Source of the DNA: Ruminococcus sp. HUN007
GTDB taxonomy: Bacteria > Bacillota > Clostridia > Oscillospirales > Ruminococcaceae
DNA: 64,000 nucleotides
Assembly: GCF_000712055.1 (NCBI RefSeq)
Contig: NZ_JOOA01000002.1
Location: 2,702,001-2,766,000, forward strand
Direction of reading: 5' to 3'
Shown here piece after piece: positions 1 to 64,000 of the stretch (position 1 is its first letter; every line of letters begins with the position of its first letter). A model generated the notes under the pieces. The model saw only the letters and a list, made by a program, of their open reading frames with translations, made no database searches and was not told the DNA's origin. Position numbers and translations under genes: made by a program.

Positions 1-3000
1 GATAATAAGGGTAATCCGATTCCATATGTGTATAAAGCACGTATCGAAGTGGATCCAAACTATGATTACACTCAACTTAATGCTAAATATGACGGCGAGC
101 AGGTGTTTGAACTTAAAACTGATACTGCAACAGGAAAAAACCTATGTTTATGCAAATGTGGATGTTGTTGTAAACAAGAGAACACTTAATGTTATCTGGA
201 CAGATCCTGAAGATAAGAAGTACACATACAACGGCAATCCAATTTATCCTTCGTATAAAATCGAAGATAAAAATGACGAAACGAAAACAGGTTACATTAG
301 TGATGATGACAGCCAGAGATACACTACTGCGGTCAAGGTAACATCATCTAAACTTCCTGTTGATGCAGGAAGATATACAGCAACTGTAGAATTTAATTAC
401 AAAGAGAGACTTTCAGAGAACTATGTATTATCTGTTACACCTAAGGATTATGTCATTGACAAGGCAACTCTTAATGAAGTTGAACCTGTAGAAGTACATG
501 TTACGTACGGCACAGACATGTCAGGTATAAGAACAGCGGTAAATGGGAAGATAAATGAAACATATGGTGCTAAATATGTATTAACATCTTCATTTAACAT
601 TAATGATGCAAACGGAAGAAAACTTCCTGATGACGCTGTTCCTGATGTTAGCAAAGATCCATACTCATCAGATATTACTTATACGTTAAACAGCGATGTA
701 AATCCTGATACTAATCACGAAGGAAAATTCACAGCGAAAGTATATGTTGATCCAGCGGAAACATCTGTTTCTGTCATCGGAAAAAACTGTTGAATATAAT
801 GGTGAAGCGCAGAAACTTATCGATAAGGTGTCGCTTAAGAATATTGAGCTTATCAGCTTCCAGGTCGTAAACAAAAAAGGTGCAGTGGTTTCTCAGAGTG
901 CCGGAACTGCATTTGAAAATGTAACTGCAACAGATGCTGACGAGTATACAGTATCATATACATTCAAACCTGACGGCAACCATAAGCTTCCGGCTGGTAA
1001 TTTCACAGCAAACACTGACGGAACATATACTGGTTATGTATCTGCTGTGATCAAACCTAAGCCAGTTGATGCACGCTGGAACTCAAATGCAAAATACAAC
1101 GAAAATAGTAAGGAAAACGAGATCGTAATCGGTACACAGGCAAATATTTCAGCTTATCTTGAAGACGAAGATGTTTTCAAACGCGACCTCGTTAATGGCA
1201 AGGCACCGAAACTCAGCACAGAGAATGGGAATGCAAGTACAGTAGGAGAATATACTGCTAAAGCAACTTTTGGAAACACTAACTACACGCTTGGTAATAA
1301 TACTTATGATTACAGCATAGTAAAGATAAAAGATCTTCCTGCTATTCCGACTCCGTCGGCAGGTCCTATTACATACGGTCAGACTTTCAATAATGCTAAG
1401 CTGACTGAAGGATGGGCAGTAGATGGCACTGCACCACCTCCGAACGCTGGTGATCATGCAGGAATTGAAGTACATTATCCTGTAAGAGATGATATCTATG
1501 ATTACAAAGACTTTCCGAACTATGTTTCTGGTGATGGCTCATCTAATGGCTACGTCATAGGATACGTAGATATCCTGGTAAATCCTAAGGAACTTACTGT
1601 TGAATGGGAAGACAAGAAAGAGTTTGAGTATAACGGTAAAGTACAGACTCCTGCAATCGTAAAGGTACACGGATATATCGATGAGCCTGAAGACTACGCT
1701 GATTATGAGAATGAATCAGAAGATGCTGAAAGAGCAAAGTACCCTGTAAACCCTGAACCGGACAAGGCAAACGATTATAACGGAATCGATGCCGGTGACC
1801 AGAGAGCAATACCTGTTATCAATGCAACAAAGAAAGATGACGGCACAGATCGTCCTGCAAACTACTTCATCGATCCTGAGGGCGAAACATACTACAAGAA
1901 TTACAAAATAACTCAGCTTGGCGTGAAGGACATCGAAGATGTGAATGTAACTCTTGAGTACGATGAAGCAACATTAGCCAATGCACAGGAAAAGCTTCTT
2001 GCTCAGCTTAAGGATGATCTTAAGAAATCCGGAAAGAATTACGAGGATTATGAATTCACCGGAGAGTTCACAGCAGATGTAAACAATGAAGGAAAACTTG
2101 ATGCCGGCAAAACATACAGCTATAAAATAACATACACATACAAGGAAGAGAAAGTAAAGAATCATTCGGGTTCTTTCAAGGAAAATGTAACAGTTACTCC
2201 ATCTATAGTAACGGTAGATGTGACGGCGCTCAACCGTCCATATGACGGAACAAGCAAACCTCTTGTTACGGTAGAAAAATCAGATGCAGCAGTTGTTTCA
2301 TTCACCGTAAACAATGTTGATTACCTTTCGGGAATCCCTGAAGCGATTGATGCCGGTAATTACAATGTAACATATACTGTAAGCACTGACGCAAACCATG
2401 TATTCAATGGAAGACCTGTGCCTGTCCAGGTAACAGTATCTCCGAAGAGAATTGAAGTACAGTGGAAAACAAATACTACATACAACGAATCATTAGAAAG
2501 AAACGAGATTGAATACGACGAAAAGAATTTACCGGAGGTAACTCCGGATCTTGAAAAAGGCGCTCTCTGTGAACGCGACAAGGATAAAAAGCTTGATTAT
2601 TCGGCTTCACCTGAAGGTCATAATGTCGGCGACTACACAGTAAAGGCATCACTTGAAGATACAAACTATGAGCTTTACAATGATGAGTTTACTTACACTG
2701 TAACGGAAGGCAAAGCTGACATCAAGATAACAGACAAGCTCGAAGCAACATATGGTGATCCTGTAAGTTCAGTTAAGCTTCCTGAGAATAAGGAAGGCAC
2801 ATTCAAGTGGAAGAATCCTGACGAACCTGTCGGCCCAGTTGGCAAACAGGATCACTTGGTAGTCTTCACACCGGATGATGTATCAAACTACAAGAAGACT
2901 GAAATCACAGTACCGGTTCTCGTATACCCTAAGGATGTACATCTTATCTGGAACATCGAAAACGGTCACGAATTCACATTCAGCGGCAGTGAGCAGAATG

Positions 3001-6000
3001 TTACTGTAAGAGCAGATCTCAGAGATGTTTACGACGATGATGAAAAGGAATTTGCTGCTTCATTTACAGCTGACAATCTTGTAAATGCCGGCTCACACGA
3101 GGCAAAGGGTGTTATCAATGACTCAAACTACAAGATAGTTAAAGGCACTGAATCAAGAAACTTCAAGATTTTACCGAGCAGCGACCTCAAGCCGATGAGC
3201 TACTCTGAAACTTACGAATACGGCACAACAGCCAAGGAGATCTTCGATGACATCTTCGCTAAGCACTTCGGTGACTTCTCAGCATTTGCTGAACAGTACA
3301 GTGTGGATCCTGGATCTGTTGAAGTGTTTAAGAACGGAAAGAAGATCGATCCGACTAAGTATGCGAAGTACATTGAAGCGTGGGCAAAGTTACAGAGCGG
3401 TATGGTTGACAATGGAGTTATTGATCAGCTCAACCAGATAGGTTCAAGAATCTATAACAAGCCTGATTTTAATATCATGACATGCTACAGTGACTACAAG
3501 CAGATAGAGAGTCTTGTCAACAGCAACAGCGGACGTATTGTATCATTCATTCAGGCAGGTGTATTGCCGGAAGCTTCAAAGTATCAGAAACTCGTAGATG
3601 TTTTTGAAAGATATGAAAGCTTCAGAGACGCTGAAAATATCATGCAGGAAGTCGGCGATTATAAGATCGTTGTAAATTACAACCACATGGATGATGCTAA
3701 TAATCCTGACTTTGAAAGATTCTTAAAGCTCAGCAGCAACTACCATCCGGCAACACTTACAGCAGAAGTTAAGATCACACCTCGCGTTATAAACAGCATT
3801 TTTGCTGACATTGACTCAAGACCGTACGACGGAACAACTGATCTTAAGAAGGTAAACGGATATACATTCTACTCTGAAAAGAACGGCGAAAAGAAGAGCT
3901 GGACTGTAGACGGATATCATACGGTCAACTGCCAGTTTGTCTCTCCTGACGCTGGTACAGACAAGATCAACACTGAAATAGTTCTTACAAACGAGAACTT
4001 CTGCTTCGGCTATGACTACAGGACAGGCGAGCCGGTAAAGAGCAAAAAGTTCTACAGCGCAGATACAGACGGATGCATTACAAAGGCAGAATTCCCGTAC
4101 ACTGTAAACCTTGAAGGATTTGCAGGTGAACGCTTAAGTTCAATTGCTGCACCGAGTGTTATCCACGGTACATTCAAGTGGAATGATACAGAAACACTTA
4201 TCGCTGAAGGCGCAAACGATGTAGCAGCTTCAGAATACACATTCACACCTGATCCTAAGGATAAGTTCAACAGCAACTACGACATGAAGCTCACCGTAAA
4301 GGTAAACGGTGTCAAGAAGCCTGTAGAAACAGTTGTTGAGACAGCAGTTGAGACAGTTATCGTAACAGGTGAACCGCAGCCGTCAGAAACAGGCGTTACA
4401 GGAAATGCAGAAACAACTGCAGCAGTAACAACACCTGCTGGTACAGGTGTAACAACAGCTGATACTACAGAAAATTCAGCAGTAACAACAGCAAAGGTTA
4501 CAGAAGCGACAGCAGATGAAACAAAGCCTGTTACAACAGCAGAAACTGAAGTGACTACTGATAAGATCACAGCAGAAACAACACTCACTGAGATCACATT
4601 ACCGGTAACAACAACATCAAAGCTCATGGGTGAAGTAACAGAAGCACCTGCTATCGTAACAGAACCGGAAGCTGCAGCATCTGAGACAAAGCCGGTAACA
4701 ACAGCAAAGGTAACAGAAGCAGAGGCTACAGAAGTTACAACAGCAGAAACCAAGGCAGTAACAACAGCAAAGGTAACAGAAGCAGAGACAGCAGGAGTTA
4801 CAACAGCAGAAACAAAGCCGGTAACAACAGTGAAGGTAACGGAAGCAGAGAAAGCAGGCGTTACAACAGCTGAGACAAAGGCAGTAACAACAGCGAAGGT
4901 AACAGAAGCAGAGACAGCAGAAGTTACAACAGCAGAAACCAAGGCAGTAACAACAGCAAAGGTAACGGAAGCAACGACAGCAGGCGTTACAACAGCAGAT
5001 ACCAGGGCAGTGACAACAGCGAAGGTAACGGAAGCAGAGACAGCAGGCGTTACAACAGCTGAGACAAAGGCAGTAACAACAGTGAAGGTAACGGAAGCAG
5101 AGAAAGCAGGCGTTACAACAGCTGAGACAAAGGCAGTAACAACAGCGAAGGTAACAGAAGCAACGACAGCAGGAGTTACAACAGCAGAAACAAAGCCGGT
5201 AACAACAGTGAAGGTAACGGAAGCAGAGACAGCAGGCGTTACAACAGCAGAAACAAAGCCGGTAACAACAGCGAAGGTAACAGAAGCAGAGACAGCGGGA
5301 GTTACAACAGCAGAAACAAAGCCGGTAACAACAGTGAAGGTAACGGAAGCAGAGACAGCAGGAGTTACAACAGCAGAAACAACAGTAAAGGTAACAGAAG
5401 CAGAGACAGCAGAAGTTACAGCAGCTGAGACAAAGGCAGTAACGACAGCGCAGGTAACGGAAGCAGCTACAGCAGAAGTTACAACAGTAGTTACAGAACC
5501 GGTAACAACAGCAAAGGTAACAGAATCAGAGACAGCAGCAGAAGTTACAACAGTAGTTACAGAACCAGTGACAACAGCAGAGACAACAGAAGCAACAACT
5601 GCAGACGTTACTACAGCAGCTGAACTTCCTGAGATTACTCTTCCGGTAGTTACAACAGCTAAATTCATGGGTGATGTAACCGAGGATCAGTCAGTCGTAA
5701 CAGAGGCAGTTACAACAGCTCAGACAGAAGCAGTAACAACAGAAGCTGATACAGGATCTGAAAAGACAGACCTTGAAAAGATCAGAGAGATCATCATCAA
5801 CGAACCTGAAAAGGTTAAGCAGGAAGTACGCGAAGATGAAAAGATCAGCATAAACGGCGAACAGATCAGGCTCGCTCTTGAAGACAAGATGTTCTTCCAG
5901 GGTACAGAATCATTCGATTACCCTGTAAGACTGAAGGACTTCAACGCAGAAAAGGCATACTTCGACTATGCAGGATTCGGCTTCGAACTTCCTGAAGGAT

Positions 6001-6671
6001 TTACAGTTGATCCTGATTCACTCAGCACTGACCTCAAGGGTAACATAAAGTACTACGCACCTGACAGCCTTGAAGCTCTTGCACTTTCAGCAAAGACAGG
6101 CTATGCAGCAAAGGGCGGCTACGTAGTATTCCGCGGAGTAGAAACAAGAAACCTCGCATCTGACGCAGTACTCTTCACAGTTAAGATAAAGGTTTCAGAT
6201 ACACTCGATACATGCATCAGCAAGATCGGCGTATCAGCACTCTACGGCAGACTTACAGAAAACTCAAAGCTCAATGCAGACGGAACAGTTGAACCACACG
6301 TAGCATTCATCGACAACAATGCCGGTGACCAGCTCTACACAAAGGAAACATCAACAGTAAGCATGGGCGTAAAGGGCGACGTAAACCTCGACGGTAAGGT
6401 AACACAGGTAGATGCGACTGTAATACTCCGTGAGATCCTCTCACTTGAAGTATTCAAGAAGTCACTTCTCGCTGACAACATCAACTTACACGACGGCACA
6501 CCGGAAGAAGGCGTTGCACTTTCACACTTCTTAGGTAACGTAAACCAGAGCCCGAACGGCCTGTTCACACAGATCGATGCAACAAGTATCCTCAGAGGTA
6601 TCCTCGAAAGAGATATGAACGGCGACAAGATCGTTACTGAACAGATCTGGAAGAAAGTTACTAACAAGTGA
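1..6671 (+). CDS. Giant secreted repeat protein with dockerin, 5' end outside window, two frame breaks
   Basis: Partial gene for a very large extracellular protein; about 2,220 residues lie in the window and the signal peptide is outside it. From the N side it shows many MBG/YDG-like beta-sandwich repeats (recurring YxG, DAGxYxxxxT and NYxI patterns), then an alpha-rich segment of unknown type at about 3190-3690, more beta repeats, a Thr-rich stalk of 21-residue repeats (about 4680-5620), a cohesin-like beta module and a C-terminal dockerin with GDVNLDGKVTQVDATVIL. The frame breaks at A-runs 135-140 and 781-786; removing one A at each restores one continuous protein (TGK-TYVYAN and SVIGK-TVEYNG). 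Likely role, inferred from architecture: surface or cellulosome-linked adhesin or scaffold. It is a paralogue of the gene at 9227-19977. No clear terminator follows its stop before the transposase. Confidence 0.8.
4682..5620 (+). repeat. 63-bp in-frame tandem repeats encoding Thr-rich stalk
   Basis: About 15 consecutive 63-bp units encode 21-residue repeats of the type ETKAVTTAKVTEAETAGVTTA (one unit at about 5380-5430 is shortened and the last few are degenerate). Units differ mainly by A/P, A/V and E/T substitutions. Such Thr-rich repeats usually form extended, possibly O-glycosylated linkers between domains in Ruminococcus surface and cellulosomal proteins. The long open frame on the opposite strand here is a by-product of the repeat. 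Confidence 0.9.
5813..6671 (+). repeat. 3' segment nearly identical to 19117-19977
   Basis: The last ~860 bp of this gene, coding for the cohesin-like module and dockerin, match the end of the second giant gene almost base for base, with only scattered differences such as cacttgaag versus cactcgaag. The central parts of the two genes differ much more. This suggests gene conversion or recent duplication of the 3' end. Confidence 0.9.
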
Positions 6672-6757
6672 TGCTTTAACCTGAATTATTCATCGCGGCA
6701 TAAAGAAACTCTTTTCAGCCACATAATCATGTAATTTAAAAAGTTTTTCATGTTTCA

Positions 6758-8230
6758 CCTAAAAAGTGAAGCTATGGTATAGAAAAAGAGCTTCAAATTT
6801 GTTATAATTGAAATCGCCAAACAACAAAATAACAAAGGAGAAGCTCTCATGATTAATAGTATAAGCGATTTTTCATTTAAATTCAATAGTTCTGTGAAAT
6901 TTAATTTCGATGGTGGCGATTTAACGTCAGATTCCGGTGCCCTTTTGATAGAAGAATTCATGCATGTAACAGGTATAAAAAAGCTGTTTCAGCTGTTTAA
7001 AACAAAAGATTCCGCTGTTAGATTTCACACTGACGCAGATAATCTTCATCAGGCAATTTCACAGATTTTTCTTTCATACTACAACGATTACGATGCTAAT
7101 GAGCTTGCTCATGAACATGTTCTCACAACTTCCCTAAACAAGGATCGCATTGCTTCACAGTCATCAATGTCAAGATTTTTCAGCCGCGCAGATGGAACTA
7201 CAATCAAGCAGCTTAACTGTATACTGACTGAGTTAAGAAGAATAGCTTATGCAATTAAAAGACCTGAATTCATAGTCTTTGACTTGGATTCAACATTGCT
7301 TGATACTTATGGGAATCAGGAAGGCACAGCCTTCAACTTTCATTATCAGAACGTTGGATATCATCCATTACTATGCTATGATGCATTAACCAAAGACCTC
7401 ATTGGAGCTGAATTACGCGAAGGATCAAAATACTGCAGTAAAGATGCTGCAGATTTTCTTGAACCAATATTCAAAGAGTATACTGAATCATATCCTGATA
7501 TGAACTGTATGCTCAGAGGAGACAGCGGTTTTGCCGCTCCGGAAATATATGATCTTTGTGAAAAGTATGGTATCAGCTATGTAATCAGGCTGAAGGAAAA
7601 TAATGTACTCAGACAGCTCGCAGAAGCTAAACTTAAAGATTTGAAAACAGCTGTAGATTTGAATTCGCTTGACTATGCATGTACATACGGAGAATTCGAA
7701 TATCAGGCTTCCTCGTGGAAACACCCGAGACGTGTTGTTTTCAAAATTGAAAAACCATACGGCCAGATGATTTACATGTACACCTTTGTTGTTACTTCAA
7801 TGAAAAGCGAAGCGCAGCAGCTCATCAATGCATACTGTAAACGCGGTGCTATGGAAAACTTCATCAAGGAAGGTAAGAACGAATTTGGATTCCGACATGT
7901 CAGCAGTAAGTCGATGACTGTAAACGCTAACCGATTTCTTATCCATGCGCTTGCATACAACATCTTCAATCTGTTTAGAAGATTTGCCTTGAGTAAAAGA
8001 CTTAGAAACTGTAATGCCAATACTATACGTATGGCTATATTCAAAGTAGCAGGAAAAATTGTATGCAAGTCCAGATACAAATACTTTAAGTTCTGCAGCA
8101 ATTGCGTACACAAGAGCGATATTATAGAAACGTATATCAATATTCAACAGCTTTATGTACAGCTGAATGAATAGTTGTGGAAAACCAAGTATTTTGAAAA
8201 TCGAAAAATCAAAAAAAATATATTTACAGG
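6758..8230 (+). mobile_element. IS1380-family insertion sequence (ends uncertain)
   Basis: The transposase gene at 6849-8174 is flanked by short non-coding arms. IS1380 elements usually begin with CC at their termini; candidate ends are CCTAAAAAG at 6758 and the complement of a TTTACAGG end at 8230, but the match between them is weak and no convincing 4-bp target duplication was found. The boundaries are therefore approximate. The element sits directly behind the first giant gene. Confidence 0.45.
6849..8174 (+). CDS. IS1380-family DDE transposase
   Basis: A 441-residue intact transposase. Family signs: an N-terminal DGGDLTSDSGALLIEEF segment typical of IS1380 proteins; a first acidic motif VFDLDSTLLDTYG (Asp145/147); the following GxxxHPLLCYDALTKDLIGAELREG segment with its family-typical spacing; a second Asp in MLRGDSGF (Asp225); and a Glu in NFIKEGKNEFGF (about Glu341). 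These fit the DDE triad used for cut-and-paste transposition. ATG is preceded by AAAGGAG at 6836-6842, and a TATAAT-like box lies just upstream. The gene is full length for the family, so the copy could be active. It separates the two giant surface-protein genes. Confidence 0.9.
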   Translation: MINSISDFSFKFNSSVKFNFDGGDLTSDSGALLIEEFMHVTGIKKLFQLFKTKDSAVRFHTDADNLHQAISQIFLSYYNDYDANELAHEHVLTTSLNKDRIASQSSMSRFFSRADGTTIKQLNCILTELRRIAYAIKRPEFIVFDLDSTLLDTYGNQEGTAFNFHYQNVGYHPLLCYDALTKDLIGAELREGSKYCSKDAADFLEPIFKEYTESYPDMNCMLRGDSGFAAPEIYDLCEKYGISYVIRLKENNVLRQLAEAKLKDLKTAVDLNSLDYACTYGEFEYQASSWKHPRRVVFKIEKPYGQMIYMYTFVVTSMKSEAQQLINAYCKRGAMENFIKEGKNEFGFRHVSSKSMTVNANRFLIHALAYNIFNLFRRFALSKRLRNCNANTIRMAIFKVAGKIVCKSRYKYFKFCSNCVHKSDIIETYINIQQLYVQLNE

Positions 8231-8421
8231 ATAGGTGTACCATCTCGAACTGTTTTATAGTGGCAAATATTCCGAATTTTCACTTTTGAAAATTGATTTT
8301 TAGAAATTCATAATTTTTCACAGCGTTCCGAAGTTTCGTGAATTATTCGGGTTTAAAAAGATATCATCAAACCGAATCAAAAATAAATAAATTGCTTGTC
8401 TGACGAAAACGTCCGGCACAG

Positions 8422-8460
8422 AACAGCCACTCCAATACCCCGGAGTGGCTGTTTCTGCGT
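8422..8460 (+). terminator. Rho-independent-type hairpin
   Basis: Arms AACAGCCACTCC (8422-8433) and GGAGTGGCTGTT (8442-8453) form a perfect 12-bp stem with an 8-nt loop; a short mixed T tract follows. It lies ~250 bp after the transposase. Because the first giant gene has no hairpin near its stop, this may be its original terminator displaced by the insertion; this is inference. Confidence 0.6.
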
Positions 8461-8997
8461 TACGGGGAAATATGCTGAACTCTTATCCGGCTCACCTTAG
8501 TGAAAATCCGTTTTATGGCAGATTATACGACAGAAAAGACGGGTTTTGGACTTTCTGAAGCCCGAAATTTCGTGCATTGAACTGGTCATTTGATGCTTGT
8601 ATTATTTTTAGGGCGAAAAAAGCGAGGTGAAACTGCACAAAGGAAAACTGCAAAGTAAATTAAACGTTTTCATTGCGGAAATTAGGCGATGTCAAGGCAA
8701 AATAAGTGAACCCTACCAGCATTGTTGAAAATGTCGCAATATTGACGAAAACAGCGATTAAACATCAAAAACTTGAAAAATGAATAATTTTTCAGAAAGA
8801 TTTGTTCCGGCTAACCAGGGCGGCTTTCGACAGATTTATTGTGCTAAATGACAGTAAAGCTAGAAACTAAGCATCATCAATTTTACGTTATACTCTTCAT
8901 TGTATTAAAATTATATGTTGTACACATTTCTCCGGGAAACCACAATTTTAATTGGGCTTGCAATAAATTTTTGTGAAATTTTTCTGTTTGAACACTA
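8461..8997. other. Intergenic stretch without recognisable gene
   Basis: No open frame with a ribosome binding site or recognisable family was found on either strand between the hairpin at 8422-8460 and the promoter at 8998. The sequence is AT-rich and not repeated elsewhere in the window. Confidence 0.5.
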
Positions 8998-9026
8998 TTG
9001 AAAATACAATCGTAATTATGTATAAT
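8998..9026 (+). promoter_or_regulatory. Sigma-A-type promoter for second giant gene
   Basis: TTGAAA (8998-9003), a 17-bp spacer and TATAAT (9021-9026). It would give an untranslated leader of roughly 190 nt before the ATG at 9227. Confidence 0.65.
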
Positions 9027-9032
9027 AAACTC

Positions 9033-9226
9033 TAGACGCTGTTTTTGTGCAAGTTTTACAAAGAATGGTCGAAAGTGTGCATAACGCACATGCAAGGGAC
9101 GGGACCGTGCAAAACTTATGTACAAAAGCAATATGGTGCGTATTCGAATGCGTGTTTCATGAGAAGGACATCAGCTGCACGACGGATTTTTAATTTATTT
9201 ATTTTCTGAAAGGTAGGTATTGTTTG
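9033..9226 (+). promoter_or_regulatory. Long structured 5' leader of second giant gene
   Basis: The ~190-nt leader contains a small hairpin TGTGC-ATAAC-GCACA, a GC-rich purine segment GGGACGGGACCGTGC and a near-perfect palindrome CGTATTCGAATGCG at about 9138-9151. I could not match it to a known riboswitch class; part of it resembles c-di-GMP aptamer wording only superficially. It ends with a ribosome binding site AGGTAGG at 9211-9217. Confidence 0.35.
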
Positions 9227-12200
9227 ATGGACATTAAACGATCAAACAGAATCAAAAAGGCCGCTGCCATAGCAGCATTAGTGCTCGTAGTAGGCGGCGC
9301 CAGCGTTGCAGCTGAAACTGGAAATGCGGGATTATTTGAGAAGGACATTATTTCAGCAGATGCTGTTGATACTACTGTTGTTCCAATTAGCACGGCTGAT
9401 GATTTTATAGCATTTCTAAGCAGAAATCCTGAACCAGGAAAAACACTTACAGCAAAGCTTACAGCTTCTATTGAAGTTCCAGGCGGTTATGATAAACTGA
9501 AAAAGGGTATGATCATTTACGGTAACGGAAACACGATTACTGTAACTGGTGTTAAAACTGGTAATGGAAGGAATGCTAGAACAGATAAGAAACCTCTTTT
9601 TAAAACAATAGAAGAAGGGGCAAAAATAGAGAACGTAGCTATTCAGGCTGATGAAATTAATCATGACGATGCACGAGGCGTACTTTGCAATATAAATCGC
9701 GGTGAGATCAGATACGTTGATGTAAATGCAAATGTAACCGCAAAGAAAGATAATACTGGTATAATTTGCGGCGAAAACCACGGTAAGATTTTTGGTTGTG
9801 CAGTTACAGGTAAACTTAATGTGGAAGGTCGTACTAATGCCGGCGGTATCTGCGGAACTAATCATACTGATGGTATAATTGAGCGATGCAGCTGTGAAGA
9901 AGAAATAACGTTTAATGATGACGCTGAGACTGTTGGTGGTCTTTGCGGGTTAAACAGTGGTAAGATTTATGACTGTGTTTTTAAAGGAATGCTTCCAATA
10001 GAAACTACTTCTGCTCCTCGTGGTGCAGTTGATGTGTGCCCAGAATATGGCTATGCTAAAGAAGTTGAGAAATGGGTTTGGGTTGAAGATGCATGGTTCG
10101 GACATGTCGAAAAAGTTACTGTAAAAAAGTATTATGCAGACCTTTGTAATCGAGCAAATCATAGTGCTAGAGAAATAGGCGGCCTTTGTGGAAAGATGGA
10201 CGATATAGGTACCATCGCCAATACTCTTTATAATGGTCAAAGACATGTTACTAAAACTGGTATTGACTATATTGAAACACATAAAGATGAGGCAGATAGT
10301 AATTATGAGTACAAAGTGGTTAATGGCTATGAATGTATCGGAAAATGCGAAAAAGAAGAAAATATGGCCAACTGCTTCCGTATAGATACCTACAAATATG
10401 ATACTAATGGCGACGGAAACGAAGATGGTACACATTTTAGTTTGATACACTATCACTTTAATAAGTATGATTCAAATCATACTCCTCGTAAAGATTATGA
10501 GTATACAGACGGTACAGTTGTAAATGAACTTAATGCAGGTAATGGTCTTGTTGGAGAAGAACATACTAACGTTTGGGTACAGGGCAAAGATATGCCTGAA
10601 CTTAACCGTTCTGCCGGTGTAGTTAGTTATACTGCTCCAACAAAACTCAACCGTACTTACGATGACACTACAAAACCACTTGTTAAAGCGGGTAAAGTAG
10701 ACGCTGGTGCTGAACCAGATGCATTCCTTTATACACTTACGCCAAATGTCGAGAATTCATGGAGTGAATCAATACCTGAAGCTAAAGATGCAGGTCAGTA
10801 CAGAGTTTACTATAAGGTAGTTGTTGAAGAAGGTTCAAGATATACGTTTGTACCTATTGATAACGGTTACGTTGATGTTACAATATCTCCTGCGGAACTT
10901 ACTGTAACCTGGCCGGATGAAAAAGACAGAACATTCTCTTACGACGAAAAAAATCATTCTGTTGTTCCTACAGTATCAGGTTATCAGGGCGACGATGCAG
11001 ATCTTGTAAAGTTTACAACAACAGGTGACACTGTTAATGTCGGAAAATTCACCGTTAAGGCTGAACTCGACAGCGCAAAGCAGGATTCAAAGAACTACAT
11101 ACTTACTGATGAAGGATGCGAATGCGAGATAACAAAAGTTCAGGCAACAGCTCCTAAGATTAAAGAATTAAAAGCGACATACGGCGATACATTGGAGAAA
11201 GTTGCTCTTCCGACAAACAGCAAGGGCGTATTCGAATGGAAGGATTCAAAGGAAACTCTTGTTGGTAATGTTGGAAAACATACTTTCAAAGTTATCTATA
11301 CTCCGAACGACACTAATTATTTACCTGTTGAATTAGATGCAACAGTATATGTTTCACAGAAGAAAATTAAGCTCCAGTGGACAGGTAAACATGAATATAC
11401 ATATGGTGATGAAATCAAGATAACTGCAGATTCATCAGATATTTTCAGCTACGACAGACCTGATACGAAAGTCACAGTAACAATTCCTGAAGAAAGAAAT
11501 GCTTCAGAAACTGAATATGTAGCAAAAGCTTCGGTCAACAATGGAAACTACGAGATTGATGGTGACGAGTTTAAATATAAGATCAAAAAGGCTACTCCTT
11601 CATATTCAGAAGCACTTGAATTTACTGTGCCATACGGCACAAAATTAGGAGATATTGACCTTCCTGACGTTGATGGCGGTAAACTTAGCTGGGTGAATAA
11701 CGATTATGTTGGAGATGTTACTGGTGAAACAGGACGTTCTTTTGACGTGATGTTTGTTCCTGATAATCAGACTAATTACACTGTAAAGACTCTCAAGGCA
11801 ACAGTAAATGTAACACCAAAGGAAATCGAAGTTGAATGGACAGGAGATACTGAGTACAGTTATGGAACAGCTGTTAATCTAACAGCCGATAAAAAGAATG
11901 AAGATGATATTCTTGCTGAAGATGAAAGCAATGGTGTAGAGATTTCAGTAACTGGTAATACTGAAACAGCAGTTGGTGAATATACAGCAACAGCAACGAT
12001 CAACAGCGGAAACTATACAATAACCAATTCTACATGCCCTTACAGCATAGTTAAGGCTAAACCATCAGTACAGATCACAGAAACAGTATCAGCGGTTTAC
12101 GGACAGAAGTTAGGCGAACTTGATCTTCCTACAGTAGCAAACGGAACACTCAGCTGGAAGGATGAAGATAAAGAAGTACTTGTTGGAGACAAGGGTGAAC

Positions 12201-15200
12201 ATGTAGTTGAAGTAACATTCACGCCAGATGAATCAGCAAGCTACGAAACTGTAACAGCAAATGTAACAGTGGTAGTAGCAGCAAAGAAAATCAAGCTTCA
12301 GTGGACAGGTGAACATGAATATACATATGGTGATGAAATCAAGATAACTGCAGATTCATCAGATATTTTTGACTACGACAGAACTAATGAGACAAAAACA
12401 CAAGTCTCTGTAACAATCCCTGAAGGAAGAAATGCTTCGGAAACTGAATATGTAGCAACAGCTTCAATTAATAACGAAAATTACACAATCGAAGACAACG
12501 AGTTTAAGTATAGAATTAACAAGGCTACACTTGCATATTCAGAACCACTTTACCTTGATGCAGTTTACGGTCAGAAGGTAAGTGAACTTCCACTTCGTGA
12601 AGTTACTGACGGAAAATACGAATGGGTAAATGCAGAAGAGTATGTTGGTGATGTAACCAAGGAAGGCGAAAGAAATACTCGCAAGCTGATCTTTAAGCCT
12701 GCAGATACAGTAAACTTTAATGAGTTAGAGGTAGATGCATTAATAAAGGTAACACCAAAGGAAATCGAAGTTGAATGGACAGGAGATACTGAGTATTATT
12801 ACGGAACAGAAGTAAATCTCACAGCCGAGAAAAAGAATGAAGATGATATTCTTGCTGAAGATGAAAGCAATGGTGTAGAGATTTCAGTAACTGGTAATAC
12901 TGAAACAGCAGTTGGTGAATATACAGCAACTGCAACGATCAACAGCGGAAACTATACAATAACCAATCCTACACGCCCTTACAGCATAATTAAGGCTAAA
13001 CCGTCAGTACAGATCACAGAAACAGTATCAGCAATTTACGGACAGCAGTTAGGAGAACTTACTCTTCCTACAGTAGCAAACGGAACACTCAGCTGGAAGG
13101 ATGAAGATAAAGAAGTACTTGTTGGAGACAAGGGTGAACATGTAGTTGAAGTAACATTCACGCCAGATGAATCAGCAAGCTACGAAACTGTAACAGCAAA
13201 TGTAACAGTGGTAGTAGCAGCAAAGAAAATCAAGCTTCAGTGGACAGGTGAACATGAATATACATATGGTGATGAAATCAAGATAACTGCAGATTCATCA
13301 GATATTTTTGACTACGACAGAACTAATGAGACAAAAACACAAGTCTCTGTAACAATCCCTGAAGGAAGAAATGCTTCGGAAACTGAATATGTAGCAACAG
13401 CTTCAATTAATAACGAAAATTACACAATCGAAGATAACGAGTTTTAAGTACAGAATTAACAAGGCTACACTTGCATATTCAGAACCACTTTACCTTGATG
13501 CAGTTTACGGTCAGAAGGTAAGTGAACTTCCACTTCGTGAAGTTACTGACGGAAAATACGAATGGGTAAATGCAGAAGAGTATGTTGGTGATGTAACCAA
13601 GGAAGGCGAAAGAAATACTCGCAAGCTGATCTTTAAGCCTGCAGATACAGTAAACTTTAATGAGTTAGAGGTAGATGCATTAATAAAGGTAACACCAAAG
13701 GAAATCGAAGTTGAATGGACAGGAGATACTGAGTATTATTACGGAACAGAAGTAAATCTCACAGCCGATAAAAAGAATGAAGATGATATTCTTGCTGAAG
13801 ATGAAAGCAATGGCATAGAGATTTCAGTAACTGGTAATACTGAAACAGCAGTTGGTGAATATACAGCAACAGCAACGATCAACAGCGGAAACTATACAAT
13901 AACCAATCCTACACGCCCTTACAGCATAATTAAGGCTAAACCGTCAGTACAGATCACAGAAACAGTATCAGCAGTATACGGACAGAAGTTAGGCGAACTT
14001 GATTTTCCTACAGTAGCAAACGGAACACTCAGCTGGAAGGAAGAGGATAAAGAAACTCTTGTCGGAGACAAGGGTGAACATGAAGTAGCTGTAACATTCA
14101 CACCTTCTGAGCCTGATTGCTATGAAACAGTAGAGGCAAATGTAACAGTTGTAGTAGCAGCTAAGCCTGTAAATCTTACCTGGAGTAAACAGAATGAATT
14201 CAATTATGGTGAAAAAATAATCATTACTGCTGATTCAAACGATATACTTGCTGAAGATAAGGAAAATGACGTTAAGGTTACTGTTACAAGGGATAGCAAA
14301 GACGGTAATGTTGGTAATAATTATACAGCAACTGCTTCTATCAACAGTGACAATTATACAATAGCAAACTCCACATTTGTCTATAGTGTAAAAGCTGTTG
14401 CTCCATCAGTAATTATTACTCCAGAAACTCTTACATATAAGGGCGAATCACAGAATCTCGTAACATTCCTTGAAAAAACAGGGGCTTCGGTGGACTTTGA
14501 TGTTAAGTTCGGTGATAAGACTTACTCAGTAACAGGCGGTGGTGTTCCGACAGGAACGGACGCAGGTACATATGAGATCACTTACACTATCAAGCCTGAT
14601 TCAAACCATGTGATTTCTGATGCTGATGCTAAAAAGACGATACGTGTAACAATAAACCCTAAGCAGATCAACGTTGATTACTCTCCACTGTCATTTACTT
14701 ACGGCACACCGGTAGTGATCAATGCAGCTCCAAAGGATGAAAACGCTATTGCCAGACGTGATAATGGCAAGATAGCCATAACAGTTACTCCTGACAACGA
14801 CAATAATGTTGGAAAACACACAGCAACTGCTGAGATCAACAACAGCAACTATACAATTTCTCCTTCTACCGTAGTTTATGAAATAACACAGGCTAAGGCC
14901 GATCCTGCTGCAGTACCTACACCATCACTTCATTCGATTGAGTATGGTCAGCAGGCTCAGGAAGCAGAACTTACTGAAGGCTGGAACTGCCCGGTTGTTA
15001 ATTCTTCAGAAAGACCTAATGCAGGTAATCATTATGGTCAGGCTGTTTATGAGGCGGATTATCATAACTACGATTACAGTAACGTTCCGGGTTATGATCC
15101 GACAACTGGAAAAGTAACAGCAGAAATTAAACTCGAAGTAACTGCAAAGGATCTTCATGCTTACTGGAGCGAGTCCGGCGAATTTGTATACAATGGTAAG

Positions 15201-18200
15201 AAACAGATCCCTGCTATTGACAATTCAAAGACTAAAGGATTTGTTGAGGAAAATAATGATTCACAGTACTATGTGATCAAGCCTAAGAGTGTTGATCCTG
15301 AAAAATATGACTGTACATCTGCAGGTGCTCAGAAGGTTACAGCAGAACTTGTTACTAATGATGAGGAAAAAAGACCGGTAACCAACTACAATCTTATCAT
15401 TGAAGAGAATGATTACAATATCTCAACAGCAACAATCAAGGACATTGATAAAGTTGGTACCACAGTAACTTATGGTGATAATACATCATCAGTTAAGGCT
15501 GTAAGAGAAGCATTAAAGGCTGAAATTCTTAAGAAAGTTCCTGATTTCGATAAGAATTACATTATCCTTGATGACTTCGGTGTCGAGAACAAGACTGAAG
15601 ATGATGTTCTTGTTGTAGATACATACTCTTCAAGAATCCACTATACCTGCATCAAACAGGATGCAGCTACTGGTGAAACTAAAGCGGACAGCAATTATGA
15701 AGGCTGGTTTACTGCAACAGTAGATGTGTTACCAAAGGAAATCGCAGTTCAGTGGAAATCAAATGCTGAATTCAACAAGGAAACTGGCAATAATGAAATC
15801 GTGTTTGGTGTAATCCCAGATGTTAAACCTGAATTAGCAGCCGGTGCTCTTTGCAATCGCGATAAGGACGAGAAGCTTGATGTGAAAGTTTCTCCTGCAG
15901 ACAAGAATGGTGTAGGTGATTACACAGTTACGGCATCTCTTGATGATAAGAATTATAAACTCAGCAATACTGAGTATAAATATACGATCATAAAGGCAAC
16001 ACCTTCGATAAAGCTTGAAGATAAATACACAGCAACATACGGTGACAAGTTAAGCGATATCGCTGACCAGCTTCCAAAGGATGATAACGGTACTTACACA
16101 TGGAAGAACGAGAACGCTCCTGTAGGCGATGCTGGTGAAAACACTCACATAGTTGTTTACAAACCAAATGACGATAAGAACAACAACATTGTTGAAACAG
16201 AAGTTACAGTTAAGGTAAATCCTAAGGAAGTAAACCTCATCTGGAACATCGACAACGGTGAAAAGTTCACATACAACGGCGAAGCTCAGAACGTTGATGC
16301 ATACGCAGATCTCAACGATGTATTCGACAAGGATGAACCTTCATTCAAGCTTGATATCACAGCTGATGATCTTGTAAATGCTGGTGAAAACCATAAGGCA
16401 GTTGCTACGATCAGGGACGAAAACAACAACGCTAAGAACTACAAGATCGTTGAGGGCAAAGAATCAATAACATTCGATATCCTCAAGAGCAGCTCACTCC
16501 AGGATCTGAACTACTCTGAAACATACGAATACGGCACAACAGCGAAGGAGATCTTCGACGACCTCTTTGCTAAGCACTTCGGTGACTTCTCGGCATTTGC
16601 TGAACAGTACAGTGTGGATCCTGAATCTGTTGAAGTATATAAGAACGGAAAGAAGATCGAAACTGAAAAGCTTAAGAATTATGCTAAGTCATGCTTAAAG
16701 GCTCAGGATCTTATCTTTGAAGGTGACATTATAAAAACAGCTCAACCAGCTGGGTGCAAGCTTCTACAACAAGCCTGATTTCAATGTTTTGAATAATTAC
16801 AATGACTATATGCAGGTGAAGACACTTGTAGATACAAACAGAGACCGTATCAAGTCATTCATCAACGCAGGTGTATTACCTGAGGCAGACAAGTACAGGA
16901 AGCTTATCACACTCTTCGAGAAATACGAAGCTGTTAAGGAAGCGGAAAATGTAATGCAGGAGGTCGGCGATTACAAGATCACTGTAAACTACAACCGCAT
17001 GGCAGATGAAAAGGAGCAGAGCCTTACGAGATTCTTAAAGCTCAGCAACAACTATCATCCGGCAGCACTTACAGCAGAAGTAAAGATCACACCTTGCGTT
17101 ATCGAGAACATATTTGCTGATATCGATTCAAGACCTTACAACGGCGGCACGGATGTCAGCGTAAACAATTATACATTGATCTCAAAGAAGGATGGCAAAA
17201 ACAAGGAATGGAACCTCGGCGGATACCTTACAAACGGTGCAGAGTTTGTAAGTGCTGACGCAGGTACAGACAAGATCAATGCAGAATTAACACTCACAAA
17301 CGAAAACTTCTGCTTCGGATTTGATGAAGCAGGCAAGCCGGTAATGACTAAGAAGTTCCACGAGGCAGATACAGACGGATGCATTACAAAGGCAGAATTC
17401 CCGTACACTGTAAACCTTGAAGGCTTCGCAGGCGAACGCTTAAGCACTGTTACAGTACCGGGCGTTATCCACGGTACATTCAGGTGGAATGATACAAATA
17501 CAGTTATCGCTGAAGGTTCTAACGTGATCGATGCATCTGAATACACATTCACACCTGATGCTAAGGATCCGTTCAACAGAAACTACGATGTTGTTCTTAC
17601 TGTAAATGTAAACGGCGTTAAGAAGCCGGTAGAAACAGTTGTTGAGACAGCAGTTGAGACAGTTATCGTAACTGAGGAAACAAAGCCGTCTGTAACAGAA
17701 GTATCCGGCAAACCGGTAACTACAGCAGAAACATCTGCTAAGGTATCTGAAGCTCAGACAACACCGGCTGGCACTGAAACAACAGCTGAATCAGGTGCAG
17801 TTACAACTACAGTAACAGAAACAACAACTGCAGGCGTTACAAAGGCAGAAACAACTGATCTTCCGGAGATCACATTACCAGCATCCACAACAGCTAAGTT
17901 CATGGGTGAAGTAACAGAGGCTCCGGCTATCGTAACAAAGCCGGCTGTAACAACAGCGGTTACTACAGCAGCTACAACTGCAAAGACTGAAGTAACAACA
18001 GTGGCTTCAACAACAGCAGAAACAAAGGCGGTAACAACAGCGAAGGTAACAGAAGCAGAGGCGGCAGGCGTTACAACAGCTGAAACAAAGCCGGTAACAA
18101 CAGCGAAGGTAACAGAAGCGACAACAGCAGGCGTTACAACAGCAGAAACAAAGGCGGCAACAACAGCTACTGTAACAGAAGCAACAACAGCAGGCGTTAC

Positions 18201-19977
18201 AACAGCTGAGACAAAGGCAGTAACAACAGCGAAGGTAACGGAAGCAGAGACAGCAGGAGTTACAACAGCTGAGACAAAGGCAGTAACAACAGCGAAGGTA
18301 ACAGAAGCAGAGACAGCAGGAGTTACAACAGCAGAGACAAAGCCGGTAACAACAGCGAATGTAACCGAAGCAATAACAGCAGGAGTTACAACAGCTGAGA
18401 CAAAGGCAGTAACAACAGCCAAGGTAACAGAAGCAGAGGCGGCAGGCGTTACAACAGCTGAGACAAAGGCAGTAACAACAGCGAAGGTAACAGAAGCAGA
18501 GACGGCAGGAGTTACAACAGCAGAAACAAAGGCAGTAACAACAGCGAAGGTAACAGAAGCAGAGGCGGCAGGAGTTACAACAGCAGAAACAAAGCCGGTA
18601 ACAACAGCGAAGGTAACAGAAGCAGAGACGGCAGGAGTTACAACAGCTGAGACAAAGGCAGTAACAACAGCGAAGGTAACAGAAGCAGAGACAGCAGGAG
18701 TTACAACAGCAGAGACAAAGCCGGTAACAACAGCAAATGTAACCGAAGCAACAACAGCAGAAACCAAGCCGGTAACAACAGCAGGCGTTACAACAACAGT
18801 AACAGAAGCAGGCGTTACAACAACAGCAACAGAAACAGAGACAGCAGAAGTTACAACATCAGCGACAACAGCTGAGATCACAGAAACTCCTGTAACTGAT
18901 ATCACAACAGATGCCGTTGTAACAACAGCATCAACAACTCCTGGACTCATCGACATCGATCTTCCGGAGATCACAACAGGTGTGATGGGCGATGTAACTG
19001 AAAACCCTGCAGTCGTAACAGAGGCTGTTACAACAGCACAGACTGAAGCAGTTACAACAGAAGCTGCAAAGACAGGTCTCGATAACATCATAGATATCAT
19101 CATTAATAACCCTGATAAGGTTAAGCAGGAAGTACACGAAGACGGAAAGATCAGCATAAACGGCGAACAGATCAGGCTCGCTCTTGAAGACAAGATGTTC
19201 TTCCAGGGTACAGAATCATTCGATTACCCTGTAAGACTGAAGGACTTCAATGCAGAAAAGGCATACTTCGACTATGCAGGATTCGGCTTCGAACTTCCTG
19301 AAGGATATACTGTTGATCCTGAATCACTCAGCACTGACCTTAAGGGCAACATAAAGTACTACGCACCTGACAGCCTTGAAGCTCTTGCACTTTCAGCAAA
19401 GACAGGCTATGCAGCAAAGGGCGGCTACGTAGTATTCCGCGGAGTAGAAACAAGAAACCTCGCATCTGACGCAGTACTCTTCACAGTTAAGATAAAGGTT
19501 TCAGATACACTCGATACATGCATCAGCAAGATCGGCGTATCAGCACTCTACGGCAGACTTACAGAAAACTCAAAGCTCAATGCAGACGGAACAGTTGAAC
19601 CACACGTAGCATTCATCGACAACAATGCCGGTGACCAGCTCTACACAAAGGAAACATCAACAGTAAGCATGGGCGTAAAGGGCGACGTAAACCTCGACGG
19701 TAAGGTAACACAGGTAGATGCGACTGTAATACTCCGTGAGATTCTCTCACTCGAAGTATTCAAGAAGTCACTTCTCGCTGACAACATCAACTTACACGAC
19801 GGCACACCGGAAGAAGGCGTTGCACTTTCACACTTCTTAGGTAACGTAAACCAGAGTCCGAACGGCCTGTTCACACAGATCGATGCAACAAGTATCCTCA
19901 GAGGTATCCTCGAAAGAGATATGAACGGCGACAAGATCGTTACTGAACAGATCTGGAAGAAGGTAACCAACAAGTAA
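9227..19977 (+). CDS. Giant secreted GLUG/MBG-repeat protein with Thr-rich stalk and dockerin, two frame breaks
   Basis: About 3,582 residues once two breaks are bridged. Order: signal peptide (MDIKRSNRIKKAA then a hydrophobic core); a GLUG-type repeat region (GGICGTN, GGLCGLN and GGLCGKM units, about residues 205-330); many MBG/YDG-like beta repeats, including a 939-bp tandem duplication; the same unknown helical segment as its paralogue (ETYEYGTTAKEIFDD onward, about 16500-17000); a Thr-rich stalk of 21-residue repeats; a cohesin-like module; a dockerin. Breaks: T-run 13442-13445 (three T in the sister repeat) and A-run 16733-16737; removing one base at each restores the frame. The ATG at 9227 is preferred over the TTG at 9224. 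A strong hairpin terminator follows. Inferred role: very large cell-surface or cellulosome-associated adhesin or scaffold. Confidence 0.82.
11810..14160 (+). repeat. ~939-bp tandem repeat, about 2.5 copies
   Basis: Units begin at 11810, 12749 and 13689, each starting GTAACACCAAAGGAAATCG, and encode 313-residue blocks of paired MBG-like domains. Stretches of several hundred bases are identical between copies. The third unit is partial and drifts after about 14040. The spacing is 939 bp between the first two and 940 between the next two, the extra base being the frame-breaking T at 13442-13445. Confidence 0.9.
18015..18790 (+). repeat. 63-bp in-frame tandem repeats encoding Thr-rich stalk (second gene)
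   Basis: About 12 units of 63 bp encode 21-residue repeats (ETKAVTTAKVTEAETAGVTTA and variants with AN, AT or P), followed by irregular Thr-rich sequence. The repeat type is the same as in the first giant gene, with a different copy number. Confidence 0.9.
19117..19977 (+). repeat. 3' segment nearly identical to 5813-6671
   Basis: Codes for the cohesin-like module (about 19130-19670) and dockerin of the second giant protein. The match to the first giant gene is nearly complete at the DNA level and ends close to the stop codons; sequences beyond the stops are unrelated. Confidence 0.9.
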
Positions 19978-20007
19978 TAACAGTATCCGTAAAGATACTG
20001 ATCAGAG

Positions 20008-20056
20008 CGGCGGATGCTTCAGACAACAGTTCTGAAGCATCCGCCGTTTCTGTTTT
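20008..20056 (+). terminator. Strong terminator after second giant gene
   Basis: A 16-bp perfect stem (CGGCGGATGCTTCAGA at 20008-20023 with its complement at 20031-20046), a 7-nt loop, then TTTCTGTTTT. A smaller hairpin CAGTATC/GATACTG lies at 19981-20000. From here to 20369 nothing gene-like is seen. Confidence 0.85.
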
Positions 20057-20369
20057 CCGGACGCTGACAGCAGAATTCCGGGGTTCCGGTGGAGCAGCCG
20101 TACGTTTGCCGGTCCCGGGAATGCAGATTCCTTACAGGGCGGCGGGTTAATGATCAGATGATTTCAAAGTGTTGTTCGTTTTCGGGAATTATGACAAAAC
20201 TTTTGAAAACAGCAAAATATCGCTTTAAAAAACAACATTTATACAGACTGTGATTTTTAAACAAAGTTTTATGGGTTTTATACTGCGAAAACGCCTAAAT
20301 TTTCTCCTGTTTTTAACTCAATTGTGACATAAAACAACAATTTAACGGGATTTCCGTATTGTTTAAAAC

Positions 20370-20398
20370 TTGACAAAAGAAATAAAATCAATTAAAAT
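20370..20398 (+). promoter_or_regulatory. Sigma-A-type promoter for the PHP-like gene
   Basis: TTGACA (20370-20375), a 17-bp AT-rich spacer and TAAAAT (20393-20398). The leader to the ATG at 20480 is about 75 nt. Confidence 0.65.
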
Positions 20399-20479
20399 AT
20401 AATAAGCTGATTATGTAAATACGTGTTAAACGATTATCAAATAATTTCCAACAAAATTTTCCGAGGAGGTGTGCGATTT

Positions 20480-21358
20480 ATGAATGGATACGTTGACTTT
20501 CACTCAAGGGTCCTTCCGAAACTCGATGTCGAAAACATGGATGAAGAACTTGACAGATGCGTTGATATTCTTAAAATTCTGCACAAAGCTAAAATCAAGA
20601 CCGTAGTAGCAACACCATACTTTAATTCTGTTGATTCAAATGTTTCAGATTTCCTTGCAGAACGCGAGGAAGCTTTTGCAAAACTGAACGAAAAAATAAA
20701 GGGAATGTCACTTCCGCGTATAATTCCGGGCGCAGAAGTACTGTTTACAACGTCACTTCTTGATATACCTGATACATCAAAGCTTTGTGTCGGAAACACA
20801 AACTACATCATGCTTTCCCTTCCGTACCAGGAATACAGCGACATGGTTATCGAGACTCTCCAGAAGCTTATTATTTCAAAGAATCTCTGTCCTATCATCG
20901 CTCACATTGAAAAGTATTATCCTGAATTCTACACCATCGAGCAGCTTGAAAAGATCTCACAGCTCGGTGTAATAATGCAGCTCAGCTGCGATGCTATGAT
21001 CAACCGTTCCACAAGAAAGGCTGCACTTGAACTCCTTTCAAGAAATGTGGTCCAGATCATCGGATCAAACGACATCACAAAGCAGAATGTTCATCGGACA
21101 GCTCTCGAAACAGCCATGGATGTACTCAACAAGGATGTTTCAAGCTATGCAGCTATCGATGTTTTGAAGAAGGATATCCGCGATATCCACACTGCTGATT
21201 TCAAGGCAGGAGTAAATGAAGCTATCTCTCCTTCACCGCAGTATGCAGATGCAATCAGAATAATGAGATATCACCTTCCTCTTGGAAAATACAAGCAGAT
21301 CAAGAACAATGCCGGCATGATCATCTCGAACGCAAATATAAAAGATATCATGTGCTGA
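20480..21358 (+). CDS. CpsB/YwqE-like PHP-fold protein, metal-site residues largely lost
   Basis: 292 residues; ATG 20480 chosen for GAGGAGGT 12 nt upstream. The fold pattern follows the CpsB/CapC/YwqE manganese-dependent tyrosine phosphatases that oppose capsule tyrosine kinases: an N-terminal DxH motif, an ATPxx motif, GAEV, an AHxExY motif and a late GSxD motif. But the metal-binding residues are changed: VDFHSR where HxH is normal, ATPYF where a His follows, HIEKY in place of HPERY, and GSNDI in place of SDAH. The protein is therefore likely catalytically altered or inactive. It has its own promoter and precedes a glycosyltransferase operon, so a regulatory or structural role in surface polysaccharide control is possible. 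That is inference. Confidence 0.7.
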   Translation: MNGYVDFHSRVLPKLDVENMDEELDRCVDILKILHKAKIKTVVATPYFNSVDSNVSDFLAEREEAFAKLNEKIKGMSLPRIIPGAEVLFTTSLLDIPDTSKLCVGNTNYIMLSLPYQEYSDMVIETLQKLIISKNLCPIIAHIEKYYPEFYTIEQLEKISQLGVIMQLSCDAMINRSTRKAALELLSRNVVQIIGSNDITKQNVHRTALETAMDVLNKDVSSYAAIDVLKKDIRDIHTADFKAGVNEAISPSPQYADAIRIMRYHLPLGKYKQIKNNAGMIISNANIKDIMC

Positions 21359-21398
21359 TGCAGGTGCGGATGAAATTTATTTTTAATCTGTGCACATC

Positions 21399-21427
21399 TT
21401 GAAAATATACAAAGATTATAGTAAAAT
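21399..21427 (+). promoter_or_regulatory. Sigma-A-type promoter for the glycosyltransferase operon
   Basis: TTGAAA (21399-21404), a 17-bp spacer and TAAAAT (21422-21427). A terminator-like hairpin starts directly downstream, so the promoter may be attenuated or the hairpin may serve the upstream gene. Confidence 0.55.
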
Positions 21428-21467
21428 ATATAGTGTAGGTCCGTCCGGATCTGCACTATATTTTTTT
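21428..21467 (+). terminator. Terminator or attenuator hairpin
   Basis: ATATAGTGTAG (21428-21438) pairs with CTGCACTATAT (21451-21461) with one G-T wobble; seven T follow. It falls between the promoter at 21399 and the GTG at 21486, so it could end the upstream transcript or act as an attenuator in the leader. Confidence 0.65.
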
Positions 21468-21485
21468 AAGGAGCTTACGGATAAC

Positions 21486-22454
21486 GTGAAATTGCTTTCC
21501 ATAGTAGTGCCATGCTACAATGAACAGGAAGTACTTCCATTGTTCTATGACAAGATAACCGAAGTCATGGACGGAATGAAGACTGAACATCCCGAACTTG
21601 ACTATGAACTCGTTTTTATTAATGACGGTTCCCGTGACGCAACTCTTGAAGGACTCAGGAAATATGCACGCGAGGACAGCCGTGTCAGATACATCTCATT
21701 TTCAAGAAATTTCGGCAAGGAAGCAGGAATGTATGCCGGACTTGAGGCTTCGAAGGGTGACTACATAGTTGTTATGGACGCAGATCTTCAGCATCCGCCG
21801 GAGTTTCTCCCGAAGATGTACAGCTATGTAAAAAGCGGTGAATATGACTGCGCAACGACACGCAGAGTGGACCGCGAAGGCGAATCAAAAGTAAGAAGCT
21901 GGTTCGCAAGGAAATTCTACAGAATAATAAACAGGATCTCACAGACCGAGATCGTTGACGGAGCCCAGGACTTCAGATTCATGACCCGCCAGATGGTCGA
22001 TGCCATTCTGTCGATGAAGGAGTACAACCGCTTTTCAAAGGGTATTTTCAGCTGGGTCGGATTCCGTACAAAATACATTGAGATAAAGAACGTTGAACGT
22101 GCCGCAGGTACGACTGCCTGGTCCTTCTGGGGACTTTTCAAGTACTCCCTCGAGGGCATTGCGGCGTTTTCAACGGCACCTCTCGCCATTGCATCTCTGC
22201 TCGGTATAGTTTCATGTGCCATTGCAGTGATCTTCGCGCTGGTAACGATCATCGAGAAGCTTTGCTTCGGAAATGACATTCACGGTTATCCTACGATCGT
22301 CTGCCTCATTCTCCTTCTCGGAGGACTCCAGCTGTTTACTACCGGTATTCTCGGACAGTATTTAGCCAAGACATATCTTGAATGCAAGAAGAGACCTATT
22401 TATCTTGTTCAGGAGACCGAGGCGGATATACAGAAAACGGAGCGTGAGAATTGA
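21486..22454 (+). CDS. Membrane family 2 glycosyltransferase (GtrB/DPM1-like)
   Basis: 322 residues from the GTG at 21486, with AAGGAG upstream. The catalytic part opens with LLSIVVPCYNEQEVLP, then FINDGSRD, SRNFGKEAGMYAGLEASKG and the metal-binding DADLQHPPE; two C-terminal hydrophobic segments (about residues 230-260 and 275-300) anchor it. This is the layout of polyprenyl-phosphate glycosyltransferases that load a sugar onto undecaprenyl phosphate for later transfer outside the membrane. The exact sugar cannot be told from sequence. Its stop overlaps the next gene's TTG start by 4 bp, so the two are probably translated together. Confidence 0.87.
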   Translation: MKLLSIVVPCYNEQEVLPLFYDKITEVMDGMKTEHPELDYELVFINDGSRDATLEGLRKYAREDSRVRYISFSRNFGKEAGMYAGLEASKGDYIVVMDADLQHPPEFLPKMYSYVKSGEYDCATTRRVDREGESKVRSWFARKFYRIINRISQTEIVDGAQDFRFMTRQMVDAILSMKEYNRFSKGIFSWVGFRTKYIEIKNVERAAGTTAWSFWGLFKYSLEGIAAFSTAPLAIASLLGIVSCAIAVIFALVTIIEKLCFGNDIHGYPTIVCLILLLGGLQLFTTGILGQYLAKTYLECKKRPIYLVQETEADIQKTEREN

Positions 22455-23473
22455 ACAGGAATATCCGGGTGATATCTTTCATACTCTCAGTTATTTTCAT
22501 CATATTCACGTACCATATAATAAAGTTCTACTCGGATGAAAGCCGGGTGCTTGTGAAGGACGAACCTGAGACACTGACTGTCAGCAGTCTCGGCGATAAT
22601 TACTACAGCTTTGCAAGACGGGGATTTTACGGGGTGAAAAACCAGGGGGGAAAGGTGATAATAGAAGCCCGGTGGAAAAGCGTTGACAAGATCGAAGGCG
22701 ATCATTTCATCGTATCGCTTCCGACTGACCGCGGCATCAGATACGGCATCATCGACAACGCCGAAAATGTTATTGTCCCCTTTGTCTACAAACAGTTTGA
22801 AAAGATCTCCACTGAGATGCTCAGCGCTGAAACGGAACGTGAGAAATTCGTTCTGTTTGATTACAGCGGAAAAGTGTTTATCACAGAGGAATGGGACAGA
22901 ATTACGAAAAACTATCCTGCGAAGCCGCTTTCTGAGCAGGGCAATTACATACAGTTGAACAAGGGAGAGGATTTCTTCCGAATAACCGAAGACAGTGAAG
23001 GGCGCCTTGTCATGAGTGAAATAAGAATGTACAAGTGGCTTTTCGGTGAAAAAAAGCTTGTAAGGATACACAATACTGCTGTTACACCCGGAATGGGCGA
23101 ACTGCCGGGACTGTACAGCGAGCTTTTTGACAGGTCGGTTGAATATATCGGTTCGGTGTTCAACGGTGACAGCGCCAGAGTAAAGGATCTTGCCTGGGGT
23201 GACAATTACAGGGATCTTCTTCTTGAAGGACTTAATCTCAGGGGAGGGGAAATTACCGCACTGAATATCCCGTCGCCGGAAATAACCGACACAAAGGACG
23301 ATACAGTGACTTACGTCTGCTATACGGCCATGACATATATTTCGCCTGACGATACCGGCCGGGACGATATCTATAAAAAATCGCCGCATCACATGACGAT
23401 GGACATCCACTTTAAAAAACGCCAGAACGGAAAGCTTGCGATAACCAAGGTGTACGCAAGCCGCAAGGACTGA
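22451..23473 (+). CDS. Membrane-anchored WG-repeat protein
   Basis: 340 residues with a TTG start overlapping the glycosyltransferase stop (TTGA). One N-terminal transmembrane segment (VISFILSVIFIIFTYHII) is followed by an extracytoplasmic domain with WG/KWG-like beta repeats: FYGVKNQGGKVIIEARWKSV, YGIIDNAENVIVPFVYKQF and FVLFDYSGKVFITEEWDRI. The C-terminal 150 residues match no family I recognise. Tight coupling to the glycosyltransferase suggests a shared role in surface glycan handling, but no catalytic motif is visible. Confidence 0.6.
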   Translation: MNRNIRVISFILSVIFIIFTYHIIKFYSDESRVLVKDEPETLTVSSLGDNYYSFARRGFYGVKNQGGKVIIEARWKSVDKIEGDHFIVSLPTDRGIRYGIIDNAENVIVPFVYKQFEKISTEMLSAETEREKFVLFDYSGKVFITEEWDRITKNYPAKPLSEQGNYIQLNKGEDFFRITEDSEGRLVMSEIRMYKWLFGEKKLVRIHNTAVTPGMGELPGLYSELFDRSVEYIGSVFNGDSARVKDLAWGDNYRDLLLEGLNLRGGEITALNIPSPEITDTKDDTVTYVCYTAMTYISPDDTGRDDIYKKSPHHMTMDIHFKKRQNGKLAITKVYASRKD

Positions 23474-23518
23474 TATTACACACAGAAAACGCCGGATCAT
23501 CCGTTCGGGTGTTCCCTG

Positions 23519-23527
23519 TGATATAAT
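23519..23527 (+). promoter_or_regulatory. Extended -10 promoter element of metK
   Basis: TGATATAAT (TGn followed by TATAAT at 23522-23527) lies 30 nt before the metK start. No good -35 box is seen, which an extended -10 can compensate. No SAM riboswitch fits in the short leader. Confidence 0.5.
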
Positions 23528-23556
23528 ATACCAAAAAATCTAACGGAGGAAAAAAT

Positions 23557-24735
23557 ATGAAGAAATTTTTCACATCAGAATCAGTAACAGAAGGACATCC
23601 TGACAAGATCTGCGATCAGGTTTCTGACGCAATACTCGATGCCATTCTTGAAAAAGATCCTTCTGCCAGAGTAGCATGCGAAACAGCTGCAGCGACCGGC
23701 ATGATCATGTGTATGGGCGAGATCACAACAAGCGCCTATGTTGACATTCCGAGAATTGCAAGAGATGTTATCAACGACATCGGCTACGACAGAGCAAAGT
23801 TCGGTTTTGACGGAAATACATGCGCAATAATCACTTCGATCAACGAACAGTCACCTGACATTGCAATGGGCGTAAACGAAGCCCTTGAATCAAAGGACGG
23901 AAGCGTAAACGACGCTGACGCCATCGGTGCCGGTGACCAGGGTATGATGTTCGGCTTTGCCTGCAATGAGACAAAGGAACTCATGCCGCTTCCGATCTCA
24001 CTCGCTCACAGACTCGCTCTTAAGCTTACCGAGGTAAGAAAGAACGGCACGCTCGTTTACTTAAGACCTGACGGCAAGTCACAGGTAACAGTTGAATATG
24101 ATGACGGAAAGCCTGTACGTGTTGACACAGTTGTAGTTTCAACACAGCACTCAGATGCAGTATCACTTGCCGACATCAGAAAAGATATAATGGAATATGT
24201 TATCAAGGCTGTCATTCCGGCAGAACTCCTTGACGAAAATACAAAGTACTTCATCAATCCTACAGGACGTTTCGTAACAGGCGGACCAATGGGTGACTGC
24301 GGCCTCACAGGACGCAAGATCATCGTTGACACCTACGGCGGATACTCAAGACACGGCGGCGGAGCTTTCTCAGGCAAGGACCCGACGAAGGTTGACCGTT
24401 CAGCTGCCTACGCAGCACGTTACGTTGCCAAGAACGTAGTTGCCGCAGGACTTGCAGACAAGTGCGAAGTTCAGCTTGCATACGCTATCGGTGTTGCAAG
24501 ACCGGTTTCAGTGCTCGTTGACACATTCGGCACGGGTAAGTTTGCTGATGATGCTATTGCTGAAGCAGTAAATAAAGTGTTCGACTTAAGACCGGCTGCC
24601 ATTATCGAAACTCTCGAACTCAGAAAGCCGCAGTACAGAAAGCTTGCTGCATACGGTCACATGGGACGTGAGGATCTCGGCGTTGCGTGGGAGAAGACAG
24701 ACAAGACTGAAGCACTTAAGGCAGCACTTAAGTAA
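23557..24735 (+). CDS. metK: S-adenosylmethionine synthetase
   Basis: 392 residues, normal for MetK, which makes S-adenosylmethionine from methionine and ATP in the cytosol. Family signatures: [13 protein letters not shown] at the N-terminus, [16 protein letters not shown], the phosphate loop region [16 protein letters not shown] and [14 protein letters not shown] near the end. ATG is preceded by ACGGAGG. A copy of the dispersed palindromic element (24748-24865) lies between the stop codon and the gene's own terminator at 24874. S-adenosylmethionine also feeds the radical-SAM enzymes ScfB and NrdG encoded nearby. Confidence 0.98.
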
Positions 24736-24747
24736 ACAGGCATTTTT

Positions 24748-24865
24748 CTAAGGAAACGCTGATTTATTCATAAATCAGCGTAGGGCTCCGGGGCGAAGCC
24801 CCGCAAATCCCGCCTCCGTAAATCCGGCTTCGCCGGATTTACGATATAATCAGTGTTTCCCTAAG
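24748..24865 (+). repeat. Dispersed palindromic element, copy 1
   Basis: 118 bp. Ends: CTAAGGAAACGCTGAT and ATCAGTGTTTCCCTAAG, which are complementary apart from one wobble and one extra base. Inside are three hairpins: CGCTGATTTA-TTCA-TAAATCAGCG; CGGGGC-GAA-GCCCCG; and GTAAATCCGGC-TTC-GCCGGATTTAC. It is situated between the metK stop and the metK terminator. Confidence 0.9.
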
Positions 24866-24873
24866 AAAATATA

Positions 24874-24922
24874 GTGGAAGTGTGGTCGTTTTACGCCGAT
24901 CATACTTCCGCTTTTGTTTTTT
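24874..24922 (+). terminator. metK: metK terminator
   Basis: GTGGAAGTGTGGTCG (24874-24888) pairs with CGATCATACTTCCGC (24897-24911) with two wobbles; TTTTGTTTTTT follows. Confidence 0.85.
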
Positions 24923-24954
24923 ATGTCAAAAAAAGTTTCGAATAAAAAAAGCTA

Positions 24955-24983
24955 TTGCATGTTAGAAAGAATTGTGATAGAAT
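24955..24983 (+). promoter_or_regulatory. Promoter of the nfnAB operon
   Basis: TTGCAT (24955-24960), a 17-bp spacer and an extended -10 TGATAGAAT (TAGAAT at 24978-24983). The transcript would carry dispersed-element copy 2 in its leader. Confidence 0.65.
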
Positions 24984-25022
24984 AGTAATTAGTACGGCAA
25001 AAAACAGCCATATTGTGTTTTC

Positions 25023-25128
25023 AGGGGAACGCTGATCTGTGATCAGCGTGGGGGCCGGGGCGAAGTCCCTCTTTCTCCCCCGCACGCCGGTCCGGCGCAG
25101 CCGGATCGGCGGCTCGATCAGTGTTTCA
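25023..25128 (+). repeat. Dispersed palindromic element, copy 2 (in nfnA leader)
   Basis: 106 bp, ends AGGGGAACGCTGAT and ATCAGTGTTTCAT. The sequence has diverged but pairing is kept: CGCTGATC/GATCAGCG is a full stem, and CCGGTCCGGC-GCA-GCCGGATCGG pairs over 10 positions with one wobble. It lies between the promoter at 24955 and the nfnA start, so it should be transcribed as 5' untranslated RNA. Confidence 0.8.
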
Positions 25129-25156
25129 TTATTTTATAGAAGGAGAGATCTTTATA

Positions 25157-25984
25157 ATGTTTAAAATCGTTACAAAGAGAGCATTGAATGACGCAGTTTT
25201 CCTCATGTCAGTTGAAGCTCCGTTTATTGCAAAAAAGGCTCAGCCTGGTCAGTTCATAATTTTAAGAGTTGATGAAAAGGGCGAACGAGTTCCTTTCACA
25301 ATTGCTGACTATGACAGGGAAAAGGGAACTGTTACGGTTATTATCCAGATCGTTGGAAAGACTACAGAACAGCTTTCAAAGCTCAGTGAAGGTGATACGA
25401 TCCTTGACTTTGTAGGACCTCTCGGTGTTCCGACACACGTTGAAGAAGGCACAAAGAGTGTCTGCGTTATCGGCGGCGGCGTAGGCTGCGCTATCGCATA
25501 TCCGCAGGCAAAGGCACTTTATAACAGAGGTATTGACACAACTGTTATTGCCGGTTTCAGAAACAAAGATATTGTTATTCTTGAAGATGAATTCAAAGCT
25601 GCATGTACCGATCTCATCATCACAACAGATGACGGATCCTACGGCAAGAAGGGCTTCGTAACAACTGCTCTCGAGGAACTCATCCAGAGCGGAAAGAAGT
25701 TTGACGAAGTTATCGCTATCGGACCTGTTCCGATGATGAAGTTTGTCTGTTCAGTGACTAAGAAGTACGGCATAAAGACAATAGTATCACTCAACCCTGT
25801 AATGATCGACGGCACAGGAATGTGCGGCGGCTGCCGTGTAACTGTAGGCGGCGAGACAAAGTATGCATGTGTTGACGGACCTGACTTCGACGGACACCTG
25901 GTAAACTTCGACGAACTCATGAGCAGAAACTCAACATACAGAGAACAGGAACATGCCTGTCGTATGATGGCTGCAGCCAAGTGA
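25157..25984 (+). CDS. nfnA: NfnA-type FAD/NAD-binding subunit (NADH-dependent ferredoxin:NADP oxidoreductase)
   Basis: 275 residues from ATG 25157 (GGAGAG upstream). The fold is that of ferredoxin-NADP reductase/dihydroorotate dehydrogenase electron-transfer subunits: FAD-binding RVPFTIADYD, a nucleotide-binding VCVIGGGVGCAIAYPQA, and a C-terminal [2Fe-2S] site GTGMCGGCRVTVGGETKYAC. With the adjacent 26008-27393 gene it forms NfnAB, an electron-bifurcating complex that couples NADH and ferredoxin to NADP+ reduction in anaerobes. It was historically called a sulfide dehydrogenase subunit. The spacing to the next gene is 23 bp, with one shared promoter. Confidence 0.87.
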   Translation: MFKIVTKRALNDAVFLMSVEAPFIAKKAQPGQFIILRVDEKGERVPFTIADYDREKGTVTVIIQIVGKTTEQLSKLSEGDTILDFVGPLGVPTHVEEGTKSVCVIGGGVGCAIAYPQAKALYNRGIDTTVIAGFRNKDIVILEDEFKAACTDLIITTDDGSYGKKGFVTTALEELIQSGKKFDEVIAIGPVPMMKFVCSVTKKYGIKTIVSLNPVMIDGTGMCGGCRVTVGGETKYACVDGPDFDGHLVNFDELMSRNSTYREQEHACRMMAAAK

Positions 25985-26007
25985 TTCTTTAAGGAGGATT
26001 TTTTAAA

Positions 26008-27393
26008 ATGCCAAATATGTCTTTAAATAAAGTTGTAATGCCTGAACAGGATCCTAAGGTAAGAGCCAGAAACTTTGAGGAAGTTACTCTCGGCTATACT
26101 GAGGAAATGGCAGTCGAGGAAGCTGAAAGATGCCTTAACTGCAAGAACAAGCCGTGCGTTACAGGATGTCCTGTAGGTGTAAAGATCCCTGAATTCATCG
26201 CAAAGGTAAAGGAAAAGGATTTTTACGGTGCGTATGAAGTAATAAAGTCAACAAACGCTCTTCCTGCTGTATGCGGACGTGTCTGTCCCCAGGAAAACCA
26301 GTGTGAGGGCAAGTGTGTAAGAGGCATCAAGGGCGAGCCTGTAGGTATCGGCCGTCTCGAAAGATTCGTTGCTGACTACGTAATGAACGGAAAGGCTGTT
26401 CCGGTACAGAAGCCTGCTTCAAACGGTAAGAAGGTAGCAGTCGTAGGTGCAGGTCCTGCAGGTCTTACATGTGCAGGCGACCTTGCAAGACTCGGCTATC
26501 AGGTAACTGTTTTTGAAGCTTTCCATGTTGCCGGCGGCGTTCTTATGTACGGTATCCCTGAATTCAGACTTCCTAAGTCCATCGTTCAGAAAGAAGTAAA
26601 CGCTCTTAAGGATCTCGGCGTTGAGATCATGACAAACATGGTAATCGGCAAGGTGCTTTCAATAGACGACATCATTGAAATGGGCTACGAGGCAGTATTC
26701 ATCGGATCAGGTGCAGGTCTTCCGAACTTCATGGGTATCGAAGGCGAGTCACTTATCGGTGTATGCTCAGCAAATGAATATCTTACACGAATCAATCTTA
26801 TGAAGGGATATCTTGATGACTACACAACACCTGTTATCAAGTCAAAGAAGGTTGCAGTCGTAGGCGGCGGTAACGTTGCAATGGACGCAGCAAGAAGTGC
26901 AATGAGAATGGGTGCTGAACACGTATACATCGTTTACAGACGTTCCGAGGAAGAACTTCCGGCAAGAAAGGAAGAAGTTCACCACGCAAAGGAAGAGGGC
27001 ATCGAATTCATGCTCCTCAACAATCCTGTAAAGATAAACGGGGATGAAAACGGCAGAGTTTCATCAATGAAGTGCATTAAAATGGAACTCGGCGAACCTG
27101 ATGAAAGCGGCAGAAGAAGACCTAAGGAAATTCCGGGTTCAGAATTTGACCTTGAAGTTGACACAGTTATCATGTCTATCGGTACTTCGCCTAACCCGCT
27201 TATCAGAAGAACAACAAACGGTATCGAAGCTAACAAGAGAGGCTGTCTCATCGTAAACGAAGATATGATGACAACAAGAGACGGTATCTACGCAGGCGGT
27301 GACGCTGTAACAGGTGCTGCTACAGTAATCCTCGCAATGGGTGCCGGCAAGACAGCGGCTGCTTCGATCGACAAGTACATTTCTTCAAAGTAA
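26008..27393 (+). CDS. nfnB: NfnB-type NADPH oxidoreductase subunit (GltA-like)
   Basis: 461 residues, AAGGAGG upstream. An N-terminal iron-sulphur region (CLNCKNKPCVTGCPVGV and CGRVCPQENQCEGKCVRG) precedes two Rossmann folds: VAVVGAGPAGLTCAGDLARLG for FAD and VAVVGGGNVAMDAARSAMRMG for NADPH. The C-terminal GIYAGGDAVTGAATVILAMG is the usual second FAD contact. The family includes the small subunit of glutamate synthase, and annotations often read gltA; the partner gene and the absence of a glutamate synthase large subunit favour NfnB. Cytosolic. Confidence 0.87.
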   Translation: MPNMSLNKVVMPEQDPKVRARNFEEVTLGYTEEMAVEEAERCLNCKNKPCVTGCPVGVKIPEFIAKVKEKDFYGAYEVIKSTNALPAVCGRVCPQENQCEGKCVRGIKGEPVGIGRLERFVADYVMNGKAVPVQKPASNGKKVAVVGAGPAGLTCAGDLARLGYQVTVFEAFHVAGGVLMYGIPEFRLPKSIVQKEVNALKDLGVEIMTNMVIGKVLSIDDIIEMGYEAVFIGSGAGLPNFMGIEGESLIGVCSANEYLTRINLMKGYLDDYTTPVIKSKKVAVVGGGNVAMDAARSAMRMGAEHVYIVYRRSEEELPARKEEVHHAKEEGIEFMLLNNPVKINGDENGRVSSMKCIKMELGEPDESGRRRPKEIPGSEFDLEVDTVIMSIGTSPNPLIRRTTNGIEANKRGCLIVNEDMMTTRDGIYAGGDAVTGAATVILAMGAGKTAAASIDKYISSK

Positions 27394-27454
27394 TGTGACT
27401 TTTCCGTACGGAAAAACAGTACATTACAGCAACATTATTGGAGGCCAGTAAAAA

Positions 27455-27865
27455 ATGAATTTTACACCAGTTATACTCGCTGAGGCAGCTGCCGGATCAG
27501 AAGGAGCATATTCAGGAATGATCTCAATGCTCATTACATTTGTTCCGCTTATTGCTGTTTTCTACTTCCTTATCATCAGACCGCAGCAGAAGCGCGACAA
27601 GCAGGATAAGGAAATGCGCCAGAACATTGCTATCGGTGATGAGATAATTACTATCGGCGGAATAATCGGTCTTGTGGTACGTCAGACGGACGATACGCTT
27701 GTTATTGAAACAGGCAGTGACAGAAGCAAACTCCGTATTCAGAAATCAGCTGTTAAGGAAAATGTGACTGCAAACGAAAGAATGCAGGCTGCTGCGAAAG
27801 CAGAAAAGCAGAATGCAGGTCCTGACAAAACTGTGAATTTAAAGAAAGATAACAAGGCTGAATAA
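27455..27865 (+). CDS. yajC: Preprotein translocase subunit YajC
   Basis: 136 residues. A short periplasm-facing N-terminus, one transmembrane segment (MISMLITFVPLIAVFYFLIIRPQQ) and the conserved IRPQQKRDKQ boundary are diagnostic of YajC, an accessory of the SecDF-YajC complex at the inner face of the membrane. The C-terminal tail is charged and Lys-rich. GGAGG lies 10 nt before ATG. A strong terminator follows. YajC often lies near SCIFF genes in Clostridia, as it does here. Confidence 0.93.
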   Translation: MNFTPVILAEAAAGSEGAYSGMISMLITFVPLIAVFYFLIIRPQQKRDKQDKEMRQNIAIGDEIITIGGIIGLVVRQTDDTLVIETGSDRSKLRIQKSAVKENVTANERMQAAAKAEKQNAGPDKTVNLKKDNKAE

Positions 27866-27883
27866 TACAATTATTATGAAAAA

Positions 27884-27921
27884 TGCAGTTATTTCGAGAA
27901 GAAATAGCTGCAATTTTTTTT
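27884..27921 (+). terminator. yajC terminator
   Basis: TGCAGTTATTTC (27884-27895) pairs with GAAATAGCTGCA (27901-27912) with one wobble, followed by eight T. Confidence 0.85.
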
Positions 27922-27931
27922 ATAAATACTA

Positions 27932-27960
27932 TTGAAAATAAATAGACAGTGTGTTATAAT
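27932..27960 (+). promoter_or_regulatory. Promoter of scfA-scfB
   Basis: TTGAAA (27932-27937), a 17-bp spacer and TATAAT (27955-27960) with a TGn extension. It would give a ~100-nt leader before scfA. Confidence 0.75.
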
Positions 27961-28064
27961 ACTGTTTATATTAAAATTATTAATATTAACAGTGAAAATC
28001 TGGAAATCCGGACGTTGAACTTCCGGTATTTTCTTTATTGATCAGCGGTTGGAGGTGTTGCAGT

Positions 28065-28208
28065 ATGAAACATATAAGAACTCTTTGCAAAGCGGCTCCG
28101 GCAGGCAGTTCTGAAAAATCAGACTGCGGCAAATGCAGGTCTCTCTGTGTGCCTGCATGCAGAATGTCATGTACAGTTACAGTACATAAGAAAACCGTGA
28201 AAAAATAA
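28065..28208 (+). CDS. scfA: SCIFF ranthipeptide precursor
   Basis: A 47-residue peptide that opens with MKHIRTL and carries six Cys (8, 21, 24, 28, 32, 36) in the pattern DCGKCRSLCVPACRMSCTV. This matches the 'six cysteines in forty-five' family, whose members begin MKHIKT and end with a SCTV motif. The Cys residues are joined by thioether bonds to partner residues by the radical-SAM maturase encoded 85 bp downstream. GGAGGTG at 28051-28057 sits well for ATG 28065. The product's biological role is unsettled in the literature. The gene is easily missed because it is so short. Confidence 0.93.
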   Translation: MKHIRTLCKAAPAGSSEKSDCGKCRSLCVPACRMSCTVTVHKKTVKK

Positions 28209-28293
28209 AATAATATGAAAACCAGAAGGGACAATACGATACGATGTTGTCCCTTCTTGCTGATTTTAAGATGAAAAGAGGGCAGAGGGGCTT

Positions 28294-29664
28294 ATGATCC
28301 ATAAATTCAAGGCGGCAGGATACAACATAGTAATTGACGTAAACAGCGGCAGCATTCATGTAATCGATGATCTTACATATGACATGCTTGAAAACATCGA
28401 ACCTCCTTTTGATCCGGTCTGCCCGGAAGATGTTCTCGAAAAGCTTCAGAAATTTCATCAGAAGGAAGATATCTGGAGCTGTTACGATGAGGTGGTCGAG
28501 CTTTACAATGCCCATGAACTCTTTACCACGGAAGAGCCACCGTGTACAGGCTGCGCACCGGAGGTGCCGGCGGTAAGGGCCGTCTGCCTTAACATTTCGC
28601 ATGACTGCAATCTCAGATGCAGATACTGCTTTGCCGGAAACGGACTTTTCGGCGGCGAAAGAGGACTTATGAAGTCTGAAACAGCGTTTAAGGCTGTTGA
28701 TTTCCTTATAGAGCATTCAGGCAGTGTAAATGACCTTGAACTGTATTTCTTCGGCGGCGAGCCTCTTATGAATTTCAGCGTCCTTAAGGATACAGTTGAA
28801 TATGCTCATAAAAAGGAAGCGGAAACAGGAAAGAAGTTCCGCTTCAGTATCACCACCAACGGTACTTTTCTTTCTGACGAAGTTATCGGATATATCAACC
28901 GTGAAATAGACAGTGTTGTACTTTCCGCCGACGGACGAAAGGACGTAAACGACAGACTGCGCTGCAGACCGAACGGCACCGGGATCTACGATGAAATAAT
29001 GCCGCGATTCCACAGACTTGTTGACGGACGCGGCGGCACGAATTACTGTGTAAGAGGAACTTTCACGAAACTTAATACGGACTTTTCGGAAGATGTTTTC
29101 AGTCTGGCAGATGAAGGATTCACGAGCATGTCCATTGAGCCGGTGGCTCCGGGATCACCTGACTACTCACTTGCCGGTCTTGACATACCGATGGTCTTCA
29201 GGGAATACGACCATCTTACCGAAAGACTGATAGAATCGGAAAAGGCAGGAAAACACATCGACTTTTTCCCGTTCAGCGTGGATATAAGGCATTCCGGATG
29301 CGAGAGAAGCCGTGAAAAAGGCTGCGGCTGCGGATACGAATATGTTGCGGTCACACCGTCCGGAGACATTTATCCGTGCCATCAGTTCATCAGCGACGGT
29401 TCGTTCCGGATGGGAAATGTCCTCGACGGTACTTTCGACACAAAACTGCAGAACAGGTTTGCATCAACAGGAGTATCGACCATAAGCGCATGTCAGGAAT
29501 GCTGGGCAAAATTTTACTGCGGCGGAGGCTGCAGAGCAAGTGCTCACCTTCTCACCGGCGAGATCGATAAGCCGCACAAGCTCACCTGCCAGCTCATAAA
29601 AAAGAGAATAGAATGTGCGATCGCCCTTATTACCGCAAGGGCTGACATAGACGGAATACTGTGA
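28294..29664 (+). CDS. scfB: SCIFF radical-SAM maturase
   Basis: 456 residues. An N-terminal peptide-recognition part (about 1-90) is followed by the radical-SAM [4Fe-4S] motif HDCNLRCRYCF (Cys105, 109, 112), FFGGEPLMNF, and a C-terminal SPASM/twitch domain with many Cys (GCGCGYEY, IYPCHQF, ACQECWAKFYCGGGC) for auxiliary clusters. It uses S-adenosylmethionine to install Cys-to-alpha-carbon thioether links in ScfA. Length and motif layout are typical of the family. It is co-transcribed with scfA and ends in a terminator. Confidence 0.95.
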   Translation: MIHKFKAAGYNIVIDVNSGSIHVIDDLTYDMLENIEPPFDPVCPEDVLEKLQKFHQKEDIWSCYDEVVELYNAHELFTTEEPPCTGCAPEVPAVRAVCLNISHDCNLRCRYCFAGNGLFGGERGLMKSETAFKAVDFLIEHSGSVNDLELYFFGGEPLMNFSVLKDTVEYAHKKEAETGKKFRFSITTNGTFLSDEVIGYINREIDSVVLSADGRKDVNDRLRCRPNGTGIYDEIMPRFHRLVDGRGGTNYCVRGTFTKLNTDFSEDVFSLADEGFTSMSIEPVAPGSPDYSLAGLDIPMVFREYDHLTERLIESEKAGKHIDFFPFSVDIRHSGCERSREKGCGCGYEYVAVTPSGDIYPCHQFISDGSFRMGNVLDGTFDTKLQNRFASTGVSTISACQECWAKFYCGGGCRASAHLLTGEIDKPHKLTCQLIKKRIECAIALITARADIDGIL

Positions 29665-29670
29665 TACTGC

Positions 29671-29705
29671 AGGCGAAGTTCAGTTAATGAGCTTCGCCTT
29701 GTTTA
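29671..29705 (+). terminator. scfB terminator
   Basis: AGGCGAAG (29671-29678) and CTTCGCCT (29692-29699) form a stem, followed by TGTTTATT. Confidence 0.65.
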
Positions 29706-29765
29706 TTAGTATAAAAAAGTTGAAAAATTTGTCTTATATTTTTTTCTCAAATTCATTTGCGGATA

Positions 29766-29794
29766 TTGAAAAAACACGTGATGTATAGTATAAT
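29766..29794 (+). promoter_or_regulatory. Promoter of the SGNH-hydrolase operon
   Basis: TTGAAA (29766-29771), a 17-bp spacer and TATAAT (29789-29794). The leader to the start at 29968 is about 165 nt and contains dispersed-element copy 3. Confidence 0.75.
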
Positions 29795-29829
29795 TGATAT
29801 TAGCATGGTTTTTACGGGAAAAACATAAT

Positions 29830-29943
29830 ACAGGGAAACGATGACCTGTCTGCAGATCATCCGGGACACGGGGCGGGCCCCCGCACACTCTCATTCCCAT
29901 GGAGAAACGGCGAAGCCGGATCTCCGGCATGAAGTTTCACAGA
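29830..29943 (+). repeat. Dispersed palindromic element, copy 3 (degenerate, in leader)
   Basis: 114 bp. The ends are ACAGGGAAACGATGACC and CATGAAGTTTCACAG, still partly complementary; the third hairpin survives as GGAGAAACGGC-GAA-GCCGGATCTCC with mismatches. It is the most diverged copy. It lies between the promoter at 29766 and the first SGNH gene. Confidence 0.6.
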
Positions 29944-29967
29944 AATTAATCGGAAGGAAGTCAGACG

Positions 29968-30882
29968 ATGCCTGAAAACAGACCAGTATCACTGAACATG
30001 ACTGCTGTAAGAAAGAGAAAGAAAAAGTCCAATCCATTTAAATTATCACTGATTCTCATGTTCTATGTGGTAAGTATAATAGTAAGCTTTTTAATTTATG
30101 CAAATAATTTTGATATATCATCCAAGCCTTCAGCAACATACAACGGCGGAGCATCGAAGCAGGAACCGGTTGTGGTAACCGACTCCGAAGGTGCTTCAGT
30201 AACTGATGCTGACGGAAACACGCTCGTTGAGATGAGTGAAGTTGAAAACAGCGAAACAGAAGGAAACAACCCTGTTCCTGAGTCAGAGGCACAGCCGGAA
30301 TCATATCTTGAAAACTGTATGTTTATCGGTGACTCTATCACAACAGGCCTTTCAGTTTACAAGCTTGTACCGTCAGACAACGTGTTTGCTGATGTCGGGC
30401 TTCGTATAGACAAGATAAACGAAACTCCGGTCAAGAATACAAGATTTGACGAACCGGTCAAGGTCATGACTGCAATCGAGGAACTGAAGCCGAAGAATAT
30501 CTACATTCTTCTCGGAAGCAACGGTGTAGCATGGTATAACAATGACTCAATGATCGAGGCTTACGGCACATTCGTTGACGATATCAAGACAAAGCTTCCT
30601 GATTCATCTATCTATATCATTTCACTTACACCTGTAGGCACAATGAAGGAAAACATAGATACAGTTGAAAACGGAAAGGTTCTCAATTCAGAAATCGACC
30701 AGTTCAATGCAAGACTTCTTGAACTTGCAAACCAGAAAAACGTACATTACGTTGATGTAAACTCAGCACTTAAAGATTCGTCAGGAAAACTTCCTGATGA
30801 TGTTACCAGGGACGGTATGCATTTCACACTTGATGTCTACAAAAAATTTGTAGAGTACATTCTTACTCATACTGCGAAATAA
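29968..30882 (+). CDS. Membrane-anchored SGNH/GDSL hydrolase
   Basis: 304 residues. A basic N-terminus (RKRKKKSN) and one transmembrane segment (LSLILMFYVVSIIVSFLIYA) place an extracellular SGNH domain after an acidic linker of ~60 residues. Catalytic blocks: block I FIGDSITTG (nucleophile Ser), block III LGSNGVAW (Gly/Asn of the oxyanion hole) and block V DGMHF (Asp/His pair). Such enzymes act on acyl esters of surface polysaccharides or lipids; the substrate here is unknown. GGAAGGAAG precedes ATG. A second SGNH gene follows after 17 bp. Confidence 0.82.
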   Translation: MPENRPVSLNMTAVRKRKKKSNPFKLSLILMFYVVSIIVSFLIYANNFDISSKPSATYNGGASKQEPVVVTDSEGASVTDADGNTLVEMSEVENSETEGNNPVPESEAQPESYLENCMFIGDSITTGLSVYKLVPSDNVFADVGLRIDKINETPVKNTRFDEPVKVMTAIEELKPKNIYILLGSNGVAWYNNDSMIEAYGTFVDDIKTKLPDSSIYIISLTPVGTMKENIDTVENGKVLNSEIDQFNARLLELANQKNVHYVDVNSALKDSSGKLPDDVTRDGMHFTLDVYKKFVEYILTHTAK

Positions 30883-30899
30883 ACCGAAAGGCGGTAAAG

Positions 30900-31895
30900 A
30901 TCACGGACAGCAATAATATTGTAAAAATTACTGCTGCAGCTTTACTTGTTATATTTACCGGAAGCTATATTTCCACACTGGCCGGACTTGGATCTGAACA
31001 GGTCCTCGAAGAAATTCCTTCGGAAACTGTTGTCAGGGAAGCGGCTGTACTGGAAACTGAAGGCTCAGTTCCTTTCACCGGTGTACCGTTCTCCACAGTC
31101 ACAGTCTCTGCAGTTACATCTGCAAAGCCGGAAACAGAACGTACCTCACCGGTTACTTCAGTATCGGAAACGGAAGAGACCGAAACTGAAGAAACGGAAC
31201 TTTCCGAGACGGAAACTGAAGAAATTTCAGAAACAGAAGCGGAAACGGAACCGGAGATACCGGACGAAACAAAACCGGAAAAACCTGCAGGTCATTCCGG
31301 CGGTGACTATAACTATGGGGCGCCTGTTCCTGCATCAGGTCAGGTGAAAGGCAGCGATTATTATGATACATGTGCTTTTGTAGGGGATTCGCATACAAAC
31401 GGACTGTGGGCATACGGATTTGTTGACAGCAGCAGGGTCTTTGCAAAGGATGGCCTTTCAATAAGCAACATCCAGCAGAGCATAAGCCCTTCATCCATTG
31501 CATCCGTTTCACCTGAAAATATCTACATCATGATGGGGACGAACGGCGTTGCGTGGCTTAAGTCTTCAGATATGATAAGCTCATATGAGGATTTTGTCGG
31601 ACAGATAGTTTCGCAGATACCGGGAGTGAACATTTACATTCTTTCAATACCGCCGGTATCGTACGAACGTTCCACTACGACTGATGCGAAAAAGAATATC
31701 AGTATGGACAGGATAAGAGAATATAATTCAGATCTTCAGGACATGGCTGCAAGACATGAATGGTATTTTCTCGATACATTTTCAGCGATATGCGGATCCA
31801 GCGGCTATCTCGAAGGATCCACTGACGGTGTTCATATGAACAAGGATCTGTACGTGAAGTTTACCGACTACATCCTTAGCCATACAGTTGAATAG
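30900..31895 (+). CDS. Second membrane-anchored SGNH/GDSL hydrolase, apparent AUC start
   Basis: 331 residues if read from the ATC at 30900. The SGNH domain (FVGDSHTNG, MGTNGVAW, DGVHM) is encoded from about 31360 and closely resembles the upstream protein. In-frame sequence upstream encodes a clear membrane segment (ITAAALLVIFTGSYISTLA) and a ~100-residue Glu/Thr-rich linker with no stop. No ATG, GTG or TTG occurs in this frame before the GTG at 31344, which would cut off the anchor. A good ribosome binding site (AAAGGCGG) stands 5 nt before ATC at 30900, so a non-AUG start, or a single base error in ATG, is the best reading. Probable product: exported esterase partner of the upstream enzyme. 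Confidence 0.7.
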   Translation: MTDSNNIVKITAAALLVIFTGSYISTLAGLGSEQVLEEIPSETVVREAAVLETEGSVPFTGVPFSTVTVSAVTSAKPETERTSPVTSVSETEETETEETELSETETEEISETEAETEPEIPDETKPEKPAGHSGGDYNYGAPVPASGQVKGSDYYDTCAFVGDSHTNGLWAYGFVDSSRVFAKDGLSISNIQQSISPSSIASVSPENIYIMMGTNGVAWLKSSDMISSYEDFVGQIVSQIPGVNIYILSIPPVSYERSTTTDAKKNISMDRIREYNSDLQDMAARHEWYFLDTFSAICGSSGYLEGSTDGVHMNKDLYVKFTDYILSHTVE

Positions 31896-31905
31896 GGGGA
31901 GAGTT

Positions 31906-32370
31906 ATGAAAAAATTAATTTCAGCGTTCACAGCCTGTGTGACAGCAGGAATACTTTTATGCTCATGTTCCGGAGGCAGTTCCGAAGCTGCGACAGAGGA
32001 TCTTCTCAAGGCAGCACTTGACAACGGCACCGGATTTGATGAAATGGTCAGTGTTGAGGGTTCTGACATAAAATACACCTACGACATTGAGGAAAGCTGG
32101 TACGACGATTTTGCGGCATCCGTTGCCGGAAACATGGCCTATGCCGAGGAGGCAGTCTTTGTAAAGGCATCTTCCGATGAGAATGTCGAAAAGATCGAAA
32201 AGGCTCTTGAAAAGAGACTTCAGAGCAGAAAAGAGACTCTTAAAAGCTATGCTCCTGCGGAATTTGCCAAGCTGGAAAACAGCAGTGTCGAAACAAAGGG
32301 ACGCTATGTGTATCTCGTTGTGTGCGAGGATTCAAAAAAGGCTCTCAAGGCCGCCGAAAAGGCGTTCTGA
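31906..32370 (+). CDS. DUF4358-type lipoprotein
   Basis: 154 residues from ATG 31906 (GGGGGAGAG upstream). The signal peptide has a lipobox-like LLCSCSGG, so it is likely lipid-anchored. The mature part (AATEDLLKAALDNG, FVKASSDENVEKIEKALEKR, LENSSVETKGRYVYLVVC) matches the DUF4358 pattern of small Firmicute lipoproteins. Function unknown. It is 10 bp after the second SGNH gene and probably in the same operon. DUF4358 genes often accompany SGNH acyl-transfer clusters, which hints at a shared surface-modification role. Confidence 0.72.
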   Translation: MKKLISAFTACVTAGILLCSCSGGSSEAATEDLLKAALDNGTGFDEMVSVEGSDIKYTYDIEESWYDDFAASVAGNMAYAEEAVFVKASSDENVEKIEKALEKRLQSRKETLKSYAPAEFAKLENSSVETKGRYVYLVVCEDSKKALKAAEKAF

Positions 32371-32388
32371 AAACTTTAAAACCGAATA

Positions 32389-32505
32389 CTAAGGAAACGC
32401 TGATTTATGTATAAATCATTGTGGGGTTCCGGGGCGAAGCCTTGCAGATCCTGCTTCCGGAAATCCGGTGAATCCGTAATTCCGGTTTGATCAGTGTTTC
32501 CCTAA
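32389..32505 (+). repeat. Dispersed palindromic element, copy 4
   Basis: 117 bp, ends CTAAGGAAACGCTGAT and ATCAGTGTTTCCCTAAA. The first hairpin (TGATTTATGTATAAATCA) is intact; the central and third hairpins are eroded (CGGGGCGAAGCCTTG; CCGGAAATCCGG followed by a changed arm). It lies between the DUF4358 stop and the terminator at 32509. Confidence 0.85.
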
Positions 32506-32508
32506 AGT

Positions 32509-32548
32509 AATACCAGACATGCTTTTACGCTGTTTGGTATTGTTTTTT
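32509..32548 (+). terminator. Terminator of the SGNH-DUF4358 operon
   Basis: AATACCAGACATGC (32509-32522) pairs imperfectly with GCTGTTTGGTATT (32529-32541), then GTTTTTT. No separate nrdD promoter is evident in the 33 bp that follow, so read-through or a promoter within the hairpin region is possible. Confidence 0.75.
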
Positions 32549-32581
32549 AATAATGCAGGGGACTTAAGGAGGACGCTTAAG

Positions 32582-34912
32582 ATGCTTACAAAGATCATAA
32601 AAAGAGACGGCCGAAAGGTTACTTTCAATATAGATAAAATGGCAAATGCAATATTCAGGGCAGCGCAGTCGGTAGGCGGTTCTGATTACCAGGAGGCTAT
32701 GGATATCGCATGCAGGATCACGGAATCGATGGATGAAGGATTCCGGGGAACGATCCCGACTGTTGAACAGGTGCAGGACATAGTTGAAAAGACTCTTATC
32801 GAAGAGGGACATGCAAAGACGGCCAAGGCATACATTCTTTACCGCTATGAAAGAACGCGTGCGAGGGAAATGAAGTCAAGTCTTATGAAGGTTTTCAGGG
32901 ACCTTACCTTCAAGTCGGCCAAGGACAGTGACATCAAGCGTGAAAATGCCAACATAGACGGCGACACTGCAATGGGTACGATGCTCAAGTACGGCTCTGT
33001 AAGCGCCAAGGAATTCTACGAGATGTATGTTCTCGAACGCGAACACGCCAAGGCACATGAAAAGGGATATATCCACATTCACGATCTTGACTTCCTTACG
33101 CTTACTACTACCTGCTGCCAGATAGACCTTATAAAGCTCTTTAAAAACGGCTTTTCAACAGGCCACGGCTTCTTAAGGGAGCCAAACGATATCGCCAGCT
33201 ATTCAGCTCTTGCCTGCATTGCTATCCAGTCGAACCAGAACGATCAGCACGGCGGACAGAGCGTGCCGAATTTCGACTACGCAATGGCAGTGGGCGTAAG
33301 AAAAACATATAAGAACCGTTACGTTCAGAACGTGGCACGATGCCTCGAACTTTTCGGTATTTCAGACAATGCGGCAGAAACTGCAAAGAAGATCGCAGAT
33401 GAGATAAAAGCGGACACAGGTCTTGTTCCTGTGCTTTCAGGAGATAACGGATATCAGAAGGCTGAATTCGAAAAGCTCACGATACTCACCGATGCTGAAA
33501 ATGCAAGAAAGATCCAGGAGTTTTCATCTTCAGCAGCTTTCAGAGAAACAAACAGGGCGACTTACCAGGCAATGGAAGCTCTTATCCACAACCTCAACAC
33601 CATGAACAGCCGTGCAGGTGCCCAGACACCGTTCAGTTCAATAAACTACGGTACTGACACATCTCCGGAAGAAAGAATGGTAATAAAGAACATACTCCTT
33701 GCAAATGAAGCAGGACTTGGAAATGGCGAAACACCGATCTTTCCGATACATATCTTCAAGATCAAGGAAGGCATAAACTACAACAAGGAAGATCCGAACT
33801 ACGATCTTTTCAAGCTTGCATGCCGTGTATCGGCAAAGCGTCTGTTCCCGAACTTCTCGTTCATAGACGCTCCGTTCAATCTTCCTTACTACAAGGAAGG
33901 CGACTACAACACTGAAGTTGCCTACATGGGCTGCCGTACACGAGTAATAGGAAACGTGTACGACAAGTCAAGAGAGATAGTTACAGGACGAGGCAACCTA
34001 AGCTTTACTTCCATAAATCTTCCGCGTCTTGCCATCAAGTCGAAGGGCGATCTTACGAAGTTCTACGAGCTTCTTGACAAGTACATGGATCTTTCCATCG
34101 ACCAGCTTATGGCCCGCTACAAGATACAGGCGCAGAAAACAGTAAAGAACTTCCCGTTCCTTATGGGACAGGGCGTGTGGATAGATTCCGAAAAGCTCAG
34201 GGAAAACGATACAGTGGGAGAAGTGCTGAAGCACGGAACTATGTCGGTCGGATTCATCGGACTTGCGGAAACTCTGGTTGCTCTTACAGGAAAGCATCAC
34301 GGCGAAGACGAGAATTCAAGAAAACTCGGCCTTGAAATAATCACGAGAATGCGTAAGAGGCTTGATGAGGAATGTGAAAAGACCGGCCTTAACTTTACAC
34401 TTCTTGCGACGCCGGCTGAAGGACTTTCAGGCCGTTTCGTAAAAATGGACGCAAAGAAATACGGCGTTATCAAGGGCGTAACTGACAGGGAATACTACAC
34501 GAACTCATTCCATGTACCGGTTTACTACCACATCAGCGCCTTTGACAAGATAAGAATAGAAGCTCCGTACCATGCACTTACAAATGCAGGTCACATAAGC
34601 TACGTTGAGCTTGACGGCGACCCGCTTCAGAATCTTTCTGCCTTTGAAAAGGTTGTAAGATGCATGAAGGAATCAGGCATAGGCTACGGTTCAATAAACC
34701 ATCCGGTAGACCGCGATCCTGTGTGCGGATATACGGGAATAATCGGTGATACCTGTCCGAAGTGCGGGCGCACCGAAGCTGAGCACATGCGTAATTTCGA
34801 GCGTATAAGAAGAATAACAGGCTACCTTGTGGGAACGGTGGACCGTTTCAACAACGCAAAGCAGGCCGAAGTACGTGACAGAGTAAAGCACGGCGTTGAC
34901 GAAAATGAATGA
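32582..34912 (+). CDS. nrdD: Anaerobic (class III) ribonucleoside-triphosphate reductase
   Basis: 776 residues from ATG 32582 with AAGGAGGA 7 nt upstream. An ATP-cone (KIIKRDGRKVTFNIDKMANAI onward, residues 1-95) precedes the NrdD barrel. The C-terminus carries the zinc site (CGYTG...CPKCGR) and the glycyl-radical motif RRITGYLVGT. It reduces ribonucleoside triphosphates to deoxy forms under anoxia. The glycyl radical is made by NrdG, whose gene overlaps the end of this one by 8 bp. The cone suggests allosteric control by ATP/dATP. Confidence 0.97.
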   Translation: MLTKIIKRDGRKVTFNIDKMANAIFRAAQSVGGSDYQEAMDIACRITESMDEGFRGTIPTVEQVQDIVEKTLIEEGHAKTAKAYILYRYERTRAREMKSSLMKVFRDLTFKSAKDSDIKRENANIDGDTAMGTMLKYGSVSAKEFYEMYVLEREHAKAHEKGYIHIHDLDFLTLTTTCCQIDLIKLFKNGFSTGHGFLREPNDIASYSALACIAIQSNQNDQHGGQSVPNFDYAMAVGVRKTYKNRYVQNVARCLELFGISDNAAETAKKIADEIKADTGLVPVLSGDNGYQKAEFEKLTILTDAENARKIQEFSSSAAFRETNRATYQAMEALIHNLNTMNSRAGAQTPFSSINYGTDTSPEERMVIKNILLANEAGLGNGETPIFPIHIFKIKEGINYNKEDPNYDLFKLACRVSAKRLFPNFSFIDAPFNLPYYKEGDYNTEVAYMGCRTRVIGNVYDKSREIVTGRGNLSFTSINLPRLAIKSKGDLTKFYELLDKYMDLSIDQLMARYKIQAQKTVKNFPFLMGQGVWIDSEKLRENDTVGEVLKHGTMSVGFIGLAETLVALTGKHHGEDENSRKLGLEIITRMRKRLDEECEKTGLNFTLLATPAEGLSGRFVKMDAKKYGVIKGVTDREYYTNSFHVPVYYHISAFDKIRIEAPYHALTNAGHISYVELDGDPLQNLSAFEKVVRCMKESGIGYGSINHPVDRDPVCGYTGIIGDTCPKCGRTEAEHMRNFERIRRITGYLVGTVDRFNNAKQAEVRDRVKHGVDENE

Positions 34913-35420
34913 GATAAGATATGCCGGTACCGCCAACGATTCGATAGTTGACGGTCCGGGACTTAGGTTCTGCATATTTACACAGGGCTGTCCGCACAGA
35001 TGTCCGGGATGTCACAATCCGCAGACACATGATTTTAACGGCGGAAAGACCGCAGACCTGTCATTTTTCACTGAAAAGATAAGGAAAAACCCGCTGCTTG
35101 ACGGTGTGACCTTCAGCGGGGGTGAACCCTTCTGTCAGGCGAAGGCTCTGGCAGCACTTGCGCGTGAGCTGAAGGATACAGACCTTAACATAGTTACCTA
35201 TACAGGATATACATACGAGTATCTCACGGAAAATGCGGATGAAAGCAACGGATTCATGGAACTTCTTGAATGCACGGACATTCTTGTTGATGGTCCGTTC
35301 ATACAGGAATTAAGAAGTATTGAACTTAAATTCCGGGGAAGCAGCAACCAGCGTATAATCGACTGCAGGAAAAGTCTTGAAACAGGCGCGGTTGCTGAGA
35401 TCGATCCGGATACGCTGTAA
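34905..35420 (+). CDS. nrdG: Anaerobic ribonucleotide reductase activating enzyme
   Basis: 171 residues. ATG 34905 (MNEIRYAG) overlaps the nrdD stop, a sign of translational coupling. The radical-SAM motif CPHRCPGC (Cys29, 33, 36), FSGGEP and the N-terminal SIVDGPGLRFCIFTQG are typical of NrdG. It cleaves S-adenosylmethionine with its [4Fe-4S] cluster to place a radical on the glycine of NrdD. Confidence 0.96.
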   Translation: MNEIRYAGTANDSIVDGPGLRFCIFTQGCPHRCPGCHNPQTHDFNGGKTADLSFFTEKIRKNPLLDGVTFSGGEPFCQAKALAALARELKDTDLNIVTYTGYTYEYLTENADESNGFMELLECTDILVDGPFIQELRSIELKFRGSSNQRIIDCRKSLETGAVAEIDPDTL

Positions 35421-35450
35421 AACTGCGGGCAAAGAAGGGAGCAAAATAAT

Positions 35451-37074
35451 TTGAACATAATTCTGAAACTGAAAAAAAGCGCAGCACTTATTCTTGCTCT
35501 TTTGCTTGTGATCCCGCTTGCAGCCTGCGGCGACAGCGGCGAAGATGACGGAGCGGGCTATTCCTTCCGGTATACACTTTACGGAAACCCGAAAAACCTT
35601 GATCCTCAGCTCGCCGTGGACCGTTCTTCGCTCATGATAATCCGGAACATGTTTACCGGCCTTGTTACATTCGGCCAGAACGGGAAGCTTGAATACGGAG
35701 TTGCGAAGAGCTGTGAGGTTTCCGAGGACGGACTGCGGTACAGTTTTCACGTTAAGGGATGACTGCCACTGGAGAAGCGAGGCGGGTCCTGAAGGTGTTG
35801 TAACGGCTCATGACTTCGTTTATGCGTTCAAGAGGATATTCGATCCGGTCATGCAGTCTCCGTACAGGGAAAAATTCAGTTTTATACACAATGCACGTGC
35901 CATAATCAACGGTGAGATCGAATATACCGAGCTCGGTGTCTATGCGGTAAACAATACGGAACTGGTGTTCCATCTCGACAGACCGAATTCCGAATTCCTC
36001 TATCTGCTTACAACGGCTCCTGCGATGCCGTGCAACAAGCGCTTTTTCGAAGGAACAAAAGCGCGCTACGGTCTTGACGAGGAATCGGTCATCTCGAACG
36101 GCGCTTTCTATATGACACAGTGGTCCTACGATCCCTACGGCAGTGACAATCTGATCTATATGAAACGGAACTATGAAAACTCGGCATCGGACAGAGTGTA
36201 TCCGTACATGCTGACCTTCCTTATCGACCGCGACAGCGATGCTCCTGCGGAAAACTACGACGCATCGCTTACCGACGTTTATGTTTCGCGGGCGGCGCAG
36301 AAAAAGTCATTCGTAACTGCTACCGATGTAAAAAGCTACGAAACCTCATCGCTGGGTATCATCTTCAATCCGGAGGTCCAGATAAACGGAGAGATCAAAC
36401 AGGCACTTTCTCTCACCGTTGACAGAAAGGCTATCGAAAAGATCTGTCCGGATGACCTCAAGGTTGCCTACGGCATCGTTCCGGGAAGCATGTACGTGGC
36501 CGATGCAGTATACAGGGAACAGTATCCGGCAATATCCTTTGATTTTTACAAAGCTGAAATTACGGATGAGACAAAGGCGATGGCAAAGGATTTCTTTGAC
36601 ACCTATCCGGGCGAGGCGGAAATCCTTGTCCGCAACAAGGCTGATGCAGGCGTTGTAAACAAGATCATCGGCGACTGGCAGGACAAGCTCGGTGTCTACA
36701 TTGAACTCCGTTACGCCGACGATGAAGAATACTACAGCCGCATGGAAAGCGACGATTACTTCATGGCGTTTGCTGAGATAGACAACTCCGACAAGTCGGT
36801 GTACTACTATCTGAAAAATGTTGTCGAAACACTTTATGAAAGCGATGAAAGACAGGACCTCAGGGATGGTCTTGACGAGGCACTGACCTATTCGACGTTT
36901 AATGACAGGTGCGATGTTTTCAGCAGGACGGAAAATGAAATAATGATGTCCGGCGACTACATCCCGCTTTTCTACAGAAAACTGTTCCTCACATACAGAA
37001 AGAACGCAAAGGATCTCAACTTCAATCCGTTCTCGGAACAGATCGATTTCAGAAAAGCGAAATATTATAAATAA
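35451..37074 (+). CDS. Peptide/nickel-type ABC substrate-binding lipoprotein, one frame break
   Basis: About 540 residues when the break is bridged. TTG start at 35451 with GAAGGGAG upstream. A signal peptide with lipobox LAACG is followed by the SBP_bac_5 (OppA/DppA) opening YTLYGNPKNLDPQLA; further on come GVVTAHDFVYAFKRI and the late YIPLFYRK. The frame breaks at G-run 35756-35758; deleting one G gives FHVK-DDCHWRSEAGPEG, which is what the family expects. The N-terminal piece alone would be 103 residues. No permease or ATPase genes are next to it, so it is an orphan binding protein in this window, lying behind nrdDG. Confidence 0.82.
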
Positions 37075-37086
37075 TAAAGAATTCGA

Positions 37087-37116
37087 ATCCGGTACTTTTT
37101 AAGTGCCGGATTTTTT
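37087..37116 (+). terminator. Terminator after the substrate-binding lipoprotein
   Basis: ATCCGGTACTT (37087-37097) and AAGTGCCGGAT (37101-37111) form an 11-bp stem with one mispair, 3-nt loop, then six T. Confidence 0.85.
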
Positions 37117-37127
37117 CGCGTAAAAAA

Positions 37128-37161
37128 GCCACACTGCGATGATGAACAGTGTGGCGTTAAT
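37128..37161 (+). terminator. Second hairpin after the lipoprotein
   Basis: GCCACACTG (37128-37136) and CAGTGTGGC (37147-37155) form a perfect 9-bp stem, then GTTAATTTTTTG. It could be a second terminator or an inverted repeat linked to the recombinase downstream. The remaining ~200 bp to the recombinase show no gene. Confidence 0.55.
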
Positions 37162-37371
37162 TTTTTGTGAAAATATTTCAGTTTTCGTAAAATATCTTAT
37201 TTTGCGAAAAATCACTGGCTGTGTTATTATAATTATCAGTATACATTCATTAATAGTATTAATTCTATCACATACCGCTCATAAAGTCAAGTTCAGAAAT
37301 ACCATGATATCAATAATATTCACTCGGTTTGGTGATTGTTAATTAAAATACAGCTATGGAGGCATAAAGCT

Positions 37372-38562
37372 TTGATACAGTTTAACATATATCTTCGCAA
37401 AGACGGAAGATGGGAAGGAAGAATTTATTATCCTTCTGAGGAAGGAACGAAGAAAAAGTATAAATCTTTTTACGGAAAGAGTTATGAAGAAGTTGTACTA
37501 TTGATAACAAAACACAAATCAGATAATACTGTTACAGATGAAATATCAACAACTTTCAGCGAACTTTACTCAGAATGGATTGAAAACAGCAGACGACGGA
37601 TAAAGGAATCGACTGCTGCAAATTATCAGATGAAGGCTGACAAGCACATTCTACCTGTGTTTGGCGGCCTTTATATTCATGAGATCACTTCTGAAATGAT
37701 CTATGATTTTATATCTGATAAACAGGAAAACAAACTTTCAAACCGCTATATATCAGATATTATGACCCTTATGAAGGCAGTGATGCGTTACGGTGAAGTT
37801 CATTATCACTTAAATAATCCGACGAGAGATATTGTAATGCCTAAAAAACACAAAGCCGAGATTGACAGGCTATCTTCTTCAGAAGAAGCAAGGCTTGAAA
37901 ATTACATTGCAAACAATCATTCACTTGCTACGCTTGCTGTAGCTCTTGCAATGCTTACAGGATTAAGAATCGGTGAACTGTGCGCTTTGCAATGGAAAGA
38001 TGTTGATCTTAAAAAACGGATAATTACCGTCAGCAAAACGATACAACGTATACAATGCAGAAACGGAAACAGGAAAACTAAACTTATTATTACTGATCCG
38101 AAGAGTCGTTCTTCATTTCGCACAATTCCAGTTCCGGAAACACTTATATCATTCCTCCGCAAGTTTCAGACTAATGCGGAGGATTTTGTTTTGTCAGGAA
38201 GCAGAAAACCCGTTGAACCACGTACAATGCAGAACCGTTTTCAAACTATACTGAAAAACGAAAACCTGCCGTCAGTCCACTTTCACGCCTTACGTCACGG
38301 TTTTGCAAGCAAATGTATTTCTCTTGGTTTTGATATGAAATCGTTAAGCGAACTCCTTGGACACAGCAGCGTGAAAATCACTATGGATAACAATTATAAA
38401 TGTCTTGTTTCTTATCTGAAACGAACAGGAAGTAAAGATATTCCTACTAAATTAAAAGAAGGAAACATCGCCCTTGGCTTGGCCGGTGGTATCGCCTTCA
38501 GAGAGAACTTTACAGTCGTGGAGAACTGCGCGAAGACAGAGCGGAACGGTTACTTTCATTAG
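37372..38562 (+). CDS. Tyrosine site-specific recombinase (phage-integrase family)
   Basis: 396 residues from TTG 37372 (GGAGG at 37358-37362). An N-terminal arm/core-binding part (FSELYSEWIENS onward) precedes the catalytic domain: Arg I in TGLRIGELCALQW, the Lys hairpin around TDPKSRSSFRTIPVP, HxxR in HALRHGF and LGHSS. The nucleophile region reads ITMDNNYKCL, with one residue more before Tyr than the common TMDxYxH, and the usual His after Tyr is missing, so activity is uncertain. The C-terminal ~35 residues are unusual. It ends 2 bp before another possible start and 147 bp before the cytidylyltransferase. No att site was recognised. Confidence 0.82.
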   Translation: MIQFNIYLRKDGRWEGRIYYPSEEGTKKKYKSFYGKSYEEVVLLITKHKSDNTVTDEISTTFSELYSEWIENSRRRIKESTAANYQMKADKHILPVFGGLYIHEITSEMIYDFISDKQENKLSNRYISDIMTLMKAVMRYGEVHYHLNNPTRDIVMPKKHKAEIDRLSSSEEARLENYIANNHSLATLAVALAMLTGLRIGELCALQWKDVDLKKRIITVSKTIQRIQCRNGNRKTKLIITDPKSRSSFRTIPVPETLISFLRKFQTNAEDFVLSGSRKPVEPRTMQNRFQTILKNENLPSVHFHALRHGFASKCISLGFDMKSLSELLGHSSVKITMDNNYKCLVSYLKRTGSKDIPTKLKEGNIALGLAGGIAFRENFTVVENCAKTERNGYFH

Positions 38563-38708
38563 GCATGAATAAAATCATAAATAAAGGTCTTGATCCGAGA
38601 GTCGGAGCCGAAGAACTTATGTCACGTGATAAAAAATCAGAATCAATAAAAGACGATTTACATATAAATTATGAATACTCTTTGCTGCAGAGCAAGAAAG
38701 GAACAAGT

Positions 38709-39164
38709 ATGAAAAGAGTTATTACTTACGGTACATATGATTTACTCCATTATGGACATATCAATCTGTTAAGGAGAGCAAAAGCATTAGGTGATTATCT
38801 TATAGTAGTTCTTTCTTCCGATGAATTTAACTGGAATGAAAAACATAAGAAAACATATTTTACTTATGAGCAGAGAAAACAGCTTCTCGAATCTATTCGT
38901 TATGTAGATTTGGTTATTCCGGAGAATAACTGGCAGCAGAAGAGAAGTGACGTTCATGAATATCATGTTGATACATTTGTAATGGGCGATGACTGGAAAG
39001 GAAAATTTGATTTTCTGAAAGAAGAAGGTGTAGAAGTCGTTTATCTTCCACGTACTCCTGAAATCAGTAGCAGCCAGATGAAGAGAGATCTTCACGATAC
39101 TGATGAAGTAACTGAGGAAAGTAAAACTTCTCATGATGATTTGAATACTGATCCAGGAAAATAA
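38709..39164 (+). CDS. Glycerol-3-phosphate cytidylyltransferase-like protein (TagD family)
   Basis: 151 residues from ATG 38709 (AAGAAAGGAA upstream). The nucleotidyltransferase signature is complete: ITYGTYDLLHYGHINLLRRA (HxGH), WNEKHKKTYF, RYVDLVIPE and RTPEISSSQMKRDL (the RTxxISS motif). Family members make CDP-glycerol for teichoic acids or related CDP-alcohols for capsules. The C-terminal ~20 residues form an acidic tail beyond the usual ~130. An in-frame ATG at 38565 would add 48 poorly conserved residues and is less likely. No teichoic acid genes are adjacent; it follows a recombinase. Confidence 0.83.
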   Translation: MKRVITYGTYDLLHYGHINLLRRAKALGDYLIVVLSSDEFNWNEKHKKTYFTYEQRKQLLESIRYVDLVIPENNWQQKRSDVHEYHVDTFVMGDDWKGKFDFLKEEGVEVVYLPRTPEISSSQMKRDLHDTDEVTEESKTSHDDLNTDPGK

Positions 39165-39214
39165 AGTTTATTTCTATACATAATTTGGAGTAAAAGAATA
39201 AAGAAATAAAAAAA

Positions 39215-39248
39215 GCGACCGTAAGGATTTTTATTTCCTTACAGTCGC
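39215..39248 (-). terminator. Terminator of the Rpn-like gene, possibly bidirectional
   Basis: GCGACCGTAAGGA and TCCTTACAGTCGC form a 13-bp stem with one mismatch; on the minus strand a T-run (complement of 39208-39214) follows. It lies between the convergent genes ending at 39164 and 39279. Confidence 0.75.
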
Positions 39249-39278
39249 CCGTTAGCATATTCAGTTCAATTATCCGAA

Positions 39279-40277
39279 TCAGTGAGAAGTCAGCGCCTCA
39301 CTTGCTTTCTTAAACTCATCAACCGACATATTAGCTATTGATGCAGCATCGCTAAGTTTAAGTTTGCCGCTGTTTACATGATTTAAAAGTGATAAAAGAT
39401 ACTTATTTTCGGTTTCTTTTCTTCCTTTTTCTTCAGCCTCATCATAATCGTTAAAGATATCGAGATCTAAAATTGGACCTAACATAACGTCATCAACTCC
39501 TTTTCTTACATTGTCATAATTCTGAGCAAGCTGATCTGAAACGGCTTTTGTGCATTTCCCGATGGCTTTTAGGTGCATTGGATCAAGATCACCTTGATTC
39601 ACAAGAGCACACAGTTCTTTTTCAAGATATCTCAGATCATTAAGAATGACTTTAAGCTTTTCAGGATCATCATTGCATTCTTGAAACTGTTTCTCGTAGT
39701 TGAACAGATAAAACGGTATAAGCATAAATAGCTTCTTCTGTATTATTTCTTCAGCTGTATAGTTTTTCATTTTGATGACATTAACGTTTCTAATGGCCTC
39801 AGTGCCTTCTGAAACTTCAATTATCATCTTCATTTCATCAGGAATGGTTGAAATGTTCCTCAGATAAAGCACTGCAGTATTCGGGTACTTTACTCTGATT
39901 GTGTTGTCTTCAGTAACGCTGTTACGCAGAGCAAGCTGAGTGTCATATTCATAAAGACGGATCAGCATGTTAGTGCTGTACGGTTTGCTTTCACATTCCA
40001 GATGATAATTCTTGTTATTACCCGCGAAAACAGTGAAATTAGTATCTGTTATTCGCTCTTTGTACTTGTTGCTCTTTGCGTCAGAGCTTTTGTTTTTTTC
40101 TTCCGATTCCTTTTTTACGCTTTCTTCAGGCATTTCAATCATCTGTTCATTCTGATCAAAGACGATTTTTTCGTCGCCAGTGTAGTGTTCACTGAAGGTT
40201 TCATTAAGAAGCGGAAGAACAAGAGAACTGCATTTGTAGACCAGCGTTCTAAACGTTGTATCATAAACGTCTGCCAT
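39279..40277 (-). CDS. Rpn-family PD-(D/E)XK nuclease-like protein
   Basis: 332 residues. The N-terminal half matches the Rpn/PD-(D/E)XK 'transposase-like' nucleases common in gut Clostridia: RITDTNFTVFAGNNKNYHLECESKP carries the D...ExS-type catalytic pattern, followed by IRLYEYDTQLAL, PNTAVLYLR and a long helical C-terminal part with Lys/Glu-rich segments. The relatives promote RecA-independent recombination or act as mobile-element-related nucleases. The usual ExK or ExQ is ECES here. It has its own promoter and terminator and stands alone on the minus strand between plus-strand genes. AAAGGAA precedes ATG. Confidence 0.72.
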   Translation of the reverse strand: MADVYDTTFRTLVYKCSSLVLPLLNETFSEHYTGDEKIVFDQNEQMIEMPEESVKKESEEKNKSSDAKSNKYKERITDTNFTVFAGNNKNYHLECESKPYSTNMLIRLYEYDTQLALRNSVTEDNTIRVKYPNTAVLYLRNISTIPDEMKMIIEVSEGTEAIRNVNVIKMKNYTAEEIIQKKLFMLIPFYLFNYEKQFQECNDDPEKLKVILNDLRYLEKELCALVNQGDLDPMHLKAIGKCTKAVSDQLAQNYDNVRKGVDDVMLGPILDLDIFNDYDEAEEKGRKETENKYLLSLLNHVNSGKLKLSDAASIANMSVDEFKKASEALTSH

Positions 40278-40296
40278 TGTTTAGTTCCTTTCTTTT

Positions 40297-40325
40297 AGTA
40301 TAGCATATCCGGATTAGCTATACAA
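40297..40325 (-). promoter_or_regulatory. Promoter of the Rpn-like gene
   Basis: On the minus strand TTGTAT (40325-40320), a 17-bp spacer and TATACT (40302-40297). The leader is about 15-20 nt. Confidence 0.65.
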
Positions 40326-40389
40326 TGGTTTAAATTTACCATGGCATATATATATGATAACATATAAAAATGGCCATGTCTATGGGTTC

Positions 40390-40423
40390 GCCCTAAGAGG
40401 TAGCCGAAATGCCCTAAGAGGTA
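40390..40423. repeat. Paired direct repeat GCCCTAAGAGGTA upstream of glmS
   Basis: Two perfect 13-bp copies at 40390-40402 and 40411-40423, 21 bp apart (about two helical turns), in the divergent region between the Rpn-like gene and glmS. The spacing suggests an operator for a dimeric regulator. No glmS ribozyme core was found. Confidence 0.5.
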
Positions 40424-40541
40424 ATTTTTCTCCTAAAGTTTGGAAAGCACCGGTTAAATACCGTTACATATATAAATATATTACGTCTAAAAACTACAGA
40501 AAATATTGGAAATAATTTTAGATTTAAAGGAGTGCATGAAC

Positions 40542-42380
40542 ATGTGCGGAATAGTTGGATTTACAGGTAACACACAGGCAGCTCCGATCCTTCTGGACGG
40601 ACTTTCAAAGCTTGAATATCGTGGTTACGACTCGGCTGGTATAGCTGTTCGTAACGGTGAAAACAAAGTAGAAGTCATCAAGGAAAAAGGCAAGCTCAAA
40701 GTTCTTATCGACAAGACCAACAGCGGTAAGGCTGTAAAGGGTACGTGCGGTATCGGTCACACTCGCTGGGCTACTCATGGTGAACCGTCGGCAGTAAACG
40801 CTCACCCGCACAGTTCGGAAGACGGGAATGTAGTTGCAGTTCACAACGGTATTATCGAAAACTTCGCGGAACAGCGTGAGAAGCTTATCAAAAAAGGCTA
40901 TACTTTCGTTTCACAGACAGACACTGAAGTAGCTGTCAAGCTTATTGATTACTATTACAAGAAATACAATCTCGGACCTGTTGACTCTATCGCCAGAGCA
41001 ATGGTACGTATCCGCGGATCGTATGCGCTTTGCGTAATGTTTAAGGATTTTCTGGGTGAGATCTACTGTGCGCGTAAGGACAGTCCTATGATCATCGGTA
41101 TCACAAACGGTGAATCTTATGTTGCTTCTGACGTTCCGGCAATTCTTAAGTACACACGTAACGTTTACTACATCGGCAACATGGAGATCGCTAAGCTCGA
41201 AAAGGGTAATGTTACATTCTTCAATATTGACGGAGAAACAATAGAAAAGCCTCTTACCGAGATCAAGTGGGATGCGGAATCTGCTGAAAAGGGCGGATTT
41301 GAGCATTTTATGCTTAAGGAGATCCACGAACAGCCTAAGGTTATCCGTGATACTATCAATTCTGTTGTAAAGGACGGGGTTGTTTATTTCGATTCTGTAA
41401 ATCTTACGGACAAGGAAATGAAGAAGATCGACCAAATCTATATAGTAGCCTGCGGATCGGCTTATCATGTCGGTGTTGATCTTCAGTATGTAATTGAATC
41501 GCTTACTTCACTTCAGGTTCGTGTGGAACTTGCTTCCGAGTTCCGTTACAGAGATATGAGGATCAATAAAAACAGCCTTGTTATTGTTATCTCACAGTCA
41601 GGTGAGACTGCTGATACACTGGCTGCACTCAGAATGGCAAAGGACAGCGGAGTTAAGACTCTTGGTATTGTAAACGTAGTTGGCTCATCTATCGCCAGAG
41701 AAGCAGACAACGTATTCTACACACTTGCAGGTCCTGAGATCTCAGTTGCCACAACCAAGGCATACTCAACACAGCTCGTTGCCGGATATCTGCTTGCTCT
41801 TCAGTTTGCAAAGGCAAGAGGAGAAATAACTGATGAACGCTATGCTGAACTTATTGCTGAGATCAACTCCATACCTGAAAAGGTGGAAAAGATACTTGAA
41901 AACAAGGAACGCCTTCAGTGGTATTCAAACAAGCTCATCAATCTTTCAGACTCCTTCTTCATCGGCCGTGGCATTGACTATGCCATCGGCATGGAAGGAA
42001 GTCTTAAGCTTAAGGAGATAAGCTACATCCACTCCGAGGCATATGCAGCAGGTGAACTGAAGCACGGTCCTATCAGCCTTATTGAAGACGGAACAGTAGT
42101 TATAGCTGTTGTCACACAGACAAATCTTGTGGAAAAGACCATCAGCAACATGGTGGAAGTAAAGAGCCGCGGTGCAAAGGTCATGGCAGTTACAACTGCA
42201 GGCAACTACTTCCTTGAAGACACTGCTGAATTTGTATGCTACGTTCCGCAGATAGAACCGTTGTTTGCAGGAAGTTTATCGGTTATTCCGCTTCAGCTTA
42301 TCAGTTATTATGTTTCTATCGGCAAGGGATTTGACGTTGACAAGCCGAGAAATCTGGCTAAGTCGGTTACAGTTGAATAA
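40542..42380 (+). CDS. glmS: Glutamine:fructose-6-phosphate aminotransferase
   Basis: 612 residues. ATG 40542 is chosen over the ATG at 40536 because the mature enzyme needs Cys1 directly after Met (MCGIVGFTG); AAAGGAG lies 9 nt upstream. Glutaminase domain: Cys1, GHTRWATHG, HPHSSEDG, VHNGIIEN. Two SIS sugar-isomerase domains follow (ISQSGETADTLAALR; GRGIDYAIGMEGSLKLKEISY), and the C-terminus ends KSVTVE as in the family. It makes glucosamine-6-phosphate, the entry to peptidoglycan and UDP-GlcNAc. Confidence 0.97.
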   Translation: MCGIVGFTGNTQAAPILLDGLSKLEYRGYDSAGIAVRNGENKVEVIKEKGKLKVLIDKTNSGKAVKGTCGIGHTRWATHGEPSAVNAHPHSSEDGNVVAVHNGIIENFAEQREKLIKKGYTFVSQTDTEVAVKLIDYYYKKYNLGPVDSIARAMVRIRGSYALCVMFKDFLGEIYCARKDSPMIIGITNGESYVASDVPAILKYTRNVYYIGNMEIAKLEKGNVTFFNIDGETIEKPLTEIKWDAESAEKGGFEHFMLKEIHEQPKVIRDTINSVVKDGVVYFDSVNLTDKEMKKIDQIYIVACGSAYHVGVDLQYVIESLTSLQVRVELASEFRYRDMRINKNSLVIVISQSGETADTLAALRMAKDSGVKTLGIVNVVGSSIAREADNVFYTLAGPEISVATTKAYSTQLVAGYLLALQFAKARGEITDERYAELIAEINSIPEKVEKILENKERLQWYSNKLINLSDSFFIGRGIDYAIGMEGSLKLKEISYIHSEAYAAGELKHGPISLIEDGTVVIAVVTQTNLVEKTISNMVEVKSRGAKVMAVTTAGNYFLEDTAEFVCYVPQIEPLFAGSLSVIPLQLISYYVSIGKGFDVDKPRNLAKSVTVE

Positions 42381-42398
42381 GCCGGTAAGTAACAGGGA

Positions 42399-42878
42399 AT
42401 GCAGCAGGAGATTACACATCTTTTCTATATAATGGATTCTAAAAAAAATCACTTTGACAAACGCAGAATAATAATATTTACGTTATTCGTTATATACATC
42501 TTCTGTGTTTTCTATATAACATTATTAAACCGCGAACCTACGTACCGCCGGCGTGTACTTACGCCGCTGTGGGAATATCACAAGCTTCTGCATGAAGACA
42601 GTCATTACTGGTTTCAGCAGATCACATGTAACATCATCATGCTTGTTCCGTTCGGTGTATTTACCGGATACAGATTTAAGAAGATGACGATCATACAGGG
42701 CGCAGTCCTGGGCGGGGCGTTTTCTTTGCTTATTGAGATCACGCAGTATTTTACCAGAAGGGGACTGCTTGAATTTGATGATGTGCTTAACAACACGTTC
42801 GGTGCAGTTATCGGGTTTGTGTTTACTAAGCTTATCATTGCTTACAGGGAGCATAAACAGGCTTGTAAGTATTATTAG
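42399..42878 (+). CDS. VanZ-like membrane protein
   Basis: 159 residues with about four transmembrane segments: IIIFTLFVIYIFCVFYITLL, CNIIMLVPFGVFTGYRF, IIQGAVLGGAFSLLIEITQYF and NTFGAVIGFVFTKLIIAY. Motifs NIIMLVPFG, EITQYFTRRGLLEFDDVLNNTFG are diagnostic of the VanZ family (linked to low-level teicoplanin resistance in enterococci, otherwise of unknown function). Start: ATG 42399, 18 bp after glmS; ATG 42432 is an alternative that has no good ribosome binding site. Confidence 0.82.
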   Translation: MQQEITHLFYIMDSKKNHFDKRRIIIFTLFVIYIFCVFYITLLNREPTYRRRVLTPLWEYHKLLHEDSHYWFQQITCNIIMLVPFGVFTGYRFKKMTIIQGAVLGGAFSLLIEITQYFTRRGLLEFDDVLNNTFGAVIGFVFTKLIIAYREHKQACKYY

Positions 42879-42975
42879 GATGATAAACATAAGTCATCCG
42901 CAAAAATATTTATATCGGAAATTAGTTTTGATTATATTCAGTAATCAGATAATAATATAAAAAGGTGTGAAAAAA

Positions 42976-44481
42976 ATGGGAAAATGTATTGAACATTCAA
43001 AACGAACAATGATCATCGGCGGCGGTGTTGCCGGACAGATGCTGATGACGGAGATCAAGAATGCGCAGCATTCCGAGTATGAGGATGACAAGCTGGCGGC
43101 GCAGTTTGATCCGGTCTGCATCATTGACAACGATCCTGAAAAGATCGGTACGGAGATAATGGGGGTAAGGATAGTCGGTCCTTCGTCCGACATTCCGCAC
43201 TTTGCGAAGAAATTCAGGGTGGAACAGATCATTCTTGCCATTCCTTCACTTACTGAGGAACGACGCAAGCTGATCATTGACCTCTGTAACGAGACAAAGC
43301 TTCCGTTAAAGATCATACCATTCATCGGTAGTCTTCTACTTGATGACAATGCAAGTCTTCTCGGACAGGTTCGTGACATTAAAGTTGAAGAACTTCTTGG
43401 ACGAGATCCCGTTACGTTTAACAACCATAATATTAAAGCCTTTGTTCACGATAAAGTATGCATGGTAACTGGCGGTGGCGGTTCTATCGGCTCTGAACTT
43501 GTTCGCCAGATTTCTAAGTACAAGCCTAAGCAGGTTGTAATCGTTGATATTTATGAAAACAATGCCTACGAAATTCAGCAGGAACTTCTCATGGAATACG
43601 GTGATGATCTCAATCTTGTAACACTTATTGCATCTGTCCGTGACTACTACCGCATGAACCAGATCTTTAAGACGTACAAGCCGGATGTTGTGTTTCACGC
43701 GGCTGCACACAAGCATGTACCGCTTATGGAAGACTCACCGATGGAGGCTATCAAGAACAACGTTATCGGTACGTTCAACGTTGCTACACTTGCGCAGTAT
43801 CATAATGTAAAGAAGTTCGTTATGATCTCGACAGACAAGGCGGTAAACCCGACAAATGCGATGGGTGCGTCAAAGCGCTGCTGCGAGATGATTGTTCAGT
43901 TCCTCGCTCAGCAGAACGAAGGATGTACAGAATTCGTTGCAACACGTTTCGGTAACGTACTCGGTTCAAACGGATCGGTTATCCCGATATTCAAGAAGCA
44001 GATAGAGCAGGGCAAGCCGGTTACTGTAACTCATCCTGACATCATCCGGTACTTCATGACTATTCCGGAGGCGGTAAGCCTGGTAATGGAAGCCGCAGCG
44101 ATGGCCAAGGGCGGCGAGATATTCGTTCTCGACATGGGCAAGCCGGTAAAGATCGTGACCCTTGCGGAAAACCTTATCCGTATGTACGGCAAGGAGCCGT
44201 ATATTGATATTCCGATACGTTTTACAGGTCTTCGTCCTGGTGAGAAAATTAAGGAAGAACTTCTCATGATGGAAGAAGGGTTACAGAAGACTTCTAACAA
44301 GCTTATCTACATAGGCAAGCAGATTGAAATTGATGAGGAAACATTTGCATCTGACCTAAGAGAACTTCGTGATGCTGCTAAGAAGAACAATGAAAAGATT
44401 GCTCTTGAGGCACTACATAAGATGGTTCCGACGTTTACAACACCGGAAGCGTTCAATAGTAAAGTGCTAATGAACGTATAA
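42976..44481 (+). CDS. CapD/FlaA1-like nucleotide-sugar dehydratase-epimerase lacking the membrane domain
   Basis: 501 residues from ATG 42976 (AAAGGTG upstream). The N-terminal Rossmann-like part (TMIIGGGVAGQMLMTEI...VCIIDNDPEKIG) corresponds to the sensor-like domain found in CapD/PglF-type proteins, followed by the extended SDR domain: VCMVTGGGGSIGSELVRQ, HAAAHKHVPLME, STDKAVNPTNAMGASKR (catalytic region; Met where many have Tyr-x-x-x-Lys) and GLRPGEKIKEELL. These enzymes convert UDP-GlcNAc to 4-keto-6-deoxy sugars for surface glycans. The usual four N-terminal transmembrane helices are absent, so this form should be soluble. Dispersed-element copy 5 and a terminator follow. Confidence 0.85.
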   Translation: MGKCIEHSKRTMIIGGGVAGQMLMTEIKNAQHSEYEDDKLAAQFDPVCIIDNDPEKIGTEIMGVRIVGPSSDIPHFAKKFRVEQIILAIPSLTEERRKLIIDLCNETKLPLKIIPFIGSLLLDDNASLLGQVRDIKVEELLGRDPVTFNNHNIKAFVHDKVCMVTGGGGSIGSELVRQISKYKPKQVVIVDIYENNAYEIQQELLMEYGDDLNLVTLIASVRDYYRMNQIFKTYKPDVVFHAAAHKHVPLMEDSPMEAIKNNVIGTFNVATLAQYHNVKKFVMISTDKAVNPTNAMGASKRCCEMIVQFLAQQNEGCTEFVATRFGNVLGSNGSVIPIFKKQIEQGKPVTVTHPDIIRYFMTIPEAVSLVMEAAAMAKGGEIFVLDMGKPVKIVTLAENLIRMYGKEPYIDIPIRFTGLRPGEKIKEELLMMEEGLQKTSNKLIYIGKQIEIDEETFASDLRELRDAAKKNNEKIALEALHKMVPTFTTPEAFNSKVLMNV

Positions 44482-44537
44482 ATTGAAATGCTATTTGAAA
44501 TTATCTACCTATTATACTCATATTAACATGATATCTG

Positions 44538-44654
44538 TGAGGAAACGCTGATTTATTCATAAATCAGCGTGGGGCTCCGGGGCGAAGCCCCGCAAATCCC
44601 ACCTCCGGAAATCCGGCGAAGCCGGATTTCCGATATAATCAGTGTTTCCCTTAA
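44538..44654 (+). repeat. Dispersed palindromic element, copy 5
   Basis: 117 bp, ends TGAGGAAACGCTGAT and ATCAGTGTTTCCCTTAA. All three hairpins are perfect: CGCTGATTTA-TTCA-TAAATCAGCG; CGGGGC-GAA-GCCCCG; GGAAATCCGGC-GAA-GCCGGATTTCC. Relative to copy 1 the third stem has GG/CC in place of GT/AC, a compensatory pair change. It is situated between the CapD-like gene and its terminator. Confidence 0.9.
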
Positions 44655-44666
44655 GTAAAAAGATAC

Positions 44667-44717
44667 AAACGGACTGTGGCAGACGTAAAATATTTTTTCG
44701 TTTATCACAGTCCGTTT
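44667..44717 (+). terminator. Terminator of the CapD-like gene
   Basis: AAACGGACTGTG (44667-44678) pairs with CACAGTCCGTTT (44706-44717) across a long loop; TTGC follows. The loop itself contains a T-run. Modest terminator. Confidence 0.55.
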
Positions 44718-44720
44718 TGC

Positions 44721-44749
44721 TTGTATTTGATTCTGTGTTATGATATAAT
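44721..44749 (+). promoter_or_regulatory. Promoter of the GGDEF-EAL gene
   Basis: TTGTAT (44721-44726), a 17-bp spacer and an extended -10 TGATATAAT (TATAAT at 44744-44749). Confidence 0.7.
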
Positions 44750-44804
44750 TGTAAAGGAATTATCCGGTTTTACGGATGATCATCTTTTTAACAGAGGTGA
44801 GAAA

Positions 44805-47198
44805 ATGGCATCGGGAAAAAAATATCAGAAATTAAGCACAAAGTTTGCTTTGTCCTGTGTTTTGCCGGCCTCGCTGCTTCTGATCGCAGTATGCTGTGTA
44901 AGTCTTATGATCACAAGCAGAAATCTTTTGCAGTCCATGAGAAAATCAATGGAAATGCAGGCTACATCCCGTTCCGACGCTCTTGTTGATAGCCTCGATA
45001 AGGCTCTGTCCAATGCAGGCTTTCAGTCGAAGGTATACAACATTCAGCGTAACCTGAAAAACGAAGAATATGAAGGCGTCAGGGAAGTGCTTTCCCGTAT
45101 TTCCAGAAGCTCGTCCTGCTTTAACAATGTTTCTGTGTATGATTTTTCATCCGCAGATGCATGTAATGTTTATACGGAAAAATCAAACAGTTCAATAAAA
45201 TACACACCTGAATGGTATGATGAAGAACAGTTCAGTCAGTCAGAAGGTTATTTTGTAACTCAGGATATAACCCATAACGCAGACCGTACTCTTATGTACT
45301 ATGTATATCCTTTCAAATCGCCGGATTCTGATAAAAACGACCGCTGTTTTCTTGCCAGCGTCAGCAACGATGTTGCCCTGAGAATGCTGGAACTTTCAAA
45401 CGGCGTGGACGAAAGCCGCTGGATGATAGTTTCAGACAAAGGAAAAATTCTTTACCATTCAATGGAATATAAAAAAGAAGTCTTCGATATGATCGAAGAA
45501 AAGACGCAGAATGAAAGCGAACTTTCATCAATACATGAATTCAACGGCAGACTAATGCTGATCGTTGACAAAAAGATACCGGAAATCGACAGCATCAGGG
45601 TAATTTATGTTGTACCGGTCGAAAGAGCGCTGAAGGATATTACTGTAAGCCTTATTATAACCATCGGCCTTACGATCATCAGTATATGCATTCTTGCATT
45701 CTTTATTTCATACATGACAAAGCAGATGGTCGATGAGATAAAGGCTATCAGACAGAGTCTGAGCGGTATTCATGAAAAGAAGTTTGTCGGAGTTATCAAG
45801 TCTGAAAACCGTGATGAAATGGGTGATCTTGTTGATGATTTCAATAAAGTTATCAATCTTCTCACTTATCAGGCGGAGCACGATGAAAACACAGGTTTTT
45901 ACAATTCCAGAGCCTTTGCTGAAAAAGCCCGAAGGATCATTTCAGAAAATAAGGGCAGCAGCCGCTATGCGGTTATCAGATCGGACATTGACAATTTCAG
46001 CTTTATAAACGACATTTTTGACTGGTCAGTAGGAAACAGTATACTCAGGAAGATCGCAGCTATAATAAAGGATGTATTTAAGGATGCACCGCTTCACGGA
46101 TACCTCGGCAACGATATTTTTGTTGTGCTTTACAGGTACGATGAAGAGGACAACATGTACACCGATATAAAAAAAGCTGCCGACAGGATCAGAAAGTGTG
46201 ATAACAGGATACAGCTCGTACCGCATTTCGGTATTGCTGATGAGCTTGAACCTGAAACGGAAATAAGCGTTGCATGCGATTATGCAGGCGTTGCGCTCAA
46301 AACCATCAAGGGAAATATGCTCCGCGAATTCATTACCTACAACAACGATTTCAAGAATATGCACAATATGCAGAAATACGTTGAAAGCAATAAGCAGTCA
46401 GCCCTTGACAACGGTGACTTCTACATTCAGTTCCAGCCTAAATGCGACATTGTAACAGGTCGTGTTGTCGGAGCTGAAGCTCTTGTCAGATGGAAGAGAA
46501 GCGATACAGGTGAGATCATTCCGCCTGTTGAGTTCATACCTATTTTCGAAAAGAACGGATTTGTCATCACCCTTGACCGTTATGTCTGGGAGGAAACCTG
46601 CAAGGTTATAAAGCACTGGCAGGATATGGACTATCATGAGCTTCCGGTTTCAGTAAATGTGTCACGTGTTCATATAAACAATCCGCATTTTGTTGCTGAG
46701 CTTTATGCACTCGTAAGAAAATACGGAATAAAACCTGAACTTCTTGAGATCGAAATAACAGAGAGTGCTCTTCTTGAAAAAGGAGACGCAGAGCTCGAAA
46801 GCGTTATGGATGATCTTAAAACAAGAGGATTCAGACTTCTCATGGACGATTTTGCGTCCGGCTATTCATCACTTATTTCGCTTCAGAAGCTGCCTTTCGA
46901 TGTTATTAAGATAGACAAGGCTCTGATAGACGATGTTGATGATCAGGAAAACAGAAAGTTCGTGGCAGGTGCTGTTTCCTTCATCCTTGATCTCGGAAAG
47001 GAAATAGTAGTTGAAGGCGTTGAAAATGAAGTACAGCGAAAGATACTTGCTGAAGCGGGATGCAGCATCATTCAGGGCTTCTGCTTCTCAAAACCGCTTG
47101 ACATAGCAGATTTTGAAAAGATAGCATTTGCCGAAGATACGAACAGAAAAAATACGGATCCTTATGAAGATGATGATCCGCTTAATGAAGCATATTAA
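44805..47198 (+). CDS. Membrane GGDEF-EAL protein, probable c-di-GMP phosphodiesterase
   Basis: 797 residues from ATG 44805 (AGAGGTGAG upstream). An N-terminal membrane segment (about 14-38), an extracytoplasmic sensor region of ~250 residues, a second membrane segment (VSLIITIGLTIISICILAFF, about 290-312), a HAMP-like linker, a GGDEF domain, then an EAL domain. The GGDEF signature is degenerate (LGNDIF where GGDEF is expected), so cyclase activity is unlikely. The EAL side looks complete: EALVRW, SVNVSR, EIEITE, LLMDDFASGYSSL, VIKIDK, VVEGVE, IQGFCFSKPL. It should hydrolyse c-di-GMP, perhaps controlled by an external signal and GTP binding by the GGDEF remnant. Confidence 0.9.
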   Translation: MASGKKYQKLSTKFALSCVLPASLLLIAVCCVSLMITSRNLLQSMRKSMEMQATSRSDALVDSLDKALSNAGFQSKVYNIQRNLKNEEYEGVREVLSRISRSSSCFNNVSVYDFSSADACNVYTEKSNSSIKYTPEWYDEEQFSQSEGYFVTQDITHNADRTLMYYVYPFKSPDSDKNDRCFLASVSNDVALRMLELSNGVDESRWMIVSDKGKILYHSMEYKKEVFDMIEEKTQNESELSSIHEFNGRLMLIVDKKIPEIDSIRVIYVVPVERALKDITVSLIITIGLTIISICILAFFISYMTKQMVDEIKAIRQSLSGIHEKKFVGVIKSENRDEMGDLVDDFNKVINLLTYQAEHDENTGFYNSRAFAEKARRIISENKGSSRYAVIRSDIDNFSFINDIFDWSVGNSILRKIAAIIKDVFKDAPLHGYLGNDIFVVLYRYDEEDNMYTDIKKAADRIRKCDNRIQLVPHFGIADELEPETEISVACDYAGVALKTIKGNMLREFITYNNDFKNMHNMQKYVESNKQSALDNGDFYIQFQPKCDIVTGRVVGAEALVRWKRSDTGEIIPPVEFIPIFEKNGFVITLDRYVWEETCKVIKHWQDMDYHELPVSVNVSRVHINNPHFVAELYALVRKYGIKPELLEIEITESALLEKGDAELESVMDDLKTRGFRLLMDDFASGYSSLISLQKLPFDVIKIDKALIDDVDDQENRKFVAGAVSFILDLGKEIVVEGVENEVQRKILAEAGCSIIQGFCFSKPLDIADFEKIAFAEDTNRKNTDPYEDDDPLNEAY

Positions 47199-47202
47199 AT
47201 TG

Positions 47203-47230
47203 TCCGGTACTGAAAAGTACCGGATTTTTT
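47203..47230 (+). terminator. Terminator of the GGDEF-EAL gene
   Basis: TCCGGTACT-GAAA-AGTACCGGA (47203-47224), a perfect 9-bp stem with a GAAA tetraloop, then six T. Confidence 0.92.
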
Positions 47231-47244
47231 ATTTGTTTTTTGTA

Positions 47245-47273
47245 TGGAAATCGAATGGGATTTGTGATATAAT
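47245..47273 (+). promoter_or_regulatory. Promoter of the M16-lgt cluster
   Basis: TGGAAA (47245-47250), a 17-bp spacer and an extended -10 TGATATAAT (TATAAT 47268-47273). The -35 is weak. Confidence 0.5.
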
Positions 47274-47309
47274 ATAAAATGACGTATTTTTATTTAAAGG
47301 ATGGTGTAC

Positions 47310-48596
47310 ATGGGACTGAAACTCGATCGGGAGATCATTGCCGACGGTGTCGGATTTACAGAAATAACTGATCCTAAACTCAGGACAAGCGTACTGAAGA
47401 TCAAATTTGTTACGGAACTTTCAGGTGAGACTGCGCAGCTCAATTCTATCGTTTCACAGCTTATTCCGTCTTCGAACAGCCGCATAAAGACTTATTCCGA
47501 AATGTCAGACAGACTCGATGCACTTTACGGTTCATCGCTTTACAGCGATACCAGCAAGAACGGTGACTGCCAGACGATCACCGTATCGGCTGACTGCATC
47601 GACAACCGTTTTGCTTTTGATTCAGAGGATATTCTCGGTGAACTTCTTGACATAATAAATGACTGTATTTTTTCGCCCAATACAGATGAAAACGGATTTG
47701 ACAAAACTGAATTTGAACTTAAAAGAAGAGAACTTATTGAAAGTATCTATTCCGATATAAACAATAAAAGATGGTATGCAATGCTCAGGGCTCAGAGGCA
47801 TATTTTTAAGGGTGAGCCCGGTGAGTATTCCGTATACGGTACGGTAGAAAATGCGGAGAAAATAACTCCGCGTCAGGCATATGACGCATATCTGTGGCTT
47901 TTAAAGACAGCAGTTATCGAAATATACTTCGTTTCACCGGTTACCGATCATTCGGCTAAGGAACGTTTCAGAAAGATGTTTTCCGGCATGGAACGTGAAG
48001 TCCAGAATGTTCGTTTCCGTTCGGTAAGTCCTCTCAAGGCTGAAGTGTGCCGCGTTACGGAAAAGGTAAAAATGAAGCAGACAAAAGTCATAATGGCTTT
48101 CAAGTCAGCGACTGACAGCAAATATGCTGCGACTGTAATGGCCAGACTTTTTGGCGGAACGCCTTTCTCAAAACTGTTTTCAAACGTCAGGGAGAAAATG
48201 AGCCTTTGTTATTACTGTGCCGCTTCCTATGTTTTCAGCAAGGGAACGATGTTCGTTGAAAGCGGTGTTGAAACGGAGAATACGGAAAAACTCATTTCCG
48301 AAGTTCAGAATCAGCTTGACAGCATAAAGAACGGCGGCTTTACTGATGAGGAATTTGAAAACACTGTACGTTATCTCATCAATCTTGTGAACGGTGTGGA
48401 AGATTCACCGGGATCGGTCGTTACATGGTATTTTTCCGGACGCTGCTCTTCTGATGAGGTATCACCTGAAGAATATATCAGACGTCTTGAAAAGCTTACA
48501 CGTGAAGACATTATCGCGGCTGCACGTTCATTCAGTCTTGACACGGTATATGTAATGGAAGCTGATGCAGATTCAGAGGAGGATGACGATGAATAA
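47310..48596 (+). CDS. M16-family peptidase homologue without the zinc site (YmfF-like)
   Basis: 428 residues from ATG 47310 (AAAGG 9 nt upstream; the ATG at 47301 is too close). The two-lobed insulinase/processing-peptidase layout is recognisable (SVLKIKFVTELSGETAQLNSIVSQLI; SEMSDRLDALYGSSLYSD; NVREKMSLCYYCAASY), but the HxxEH zinc motif is absent. It overlaps the next gene, an M16 protein with HFLEH, by 8 bp. The pair matches Bacillus ymfF-ymfH: one inactive and one active subunit of a probable heterodimeric metalloprotease of unknown substrate. Confidence 0.85.
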   Translation: MGLKLDREIIADGVGFTEITDPKLRTSVLKIKFVTELSGETAQLNSIVSQLIPSSNSRIKTYSEMSDRLDALYGSSLYSDTSKNGDCQTITVSADCIDNRFAFDSEDILGELLDIINDCIFSPNTDENGFDKTEFELKRRELIESIYSDINNKRWYAMLRAQRHIFKGEPGEYSVYGTVENAEKITPRQAYDAYLWLLKTAVIEIYFVSPVTDHSAKERFRKMFSGMEREVQNVRFRSVSPLKAEVCRVTEKVKMKQTKVIMAFKSATDSKYAATVMARLFGGTPFSKLFSNVREKMSLCYYCAASYVFSKGTMFVESGVETENTEKLISEVQNQLDSIKNGGFTDEEFENTVRYLINLVNGVEDSPGSVVTWYFSGRCSSDEVSPEEYIRRLEKLTREDIIAAARSFSLDTVYVMEADADSEEDDDE

Positions 48597-49863
48597 GGAG
48601 ATCATCACCAGCAGTATAACAGGTGATTCCTATACAAGAATAAAGCATAAGAGCGGTCTCGATATACTTGTATGGGAAATGCCGGGATATTCATCAGCCG
48701 AGGCACTTTTCGGAACAAAATACGGTTCCATCAATACACGTTTCAGAACCCTTAATGACACCGGCTACACAACGGTTCCGGAAGGTATCGCACATTTTCT
48801 TGAGCACAAGCTTTTTGAAAATGAAGACTGCGACGCTTTCGCCCAGTATGCAAAAACCGGTGCATCGGCCAATGCCTACACTTCATTTGACAAGACCTGC
48901 TATCTTTTCAGCTGCACGAAGAATTTCAACGAGTCGCTGAAGATTCTTTTAAGTTTTGTGCAGAATCCGTATTTTACTGAAGAAACAGTGGAAAAGGAAC
49001 AGGGGATAATCGCACAGGAGATCAGAATGTGCAACGACAATCCCGGAAACCGCTGCTTTTACAATATGCTGAAATGCCTTTATCATGAACATCCGGTAAA
49101 GATAGATATAGCAGGTACGGTCGACAGCATAAAGCAGATAAATGCAGATCTCCTTTACAAGTGCTACAACACGTTCTATAACCTTAACAACATGGTGCTC
49201 GTTGCAGCAGGAAACGTAAATACAGATGAGATCCTTGCAATTGCCGATGAAAAGCTTCGTATGTGCGAGGACATAAAGCTCGAAACAGTATTCCCTGATG
49301 AACCGGATACTGTTGTTCAGAAGAAAATTACTGAAAAAATGTCAGTCGGACTGCCGGTCTTCAACATTGGTTTCAAGTCGGCGCCGGGAAGCGGCTATGA
49401 AGTTGTGAAGAATGAAATAGTGCTGTTTACGGCATTAAGCGTTATTTCAAACGCTGCTTCGGATTTCTACAGAAAGATGATGGCAGACGGGCTTATCAAT
49501 TCATCATTCTCAAATGAAGTATTTTCAGGTGACGGTTACTTTTCCGCAATAGCCGGCGGTGAGTCGAAGGATCCTGATGAAGTGTATGAGCGCCTTATGA
49601 ACGAGATAGCGCGTGTGAAGAGGGAAGGAATTGACCGCAGCCTTTTTGAAAGTATAAGAAAATATACCTACGGTTCAGTTATCAAGGAACTTGAAAGTCC
49701 TGAACAGGCTGCATCGCTTCTCATAAACAGTTATTTCTCCGGAACCAGCGCGTTTGACGGAATGAGGGCTATCTCGGAGATGACATATGATGATGTTATG
49801 AATGCAATAAACGAAAGACTTGATCCTGAAAAAGCTGTTCTTTCAGTGATCGAACCGCAGTAA
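48589..49863 (+). CDS. M16-family zinc metallopeptidase (YmfH-like)
   Basis: 424 residues, ATG 48589 overlapping the previous stop (GAGGAGGATG upstream). The zinc site HFLEHKLFE (HxxEH) and the downstream Glu in EQGIIAQEIRMCNDNP complete an active M16B peptidase; PEGIAHFLEHKLFE is the family's best signature. It is translationally coupled with the inactive partner upstream. No signal peptide: cytosolic. lgt follows after 16 bp. Confidence 0.9.
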   Translation: MNKEIITSSITGDSYTRIKHKSGLDILVWEMPGYSSAEALFGTKYGSINTRFRTLNDTGYTTVPEGIAHFLEHKLFENEDCDAFAQYAKTGASANAYTSFDKTCYLFSCTKNFNESLKILLSFVQNPYFTEETVEKEQGIIAQEIRMCNDNPGNRCFYNMLKCLYHEHPVKIDIAGTVDSIKQINADLLYKCYNTFYNLNNMVLVAAGNVNTDEILAIADEKLRMCEDIKLETVFPDEPDTVVQKKITEKMSVGLPVFNIGFKSAPGSGYEVVKNEIVLFTALSVISNAASDFYRKMMADGLINSSFSNEVFSGDGYFSAIAGGESKDPDEVYERLMNEIARVKREGIDRSLFESIRKYTYGSVIKELESPEQAASLLINSYFSGTSAFDGMRAISEMTYDDVMNAINERLDPEKAVLSVIEPQ

Positions 49864-49879
49864 ACCGGAGGGATATACA

Positions 49880-50963
49880 ATGGATCTTACAACACTTGGC
49901 CTTGAACCGGATCAGATCTCGTTTCCCGGACTCGGGATCGACCGGCTGAATATAAGCAGTACGGCATTTACCCTGTTCGGGGTGAATATAGCCTGGTATG
50001 GTATTATAATTGCATGCGGAATGATGCTTGCTATAGTTTTCGGACTCTCGCAGGTGAAAAAAATTCGGTATAAGTCCTGACCGTGCCACCGATGTCATTC
50101 TTGCAGGAATAATCGGCGGAATAATCGGCGCCAGAGCTTACTACGTACTCATGAACCTTGACTATTATTCAAAGGACTGGAAATCAGTCTTCATGACCCG
50201 AAACGGCGGACTTGCCATCTACGGCGGAATAATCGGTGCGCTTCTTGCAGGTCTTGTCGCATGCAGAATAAGAAAAGTAAAGGTTCTTCCGATGTTTGAC
50301 GTTGCAGCAATGGGCTTCTTCATCGGTCAGTCCATCGGCAGATGGGGAAATTTCTTTAACCATGAAGCTTTCGGCAGCAACACCGATCTTCCGTGGGGAA
50401 TGACAAGCGGAAGAATACAGTCGTGGATAACAGAAAACGCCGGAACTTCAAAAATTCTCGAAGGGCTGACACCTGAAAGAGCAGTTCATCCGTGCTTCCT
50501 CTACGAATCCATCTGGTGCCTTCTCGGCTTCATAATACTTTTTCTCGTTTCACGAAAAAGAAAATATGACGGTCAGATCCTTCTTCTCTACATCTTTTGG
50601 TATGGCCTCGGAAGAACCTTCATAGAAGGCCTCAGAACCGATAGCCTTATGCTCGGTAACATCCGAATCTCACAGGCACTTGCATGTATCTCATCCATAG
50701 CCGCCCTCATTCTCCTCTTTGCAGTCGGTTCAAAAGTAAAAAGAATGGGCGGCGACTACGTCTTCTACAAAGACACCGAAGAATCCAGAGCACTCCTGGC
50801 AGCTGACGCTGCAGCCAAAACCACAGGTGCAGCCGAAGAGGCGAAGGGCCATAGGGCGACCGAAGGAAGTGCAGAGCTCGATCGCAAAGCCCCTGTAGAA
50901 GGATCTGAGGACACAGAAGAAAATACAGAGGCTGCTGAAGAAGTAGAGAAAGAATCTGACTAA
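49880..50963 (+). CDS. lgt: Prolipoprotein diacylglyceryl transferase, one frame break
   Basis: About 360 residues after bridging a break at the A7 run 50057-50063 (one A too many): VKKI... becomes VKKFGISPDRATDVILAG, as in the family. GGAGG lies 11 nt before ATG. Multi-pass membrane enzyme with WYGIIIACGMMLAI, RNGGLAIYGGIIGA, the catalytic-region SIGRWGNFFNHEAFG, PCFLYESIWCLLGF and YGLGRTFIEGLRTDSL. It transfers diacylglycerol from phosphatidylglycerol to the lipobox Cys of lipoproteins such as the two encoded at 31906 and 35451. An ~80-residue Ala/Glu-rich C-terminal tail is beyond the family norm. Confidence 0.9.
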
Positions 50964-51004
50964 CAATAATAATTGAAATATAACTTAAAAGGAGAATTAT
51001 AAAA

Positions 51005-51859
51005 ATGGCAAAAATAATAAGCGGAAAAGAAGTATCTGCAAAAGTAAAAAACGAAGTTAAGGAAAAAACACTTGAACTGAAAAACAAAGGCATTGAAGTA
51101 GGCCTTGCAGTAGTTATCGTAGGCGATGATCCTGCATCAAGAGTATATGTAAACAACAAGAAGAAAGCCTGCGAGGAAGTCGGCTTTACTTCATACGAAT
51201 ACGCTCTTCCGGCAGAAACAACAGAAGCAGAGCTCCTCGCCCTCGTTGACAAACTCAATAAGGACGACAAGGTAAACGGCATACTCGTTCAGCTCCCTGT
51301 TCCGAAACACATCAACGAAACAGCTGTTATCAACGCTATTTCACCGGACAAGGACGTTGACGCTTTCCACCCTGTAAACGTAGGAAAGATCATGATCGGC
51401 GACTACGCATTCCTTCCGTGTACACCGGCAGGCGTAATGGAACTCATCGACAGCACAGGCGTTGAGATCGCCGGCAAGTCATGCGTAGTGATCGGCAGAA
51501 GCAATATCGTAGGCAAGCCTATGTCAATGCTCCTTCTCCACAGAAGCGGCACAGTTACCATCTGTCACTCAAAGACAAAGAACCTTAAGGAGATCTGCGC
51601 AAATGCTGACATCCTTGTTGCAGCAGTCGGAAGACCGAACTTCGTTACAGGCGACATGGTTAAGGAAGGCGCAGTAGTTATCGACGTTGGCATCAACCGC
51701 CTTGAAAACGGCAAGCTCTGCGGAGATGTAAACTATGAAGAAGCAGAAAAGAAAGCAGCATTTATCACACCTGTACCGGGCGGCGTAGGACCAATGACTA
51801 TAGCAATGCTCATGAAGAATACTCTTACAGCTGCAATGATAAAGAATAATTTAATGTAA
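51005..51859 (+). CDS. folD: Methylenetetrahydrofolate dehydrogenase/cyclohydrolase
   Basis: 284 residues, AAAGGAG before ATG. Signatures: [24 protein letters not shown] (with the catalytic Lys), [13 protein letters not shown], the second FolD signature [28 protein letters not shown] and [15 protein letters not shown]. The bifunctional enzyme interconverts methylene-, methenyl- and formyl-tetrahydrofolate for purine and one-carbon metabolism. Its TAA stop lies inside the left end of dispersed-element copy 6. Confidence 0.97.
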
Positions 51860-51967
51860 GGAAAACACTGATCTGTTCATAAATCACCGGGGACCGGGGT
51901 GAAGCCCGCAAATTCCCTTCTCCGTAAATCCGGCGAAGCAGGATTTACGGTTTGATCAGTGATAAAC
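51857..51967 (+). repeat. Dispersed palindromic element, copy 6
   Basis: 111 bp starting exactly at the folD stop codon (TAAGGAAAACACTGAT). The 3' end is eroded (ATCAGTGATAAAC). The third stem reads CCGTAAATCC...GGATTTACGG, keeping the GT/AC pair variant seen in copy 1. It lies 40 bp before the GGDEF gene. Confidence 0.8.
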
Positions 51968-52006
51968 AGATTACTATTTTATGAGAGAATTAAAGGGGGT
52001 ATCATT

Positions 52007-53423
52007 ATGGACTTTCAGGCACTTGCAGACAGCTTCTACGCAGCTGCCAGTATAGTCTCTGTAGAAAAACTTGAAAACGGAAACTACGGAAAAATCTGTA
52101 TCATAGCAGGCAACAGACCGTATCTTGATACGATAGAACATCCTATGCCGGGTGTTGAGATGAAAACGACAAAATTTATTCCCGGCAGTGAGTACACTAC
52201 CTACATGCCGCCGGATCTGAACTTTGAAAATTCGTGTTATGCTGCTGCGGTAAGTAAAAAAAAGCATTCATGCCTATGCACATCCTGAACGTTACAACGT
52301 CTGGTTCAATATGTCGTTCATCCCGCTTATGTATGAAGACGGCAACATCTGTTACTGCATCTATACAGTCGAGATAGATCTTAAGCCGGATGCAAGAAGA
52401 ATGTCAACCATTTCTTCAGACACAGCATCTTCTGTACTTGAAACCTGTATAAGACTCAGAAGCCACGGGGATTTCCGTGAAACTATGAATGCGGTCTGTG
52501 AGGATATCCGTGATCTCTGCGGTTCCGATCACTGCTGTATCATCAGCCTCGATACATCGAAGAGAAAATGTTCCGTTCTCTGTGAGGCTCATTCCGTTAA
52601 GCTTGAACACGGAACTATCGGCGATATGATAGATGACTCGTTTTTCGATATGGCATATTCGTGGCTCGACACGATCGCAGGCAGCAACTGCATTCTGGTC
52701 AGAAACGAACATGATATGGAAACGCTGAAAGAACGAAATCCTGAATGGTATCATTCAATGAAATCAAACGGAACAAGAAACATCGTTCTTTTTCCGCTGA
52801 CTTTCAATGAAGAACTTCTCGGCTACATCTGGGCAGTGAATTTCAGAGAGGATGACGCCGGCAAGATCAAGGAAACTCTTGAACTTACAACATTCATACT
52901 TGCTTCGGAAATCTACAGCTACAGAATGATGGACGAACTGAATATTCTCAGCGCGACTGACATGCTTACAGGAGTAAACAACAGAAATGCAATGAACAAT
53001 TACGTTTCCGGGCTGGTTGAAACTACTGATGATGCAGTAAAGGGAAAAACGGTTTCAGTTGTTTTGGCTGACTTAAACGGCTTAAAGCGTGCCAATGACA
53101 ATGAGGGGCATGCCGCCGGCGATCTGCTCTTAAAGAAGGCTGCGCTTGTTCTTCAGAAATTTTTTACCGGCAGTAATATATACCGTGCCGGCGGAGATGA
53201 GTTCGTTGTGATTTCAGAAAACATATCAGAAGCTGAATTGACGGACAGACTCGGCAAACTCCGCGCAGCTACATCTCAGCCTGACGATGAAGTGTGCTTT
53301 GCAGTCGGAAGCAGTATCGGCAAAGCCGGCGATATACGCAGACTTATGCAGGAAGCGGATGCGTGTATGTATTCAGACAAGATACATTTCTACGAGCTTC
53401 ATCCGGAGCTTAAAAGAAACTGA
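52007..53423 (+). CDS. Diguanylate cyclase with novel N-terminal domain, one frame break
   Basis: About 471 residues once the A8 run at 52256-52263 is read as A7 (AVSKK-SIHAYAHPERYNVW). ATG 52007 with AAAGGGGG upstream. Layout: a ~140-residue N-terminal domain starting MDFQALADSF, shared with the protein at 63033 and not recognised; a GAF-like domain (CEDIRDLCGSDHCCIISLD); and a C-terminal GGDEF domain with TDMLTGVNNRNAM, LADLNGLKRANDNEGHAAGD and an intact AGGDEFVVI. It should make c-di-GMP, opposing the phosphodiesterase at 44805. No membrane segment. galE follows after 25 bp. Confidence 0.82.
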
Positions 53424-53448
53424 TAATAAAAACGGAGGATCAATACTA

Positions 53449-54474
53449 ATGTCAACAATACTTTTAGCAGGCGGTGCCGGTTATATCGGCTCCCACACTG
53501 CAGTGGAACTTTTAAACGCAGGATACGACGTTATCGTAGTCGATAACTACGCAAACAGCTGTCCGGAATCAATTAAGCGTGTTGAATCAATTACCGGAAA
53601 GTCAGTAAAGCTTTACGAGGCTGATGTAAGCGACAATGCAGCTATGGAAAAGATCTTTGCGGAAAACAAGATCGATGCTGTTATCCATTTCGCCGGACTC
53701 AAGGCAGTAGGCGAATCAGTTGCAATGCCGGTCGCATACTACAGAAACAACATCGACACAACACTTACTCTTCTTGAAACAATGAGTAAGTTTGATGTAA
53801 AGAACATCATTTTCAGCTCATCTGCAACAGTATACGGCGAAGCAAACAAGGTTCCGTACCTCGAAACAATGCCTCGCGGTGCCTGCACAAATCCGTACGG
53901 CTGGACAAAGTCAATGATGGAACAGATATTCGAAGACGCTGCAAAGGCTGATGAAAAGCTTTCAGTTGTTCTCTTAAGATACTTCAACCCGATCGGCGCT
54001 CACGAATCAGGAAGAATAGGTGAAGATCCGTCAGGAATACCGAACAACCTCATGCCGTATGTTACTCAGACAGCAGTAGGCAAGCGCGAATGCCTCACTA
54101 TTTTCGGAAACGACTATCCGACAAAGGACGGCACATGCACACGTGACTACATCCACGTTGTCGATCTTGCAAAGGGACATGTCAAGGCTATCGACTACAT
54201 CCTCGCCAACGATAAAGTATGCGAGATCTTCAACCTCGGTACAGGTACTCCGTACAGCGTAACCGAGATCGTCGAAACATTCGAACGTGTAAACAACATC
54301 AAGGTAAACCATATCTACGGCGCAAGAAGACCGGGCGACCTCGCTGAATGCTACGCAAACGCAGACAAGGCTCTTAAGGTCCTCGGCTGGAAGACAGAAA
54401 AGACACTCGAAGACATGTGCCGCGACTCATGGAACTGGCAGAAAAACAATCCGGAGGGTTACGGTAAGAAGTAA
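53449..54474 (+). CDS. galE: UDP-glucose 4-epimerase
   Basis: 341 residues from ATG 53449 (ACGGAGGATC upstream). NAD-binding LLAGGAGYIGSHTAVELLNAG, HFAGLKAVGESV, the catalytic Ser and Tyr-x-x-x-Lys (SSATVYG; YGWTKSMMEQ), LRYFNPIGAHESG and GTGTPYSVTEIV are standard for GalE. It interconverts UDP-glucose and UDP-galactose for the Leloir pathway and surface glycans. Probably co-transcribed with the GGDEF gene; a bidirectional terminator follows. Confidence 0.96.
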   Translation: MSTILLAGGAGYIGSHTAVELLNAGYDVIVVDNYANSCPESIKRVESITGKSVKLYEADVSDNAAMEKIFAENKIDAVIHFAGLKAVGESVAMPVAYYRNNIDTTLTLLETMSKFDVKNIIFSSSATVYGEANKVPYLETMPRGACTNPYGWTKSMMEQIFEDAAKADEKLSVVLLRYFNPIGAHESGRIGEDPSGIPNNLMPYVTQTAVGKRECLTIFGNDYPTKDGTCTRDYIHVVDLAKGHVKAIDYILANDKVCEIFNLGTGTPYSVTEIVETFERVNNIKVNHIYGARRPGDLAECYANADKALKVLGWKTEKTLEDMCRDSWNWQKNNPEGYGKK

Positions 54475-54480
54475 TAAAAC

Positions 54481-54520
54481 AACACCGCAGAGAAAATGAA
54501 TTCTCTGCGGTGTTCTGTTT
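54481..54520 (+). terminator. Bidirectional terminator between galE and the GH9 gene
   Basis: AACACCGCAGAGAA (54481-54494) and TTCTCTGCGGTGTT (54501-54514): a perfect 14-bp stem with a 6-nt loop, T-rich on both strands. It serves the convergent genes on either side. Confidence 0.88.
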
Positions 54521-54550
54521 ATATGTAAGGATTTCAGCGCGTTAAGAATA

Positions 54551-56998
54551 TCAGAACTTAGTGATCTTCTTTGAAATGTACTGTCTGATAGTTGCAAGGT
54601 CAGTAAGTGCAACCTTTCCGTCTTTGTCAACGTCTGCATTCTTTTTAGCATTGCCTGTAAGTTCCTTTTTGTCAACGAGACTGAGTGAAAGAACTGAAAG
54701 GTCTGTTACGTCGATCTTGCCGTCGCAGTTTACGTCACCTAAAATTGTTGAATCGTTTGTGGCTGTAGGTTCTGTCTCCGGTTCATCCTTGCCGCCCGGA
54801 TTTGTTTCTGTTTTTGTAGTAGTAACAGGTGCCGGAGAAGCTTTCTCAGGTTCTGTTGTAACAGGCTTAGGTGATTCTGTCGGCTTCGGTTCAGTTACCT
54901 TAGGCTCGGTTACCTTAGGTTCAGTAGCCTTCGGCTCTGTAACTGCTGGCTTCGCTGTTGTAACAACAGGATCCTTTGAAGGAGCAGTTGTCGGTGCCGG
55001 CTTCTTTGTAGGCTGTGCTGTCGGAGCAGATGTTCCGTCTGGTTCTGTACCGTAAACGAGTTCGCCGTTGTAGTAAACAGGAATGTATTCTGCTACAGCA
55101 CCATTCTTTTCGTCTGTGTCCATAATTCCCTTGTTTGAAGGGTCGTTTGAAGCATCCCAGCCGCTGCCGTAGTTAGGGAATACCATTGCGATAAGGAATT
55201 CACACTGATGTCTGCCTTCTGAGATAGGCATTGCTATCTTTCCGTCAGGCATTGTTACTTCGATGTAGTAGATGTTGCCCTTGTACTGTTTGAGTCCTGA
55301 GATCTCAGCGCCCTTGATGCCTTCACCGGCGTACATAGCACTCTGGTCACGGTCGCATCTTACAGCAACGTCTTCAGGATTGAGACCTTTTTCGATAACT
55401 TCTGAAAGATCAACGTAGTAACGGAATGACATGTTGTCCTGAACTCTTGCAGGCCATGCTGTGTGGTTTGTGAACTTAAGGCTTATAGTCGTGCCTGTGT
55501 CATCAAGAGTCTTCATGTTTGCTACAACGTAGTATTCAGGAGTTCTTTCTTCCGGTTCAGGGAAGTTAGGATCTGTCTTGCCGCCGTATTCTGATACCAT
55601 CTTGCAGAGAAGAGCAGTGAAACCAGCGTTATAGTCTGTAGCAACTTCGTTGTTGATGTAGTTTTTGCGGTCATCTACGAATGAGCCGTCCTGATTCGGA
55701 CCACCTACAAGTGCTCCGTAAAGGATGTGACGTGATTCTTCAGGAGTATCCATGGCGTTTTTCCATGAACCGTGTGCAGTTCTGTGGTGCGGGTTCTTTG
55801 GTGAGGTTTCGTCAAGACCAACAACGTAGCACATGCTGTTCGGATTGTCACCGAGAATGTAGTTGATCTGAGTTTCATAGAATTTCTTGTACTTATCCTT
55901 GTTTGGTGAATCCTTAAGGATGGTGTCAGAAGCAACAGCAGCAATGAAACCGCCTGTTGCTGCATATCTGAGACAGCCCCATGTATCGATATATACGAGA
56001 CCGCCATCGAGCTTCTTTGCGTCGTTTGCCAGATAATCAACGTGCTTCTGAACATGATTTATATATTCTTCATTACCGGTGTTGATAGCGTAGAGGAGCA
56101 TACCGCCCTGCATAACGTCGTCCCAGCAGTGGCACCAGGTATACTTGAGTACGCTCTGACCGAGTTCTTTATCAAGATTCTTAATATATGACGTAGCCTT
56201 GTCGAGGTAATCCTTGTTGCCTGTTGCAATGTAGAGCCAGTTTGCAGCGTAGAAGAGTTCATCGTAGAAGTGGCTTGAACGGTAGAATCCTGATGCGTCA
56301 CTGTCGTTGTAGTCAGCATCGCTCTTTGCAGTGTCAGCTATCTTGAAGAGGCTTTCAGCGTGCTTGATGTAGCCGTCAGTCTTGGAAGTCTTGCCCTTGA
56401 GTGCAGCAGCACCGGCAGCAAGAGCGGCAGCCATTTCACCGCATACAGCTGAGCCTGTACCTGTGTAGTAAGGTCTCTTGTAGTATGAACCTTCCTTAAG
56501 TGCGTATTCGTAAAGTTCAACAGGTCCCCACCATGTGTGGTCCTCAGTACCGTTACCTACCTGGAATACAGCTTCATCACCGAGATCACAGTCAGCGAGA
56601 TAGTCGAGAACATATTCGAGGTTGTTCTGATAGATCTCGTACTGACCTATTTTTTCAACACCGTCGCCGTACTGGTAAAGGCCCCAAGCGAGCATTGAAG
56701 CTGAGTAAGCCATAGGAAGGTTGAATTTTACGTGGTCGCCGGCATCGTACCATCCGCCCTTGATCTCGTCGTCCATGGTACAGTTGCCTTTCCATTCAAC
56801 TCTGTTCCATTCAGGAAGCTCATTGGCCTGCTGACATTCGTAGAAGTAGAGTGACTGCTGGAGCGCACCTGCATAGTTACCGACGCTTGAAGCAGCAGCG
56901 GCATCTGCAGTATTTACAGAAACCGGAGCAGCTGCTGAAGCTGCAGAAGCAACCATTGAAAATGCGAGTACTGAAGAAACGATTCTCTTCATCTTCAT
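54551..56998 (-). CDS. GH9 endoglucanase with CBM3c and dockerin
   Basis: 815 residues, ATG 56998 with AAGGAGG 9 nt upstream. Order: signal peptide (1 to about 34); GH9 catalytic domain (about 38-470) with the base-bearing DAGDH (85-89), WCHCWDDVMQGG, NPHHRTAHGSW and the proton-donor block NEVATDYNAGF (about 450); a CBM3c-like module (about 485-625, YYVVANMKTLDDTG onward) that in this enzyme type feeds cellulose chains into the cleft; a Pro/Thr-rich linker with TEPK repeats; and a type I dockerin (GDVNCDGKIDVTDLSVLSL, ADVDKDGKVALTDLATI). It is a processive-type cellulase that docks on a cellulosomal cohesin outside the cell. Own promoter with a palindrome downstream. Confidence 0.96.
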   Translation of the reverse strand: MKMKRIVSSVLAFSMVASAASAAAPVSVNTADAAAASSVGNYAGALQQSLYFYECQQANELPEWNRVEWKGNCTMDDEIKGGWYDAGDHVKFNLPMAYSASMLAWGLYQYGDGVEKIGQYEIYQNNLEYVLDYLADCDLGDEAVFQVGNGTEDHTWWGPVELYEYALKEGSYYKRPYYTGTGSAVCGEMAAALAAGAAALKGKTSKTDGYIKHAESLFKIADTAKSDADYNDSDASGFYRSSHFYDELFYAANWLYIATGNKDYLDKATSYIKNLDKELGQSVLKYTWCHCWDDVMQGGMLLYAINTGNEEYINHVQKHVDYLANDAKKLDGGLVYIDTWGCLRYAATGGFIAAVASDTILKDSPNKDKYKKFYETQINYILGDNPNSMCYVVGLDETSPKNPHHRTAHGSWKNAMDTPEESRHILYGALVGGPNQDGSFVDDRKNYINNEVATDYNAGFTALLCKMVSEYGGKTDPNFPEPEERTPEYYVVANMKTLDDTGTTISLKFTNHTAWPARVQDNMSFRYYVDLSEVIEKGLNPEDVAVRCDRDQSAMYAGEGIKGAEISGLKQYKGNIYYIEVTMPDGKIAMPISEGRHQCEFLIAMVFPNYGSGWDASNDPSNKGIMDTDEKNGAVAEYIPVYYNGELVYGTEPDGTSAPTAQPTKKPAPTTAPSKDPVVTTAKPAVTEPKATEPKVTEPKVTEPKPTESPKPVTTEPEKASPAPVTTTKTETNPGGKDEPETEPTATNDSTILGDVNCDGKIDVTDLSVLSLSLVDKKELTGNAKKNADVDKDGKVALTDLATIRQYISKKITKF

Positions 56999-57035
56999 TT
57001 TTGATATCCTCCTTAAATTTTAAAACCATTAAATA

Positions 57036-57049
57036 ATCACGAACGTGAT
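57036..57049 (-). promoter_or_regulatory. Palindromic operator candidate in the GH9 gene leader
   Basis: ATCACG-AA-CGTGAT, a perfect 6+6 inverted repeat located just downstream of the -10 box of the GH9 promoter (about +6 to +19). The position would let a dimeric repressor block transcription start; the regulator is unknown. Confidence 0.5.
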
Positions 57050-57061
57050 CCAACTATTTAA

Positions 57062-57090
57062 ATTATCGCATTTATCAATACCTTTGTCAA
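57062..57090 (-). promoter_or_regulatory. Promoter of the GH9 gene
   Basis: On the minus strand TTGACA (57090-57085), a 17-bp spacer and GATAAT (57067-57062). The strong -35 fits a well-expressed gene. The remaining region to 57212 shows no gene. Confidence 0.75.
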
Positions 57091-57212
57091 GGGGTTGAGG
57101 AGCGATAACAGCGAAAAAGCACGAGTTCCTGAAATGGTATCGACGCCTTTTGATAATAGAAAAGTCTGCTCAGCTTCGGGCAGATTTAGTCACGGAATAT
57201 TTTGAATACCAC

Positions 57213-57242
57213 TTGAATTTCTGATGAATTCTATGCTATAAT
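57213..57242 (+). promoter_or_regulatory. Promoter of the toxin-antitoxin pair
   Basis: TTGAAT (57213-57218), an 18-bp spacer and an extended -10 TGCTATAAT (TATAAT 57237-57242). Confidence 0.65.
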
Positions 57243-57298
57243 TAAATAAGCAAGGAAACAAGGAAATCATTTTACAAAGAAACAAGGAGAGTGGTCAT

Positions 57299-57670
57299 AT
57301 GTCGTTAGCTTTAAATATAACACCAGAGCAGAAACGCGTAACTATTTCATCAAAGCGTCAGTTTACGATTCCGCAGAAATATTATTCAGAACTTGGCTTT
57401 GACAAAGAAGCAATTTGTATTAAGGGTGATGGTATGCTTATTATTCGCCCTGCATCATCGGAATCCGGAGGAGAGTTTGCTGAACAGATTCTTGCAGAAC
57501 TTATTAAAGAAGGTTTTTCAGGTGAAGAACTCCTTAAAGAATTTAAAATCAGACAGGCTAAGGTACGTCCTGCTGTGGAGGCAATGCTTGAAGCTGCAAG
57601 GAAAGCTGCTGAAGGGAACGGAAAATACTCGACTGTTGAAGATGTTTTCGGAACGGAGGATCAGACGTGA
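57299..57670 (+). CDS. AbrB/SpoVT-type antitoxin
   Basis: 123 residues from ATG 57299 (AAGGAGAG upstream). The N-terminal swapped-hairpin DNA-binding domain is clear: RVTISSKRQFTIPQKYYSELGFDKEAICIKGDGMLIIRP. A helical, acidic C-terminal part would bind the toxin. Its stop overlaps the next gene's GTG start by 4 bp (GTGA). With the RelE/ParE-like partner it forms a type II toxin-antitoxin operon, in which the antitoxin normally also represses its own promoter. Confidence 0.85.
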   Translation: MSLALNITPEQKRVTISSKRQFTIPQKYYSELGFDKEAICIKGDGMLIIRPASSESGGEFAEQILAELIKEGFSGEELLKEFKIRQAKVRPAVEAMLEAARKAAEGNGKYSTVEDVFGTEDQT

Positions 57671-57975
57671 CGAATGTAAGAATCCTTCCGCCGGCAGCAA
57701 AGTATTTTAAGAAGCTGAAAGACAAGCAGCTTAAGAAATTATATCTTGATGCAATAAACGCTGTAACGCTTGATCCGACAATAGGAGAAGAAAAAACAGG
57801 TGATCTGAGTGGAGTAAGAGGTTATGATATATACTATAACCGAATCAATTATGAACTTGCATATACGGTGGAGTATGTTCAGAAAGAGGACAGTGATGAA
57901 GTTGAAGTGGTTATCATTATTATGGCAGGAACAAGAGAAAACTTTTATGATGAACTGAAAAGATACTGGAAATAA
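57667..57975 (+). CDS. RelE/ParE-family toxin
   Basis: 102 residues with a GTG start overlapping the antitoxin stop. The RelE/ParE fold pattern is visible: an N-terminal helical pair (ILPPAAKYFKKLKDKQLKKLYLDAI), the core strands GDLSGVRGYDIYYNRINYELAYTV and the C-terminal VEVVIIIMAGTRENFYDELKRYW with the typical Arg and late aromatic residues. Relatives cut mRNA at the ribosome or poison gyrase; which applies here cannot be told. Confidence 0.82.
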   Translation: MTNVRILPPAAKYFKKLKDKQLKKLYLDAINAVTLDPTIGEEKTGDLSGVRGYDIYYNRINYELAYTVEYVQKEDSDEVEVVIIIMAGTRENFYDELKRYWK

Positions 57976-57999
57976 AAAGGTACCAATTATATAAAACAA

Positions 58000-58036
58000 A
58001 AGGCATCGTCCTCTGAAATGAGAACGATGCCTTAAT
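58000..58036 (+). terminator. Bidirectional terminator between the toxin and the FtsX-type permease
   Basis: AAGGCATCGT (58000-58009) and ACGATGCCTT (58024-58033) with an added CTC/GAG pairing inside; T-rich downstream on both strands. Confidence 0.82.
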
Positions 58037-58038
58037 TT

Positions 58039-60768
58039 TTATTCCACCGATTTAAGCGATTCTGCCATATTGATGCGTACAAGCTTTATTTCCATGAAAA
58101 GACTTACAATGAAGTTGAAGAGGAAGGTGAGGGTGATGCTGTACAGAAAACTTTCACGCAGTATTTTCGCACTGAAATCCACAAGATCGACTTTGATCTG
58201 TGCCATTACGAAGCGGTGCAGGAATATGCCGGCGACGGCGCCGACGGCGGTACCCATTGCGGTGAGTGCAAGGTTTTCGCGCATGACGTAGGATGATGTT
58301 TCGCGGTGGAAGAAACCGAGGACTTTTATGGTCGCTATCTCGCGGACACGTTCGGTAATGTTGATGTTCGTGAGATTGTAAAGAACGATGAAAGCAAGTC
58401 CGGCTGCGCAGACGATAACAACGAGTACGATGTAATCGAGACTTCCCATCATCTTTCCGAGACGTGTTTTAAGATTGTCGAAGACCATCATCTGCATTAC
58501 GTGACTGTTTTTCGATACGGCTGCGGAAGCTTCGTTTATATCCATGTCTTTTCTGAAATTTAAGAATGCACAGTTGAGTTCCGTTTCCGTGTCCAGCTGC
58601 TCGTTCATGGTTCCGATTCCGAGAAAGACAACGTTATATACATGGTTTTCAAATATGCCGGTGACTTTAACATTCAGCTCACGCATATCCTCATCACGAA
58701 GCTTCATCATGCTTCCGGTCTGTATGCCGTAGCGGTCGGCAATGCTGTGACTGATAACCGCTTCACCTTCTGACGGTGCTTTGAGTTTTTTTCCTTTCAT
58801 ATCGCGGAGCACGAAGTAATTATCCATGTTCTCAAAACTTTCTGCGGCATAAATGGTAACACTCTTGACTTTTTTTCCGTACAGAAGATCCCATGATCCG
58901 GTGTAGAGCAGAGTGTGGTCAGTCGTGTTTTCCGCGAGGGTCGTTTCAAGATCTTCCGGCATTTCCGTGCCCGTGTTTCTCAGAACTGCAGATGCGTCTG
59001 CTACCTGTATCTCATCGTACTGGGTATCGGCAAATCCTGCGATGGAATCCTTTAATCCGAATCCGGTGATAAGCAGGGCAGTGCATCCGCCGATGCCGAG
59101 TATCATCATGAACAGCCTCTTTTTATAGCGGAAGATGTTTCTTATTGATACCTTGTGGAGAAAGCTGATATGGTTCCAGATAAAACCGATGTACTCAAGA
59201 AGAACTCTCTTTCCCGGTTTCGGAGCTTTCGGTCTCATCAGTTCCGCAGCTGTTTCCGAGAGTTCGGCACGGCAGCTTGACCATGTGACACCGACTGAGC
59301 ACAGAAGTGATACGGTAAGTGCGATAACAGCAAGATCGCGGCTGAAAATGTAGCGTACAGGCAGAGGAAGATACATAAGCGTGTATGTCTTCCAGATGAT
59401 TCTCGGGAACAGATAGCTTCCGGCTGCGTAGCCGCCCGCGCATCCGATCACAGCTGCAAGTCCGGAGTAGAACATGAATTTTCCCATGACCGTGCCTTCG
59501 GAATATCCGAGAGCTTTCAGTATTCCTATCTGCGTGCGCTGATCCTCGACCATACGGCTCATCGTTGTCATACAGACGAGAGCAGCTACCAGTATGAAGA
59601 ATACAGGAAATACCTTTGCGACCTGCGCTACTATATCGGAGTCGCTTTCAAAGCAGGCGTATCCGATGTTTGTATTTCTGTCAAGCACGTATGTTTCAGC
59701 TTTCTGAAGCTTTGCAAGTTCCTTTTCGCCTTTTTCGATCTCGGCTTTACCGTCTTTTATCTGTTTTTCGTAATCAGCGAGCGAGGTCTCATATTCTTTA
59801 AGACCGTTTTCATATTCAGCATACGCGGAATCGTACTGTTCCTTTCCTGATGCATACTGTTCCGGCATGATATCCTTTATTTTTTCAAGTTCTTCAAGCT
59901 GTCTGTCAAGTTCAGCTTTTCCGTCATCAATTTTCTGCTTCGCCTCATCAAGCTGCTGTTTTCCTTCATTACGCTTATCCTCAAATTCGGCTTTGCCGTC
60001 GTTTAGTTTTTGTTCAGCTTCCTTGTAGATCTTGTCAGACTGCAGTTTAGCGCGGGAATCGGTCAGGCTTTCCCACTGCTTTTCTCTGCCGTCCATATAT
60101 TCTTCATATTCATCGGAATATATGGTATGATCCTGATCAAAACGTATGTAGGCTTCAGTGTAAACTTCTATATTGAAGGCTTCCTTCGGCAGATAGACAA
60201 AAGTCTTTATCTCACCGTTGCCGAGAGATGTGTTTCCGCGTTCAAAGTTGATGTAAAGAGGGGAGTCAGCAAGTCCGACTACGGTAAATGCGTTTGTTTT
60301 AAGTCTGTTTTTTACCGAATCAGGATTGCTGTCCGCAAGAGTGATCTGACTTCCGACCGTGGCTTTTCCGGTTTCGGCGATGCACTCATTTTCGTTCTCA
60401 GGCATTCTGCCTTCCGTGAGTTTTATACTGTTCACACCTTCCGTCAGGGAATGTGCCTTCACTACATGTTCGTTAAGTCCGGCTCTGATAAAATCAAGGC
60501 TGTACGCACCTTCAGCGAACCTGACGTCTTTCTGCTTACGGAAGAAATCAATATCTTCTTCCTGCCATCCGACTGCGGAAAGCAGTCTGTAATCGTAGAA
60601 CTGCTGCTCTTCAAGAAAGCGGTTTATCGTATCGATCATTGCAGGAGTAGTTATTCTTACTCCCGTGAAAAATCCGACTCCGAGAGCAATTATAGCCATT
60701 ATGGCGAAAAATCTTCCGAAGGTACTGCGTATTTCGCGCAGCGTGTTTTTTACTATGGCACTTCTCAT
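58039..60768 (-). CDS. FtsX/MacB-type ABC transporter permease
   Basis: 909 residues. An N-terminal membrane segment (FFAIMAIIALGVGFFTGVRI), a large extracytoplasmic domain including a long coiled coil (about residues 255-365, rich in DGKAE, EAKQK, DYEKQ), a first FtsX block of three membrane segments (about 385-510), another external domain, and a second FtsX block (about 780-900) ending NMAESLKSVE. Both blocks carry the FtsX-like signature (MTTMSRMVEDQRTQIGILKALGYS; REIATIKVLGFFHRET). The ATPase gene ends 4 bp before this start, so the pair is coupled. Such exporters move peptides or lipoproteins or act as mechanotransmitters; the substrate is unknown. Confidence 0.9.
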   Translation of the reverse strand: MRSAIVKNTLREIRSTFGRFFAIMAIIALGVGFFTGVRITTPAMIDTINRFLEEQQFYDYRLLSAVGWQEEDIDFFRKQKDVRFAEGAYSLDFIRAGLNEHVVKAHSLTEGVNSIKLTEGRMPENENECIAETGKATVGSQITLADSNPDSVKNRLKTNAFTVVGLADSPLYINFERGNTSLGNGEIKTFVYLPKEAFNIEVYTEAYIRFDQDHTIYSDEYEEYMDGREKQWESLTDSRAKLQSDKIYKEAEQKLNDGKAEFEDKRNEGKQQLDEAKQKIDDGKAELDRQLEELEKIKDIMPEQYASGKEQYDSAYAEYENGLKEYETSLADYEKQIKDGKAEIEKGEKELAKLQKAETYVLDRNTNIGYACFESDSDIVAQVAKVFPVFFILVAALVCMTTMSRMVEDQRTQIGILKALGYSEGTVMGKFMFYSGLAAVIGCAGGYAAGSYLFPRIIWKTYTLMYLPLPVRYIFSRDLAVIALTVSLLCSVGVTWSSCRAELSETAAELMRPKAPKPGKRVLLEYIGFIWNHISFLHKVSIRNIFRYKKRLFMMILGIGGCTALLITGFGLKDSIAGFADTQYDEIQVADASAVLRNTGTEMPEDLETTLAENTTDHTLLYTGSWDLLYGKKVKSVTIYAAESFENMDNYFVLRDMKGKKLKAPSEGEAVISHSIADRYGIQTGSMMKLRDEDMRELNVKVTGIFENHVYNVVFLGIGTMNEQLDTETELNCAFLNFRKDMDINEASAAVSKNSHVMQMMVFDNLKTRLGKMMGSLDYIVLVVIVCAAGLAFIVLYNLTNINITERVREIATIKVLGFFHRETSSYVMRENLALTAMGTAVGAVAGIFLHRFVMAQIKVDLVDFSAKILRESFLYSITLTFLFNFIVSLFMEIKLVRINMAESLKSVE

Positions 60769-60772
60769 GACA

Positions 60773-61477
60773 TCACCATTCTATAGCATCGATATCTGCC
60801 GGTTCGTCGTTTATGCGGATGTCTGAAACCGTGCCGCTTTTTACAGTGATCACGCGGTCGGCCACAGGTGTTATAGCCTGATTGTGAGTTATTACTATCA
60901 CCGTCATTCCTGTTTTGCGGCAGGTATCATGAAGAAGTTTCAGCACGGATTTTCCGGTTGCGTAATCAAGCGCTCCGGTCGGCTCGTCGCAGAGCAGAAG
61001 CTTCGGATTTTTTGCAAGTGCTCTCGCGATAGCAACACGCTGCTGTTCGCCGCCGGAAAGCTGGGAAGGGAAGTTCTTCATACGTTCAGCAAGACCAACC
61101 TGTCCGAGTACAGCCTTTGCGTCAAGCGGTTCCCGGCATATCTGTGCGGCAAGCTCTACGTTTTCAAGTGCGGTCAGATTCGGTACAAGGTTATAGAACT
61201 GAAATACAAAACCTACATCGTATCTTCTGTATGCCGTAAGTTTTCTTCTTTTCAGTGCAGATATCTCGTTTCCGTCAAGAAAAACGCTGCCTTCCGTGAG
61301 AGTCTCCATGCCGCCGAGTATATTTAGTATAGTTGTTTTTCCGGCGCCGGATGCTCCGACTATAACACAGAATTCACCTTTGTTAATTTCAAAATTGACG
61401 TCCTTCAGGGCATGTATCTCTACTTCGCCCGACTTATACGTCTTTTTTACATTTTTAAATTCTACGTATGCGCTCAT
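60773..61477 (-). CDS. MacB/LolD-type ABC transporter ATPase
   Basis: 234 residues, AAAGGAATAAC before ATG. Walker [11 protein letters not shown]-loop [18 protein letters not shown], signature [16 protein letters not shown], Walker [13 protein letters not shown] and the switch His in VIVITHN are all intact. It powers the FtsX-type permease encoded directly downstream. Confidence 0.95.
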
Positions 61478-61514
61478 GTTATTCCTTTCTCTTTTAAAAG
61501 TATATACATATTAC

Positions 61515-61543
61515 AGTATATATGATTTTAAACGATAATTCAA
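61515..61543 (-). promoter_or_regulatory. Promoter of the ABC exporter operon
   Basis: Minus strand TTGAAT (61543-61538), a 17-bp spacer and TATACT (61520-61515), 38 nt before the ATPase start. Confidence 0.65.
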
Positions 61544-61625
61544 TTGAATAATTTAGCTAAAGTTGTTTTTCGTCTGTACATATTCCGCGGCATAATAGAC
61601 AAAGCTGAAACGGCTGAACATTAAA

Positions 61626-61655
61626 AGGCCCCTGATATAATAATACCAGAGGCCT
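61626..61655 (-). terminator. Terminator of the PilT-like gene
   Basis: AGGCCCCTG and CAGAGGCCT form a stem with one mismatch; on the minus strand TTTTAATG follows. Confidence 0.6.
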
Positions 61656-61676
61656 GAAATTTTATTGTCTGTTATA

Positions 61677-62753
61677 TCAGAACATCATCGACGGATCACC
61701 GAGTGTCTGTGAAAGTTCACCCTTGTTTGTACTGTGGTTGAGAGCCATTTCCTTTGTGATGAGTCCTTCACGTACAAGACGTGCAAGGTCGGAATTGAGT
61801 GTGTGCATTCCCTGCGCCTTGCCCATCTGCATGGTGGAAACGAGCTGATGGCACTTTTCAGTTCTTACAAGGTTCATGGCAGCGTCTGTACCGATGAGTA
61901 CTTCAGTTGCTGCAACTCGTCCGTTTCCTGCTGCAAGCGGAACGAGACACTGTGAAATAACGCCGCGGAGAGTTGTCGAAAGCATAGTTCTTACCTGAGC
62001 CTGTGCGTGAGGAGGGCAGGCGTCAATGATACGGTCGATAGTCTGCGGAGCACTTGTTGTATGAAGTGTACCCATTACGAGATGACCTGTTTCAGCAGCT
62101 GTCAGTGCAAGTGAAATAGTTTCGTAGTCACGCATTTCGCCGACGAGGATGATATCCGGGTCTTCACGGAGTGCTGAACGGAGAGCGGCATTGAAGTCCT
62201 TTACATCTGATCCGACTTCACGCTGTCTGATGGTTGCCATATTCTGAACGTATACATATTCTATAGGGTCTTCAATTGTAAGAATGTGAACCGGCTTTGT
62301 GTTGTTGATCTCGTTGATCATAGCAGCAAGTGTTGTTGACTTACCGCTGCCTGTAGGACCTGTAACAAGGATAAGTCCTCTTGGTTCGTTACAGAGTGTC
62401 TTGAGAACTGCCGGAAGTCCCATTGTTTCAAGTGAAGGAGCTGTTGTGTTCAGAAGTCGGAGAACAGCACCTATCTGTCCCTTTGCCCTGAACACATTGA
62501 CTCTGCATCGTGATCCGTCCGGGCTCTGGAGAGCAAAGTCGAGGTCGAAACCGTCATCAAGCTGGCTTCTCTGTTCCTGATTGAGCATTGAAAGAATGAG
62601 GTCTGAAACGTCGTTGTCGGTAAGTTCGATACCGCACGGTTCAAGACTTCCGTGAATTCTGAAAACAGTAGGCAGACCTACTGTAAAATGTATATCCGAA
62701 GTTTTTCTGCTTCTTGCGATCTGAATGATCTCATAAAGATTGTTGATGTTCAT
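61677..62753 (-). CDS. pilT: PilT-like type IV pilus retraction ATPase
   Basis: 358 residues from ATG 62753 (AGGGAGGA upstream); a start at 62852 would add a hydrophobic stretch foreign to the family. N-terminal PAS-like domain with SDIHFTVGLPTVFRIHG, then the RecA-like core: Walker A GPTGSGKST, the Asp box TIEDPIEYVY, Walker B IILVGEMRDYETI, His box GHLVMGTLHTTSA and the AIRNLIRE-like region TLNSDLARLVREGLI. It is a hexameric cytosolic ATPase that powers pilus retraction. No other pilus genes are adjacent in this window. Confidence 0.9.
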   Translation of the reverse strand: MNINNLYEIIQIARSRKTSDIHFTVGLPTVFRIHGSLEPCGIELTDNDVSDLILSMLNQEQRSQLDDGFDLDFALQSPDGSRCRVNVFRAKGQIGAVLRLLNTTAPSLETMGLPAVLKTLCNEPRGLILVTGPTGSGKSTTLAAMINEINNTKPVHILTIEDPIEYVYVQNMATIRQREVGSDVKDFNAALRSALREDPDIILVGEMRDYETISLALTAAETGHLVMGTLHTTSAPQTIDRIIDACPPHAQAQVRTMLSTTLRGVISQCLVPLAAGNGRVAATEVLIGTDAAMNLVRTEKCHQLVSTMQMGKAQGMHTLNSDLARLVREGLITKEMALNHSTNKGELSQTLGDPSMMF

Positions 62754-62842
62754 CGAGTAATCCTCCCTAATCATAAAAATGTATAGAAATAAATTTGCTA
62801 TTCTGATCTTTATTTGTCTGATCAATAAATTGAATAATAATA

Positions 62843-62871
62843 ATTGTAGCACATTTTTGTGAAAATTTCAA
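62843..62871 (-). promoter_or_regulatory. Promoter of the PilT-like gene
   Basis: Minus strand TTGAAA (62871-62866), a 17-bp spacer and TACAAT (62848-62843). Confidence 0.7.
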
Positions 62872-62937
62872 GACTTTAAAGCAAATATGAATACTGCAGT
62901 TTCGGTGCATTTTTCGCATACATCTGATATGTCGATG

Positions 62938-62966
62938 TTGACTAAACTACGCTTTTGTACTATAAT
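62938..62966 (+). promoter_or_regulatory. Promoter of the terminal GGDEF-type gene
   Basis: TTGACT (62938-62943), a 17-bp spacer and TATAAT (62961-62966). Confidence 0.75.
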
Positions 62967-63032
62967 AAACATATATATAAAACAGGGATTAAAGCCGGTA
63001 TACACGGCAATATATTTACAGGGGGTTAAAAT

Positions 63033-64000
63033 ATGGATCTACAGGCACTTGTTGATAAGTTCAAGGTAATCGCAGGGGTCTATGCGTTCGATATACTGCC
63101 GGACGGCAGCTACAGTGAGATACGCATTATGGCAATCAATTCTCTTAACAATATGATGTTCAAGGTCAATCCGGGAGCACCGGACTTTTATCCGGGAGTG
63201 CCGCTGCGCAGTTATTTTACCGAGATAAATCTTGAAAATTTCATGTACAGATGTGCTTCGGGAAATGAACCTTTGTATTCCTATGTAAATGCGTTCGGAA
63301 TGTGGATCAAGGGATTCTATCTGCCGCTTGACGAGGACGGAAACATCATAAATGAAAAAGGCGAGCCGAATACTTCGCCGCGAACAGCATACTGCCTGTA
63401 CATAACAACACGTTCTGCGGAAGCAGATACGGATTATATGACTCAGCACTCCGAAGGAGTTTCATCTGCCGTAATGAATATAAGCCTTAAGCTTCATGAA
63501 ACGCCTAATTATCATCAGGCTATGGCGGCAGCTGTAAATGAGATCAAAAAAGTGTGCGGTTCTGAACGCTGCGCTTTATATACTGTCGATATCAGCAACC
63601 AGCACTGTAATTTCATAAATTCTGACGGCGCTAACCGCGATTTCCTTGAAAACTTTGCTGCGGAAATGGGACGTTCACCGTTCGAAGTAGCGATGTCGTG
63701 GAACAATATTCTTGAGGAAAGCGACTGTCTGCTGCTTGAGGATCTTGAATATGTAAAAGAACGCGATCTGGTATGGTATGATTCGCTGTGCAGATACGAT
63801 GTAAATAATCTTATATTGTATTCAATTCGCAACAATAACATTCTGGTCGGATTTATCTGGGCTGCCAATTTCGACGTTTCAAAACTGATGCGTATCAAGG
63901 AAACTCTTGAACTGACAGCGTTCCTTATTTCATCGGTCATAGCCAATCATCAGATGGTTTCCAGACTTGAAGTTCAGAGTAAAACAGATGGTCTTACACA
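63033..64000 (+). CDS. GGDEF-type protein paralogous to 52007-53423, cut by window end
   Basis: 322 codons are visible, open to the window edge. ATG 63033 with AGGGGG upstream. The N-terminus MDLQALVDKFKVIAGVYAF aligns with MDFQALADSFYAAASIVSV of the gene at 52007, as do PLDEDGNII/LMYEDGNIC, the GAF-like block KKVCGSERCALYTVDIS, the ILVGFIWAANF/LLGYIWAVNF strand and KETLELTAFLISS. It ends at SKTDGLT, exactly where GGDEF domains begin (TDxLTG). A diguanylate cyclase with the same unrecognised input domain is therefore expected. Confidence 0.82.
   Translation, partial: MDLQALVDKFKVIAGVYAFDILPDGSYSEIRIMAINSLNNMMFKVNPGAPDFYPGVPLRSYFTEINLENFMYRCASGNEPLYSYVNAFGMWIKGFYLPLDEDGNIINEKGEPNTSPRTAYCLYITTRSAEADTDYMTQHSEGVSSAVMNISLKLHETPNYHQAMAAAVNEIKKVCGSERCALYTVDISNQHCNFINSDGANRDFLENFAAEMGRSPFEVAMSWNNILEESDCLLLEDLEYVKERDLVWYDSLCRYDVNNLILYSIRNNNILVGFIWAANFDVSKLMRIKETLELTAFLISSVIANHQMVSRLEVQSKTDGLT

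Follow-up and report, generated by a model that had tools for sequence, protein, structure and literature searches.

Repeats that carry no gene and share their ends with a resident insertion sequence have been described in Porphyromonas gingivalis, where MITE239, MITEPgRS/464, MITE700 and BrickBuilt have terminal inverted repeats that equal or closely resemble those of the IS5-family elements resident there and where no transposase remnant is left in BrickBuilt (PMC4596501). QMITE1/2 of Coxiella burnetii, like prokaryotic MITEs in general, are described as lying between genes, with terminal repeats, direct repeats in the younger copies and stable stem-loops predicted in their transcripts; QMITE2 has direct repeats of 7-9 bp and terminal repeats of 23-29 bp (PMC10969869). 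REP/BIME elements measure 20-40 bp (PMC3733652), and YTAR is described as the target motif of IS5 (PMC10359306).

We analyzed a window of 64,000 nucleotides from Ruminococcus sp. HUN007, in which the initial annotation had recognized a dispersed palindromic element and had offered two readings of it, a MITE-like mobile repeat or a family of structured RNAs. The element is a new example of a familiar transposon kind, very probably an IS5-type MITE and thus a non-autonomous transposon. Like the P. gingivalis IS5-family MITEs, it is a gene-less repeat with ends near those of a resident IS5 element; its termini differ from theirs. BrickBuilt holds a minisatellite where the Ruminococcus MITE has nested hairpins, and P. 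gingivalis belongs to another phylum than Ruminococcus. It resembles QMITE1/2 in placement, repeats and predicted stem-loops and differs from them in sequence. With respect to the IS5 family insertion sequences, the resident IS has the same transposase family and the YTAR target, whereas the MITE itself is gene-less. No account of the element was found among the listed titles and abstract openings of papers, mostly open-access ones, on Ruminococcus and MITEs, IS5 or palindromes.

A covariance model built from the six window copies recovered all of them with 79-135 bits, each on the + strand and where the initial annotation had placed it (Table 1), and the remaining six matches in the window were antisense or partial echoes at the same six places with at most 27 bits. 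The cores measured 104-109 bp with 4-bp flanks; at about 109 bp, the MITE contains no transposase gene and is too short to carry one. Its termini read GGAAAC(G/A)CTGAT...ATCAGTGTTTCC, with GGAAAC(G/A)CTGAT as the terminal inverted repeat at both ends and a per-position conservation of 77-99% among the 168 copies that scored 80 bits or more. The ends, three hairpins and GAA loops first described were all recovered with two amendments: the outer CTAA/TTAA lies outside the termini as part of the target-site duplication, and hairpin 1 has left-end bases in common with an outer stem, which makes the two mutually alternative. In most copies the minimum-energy fold has the outer stem and not hairpin 1. 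The GAA loop was flipped to TTC or TTT in 16/168 copies. Copy c2 is immediately 5' of a ribosome-binding-like AGGAGAG and the start of the next gene, and the left flank of c6 contains the stop (51857-51859) of the upstream ORF.

Table 1. Copies of the element in the window, with cores and flanking bases.
Copy	Position	Strand	Core	Flanks	Remarks
c1	24748..24864	+	24752-24860	CTAA on both sides, exact 4-bp duplication	Common to relative G005
c2	25021..25132	+	25025-25128	TCAG/TTAT, not identical	
c3	29830..29942	+	29834-29938	ACAG on each side, not YTAR	Divergent, 79 bits
c4	32389..32505	+	32393-32501	CTAA, exact duplication	
c5	44537..44653	+	44541-44649	GTGA/CTTA, mismatch	Top score of the six, 135 bits
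c6	51857..51967	+	Left end 51861		Right end decayed

Exact 4-bp repeats flanked 79 of the 149 copies in the HUN007 genome for which both ends were found (shuffled partners, mean 23.0 and maximum 37 in 5000 shuffles), the flanks of the other 70 were not exact repeats, and the next 4 bp outward agreed in 2/149. YTAR was present in 64 of the 79 exact duplications and the remaining 15 were not YTAR, TTAT being the commonest (6). Five copies on contig C3, which has apparent indel errors at them, were excluded from the copy count, from this count of 149 and from the set of 168; a superseded count that included C3 copies had given 40/75 exact duplications (mean 11.4 and maximum 21 in 2000 shuffles). 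In the relatives G005 and G009, 20 of 34 copies had exact duplications, 18 of these being YTAR. Within the window, the lack of a matching duplication at c5 and the ACAG duplication of c3 speak against the MITE reading.

Comparison of orthologous intergenic regions, the check proposed at the outset, revealed empty sites for c2 and c4. The c2 site is filled in G005 and G009 and empty in G007, G003 and G001, with a single TTAG in G007 and G003. At c4 the junction in G009 has the length of the HUN007 sequence minus the element and one CTAA, with differing target letters, and G007 has no element at this place. Copy c3 is missing at the orthologous place in G009, where the flanks are altered; the genes flanking c5 are not together in the relatives checked, and a decayed match on the opposite strand occupies the place of c6 in G009. 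Where G005 has a copy near window position 35420, the element may have been lost from HUN007, as extra neighboring bases are missing from HUN007 as well and a partial copy is present in G009.

The same genome carries a resident IS5-family element of 1224 bp in 10 full-length copies, with fragments at two further places. Its transposase of 331 aa scored 307 bits on NCBIfam NF033581 ("IS5 family"; cut-off 140) and also matched Pfam DDE_Tnp_1 and DUF772. YTAR flanked both sides of 10/10 IS copies, the two sides being identical in 9/10. When the consensus ends of the MITE were compared with those of the IS, 17/18 positions on the left and 15/18 on the right were identical, and the alignment of the two elements scored 31, 200 shuffles giving no more than 26. 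Without its outer 18 nt, the MITE core scored 22 against the IS, a value reached by 4/200 shuffles, and the best match was the IS end itself; a type I MITE, formed by internal deletion of the resident IS, was rejected on this result. Since the core is not recognizable as a deletion derivative of the IS, we regard the element as a type II MITE with the ends alone in common. Nine of the IS copies differ from the tenth by 0 or 1 base, which suggests that the IS transposed recently in this lineage. The MITE copies have a mean pairwise identity of 84% (168 compared, at least 80 bits), so that most MITEs predate the present IS burst, a point against the resident IS as their motor. The resident transposase was at most 49.8% identical to plasmid-borne IS5-family proteins among the first-listed matches of a search limited to 5000 records, and in the best 120 of 7977 scored relatives the full-length ones beyond a group at 99-100% were about 70-76% identical.

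An unlikely alternative is that most of the movement of the MITE was due to a different transposase whose element had similar ends and has since been lost or is unassembled, the resident IS5 being a relative and not the motor. The far greater divergence of the MITE copies and the three right-end positions that differ would fit such a history, as would the MITE-rich G005 and G009, in which no IS5 transposase of the resident subfamily was found; this absence is a weak point because the two assemblies are drafts in many fragments (340 and 110 contigs). Against it stand the left-end agreement and the target motif common to MITE and resident IS, and no NF033581 match over the cut-off turned up in the remaining 10 genomes from the genus. 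From ends and target we infer mobilization of the MITE by the resident IS.

At least 160 distinct copies (at least 44 bits) were counted in 1.74 of the 4.2 Mb of the HUN007 genome, and an even sample of 1.18 Mb held 49 copies, corresponding to about 174 genome-wide; at least 150 matches lay among 1523 first-look candidates. Matches below 44 bits were dropped from one search, and nine of the 155 matches of another were dropped, namely six that repeated copies already counted, together with L033, L034 and L038, which came from relatives where the element occurs once or twice. Across 11 genomes of the genus, three were high-copy, three had one or two copies and five had none, with at least 150 MITEs each in G005 and G009. 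The element was not found in 50 genomes outside the genus, and the plasmid and phage collections gave no match to it. Intergenic placement held beyond the window, with 0/160 copies inside an ORF and four having an overlap above 25 bp with one, by a simple gene call that took ORFs of at least 80 aa. The single orientation matching the flanking genes was true of the window (6/6) and weakened to a mere lean across the genome: of the 160 copies, 83 were + and 77 -, and between co-directional genes 66 were co-oriented and 36 anti (p=0.004), 60:36 without the window copies (p=0.018) and 19:11 in the even sample alone (p=0.20). The lean showed no difference between copies with high scores (27:19) and those with low scores (39:17; p=0.30).

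The pairing of stems despite sequence change, also claimed initially, proved real in hairpin 3, where all 6 pairs of the basal helix had two-sided changes and 98.0% of cells were paired. In 111 matches from 100 HUN007 sources, 19 pairs had two-sided changes, where shuffling gave a mean of 9.0, and so did 74 cells, where it gave 17.0; one slid control (+2) gave 20 such pairs against the 19 in true register. This covariation is not needed by the MITE reading. Selection on a + sense RNA should favor G-U-giving over A-C-giving changes, and events were therefore counted on a tree that FastTree built for the 168 copies with 80 bits or more, a weak tree resting on 119 positions. On this weak tree the base-level G-U:A-C ratios were 47:46 for the outer stem, 21:24 for hairpin 1, 63:49 for hairpin 2 and 38:22 for hairpin 3, with 101:71 for hairpins 2 and 3 together (binomial p=0.027, uncorrected), and single changes inferred at the pair level were 37:31, 13:21, 56:39 and 25:8, respectively. 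There was thus no excess in the outer stem or hairpin 1 and a modest one in hairpin 3, and no stem exceeded the 96:45 of the unpaired positions, although these are not balanced in base composition as a control; we read the test as negative outside hairpin 3. Among the compensatory changes of hairpin 3 there were 23 double transversions and 13 double transitions, a surplus that is not the pattern favored by stepwise G-U intermediates.

The above-shuffle covariation, the 25:8 ratio and the orientation lean are what a structured-RNA family, with a fold under conservation as in a riboswitch-like leader or a small RNA and with copies spread by duplication, would have in its favor. We consider it very unlikely in view of the balanced outer stem and hairpin 1, the transversion surplus and the slid control, the patchy presence, the dispersal on both strands, the duplicated target and the empty sites. 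Rfam, named at the outset as a search that might identify the element, returned 0 matches in the window at the curated score, and a relaxed search of three loci (E up to 1) gave none that fell on the element. Of the two initial readings, the mobile repeat is thus the one borne out, by its inverted repeats, its target-site duplications and empty sites, and a resident IS with the same ends and target. A narrower proposal, that hairpin 3 is selected as + sense RNA and that copies between co-directional genes serve as portable mRNA structures, is compatible with its 25:8 ratio, its 6/6 two-sided basal pairs and the 66:36 orientation, and we hold it to be doubtful. An element of REP/BIME type, mobilized by a Y1 transposase (RAYT), would likewise be a short, intergenic, high-copy palindrome, and REP/BIME elements are tied to Y1 transposases, but a repeat of about 109 bp with target duplications in a genome whose assembled part yielded no Y1 transposase (PF01797), by a search that was positive in 5/14 control genomes, makes its probability negligible.

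For the IS5-type MITE, an IS5-family transposase would recognize the MITE ends in trans, as these ends and the target suggest, and would insert it at YTAR-like sites with a 4-bp duplication, the insertion and duplication themselves being observed. Insertions in genes would presumably be lost, leaving intergenic copies. The nested hairpins are part of the element, the third being kept palindromic perhaps by arm copying in the DNA and/or by some transcript selection, and a host mRNA that includes a copy would gain stable stem-loops. On the copying reading, one arm of hairpin 3 would serve to correct the other in the DNA. The orthologous c1 copies of HUN007 and G005 differ in one compensated pair and have the GAA/TTC loop flipped; loop flips were not associated with compensatory pairs among 168 copies (p=0.77), which does not help this idea. 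If arm-to-arm copying is true, the family would be a natural record of palindrome correction.

These data caution that RNA discovery based on covariation can catch MITEs, since an above-shuffle signal was found here in an element with a transposon insertion history. The MITE family gives an explanation for approximately 170 intergenic repeats of one genome that otherwise had none, and it could mark genome change among such gut bacteria.

The repeated hairpin element (MITE, about 109 bp) present in the window as copies c1 to c6 is a transposon, with conserved ends, a target duplication, insertion polymorphism among relatives, and a resident IS that has the same ends and target. The six copies were confirmed where they had been claimed, as a covariance model built from them recovered all six on the + strand with scores of 79-135 bits; six further matches in the window were echoes at the same places (at most 27 bits). 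The left end can pair alternatively with the right end, forming the outer stem, or within hairpin 1, whose right arm is part of the left end copied inverted.

MITE copies, parts of the element in order, and other repeats of the window
Feature	Window position	Strand	Description
c1	24748-24864	+	MITE copy
c2	25021-25132	+	MITE copy
c3	29830-29942	+	MITE copy
c4	32389-32505	+	MITE copy
c5	44537-44653	+	MITE copy
c6	51857-51967	+	MITE copy
MITE left end			GGAAACGCTGAT
MITE hairpin 1			arms CGCTGATTTAT/ATAAATCAGCG; after left end
MITE hairpin 2			G+C-rich, GAA loop; after hairpin 1
MITE hairpin 3			longer, GAA loop; after hairpin 2
MITE right end			ATCAGTGTTTCC; after hairpin 3
Two large ORFs	744-6671 and 16789-19977		long arrays of a 63-bp repeat common to both, many copies 80-90% alike
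Recurring stretch	11798-13976		300-bp stretch repeated every ~940 bp, the later two 93% identical to the first

Exact 4-bp repeats directly outside the MITE ends were found for 79 of the 149 copies from the organism's own genome (G000) in which both ends were located, whereas 5000 shuffles of the right flanks between copies averaged 23.0 and never exceeded 37. The adjoining outer 4 bp were identical in 2 of 149. The motif YTAR made up 64 of the 79 exact duplications (TTAA 38, TTAG 13, CTAA 9, CTAG 4), and MITE copies from two relatives, G005 and G009, gave exact duplications in 20 of 34, with YTAR in 18 of those 20. Scanning for the end motifs outside MITE copies returned a second repeat with the same ends, a 1224-bp IS whose 331-aa transposase contains DUF772 and DDE_Tnp_1 domains and scored 307 bits against the NCBIfam IS5-family model (cut-off 140). 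This resident IS is present in ten full-length copies, nine of which differ from the tenth by 0 or 1 base, and as fragments at two further places. YTAR, described in PMC10359306 as the target used by IS5, flanks all ten full-length copies and is identical on both sides in nine. Compared with each other, the MITE and IS share 17/18 bases at the left end and 15/18 at the right end. Similarity between the MITE core and the IS interior was not above shuffles, and the trimmed core matched the IS best at the TAAATCAGCGT motif of the IS end, the motif also seen in the hairpin 1 right arm. At one locus (L113/L114; contig C2, ~2775600-2779800), two full-length IS5-family copies lie head to tail with a single TTAG common to both, and a third copy follows shortly after.

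The window region is syntenic with relatives (identity up to 95%), and the comparison of orthologous sites proposed in the initial annotation yielded empty sites for c4 in G009 and for c2 in G007, G003 and G001. At the c4 place, G009 was uninterrupted, its junction length being that of G000 minus the element and one CTAA, with diverged target letters; G007 had no element, and G004 carried ~130 other bases unmatched by the covariance model. This G004 insert (L139:4262-4439) has two different hairpins and similar ends (TAGTAAACGC..., ...TTTCACTATA), and is possibly another small mobile repeat. Copy c2 was present in G000, G005 and G009, and its place was uninterrupted in G007, G003 and G001, with a single TTAG in G007 and G003. 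Copy c3 was absent from G009, where the immediate flanks differ and a copy lies ~75 bp away instead; c1 was common to G000 and G005, and the genes flanking c5 were not adjacent in the relatives checked. At the c1 and c6 places, G009 gave decayed opposite-strand matches (46 bits, L134:2395-2505, and 33 bits, L310:2220-2315, respectively), which could stem from inversion in place, from an independent insertion or from ambiguous matching of a near-palindromic sequence. Near window position 35420, a copy in G005 has no counterpart in G000; because neighbouring bases are also missing from G000 and G009 has a partial copy, this absence may be a loss in G000.

Covariance-model searches of the own genome and ten others of the genus, as had been suggested, gave at least 150 matches in G000 (4.2 Mb) and at least 150 each in G005 and G009, with two copies in G010, one in G008, one weak copy in G003 and none in G001, G002, G004, G006 and G007. 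The element was found in 0 of 50 genomes of other genera at E up to 1e-4 under stricter search filters. A pattern scan of named genomes returned 86 stretches; two metagenome-assembled genomes, RUG13497 (uncultured Ruminococcus) and RGIG2815 (goat omasum), account for all 80 that were listed. An even sample of G000 (59 stretches of 20 kb; 1.18 Mb) contained 49 copies scoring 44 bits or more, which scales to ~174 for the genome. With targeted stretches added and contig C3 copies left out, 160 distinct copies were collected from 1.74 Mb. The claim that copies lie between genes extended to this set, with 156 intergenic, four overlapping an ORF by >25 bp and none inside an ORF by a simple ORF-based gene call. 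A single orientation matching the flanking genes was borne out for the six window copies but not genome-wide, where 83 copies were on + and 77 on -. Between co-directional genes, 66 copies were co-oriented versus 36 opposed (p=0.004; 60:36, p=0.018 without window copies; 19:11, p=0.20 in the even sample alone); orientation along flanking genes is thus a lean, not a rule. Copy c2, being located between a promoter-like stretch (identified by eye and conserved in relatives) and the next gene's start, probably forms part of a transcribed 5' leader. On stretch L004, a c-di-GMP-I riboswitch (75 bits; 1401-1486) ends ~15 bases ahead of a MITE match (1501-1619). Left-end hairpins lacking the remainder of the MITE (L098:18530, L065:526, L053:1535, L048:11094) may be truncated copies, or else belong to a smaller MITE type that has the same ends. 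On the small contig C3 (L105, 14.7 kb), five copies show additional one-base indels, and two of the five have identical flanks in opposite orientation; this contig is possibly of low quality or mis-assembled.

With respect to the fold, none of 500 shuffles reached the observed MITE pair counts on any of the five measures (94.2% of cells paired; two-sided cells 74, versus 17.0 in shuffles), although relatedness of the copies alone can yield part of such a signal. Slid controls were exceeded on four measures (covariation score 0.135 versus at most 0.051), and pairs with two-sided change numbered 20 at a +2 slide versus 19 observed. The signal behind the claim that stems stay paired while their sequence changes is concentrated in hairpin 3, which had at least one compensatory pair in 46 of 168 copies and 61 compensatory cells, versus 7-11 in other stems. 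Signals both for and against selection of the fold as RNA were seen: single pair changes in hairpin 3 went to G-U in 25 and to A-C in 8 inferred events, but + strand base changes to G-U versus A-C were even in the outer stem (47:46) and hairpin 1 (21:24), no stem exceeded the G-U/A-C ratio of unpaired positions, and double transversions in hairpin 3 (23) outnumbered double transitions (13). Between G000 and G005, the orthologous c1 copies differ in one compensated pair and in a loop flipped between GAA and TTC. Copying of one palindrome arm onto the other at the DNA level could produce such differences, although across copies loop flips showed no association with compensatory pairs. The question of fold selection bears on a property of the MITE, not its identity, and prokaryotic MITEs are described as usually having stably folding transcripts (PMC10969869).

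Among the papers listed by literature searches, judged by title and abstract start, none reported the HUN007 MITE. MITEs of this general kind are already known; those described from Porphyromonas (PMC4596501) likewise have ends matching resident IS5-family elements. The MITE would be transposed in trans by an IS5-type transposase, insertions hitting genes would be lost, and copies in operons would be transcribed passively. Since MITE copies average 84% pairwise identity versus nearly identical IS copies, and the resident IS transposase was not found in the MITE-rich G005 and G009, most of the mobilisation may be owed to earlier or now-lost relatives of the resident IS.
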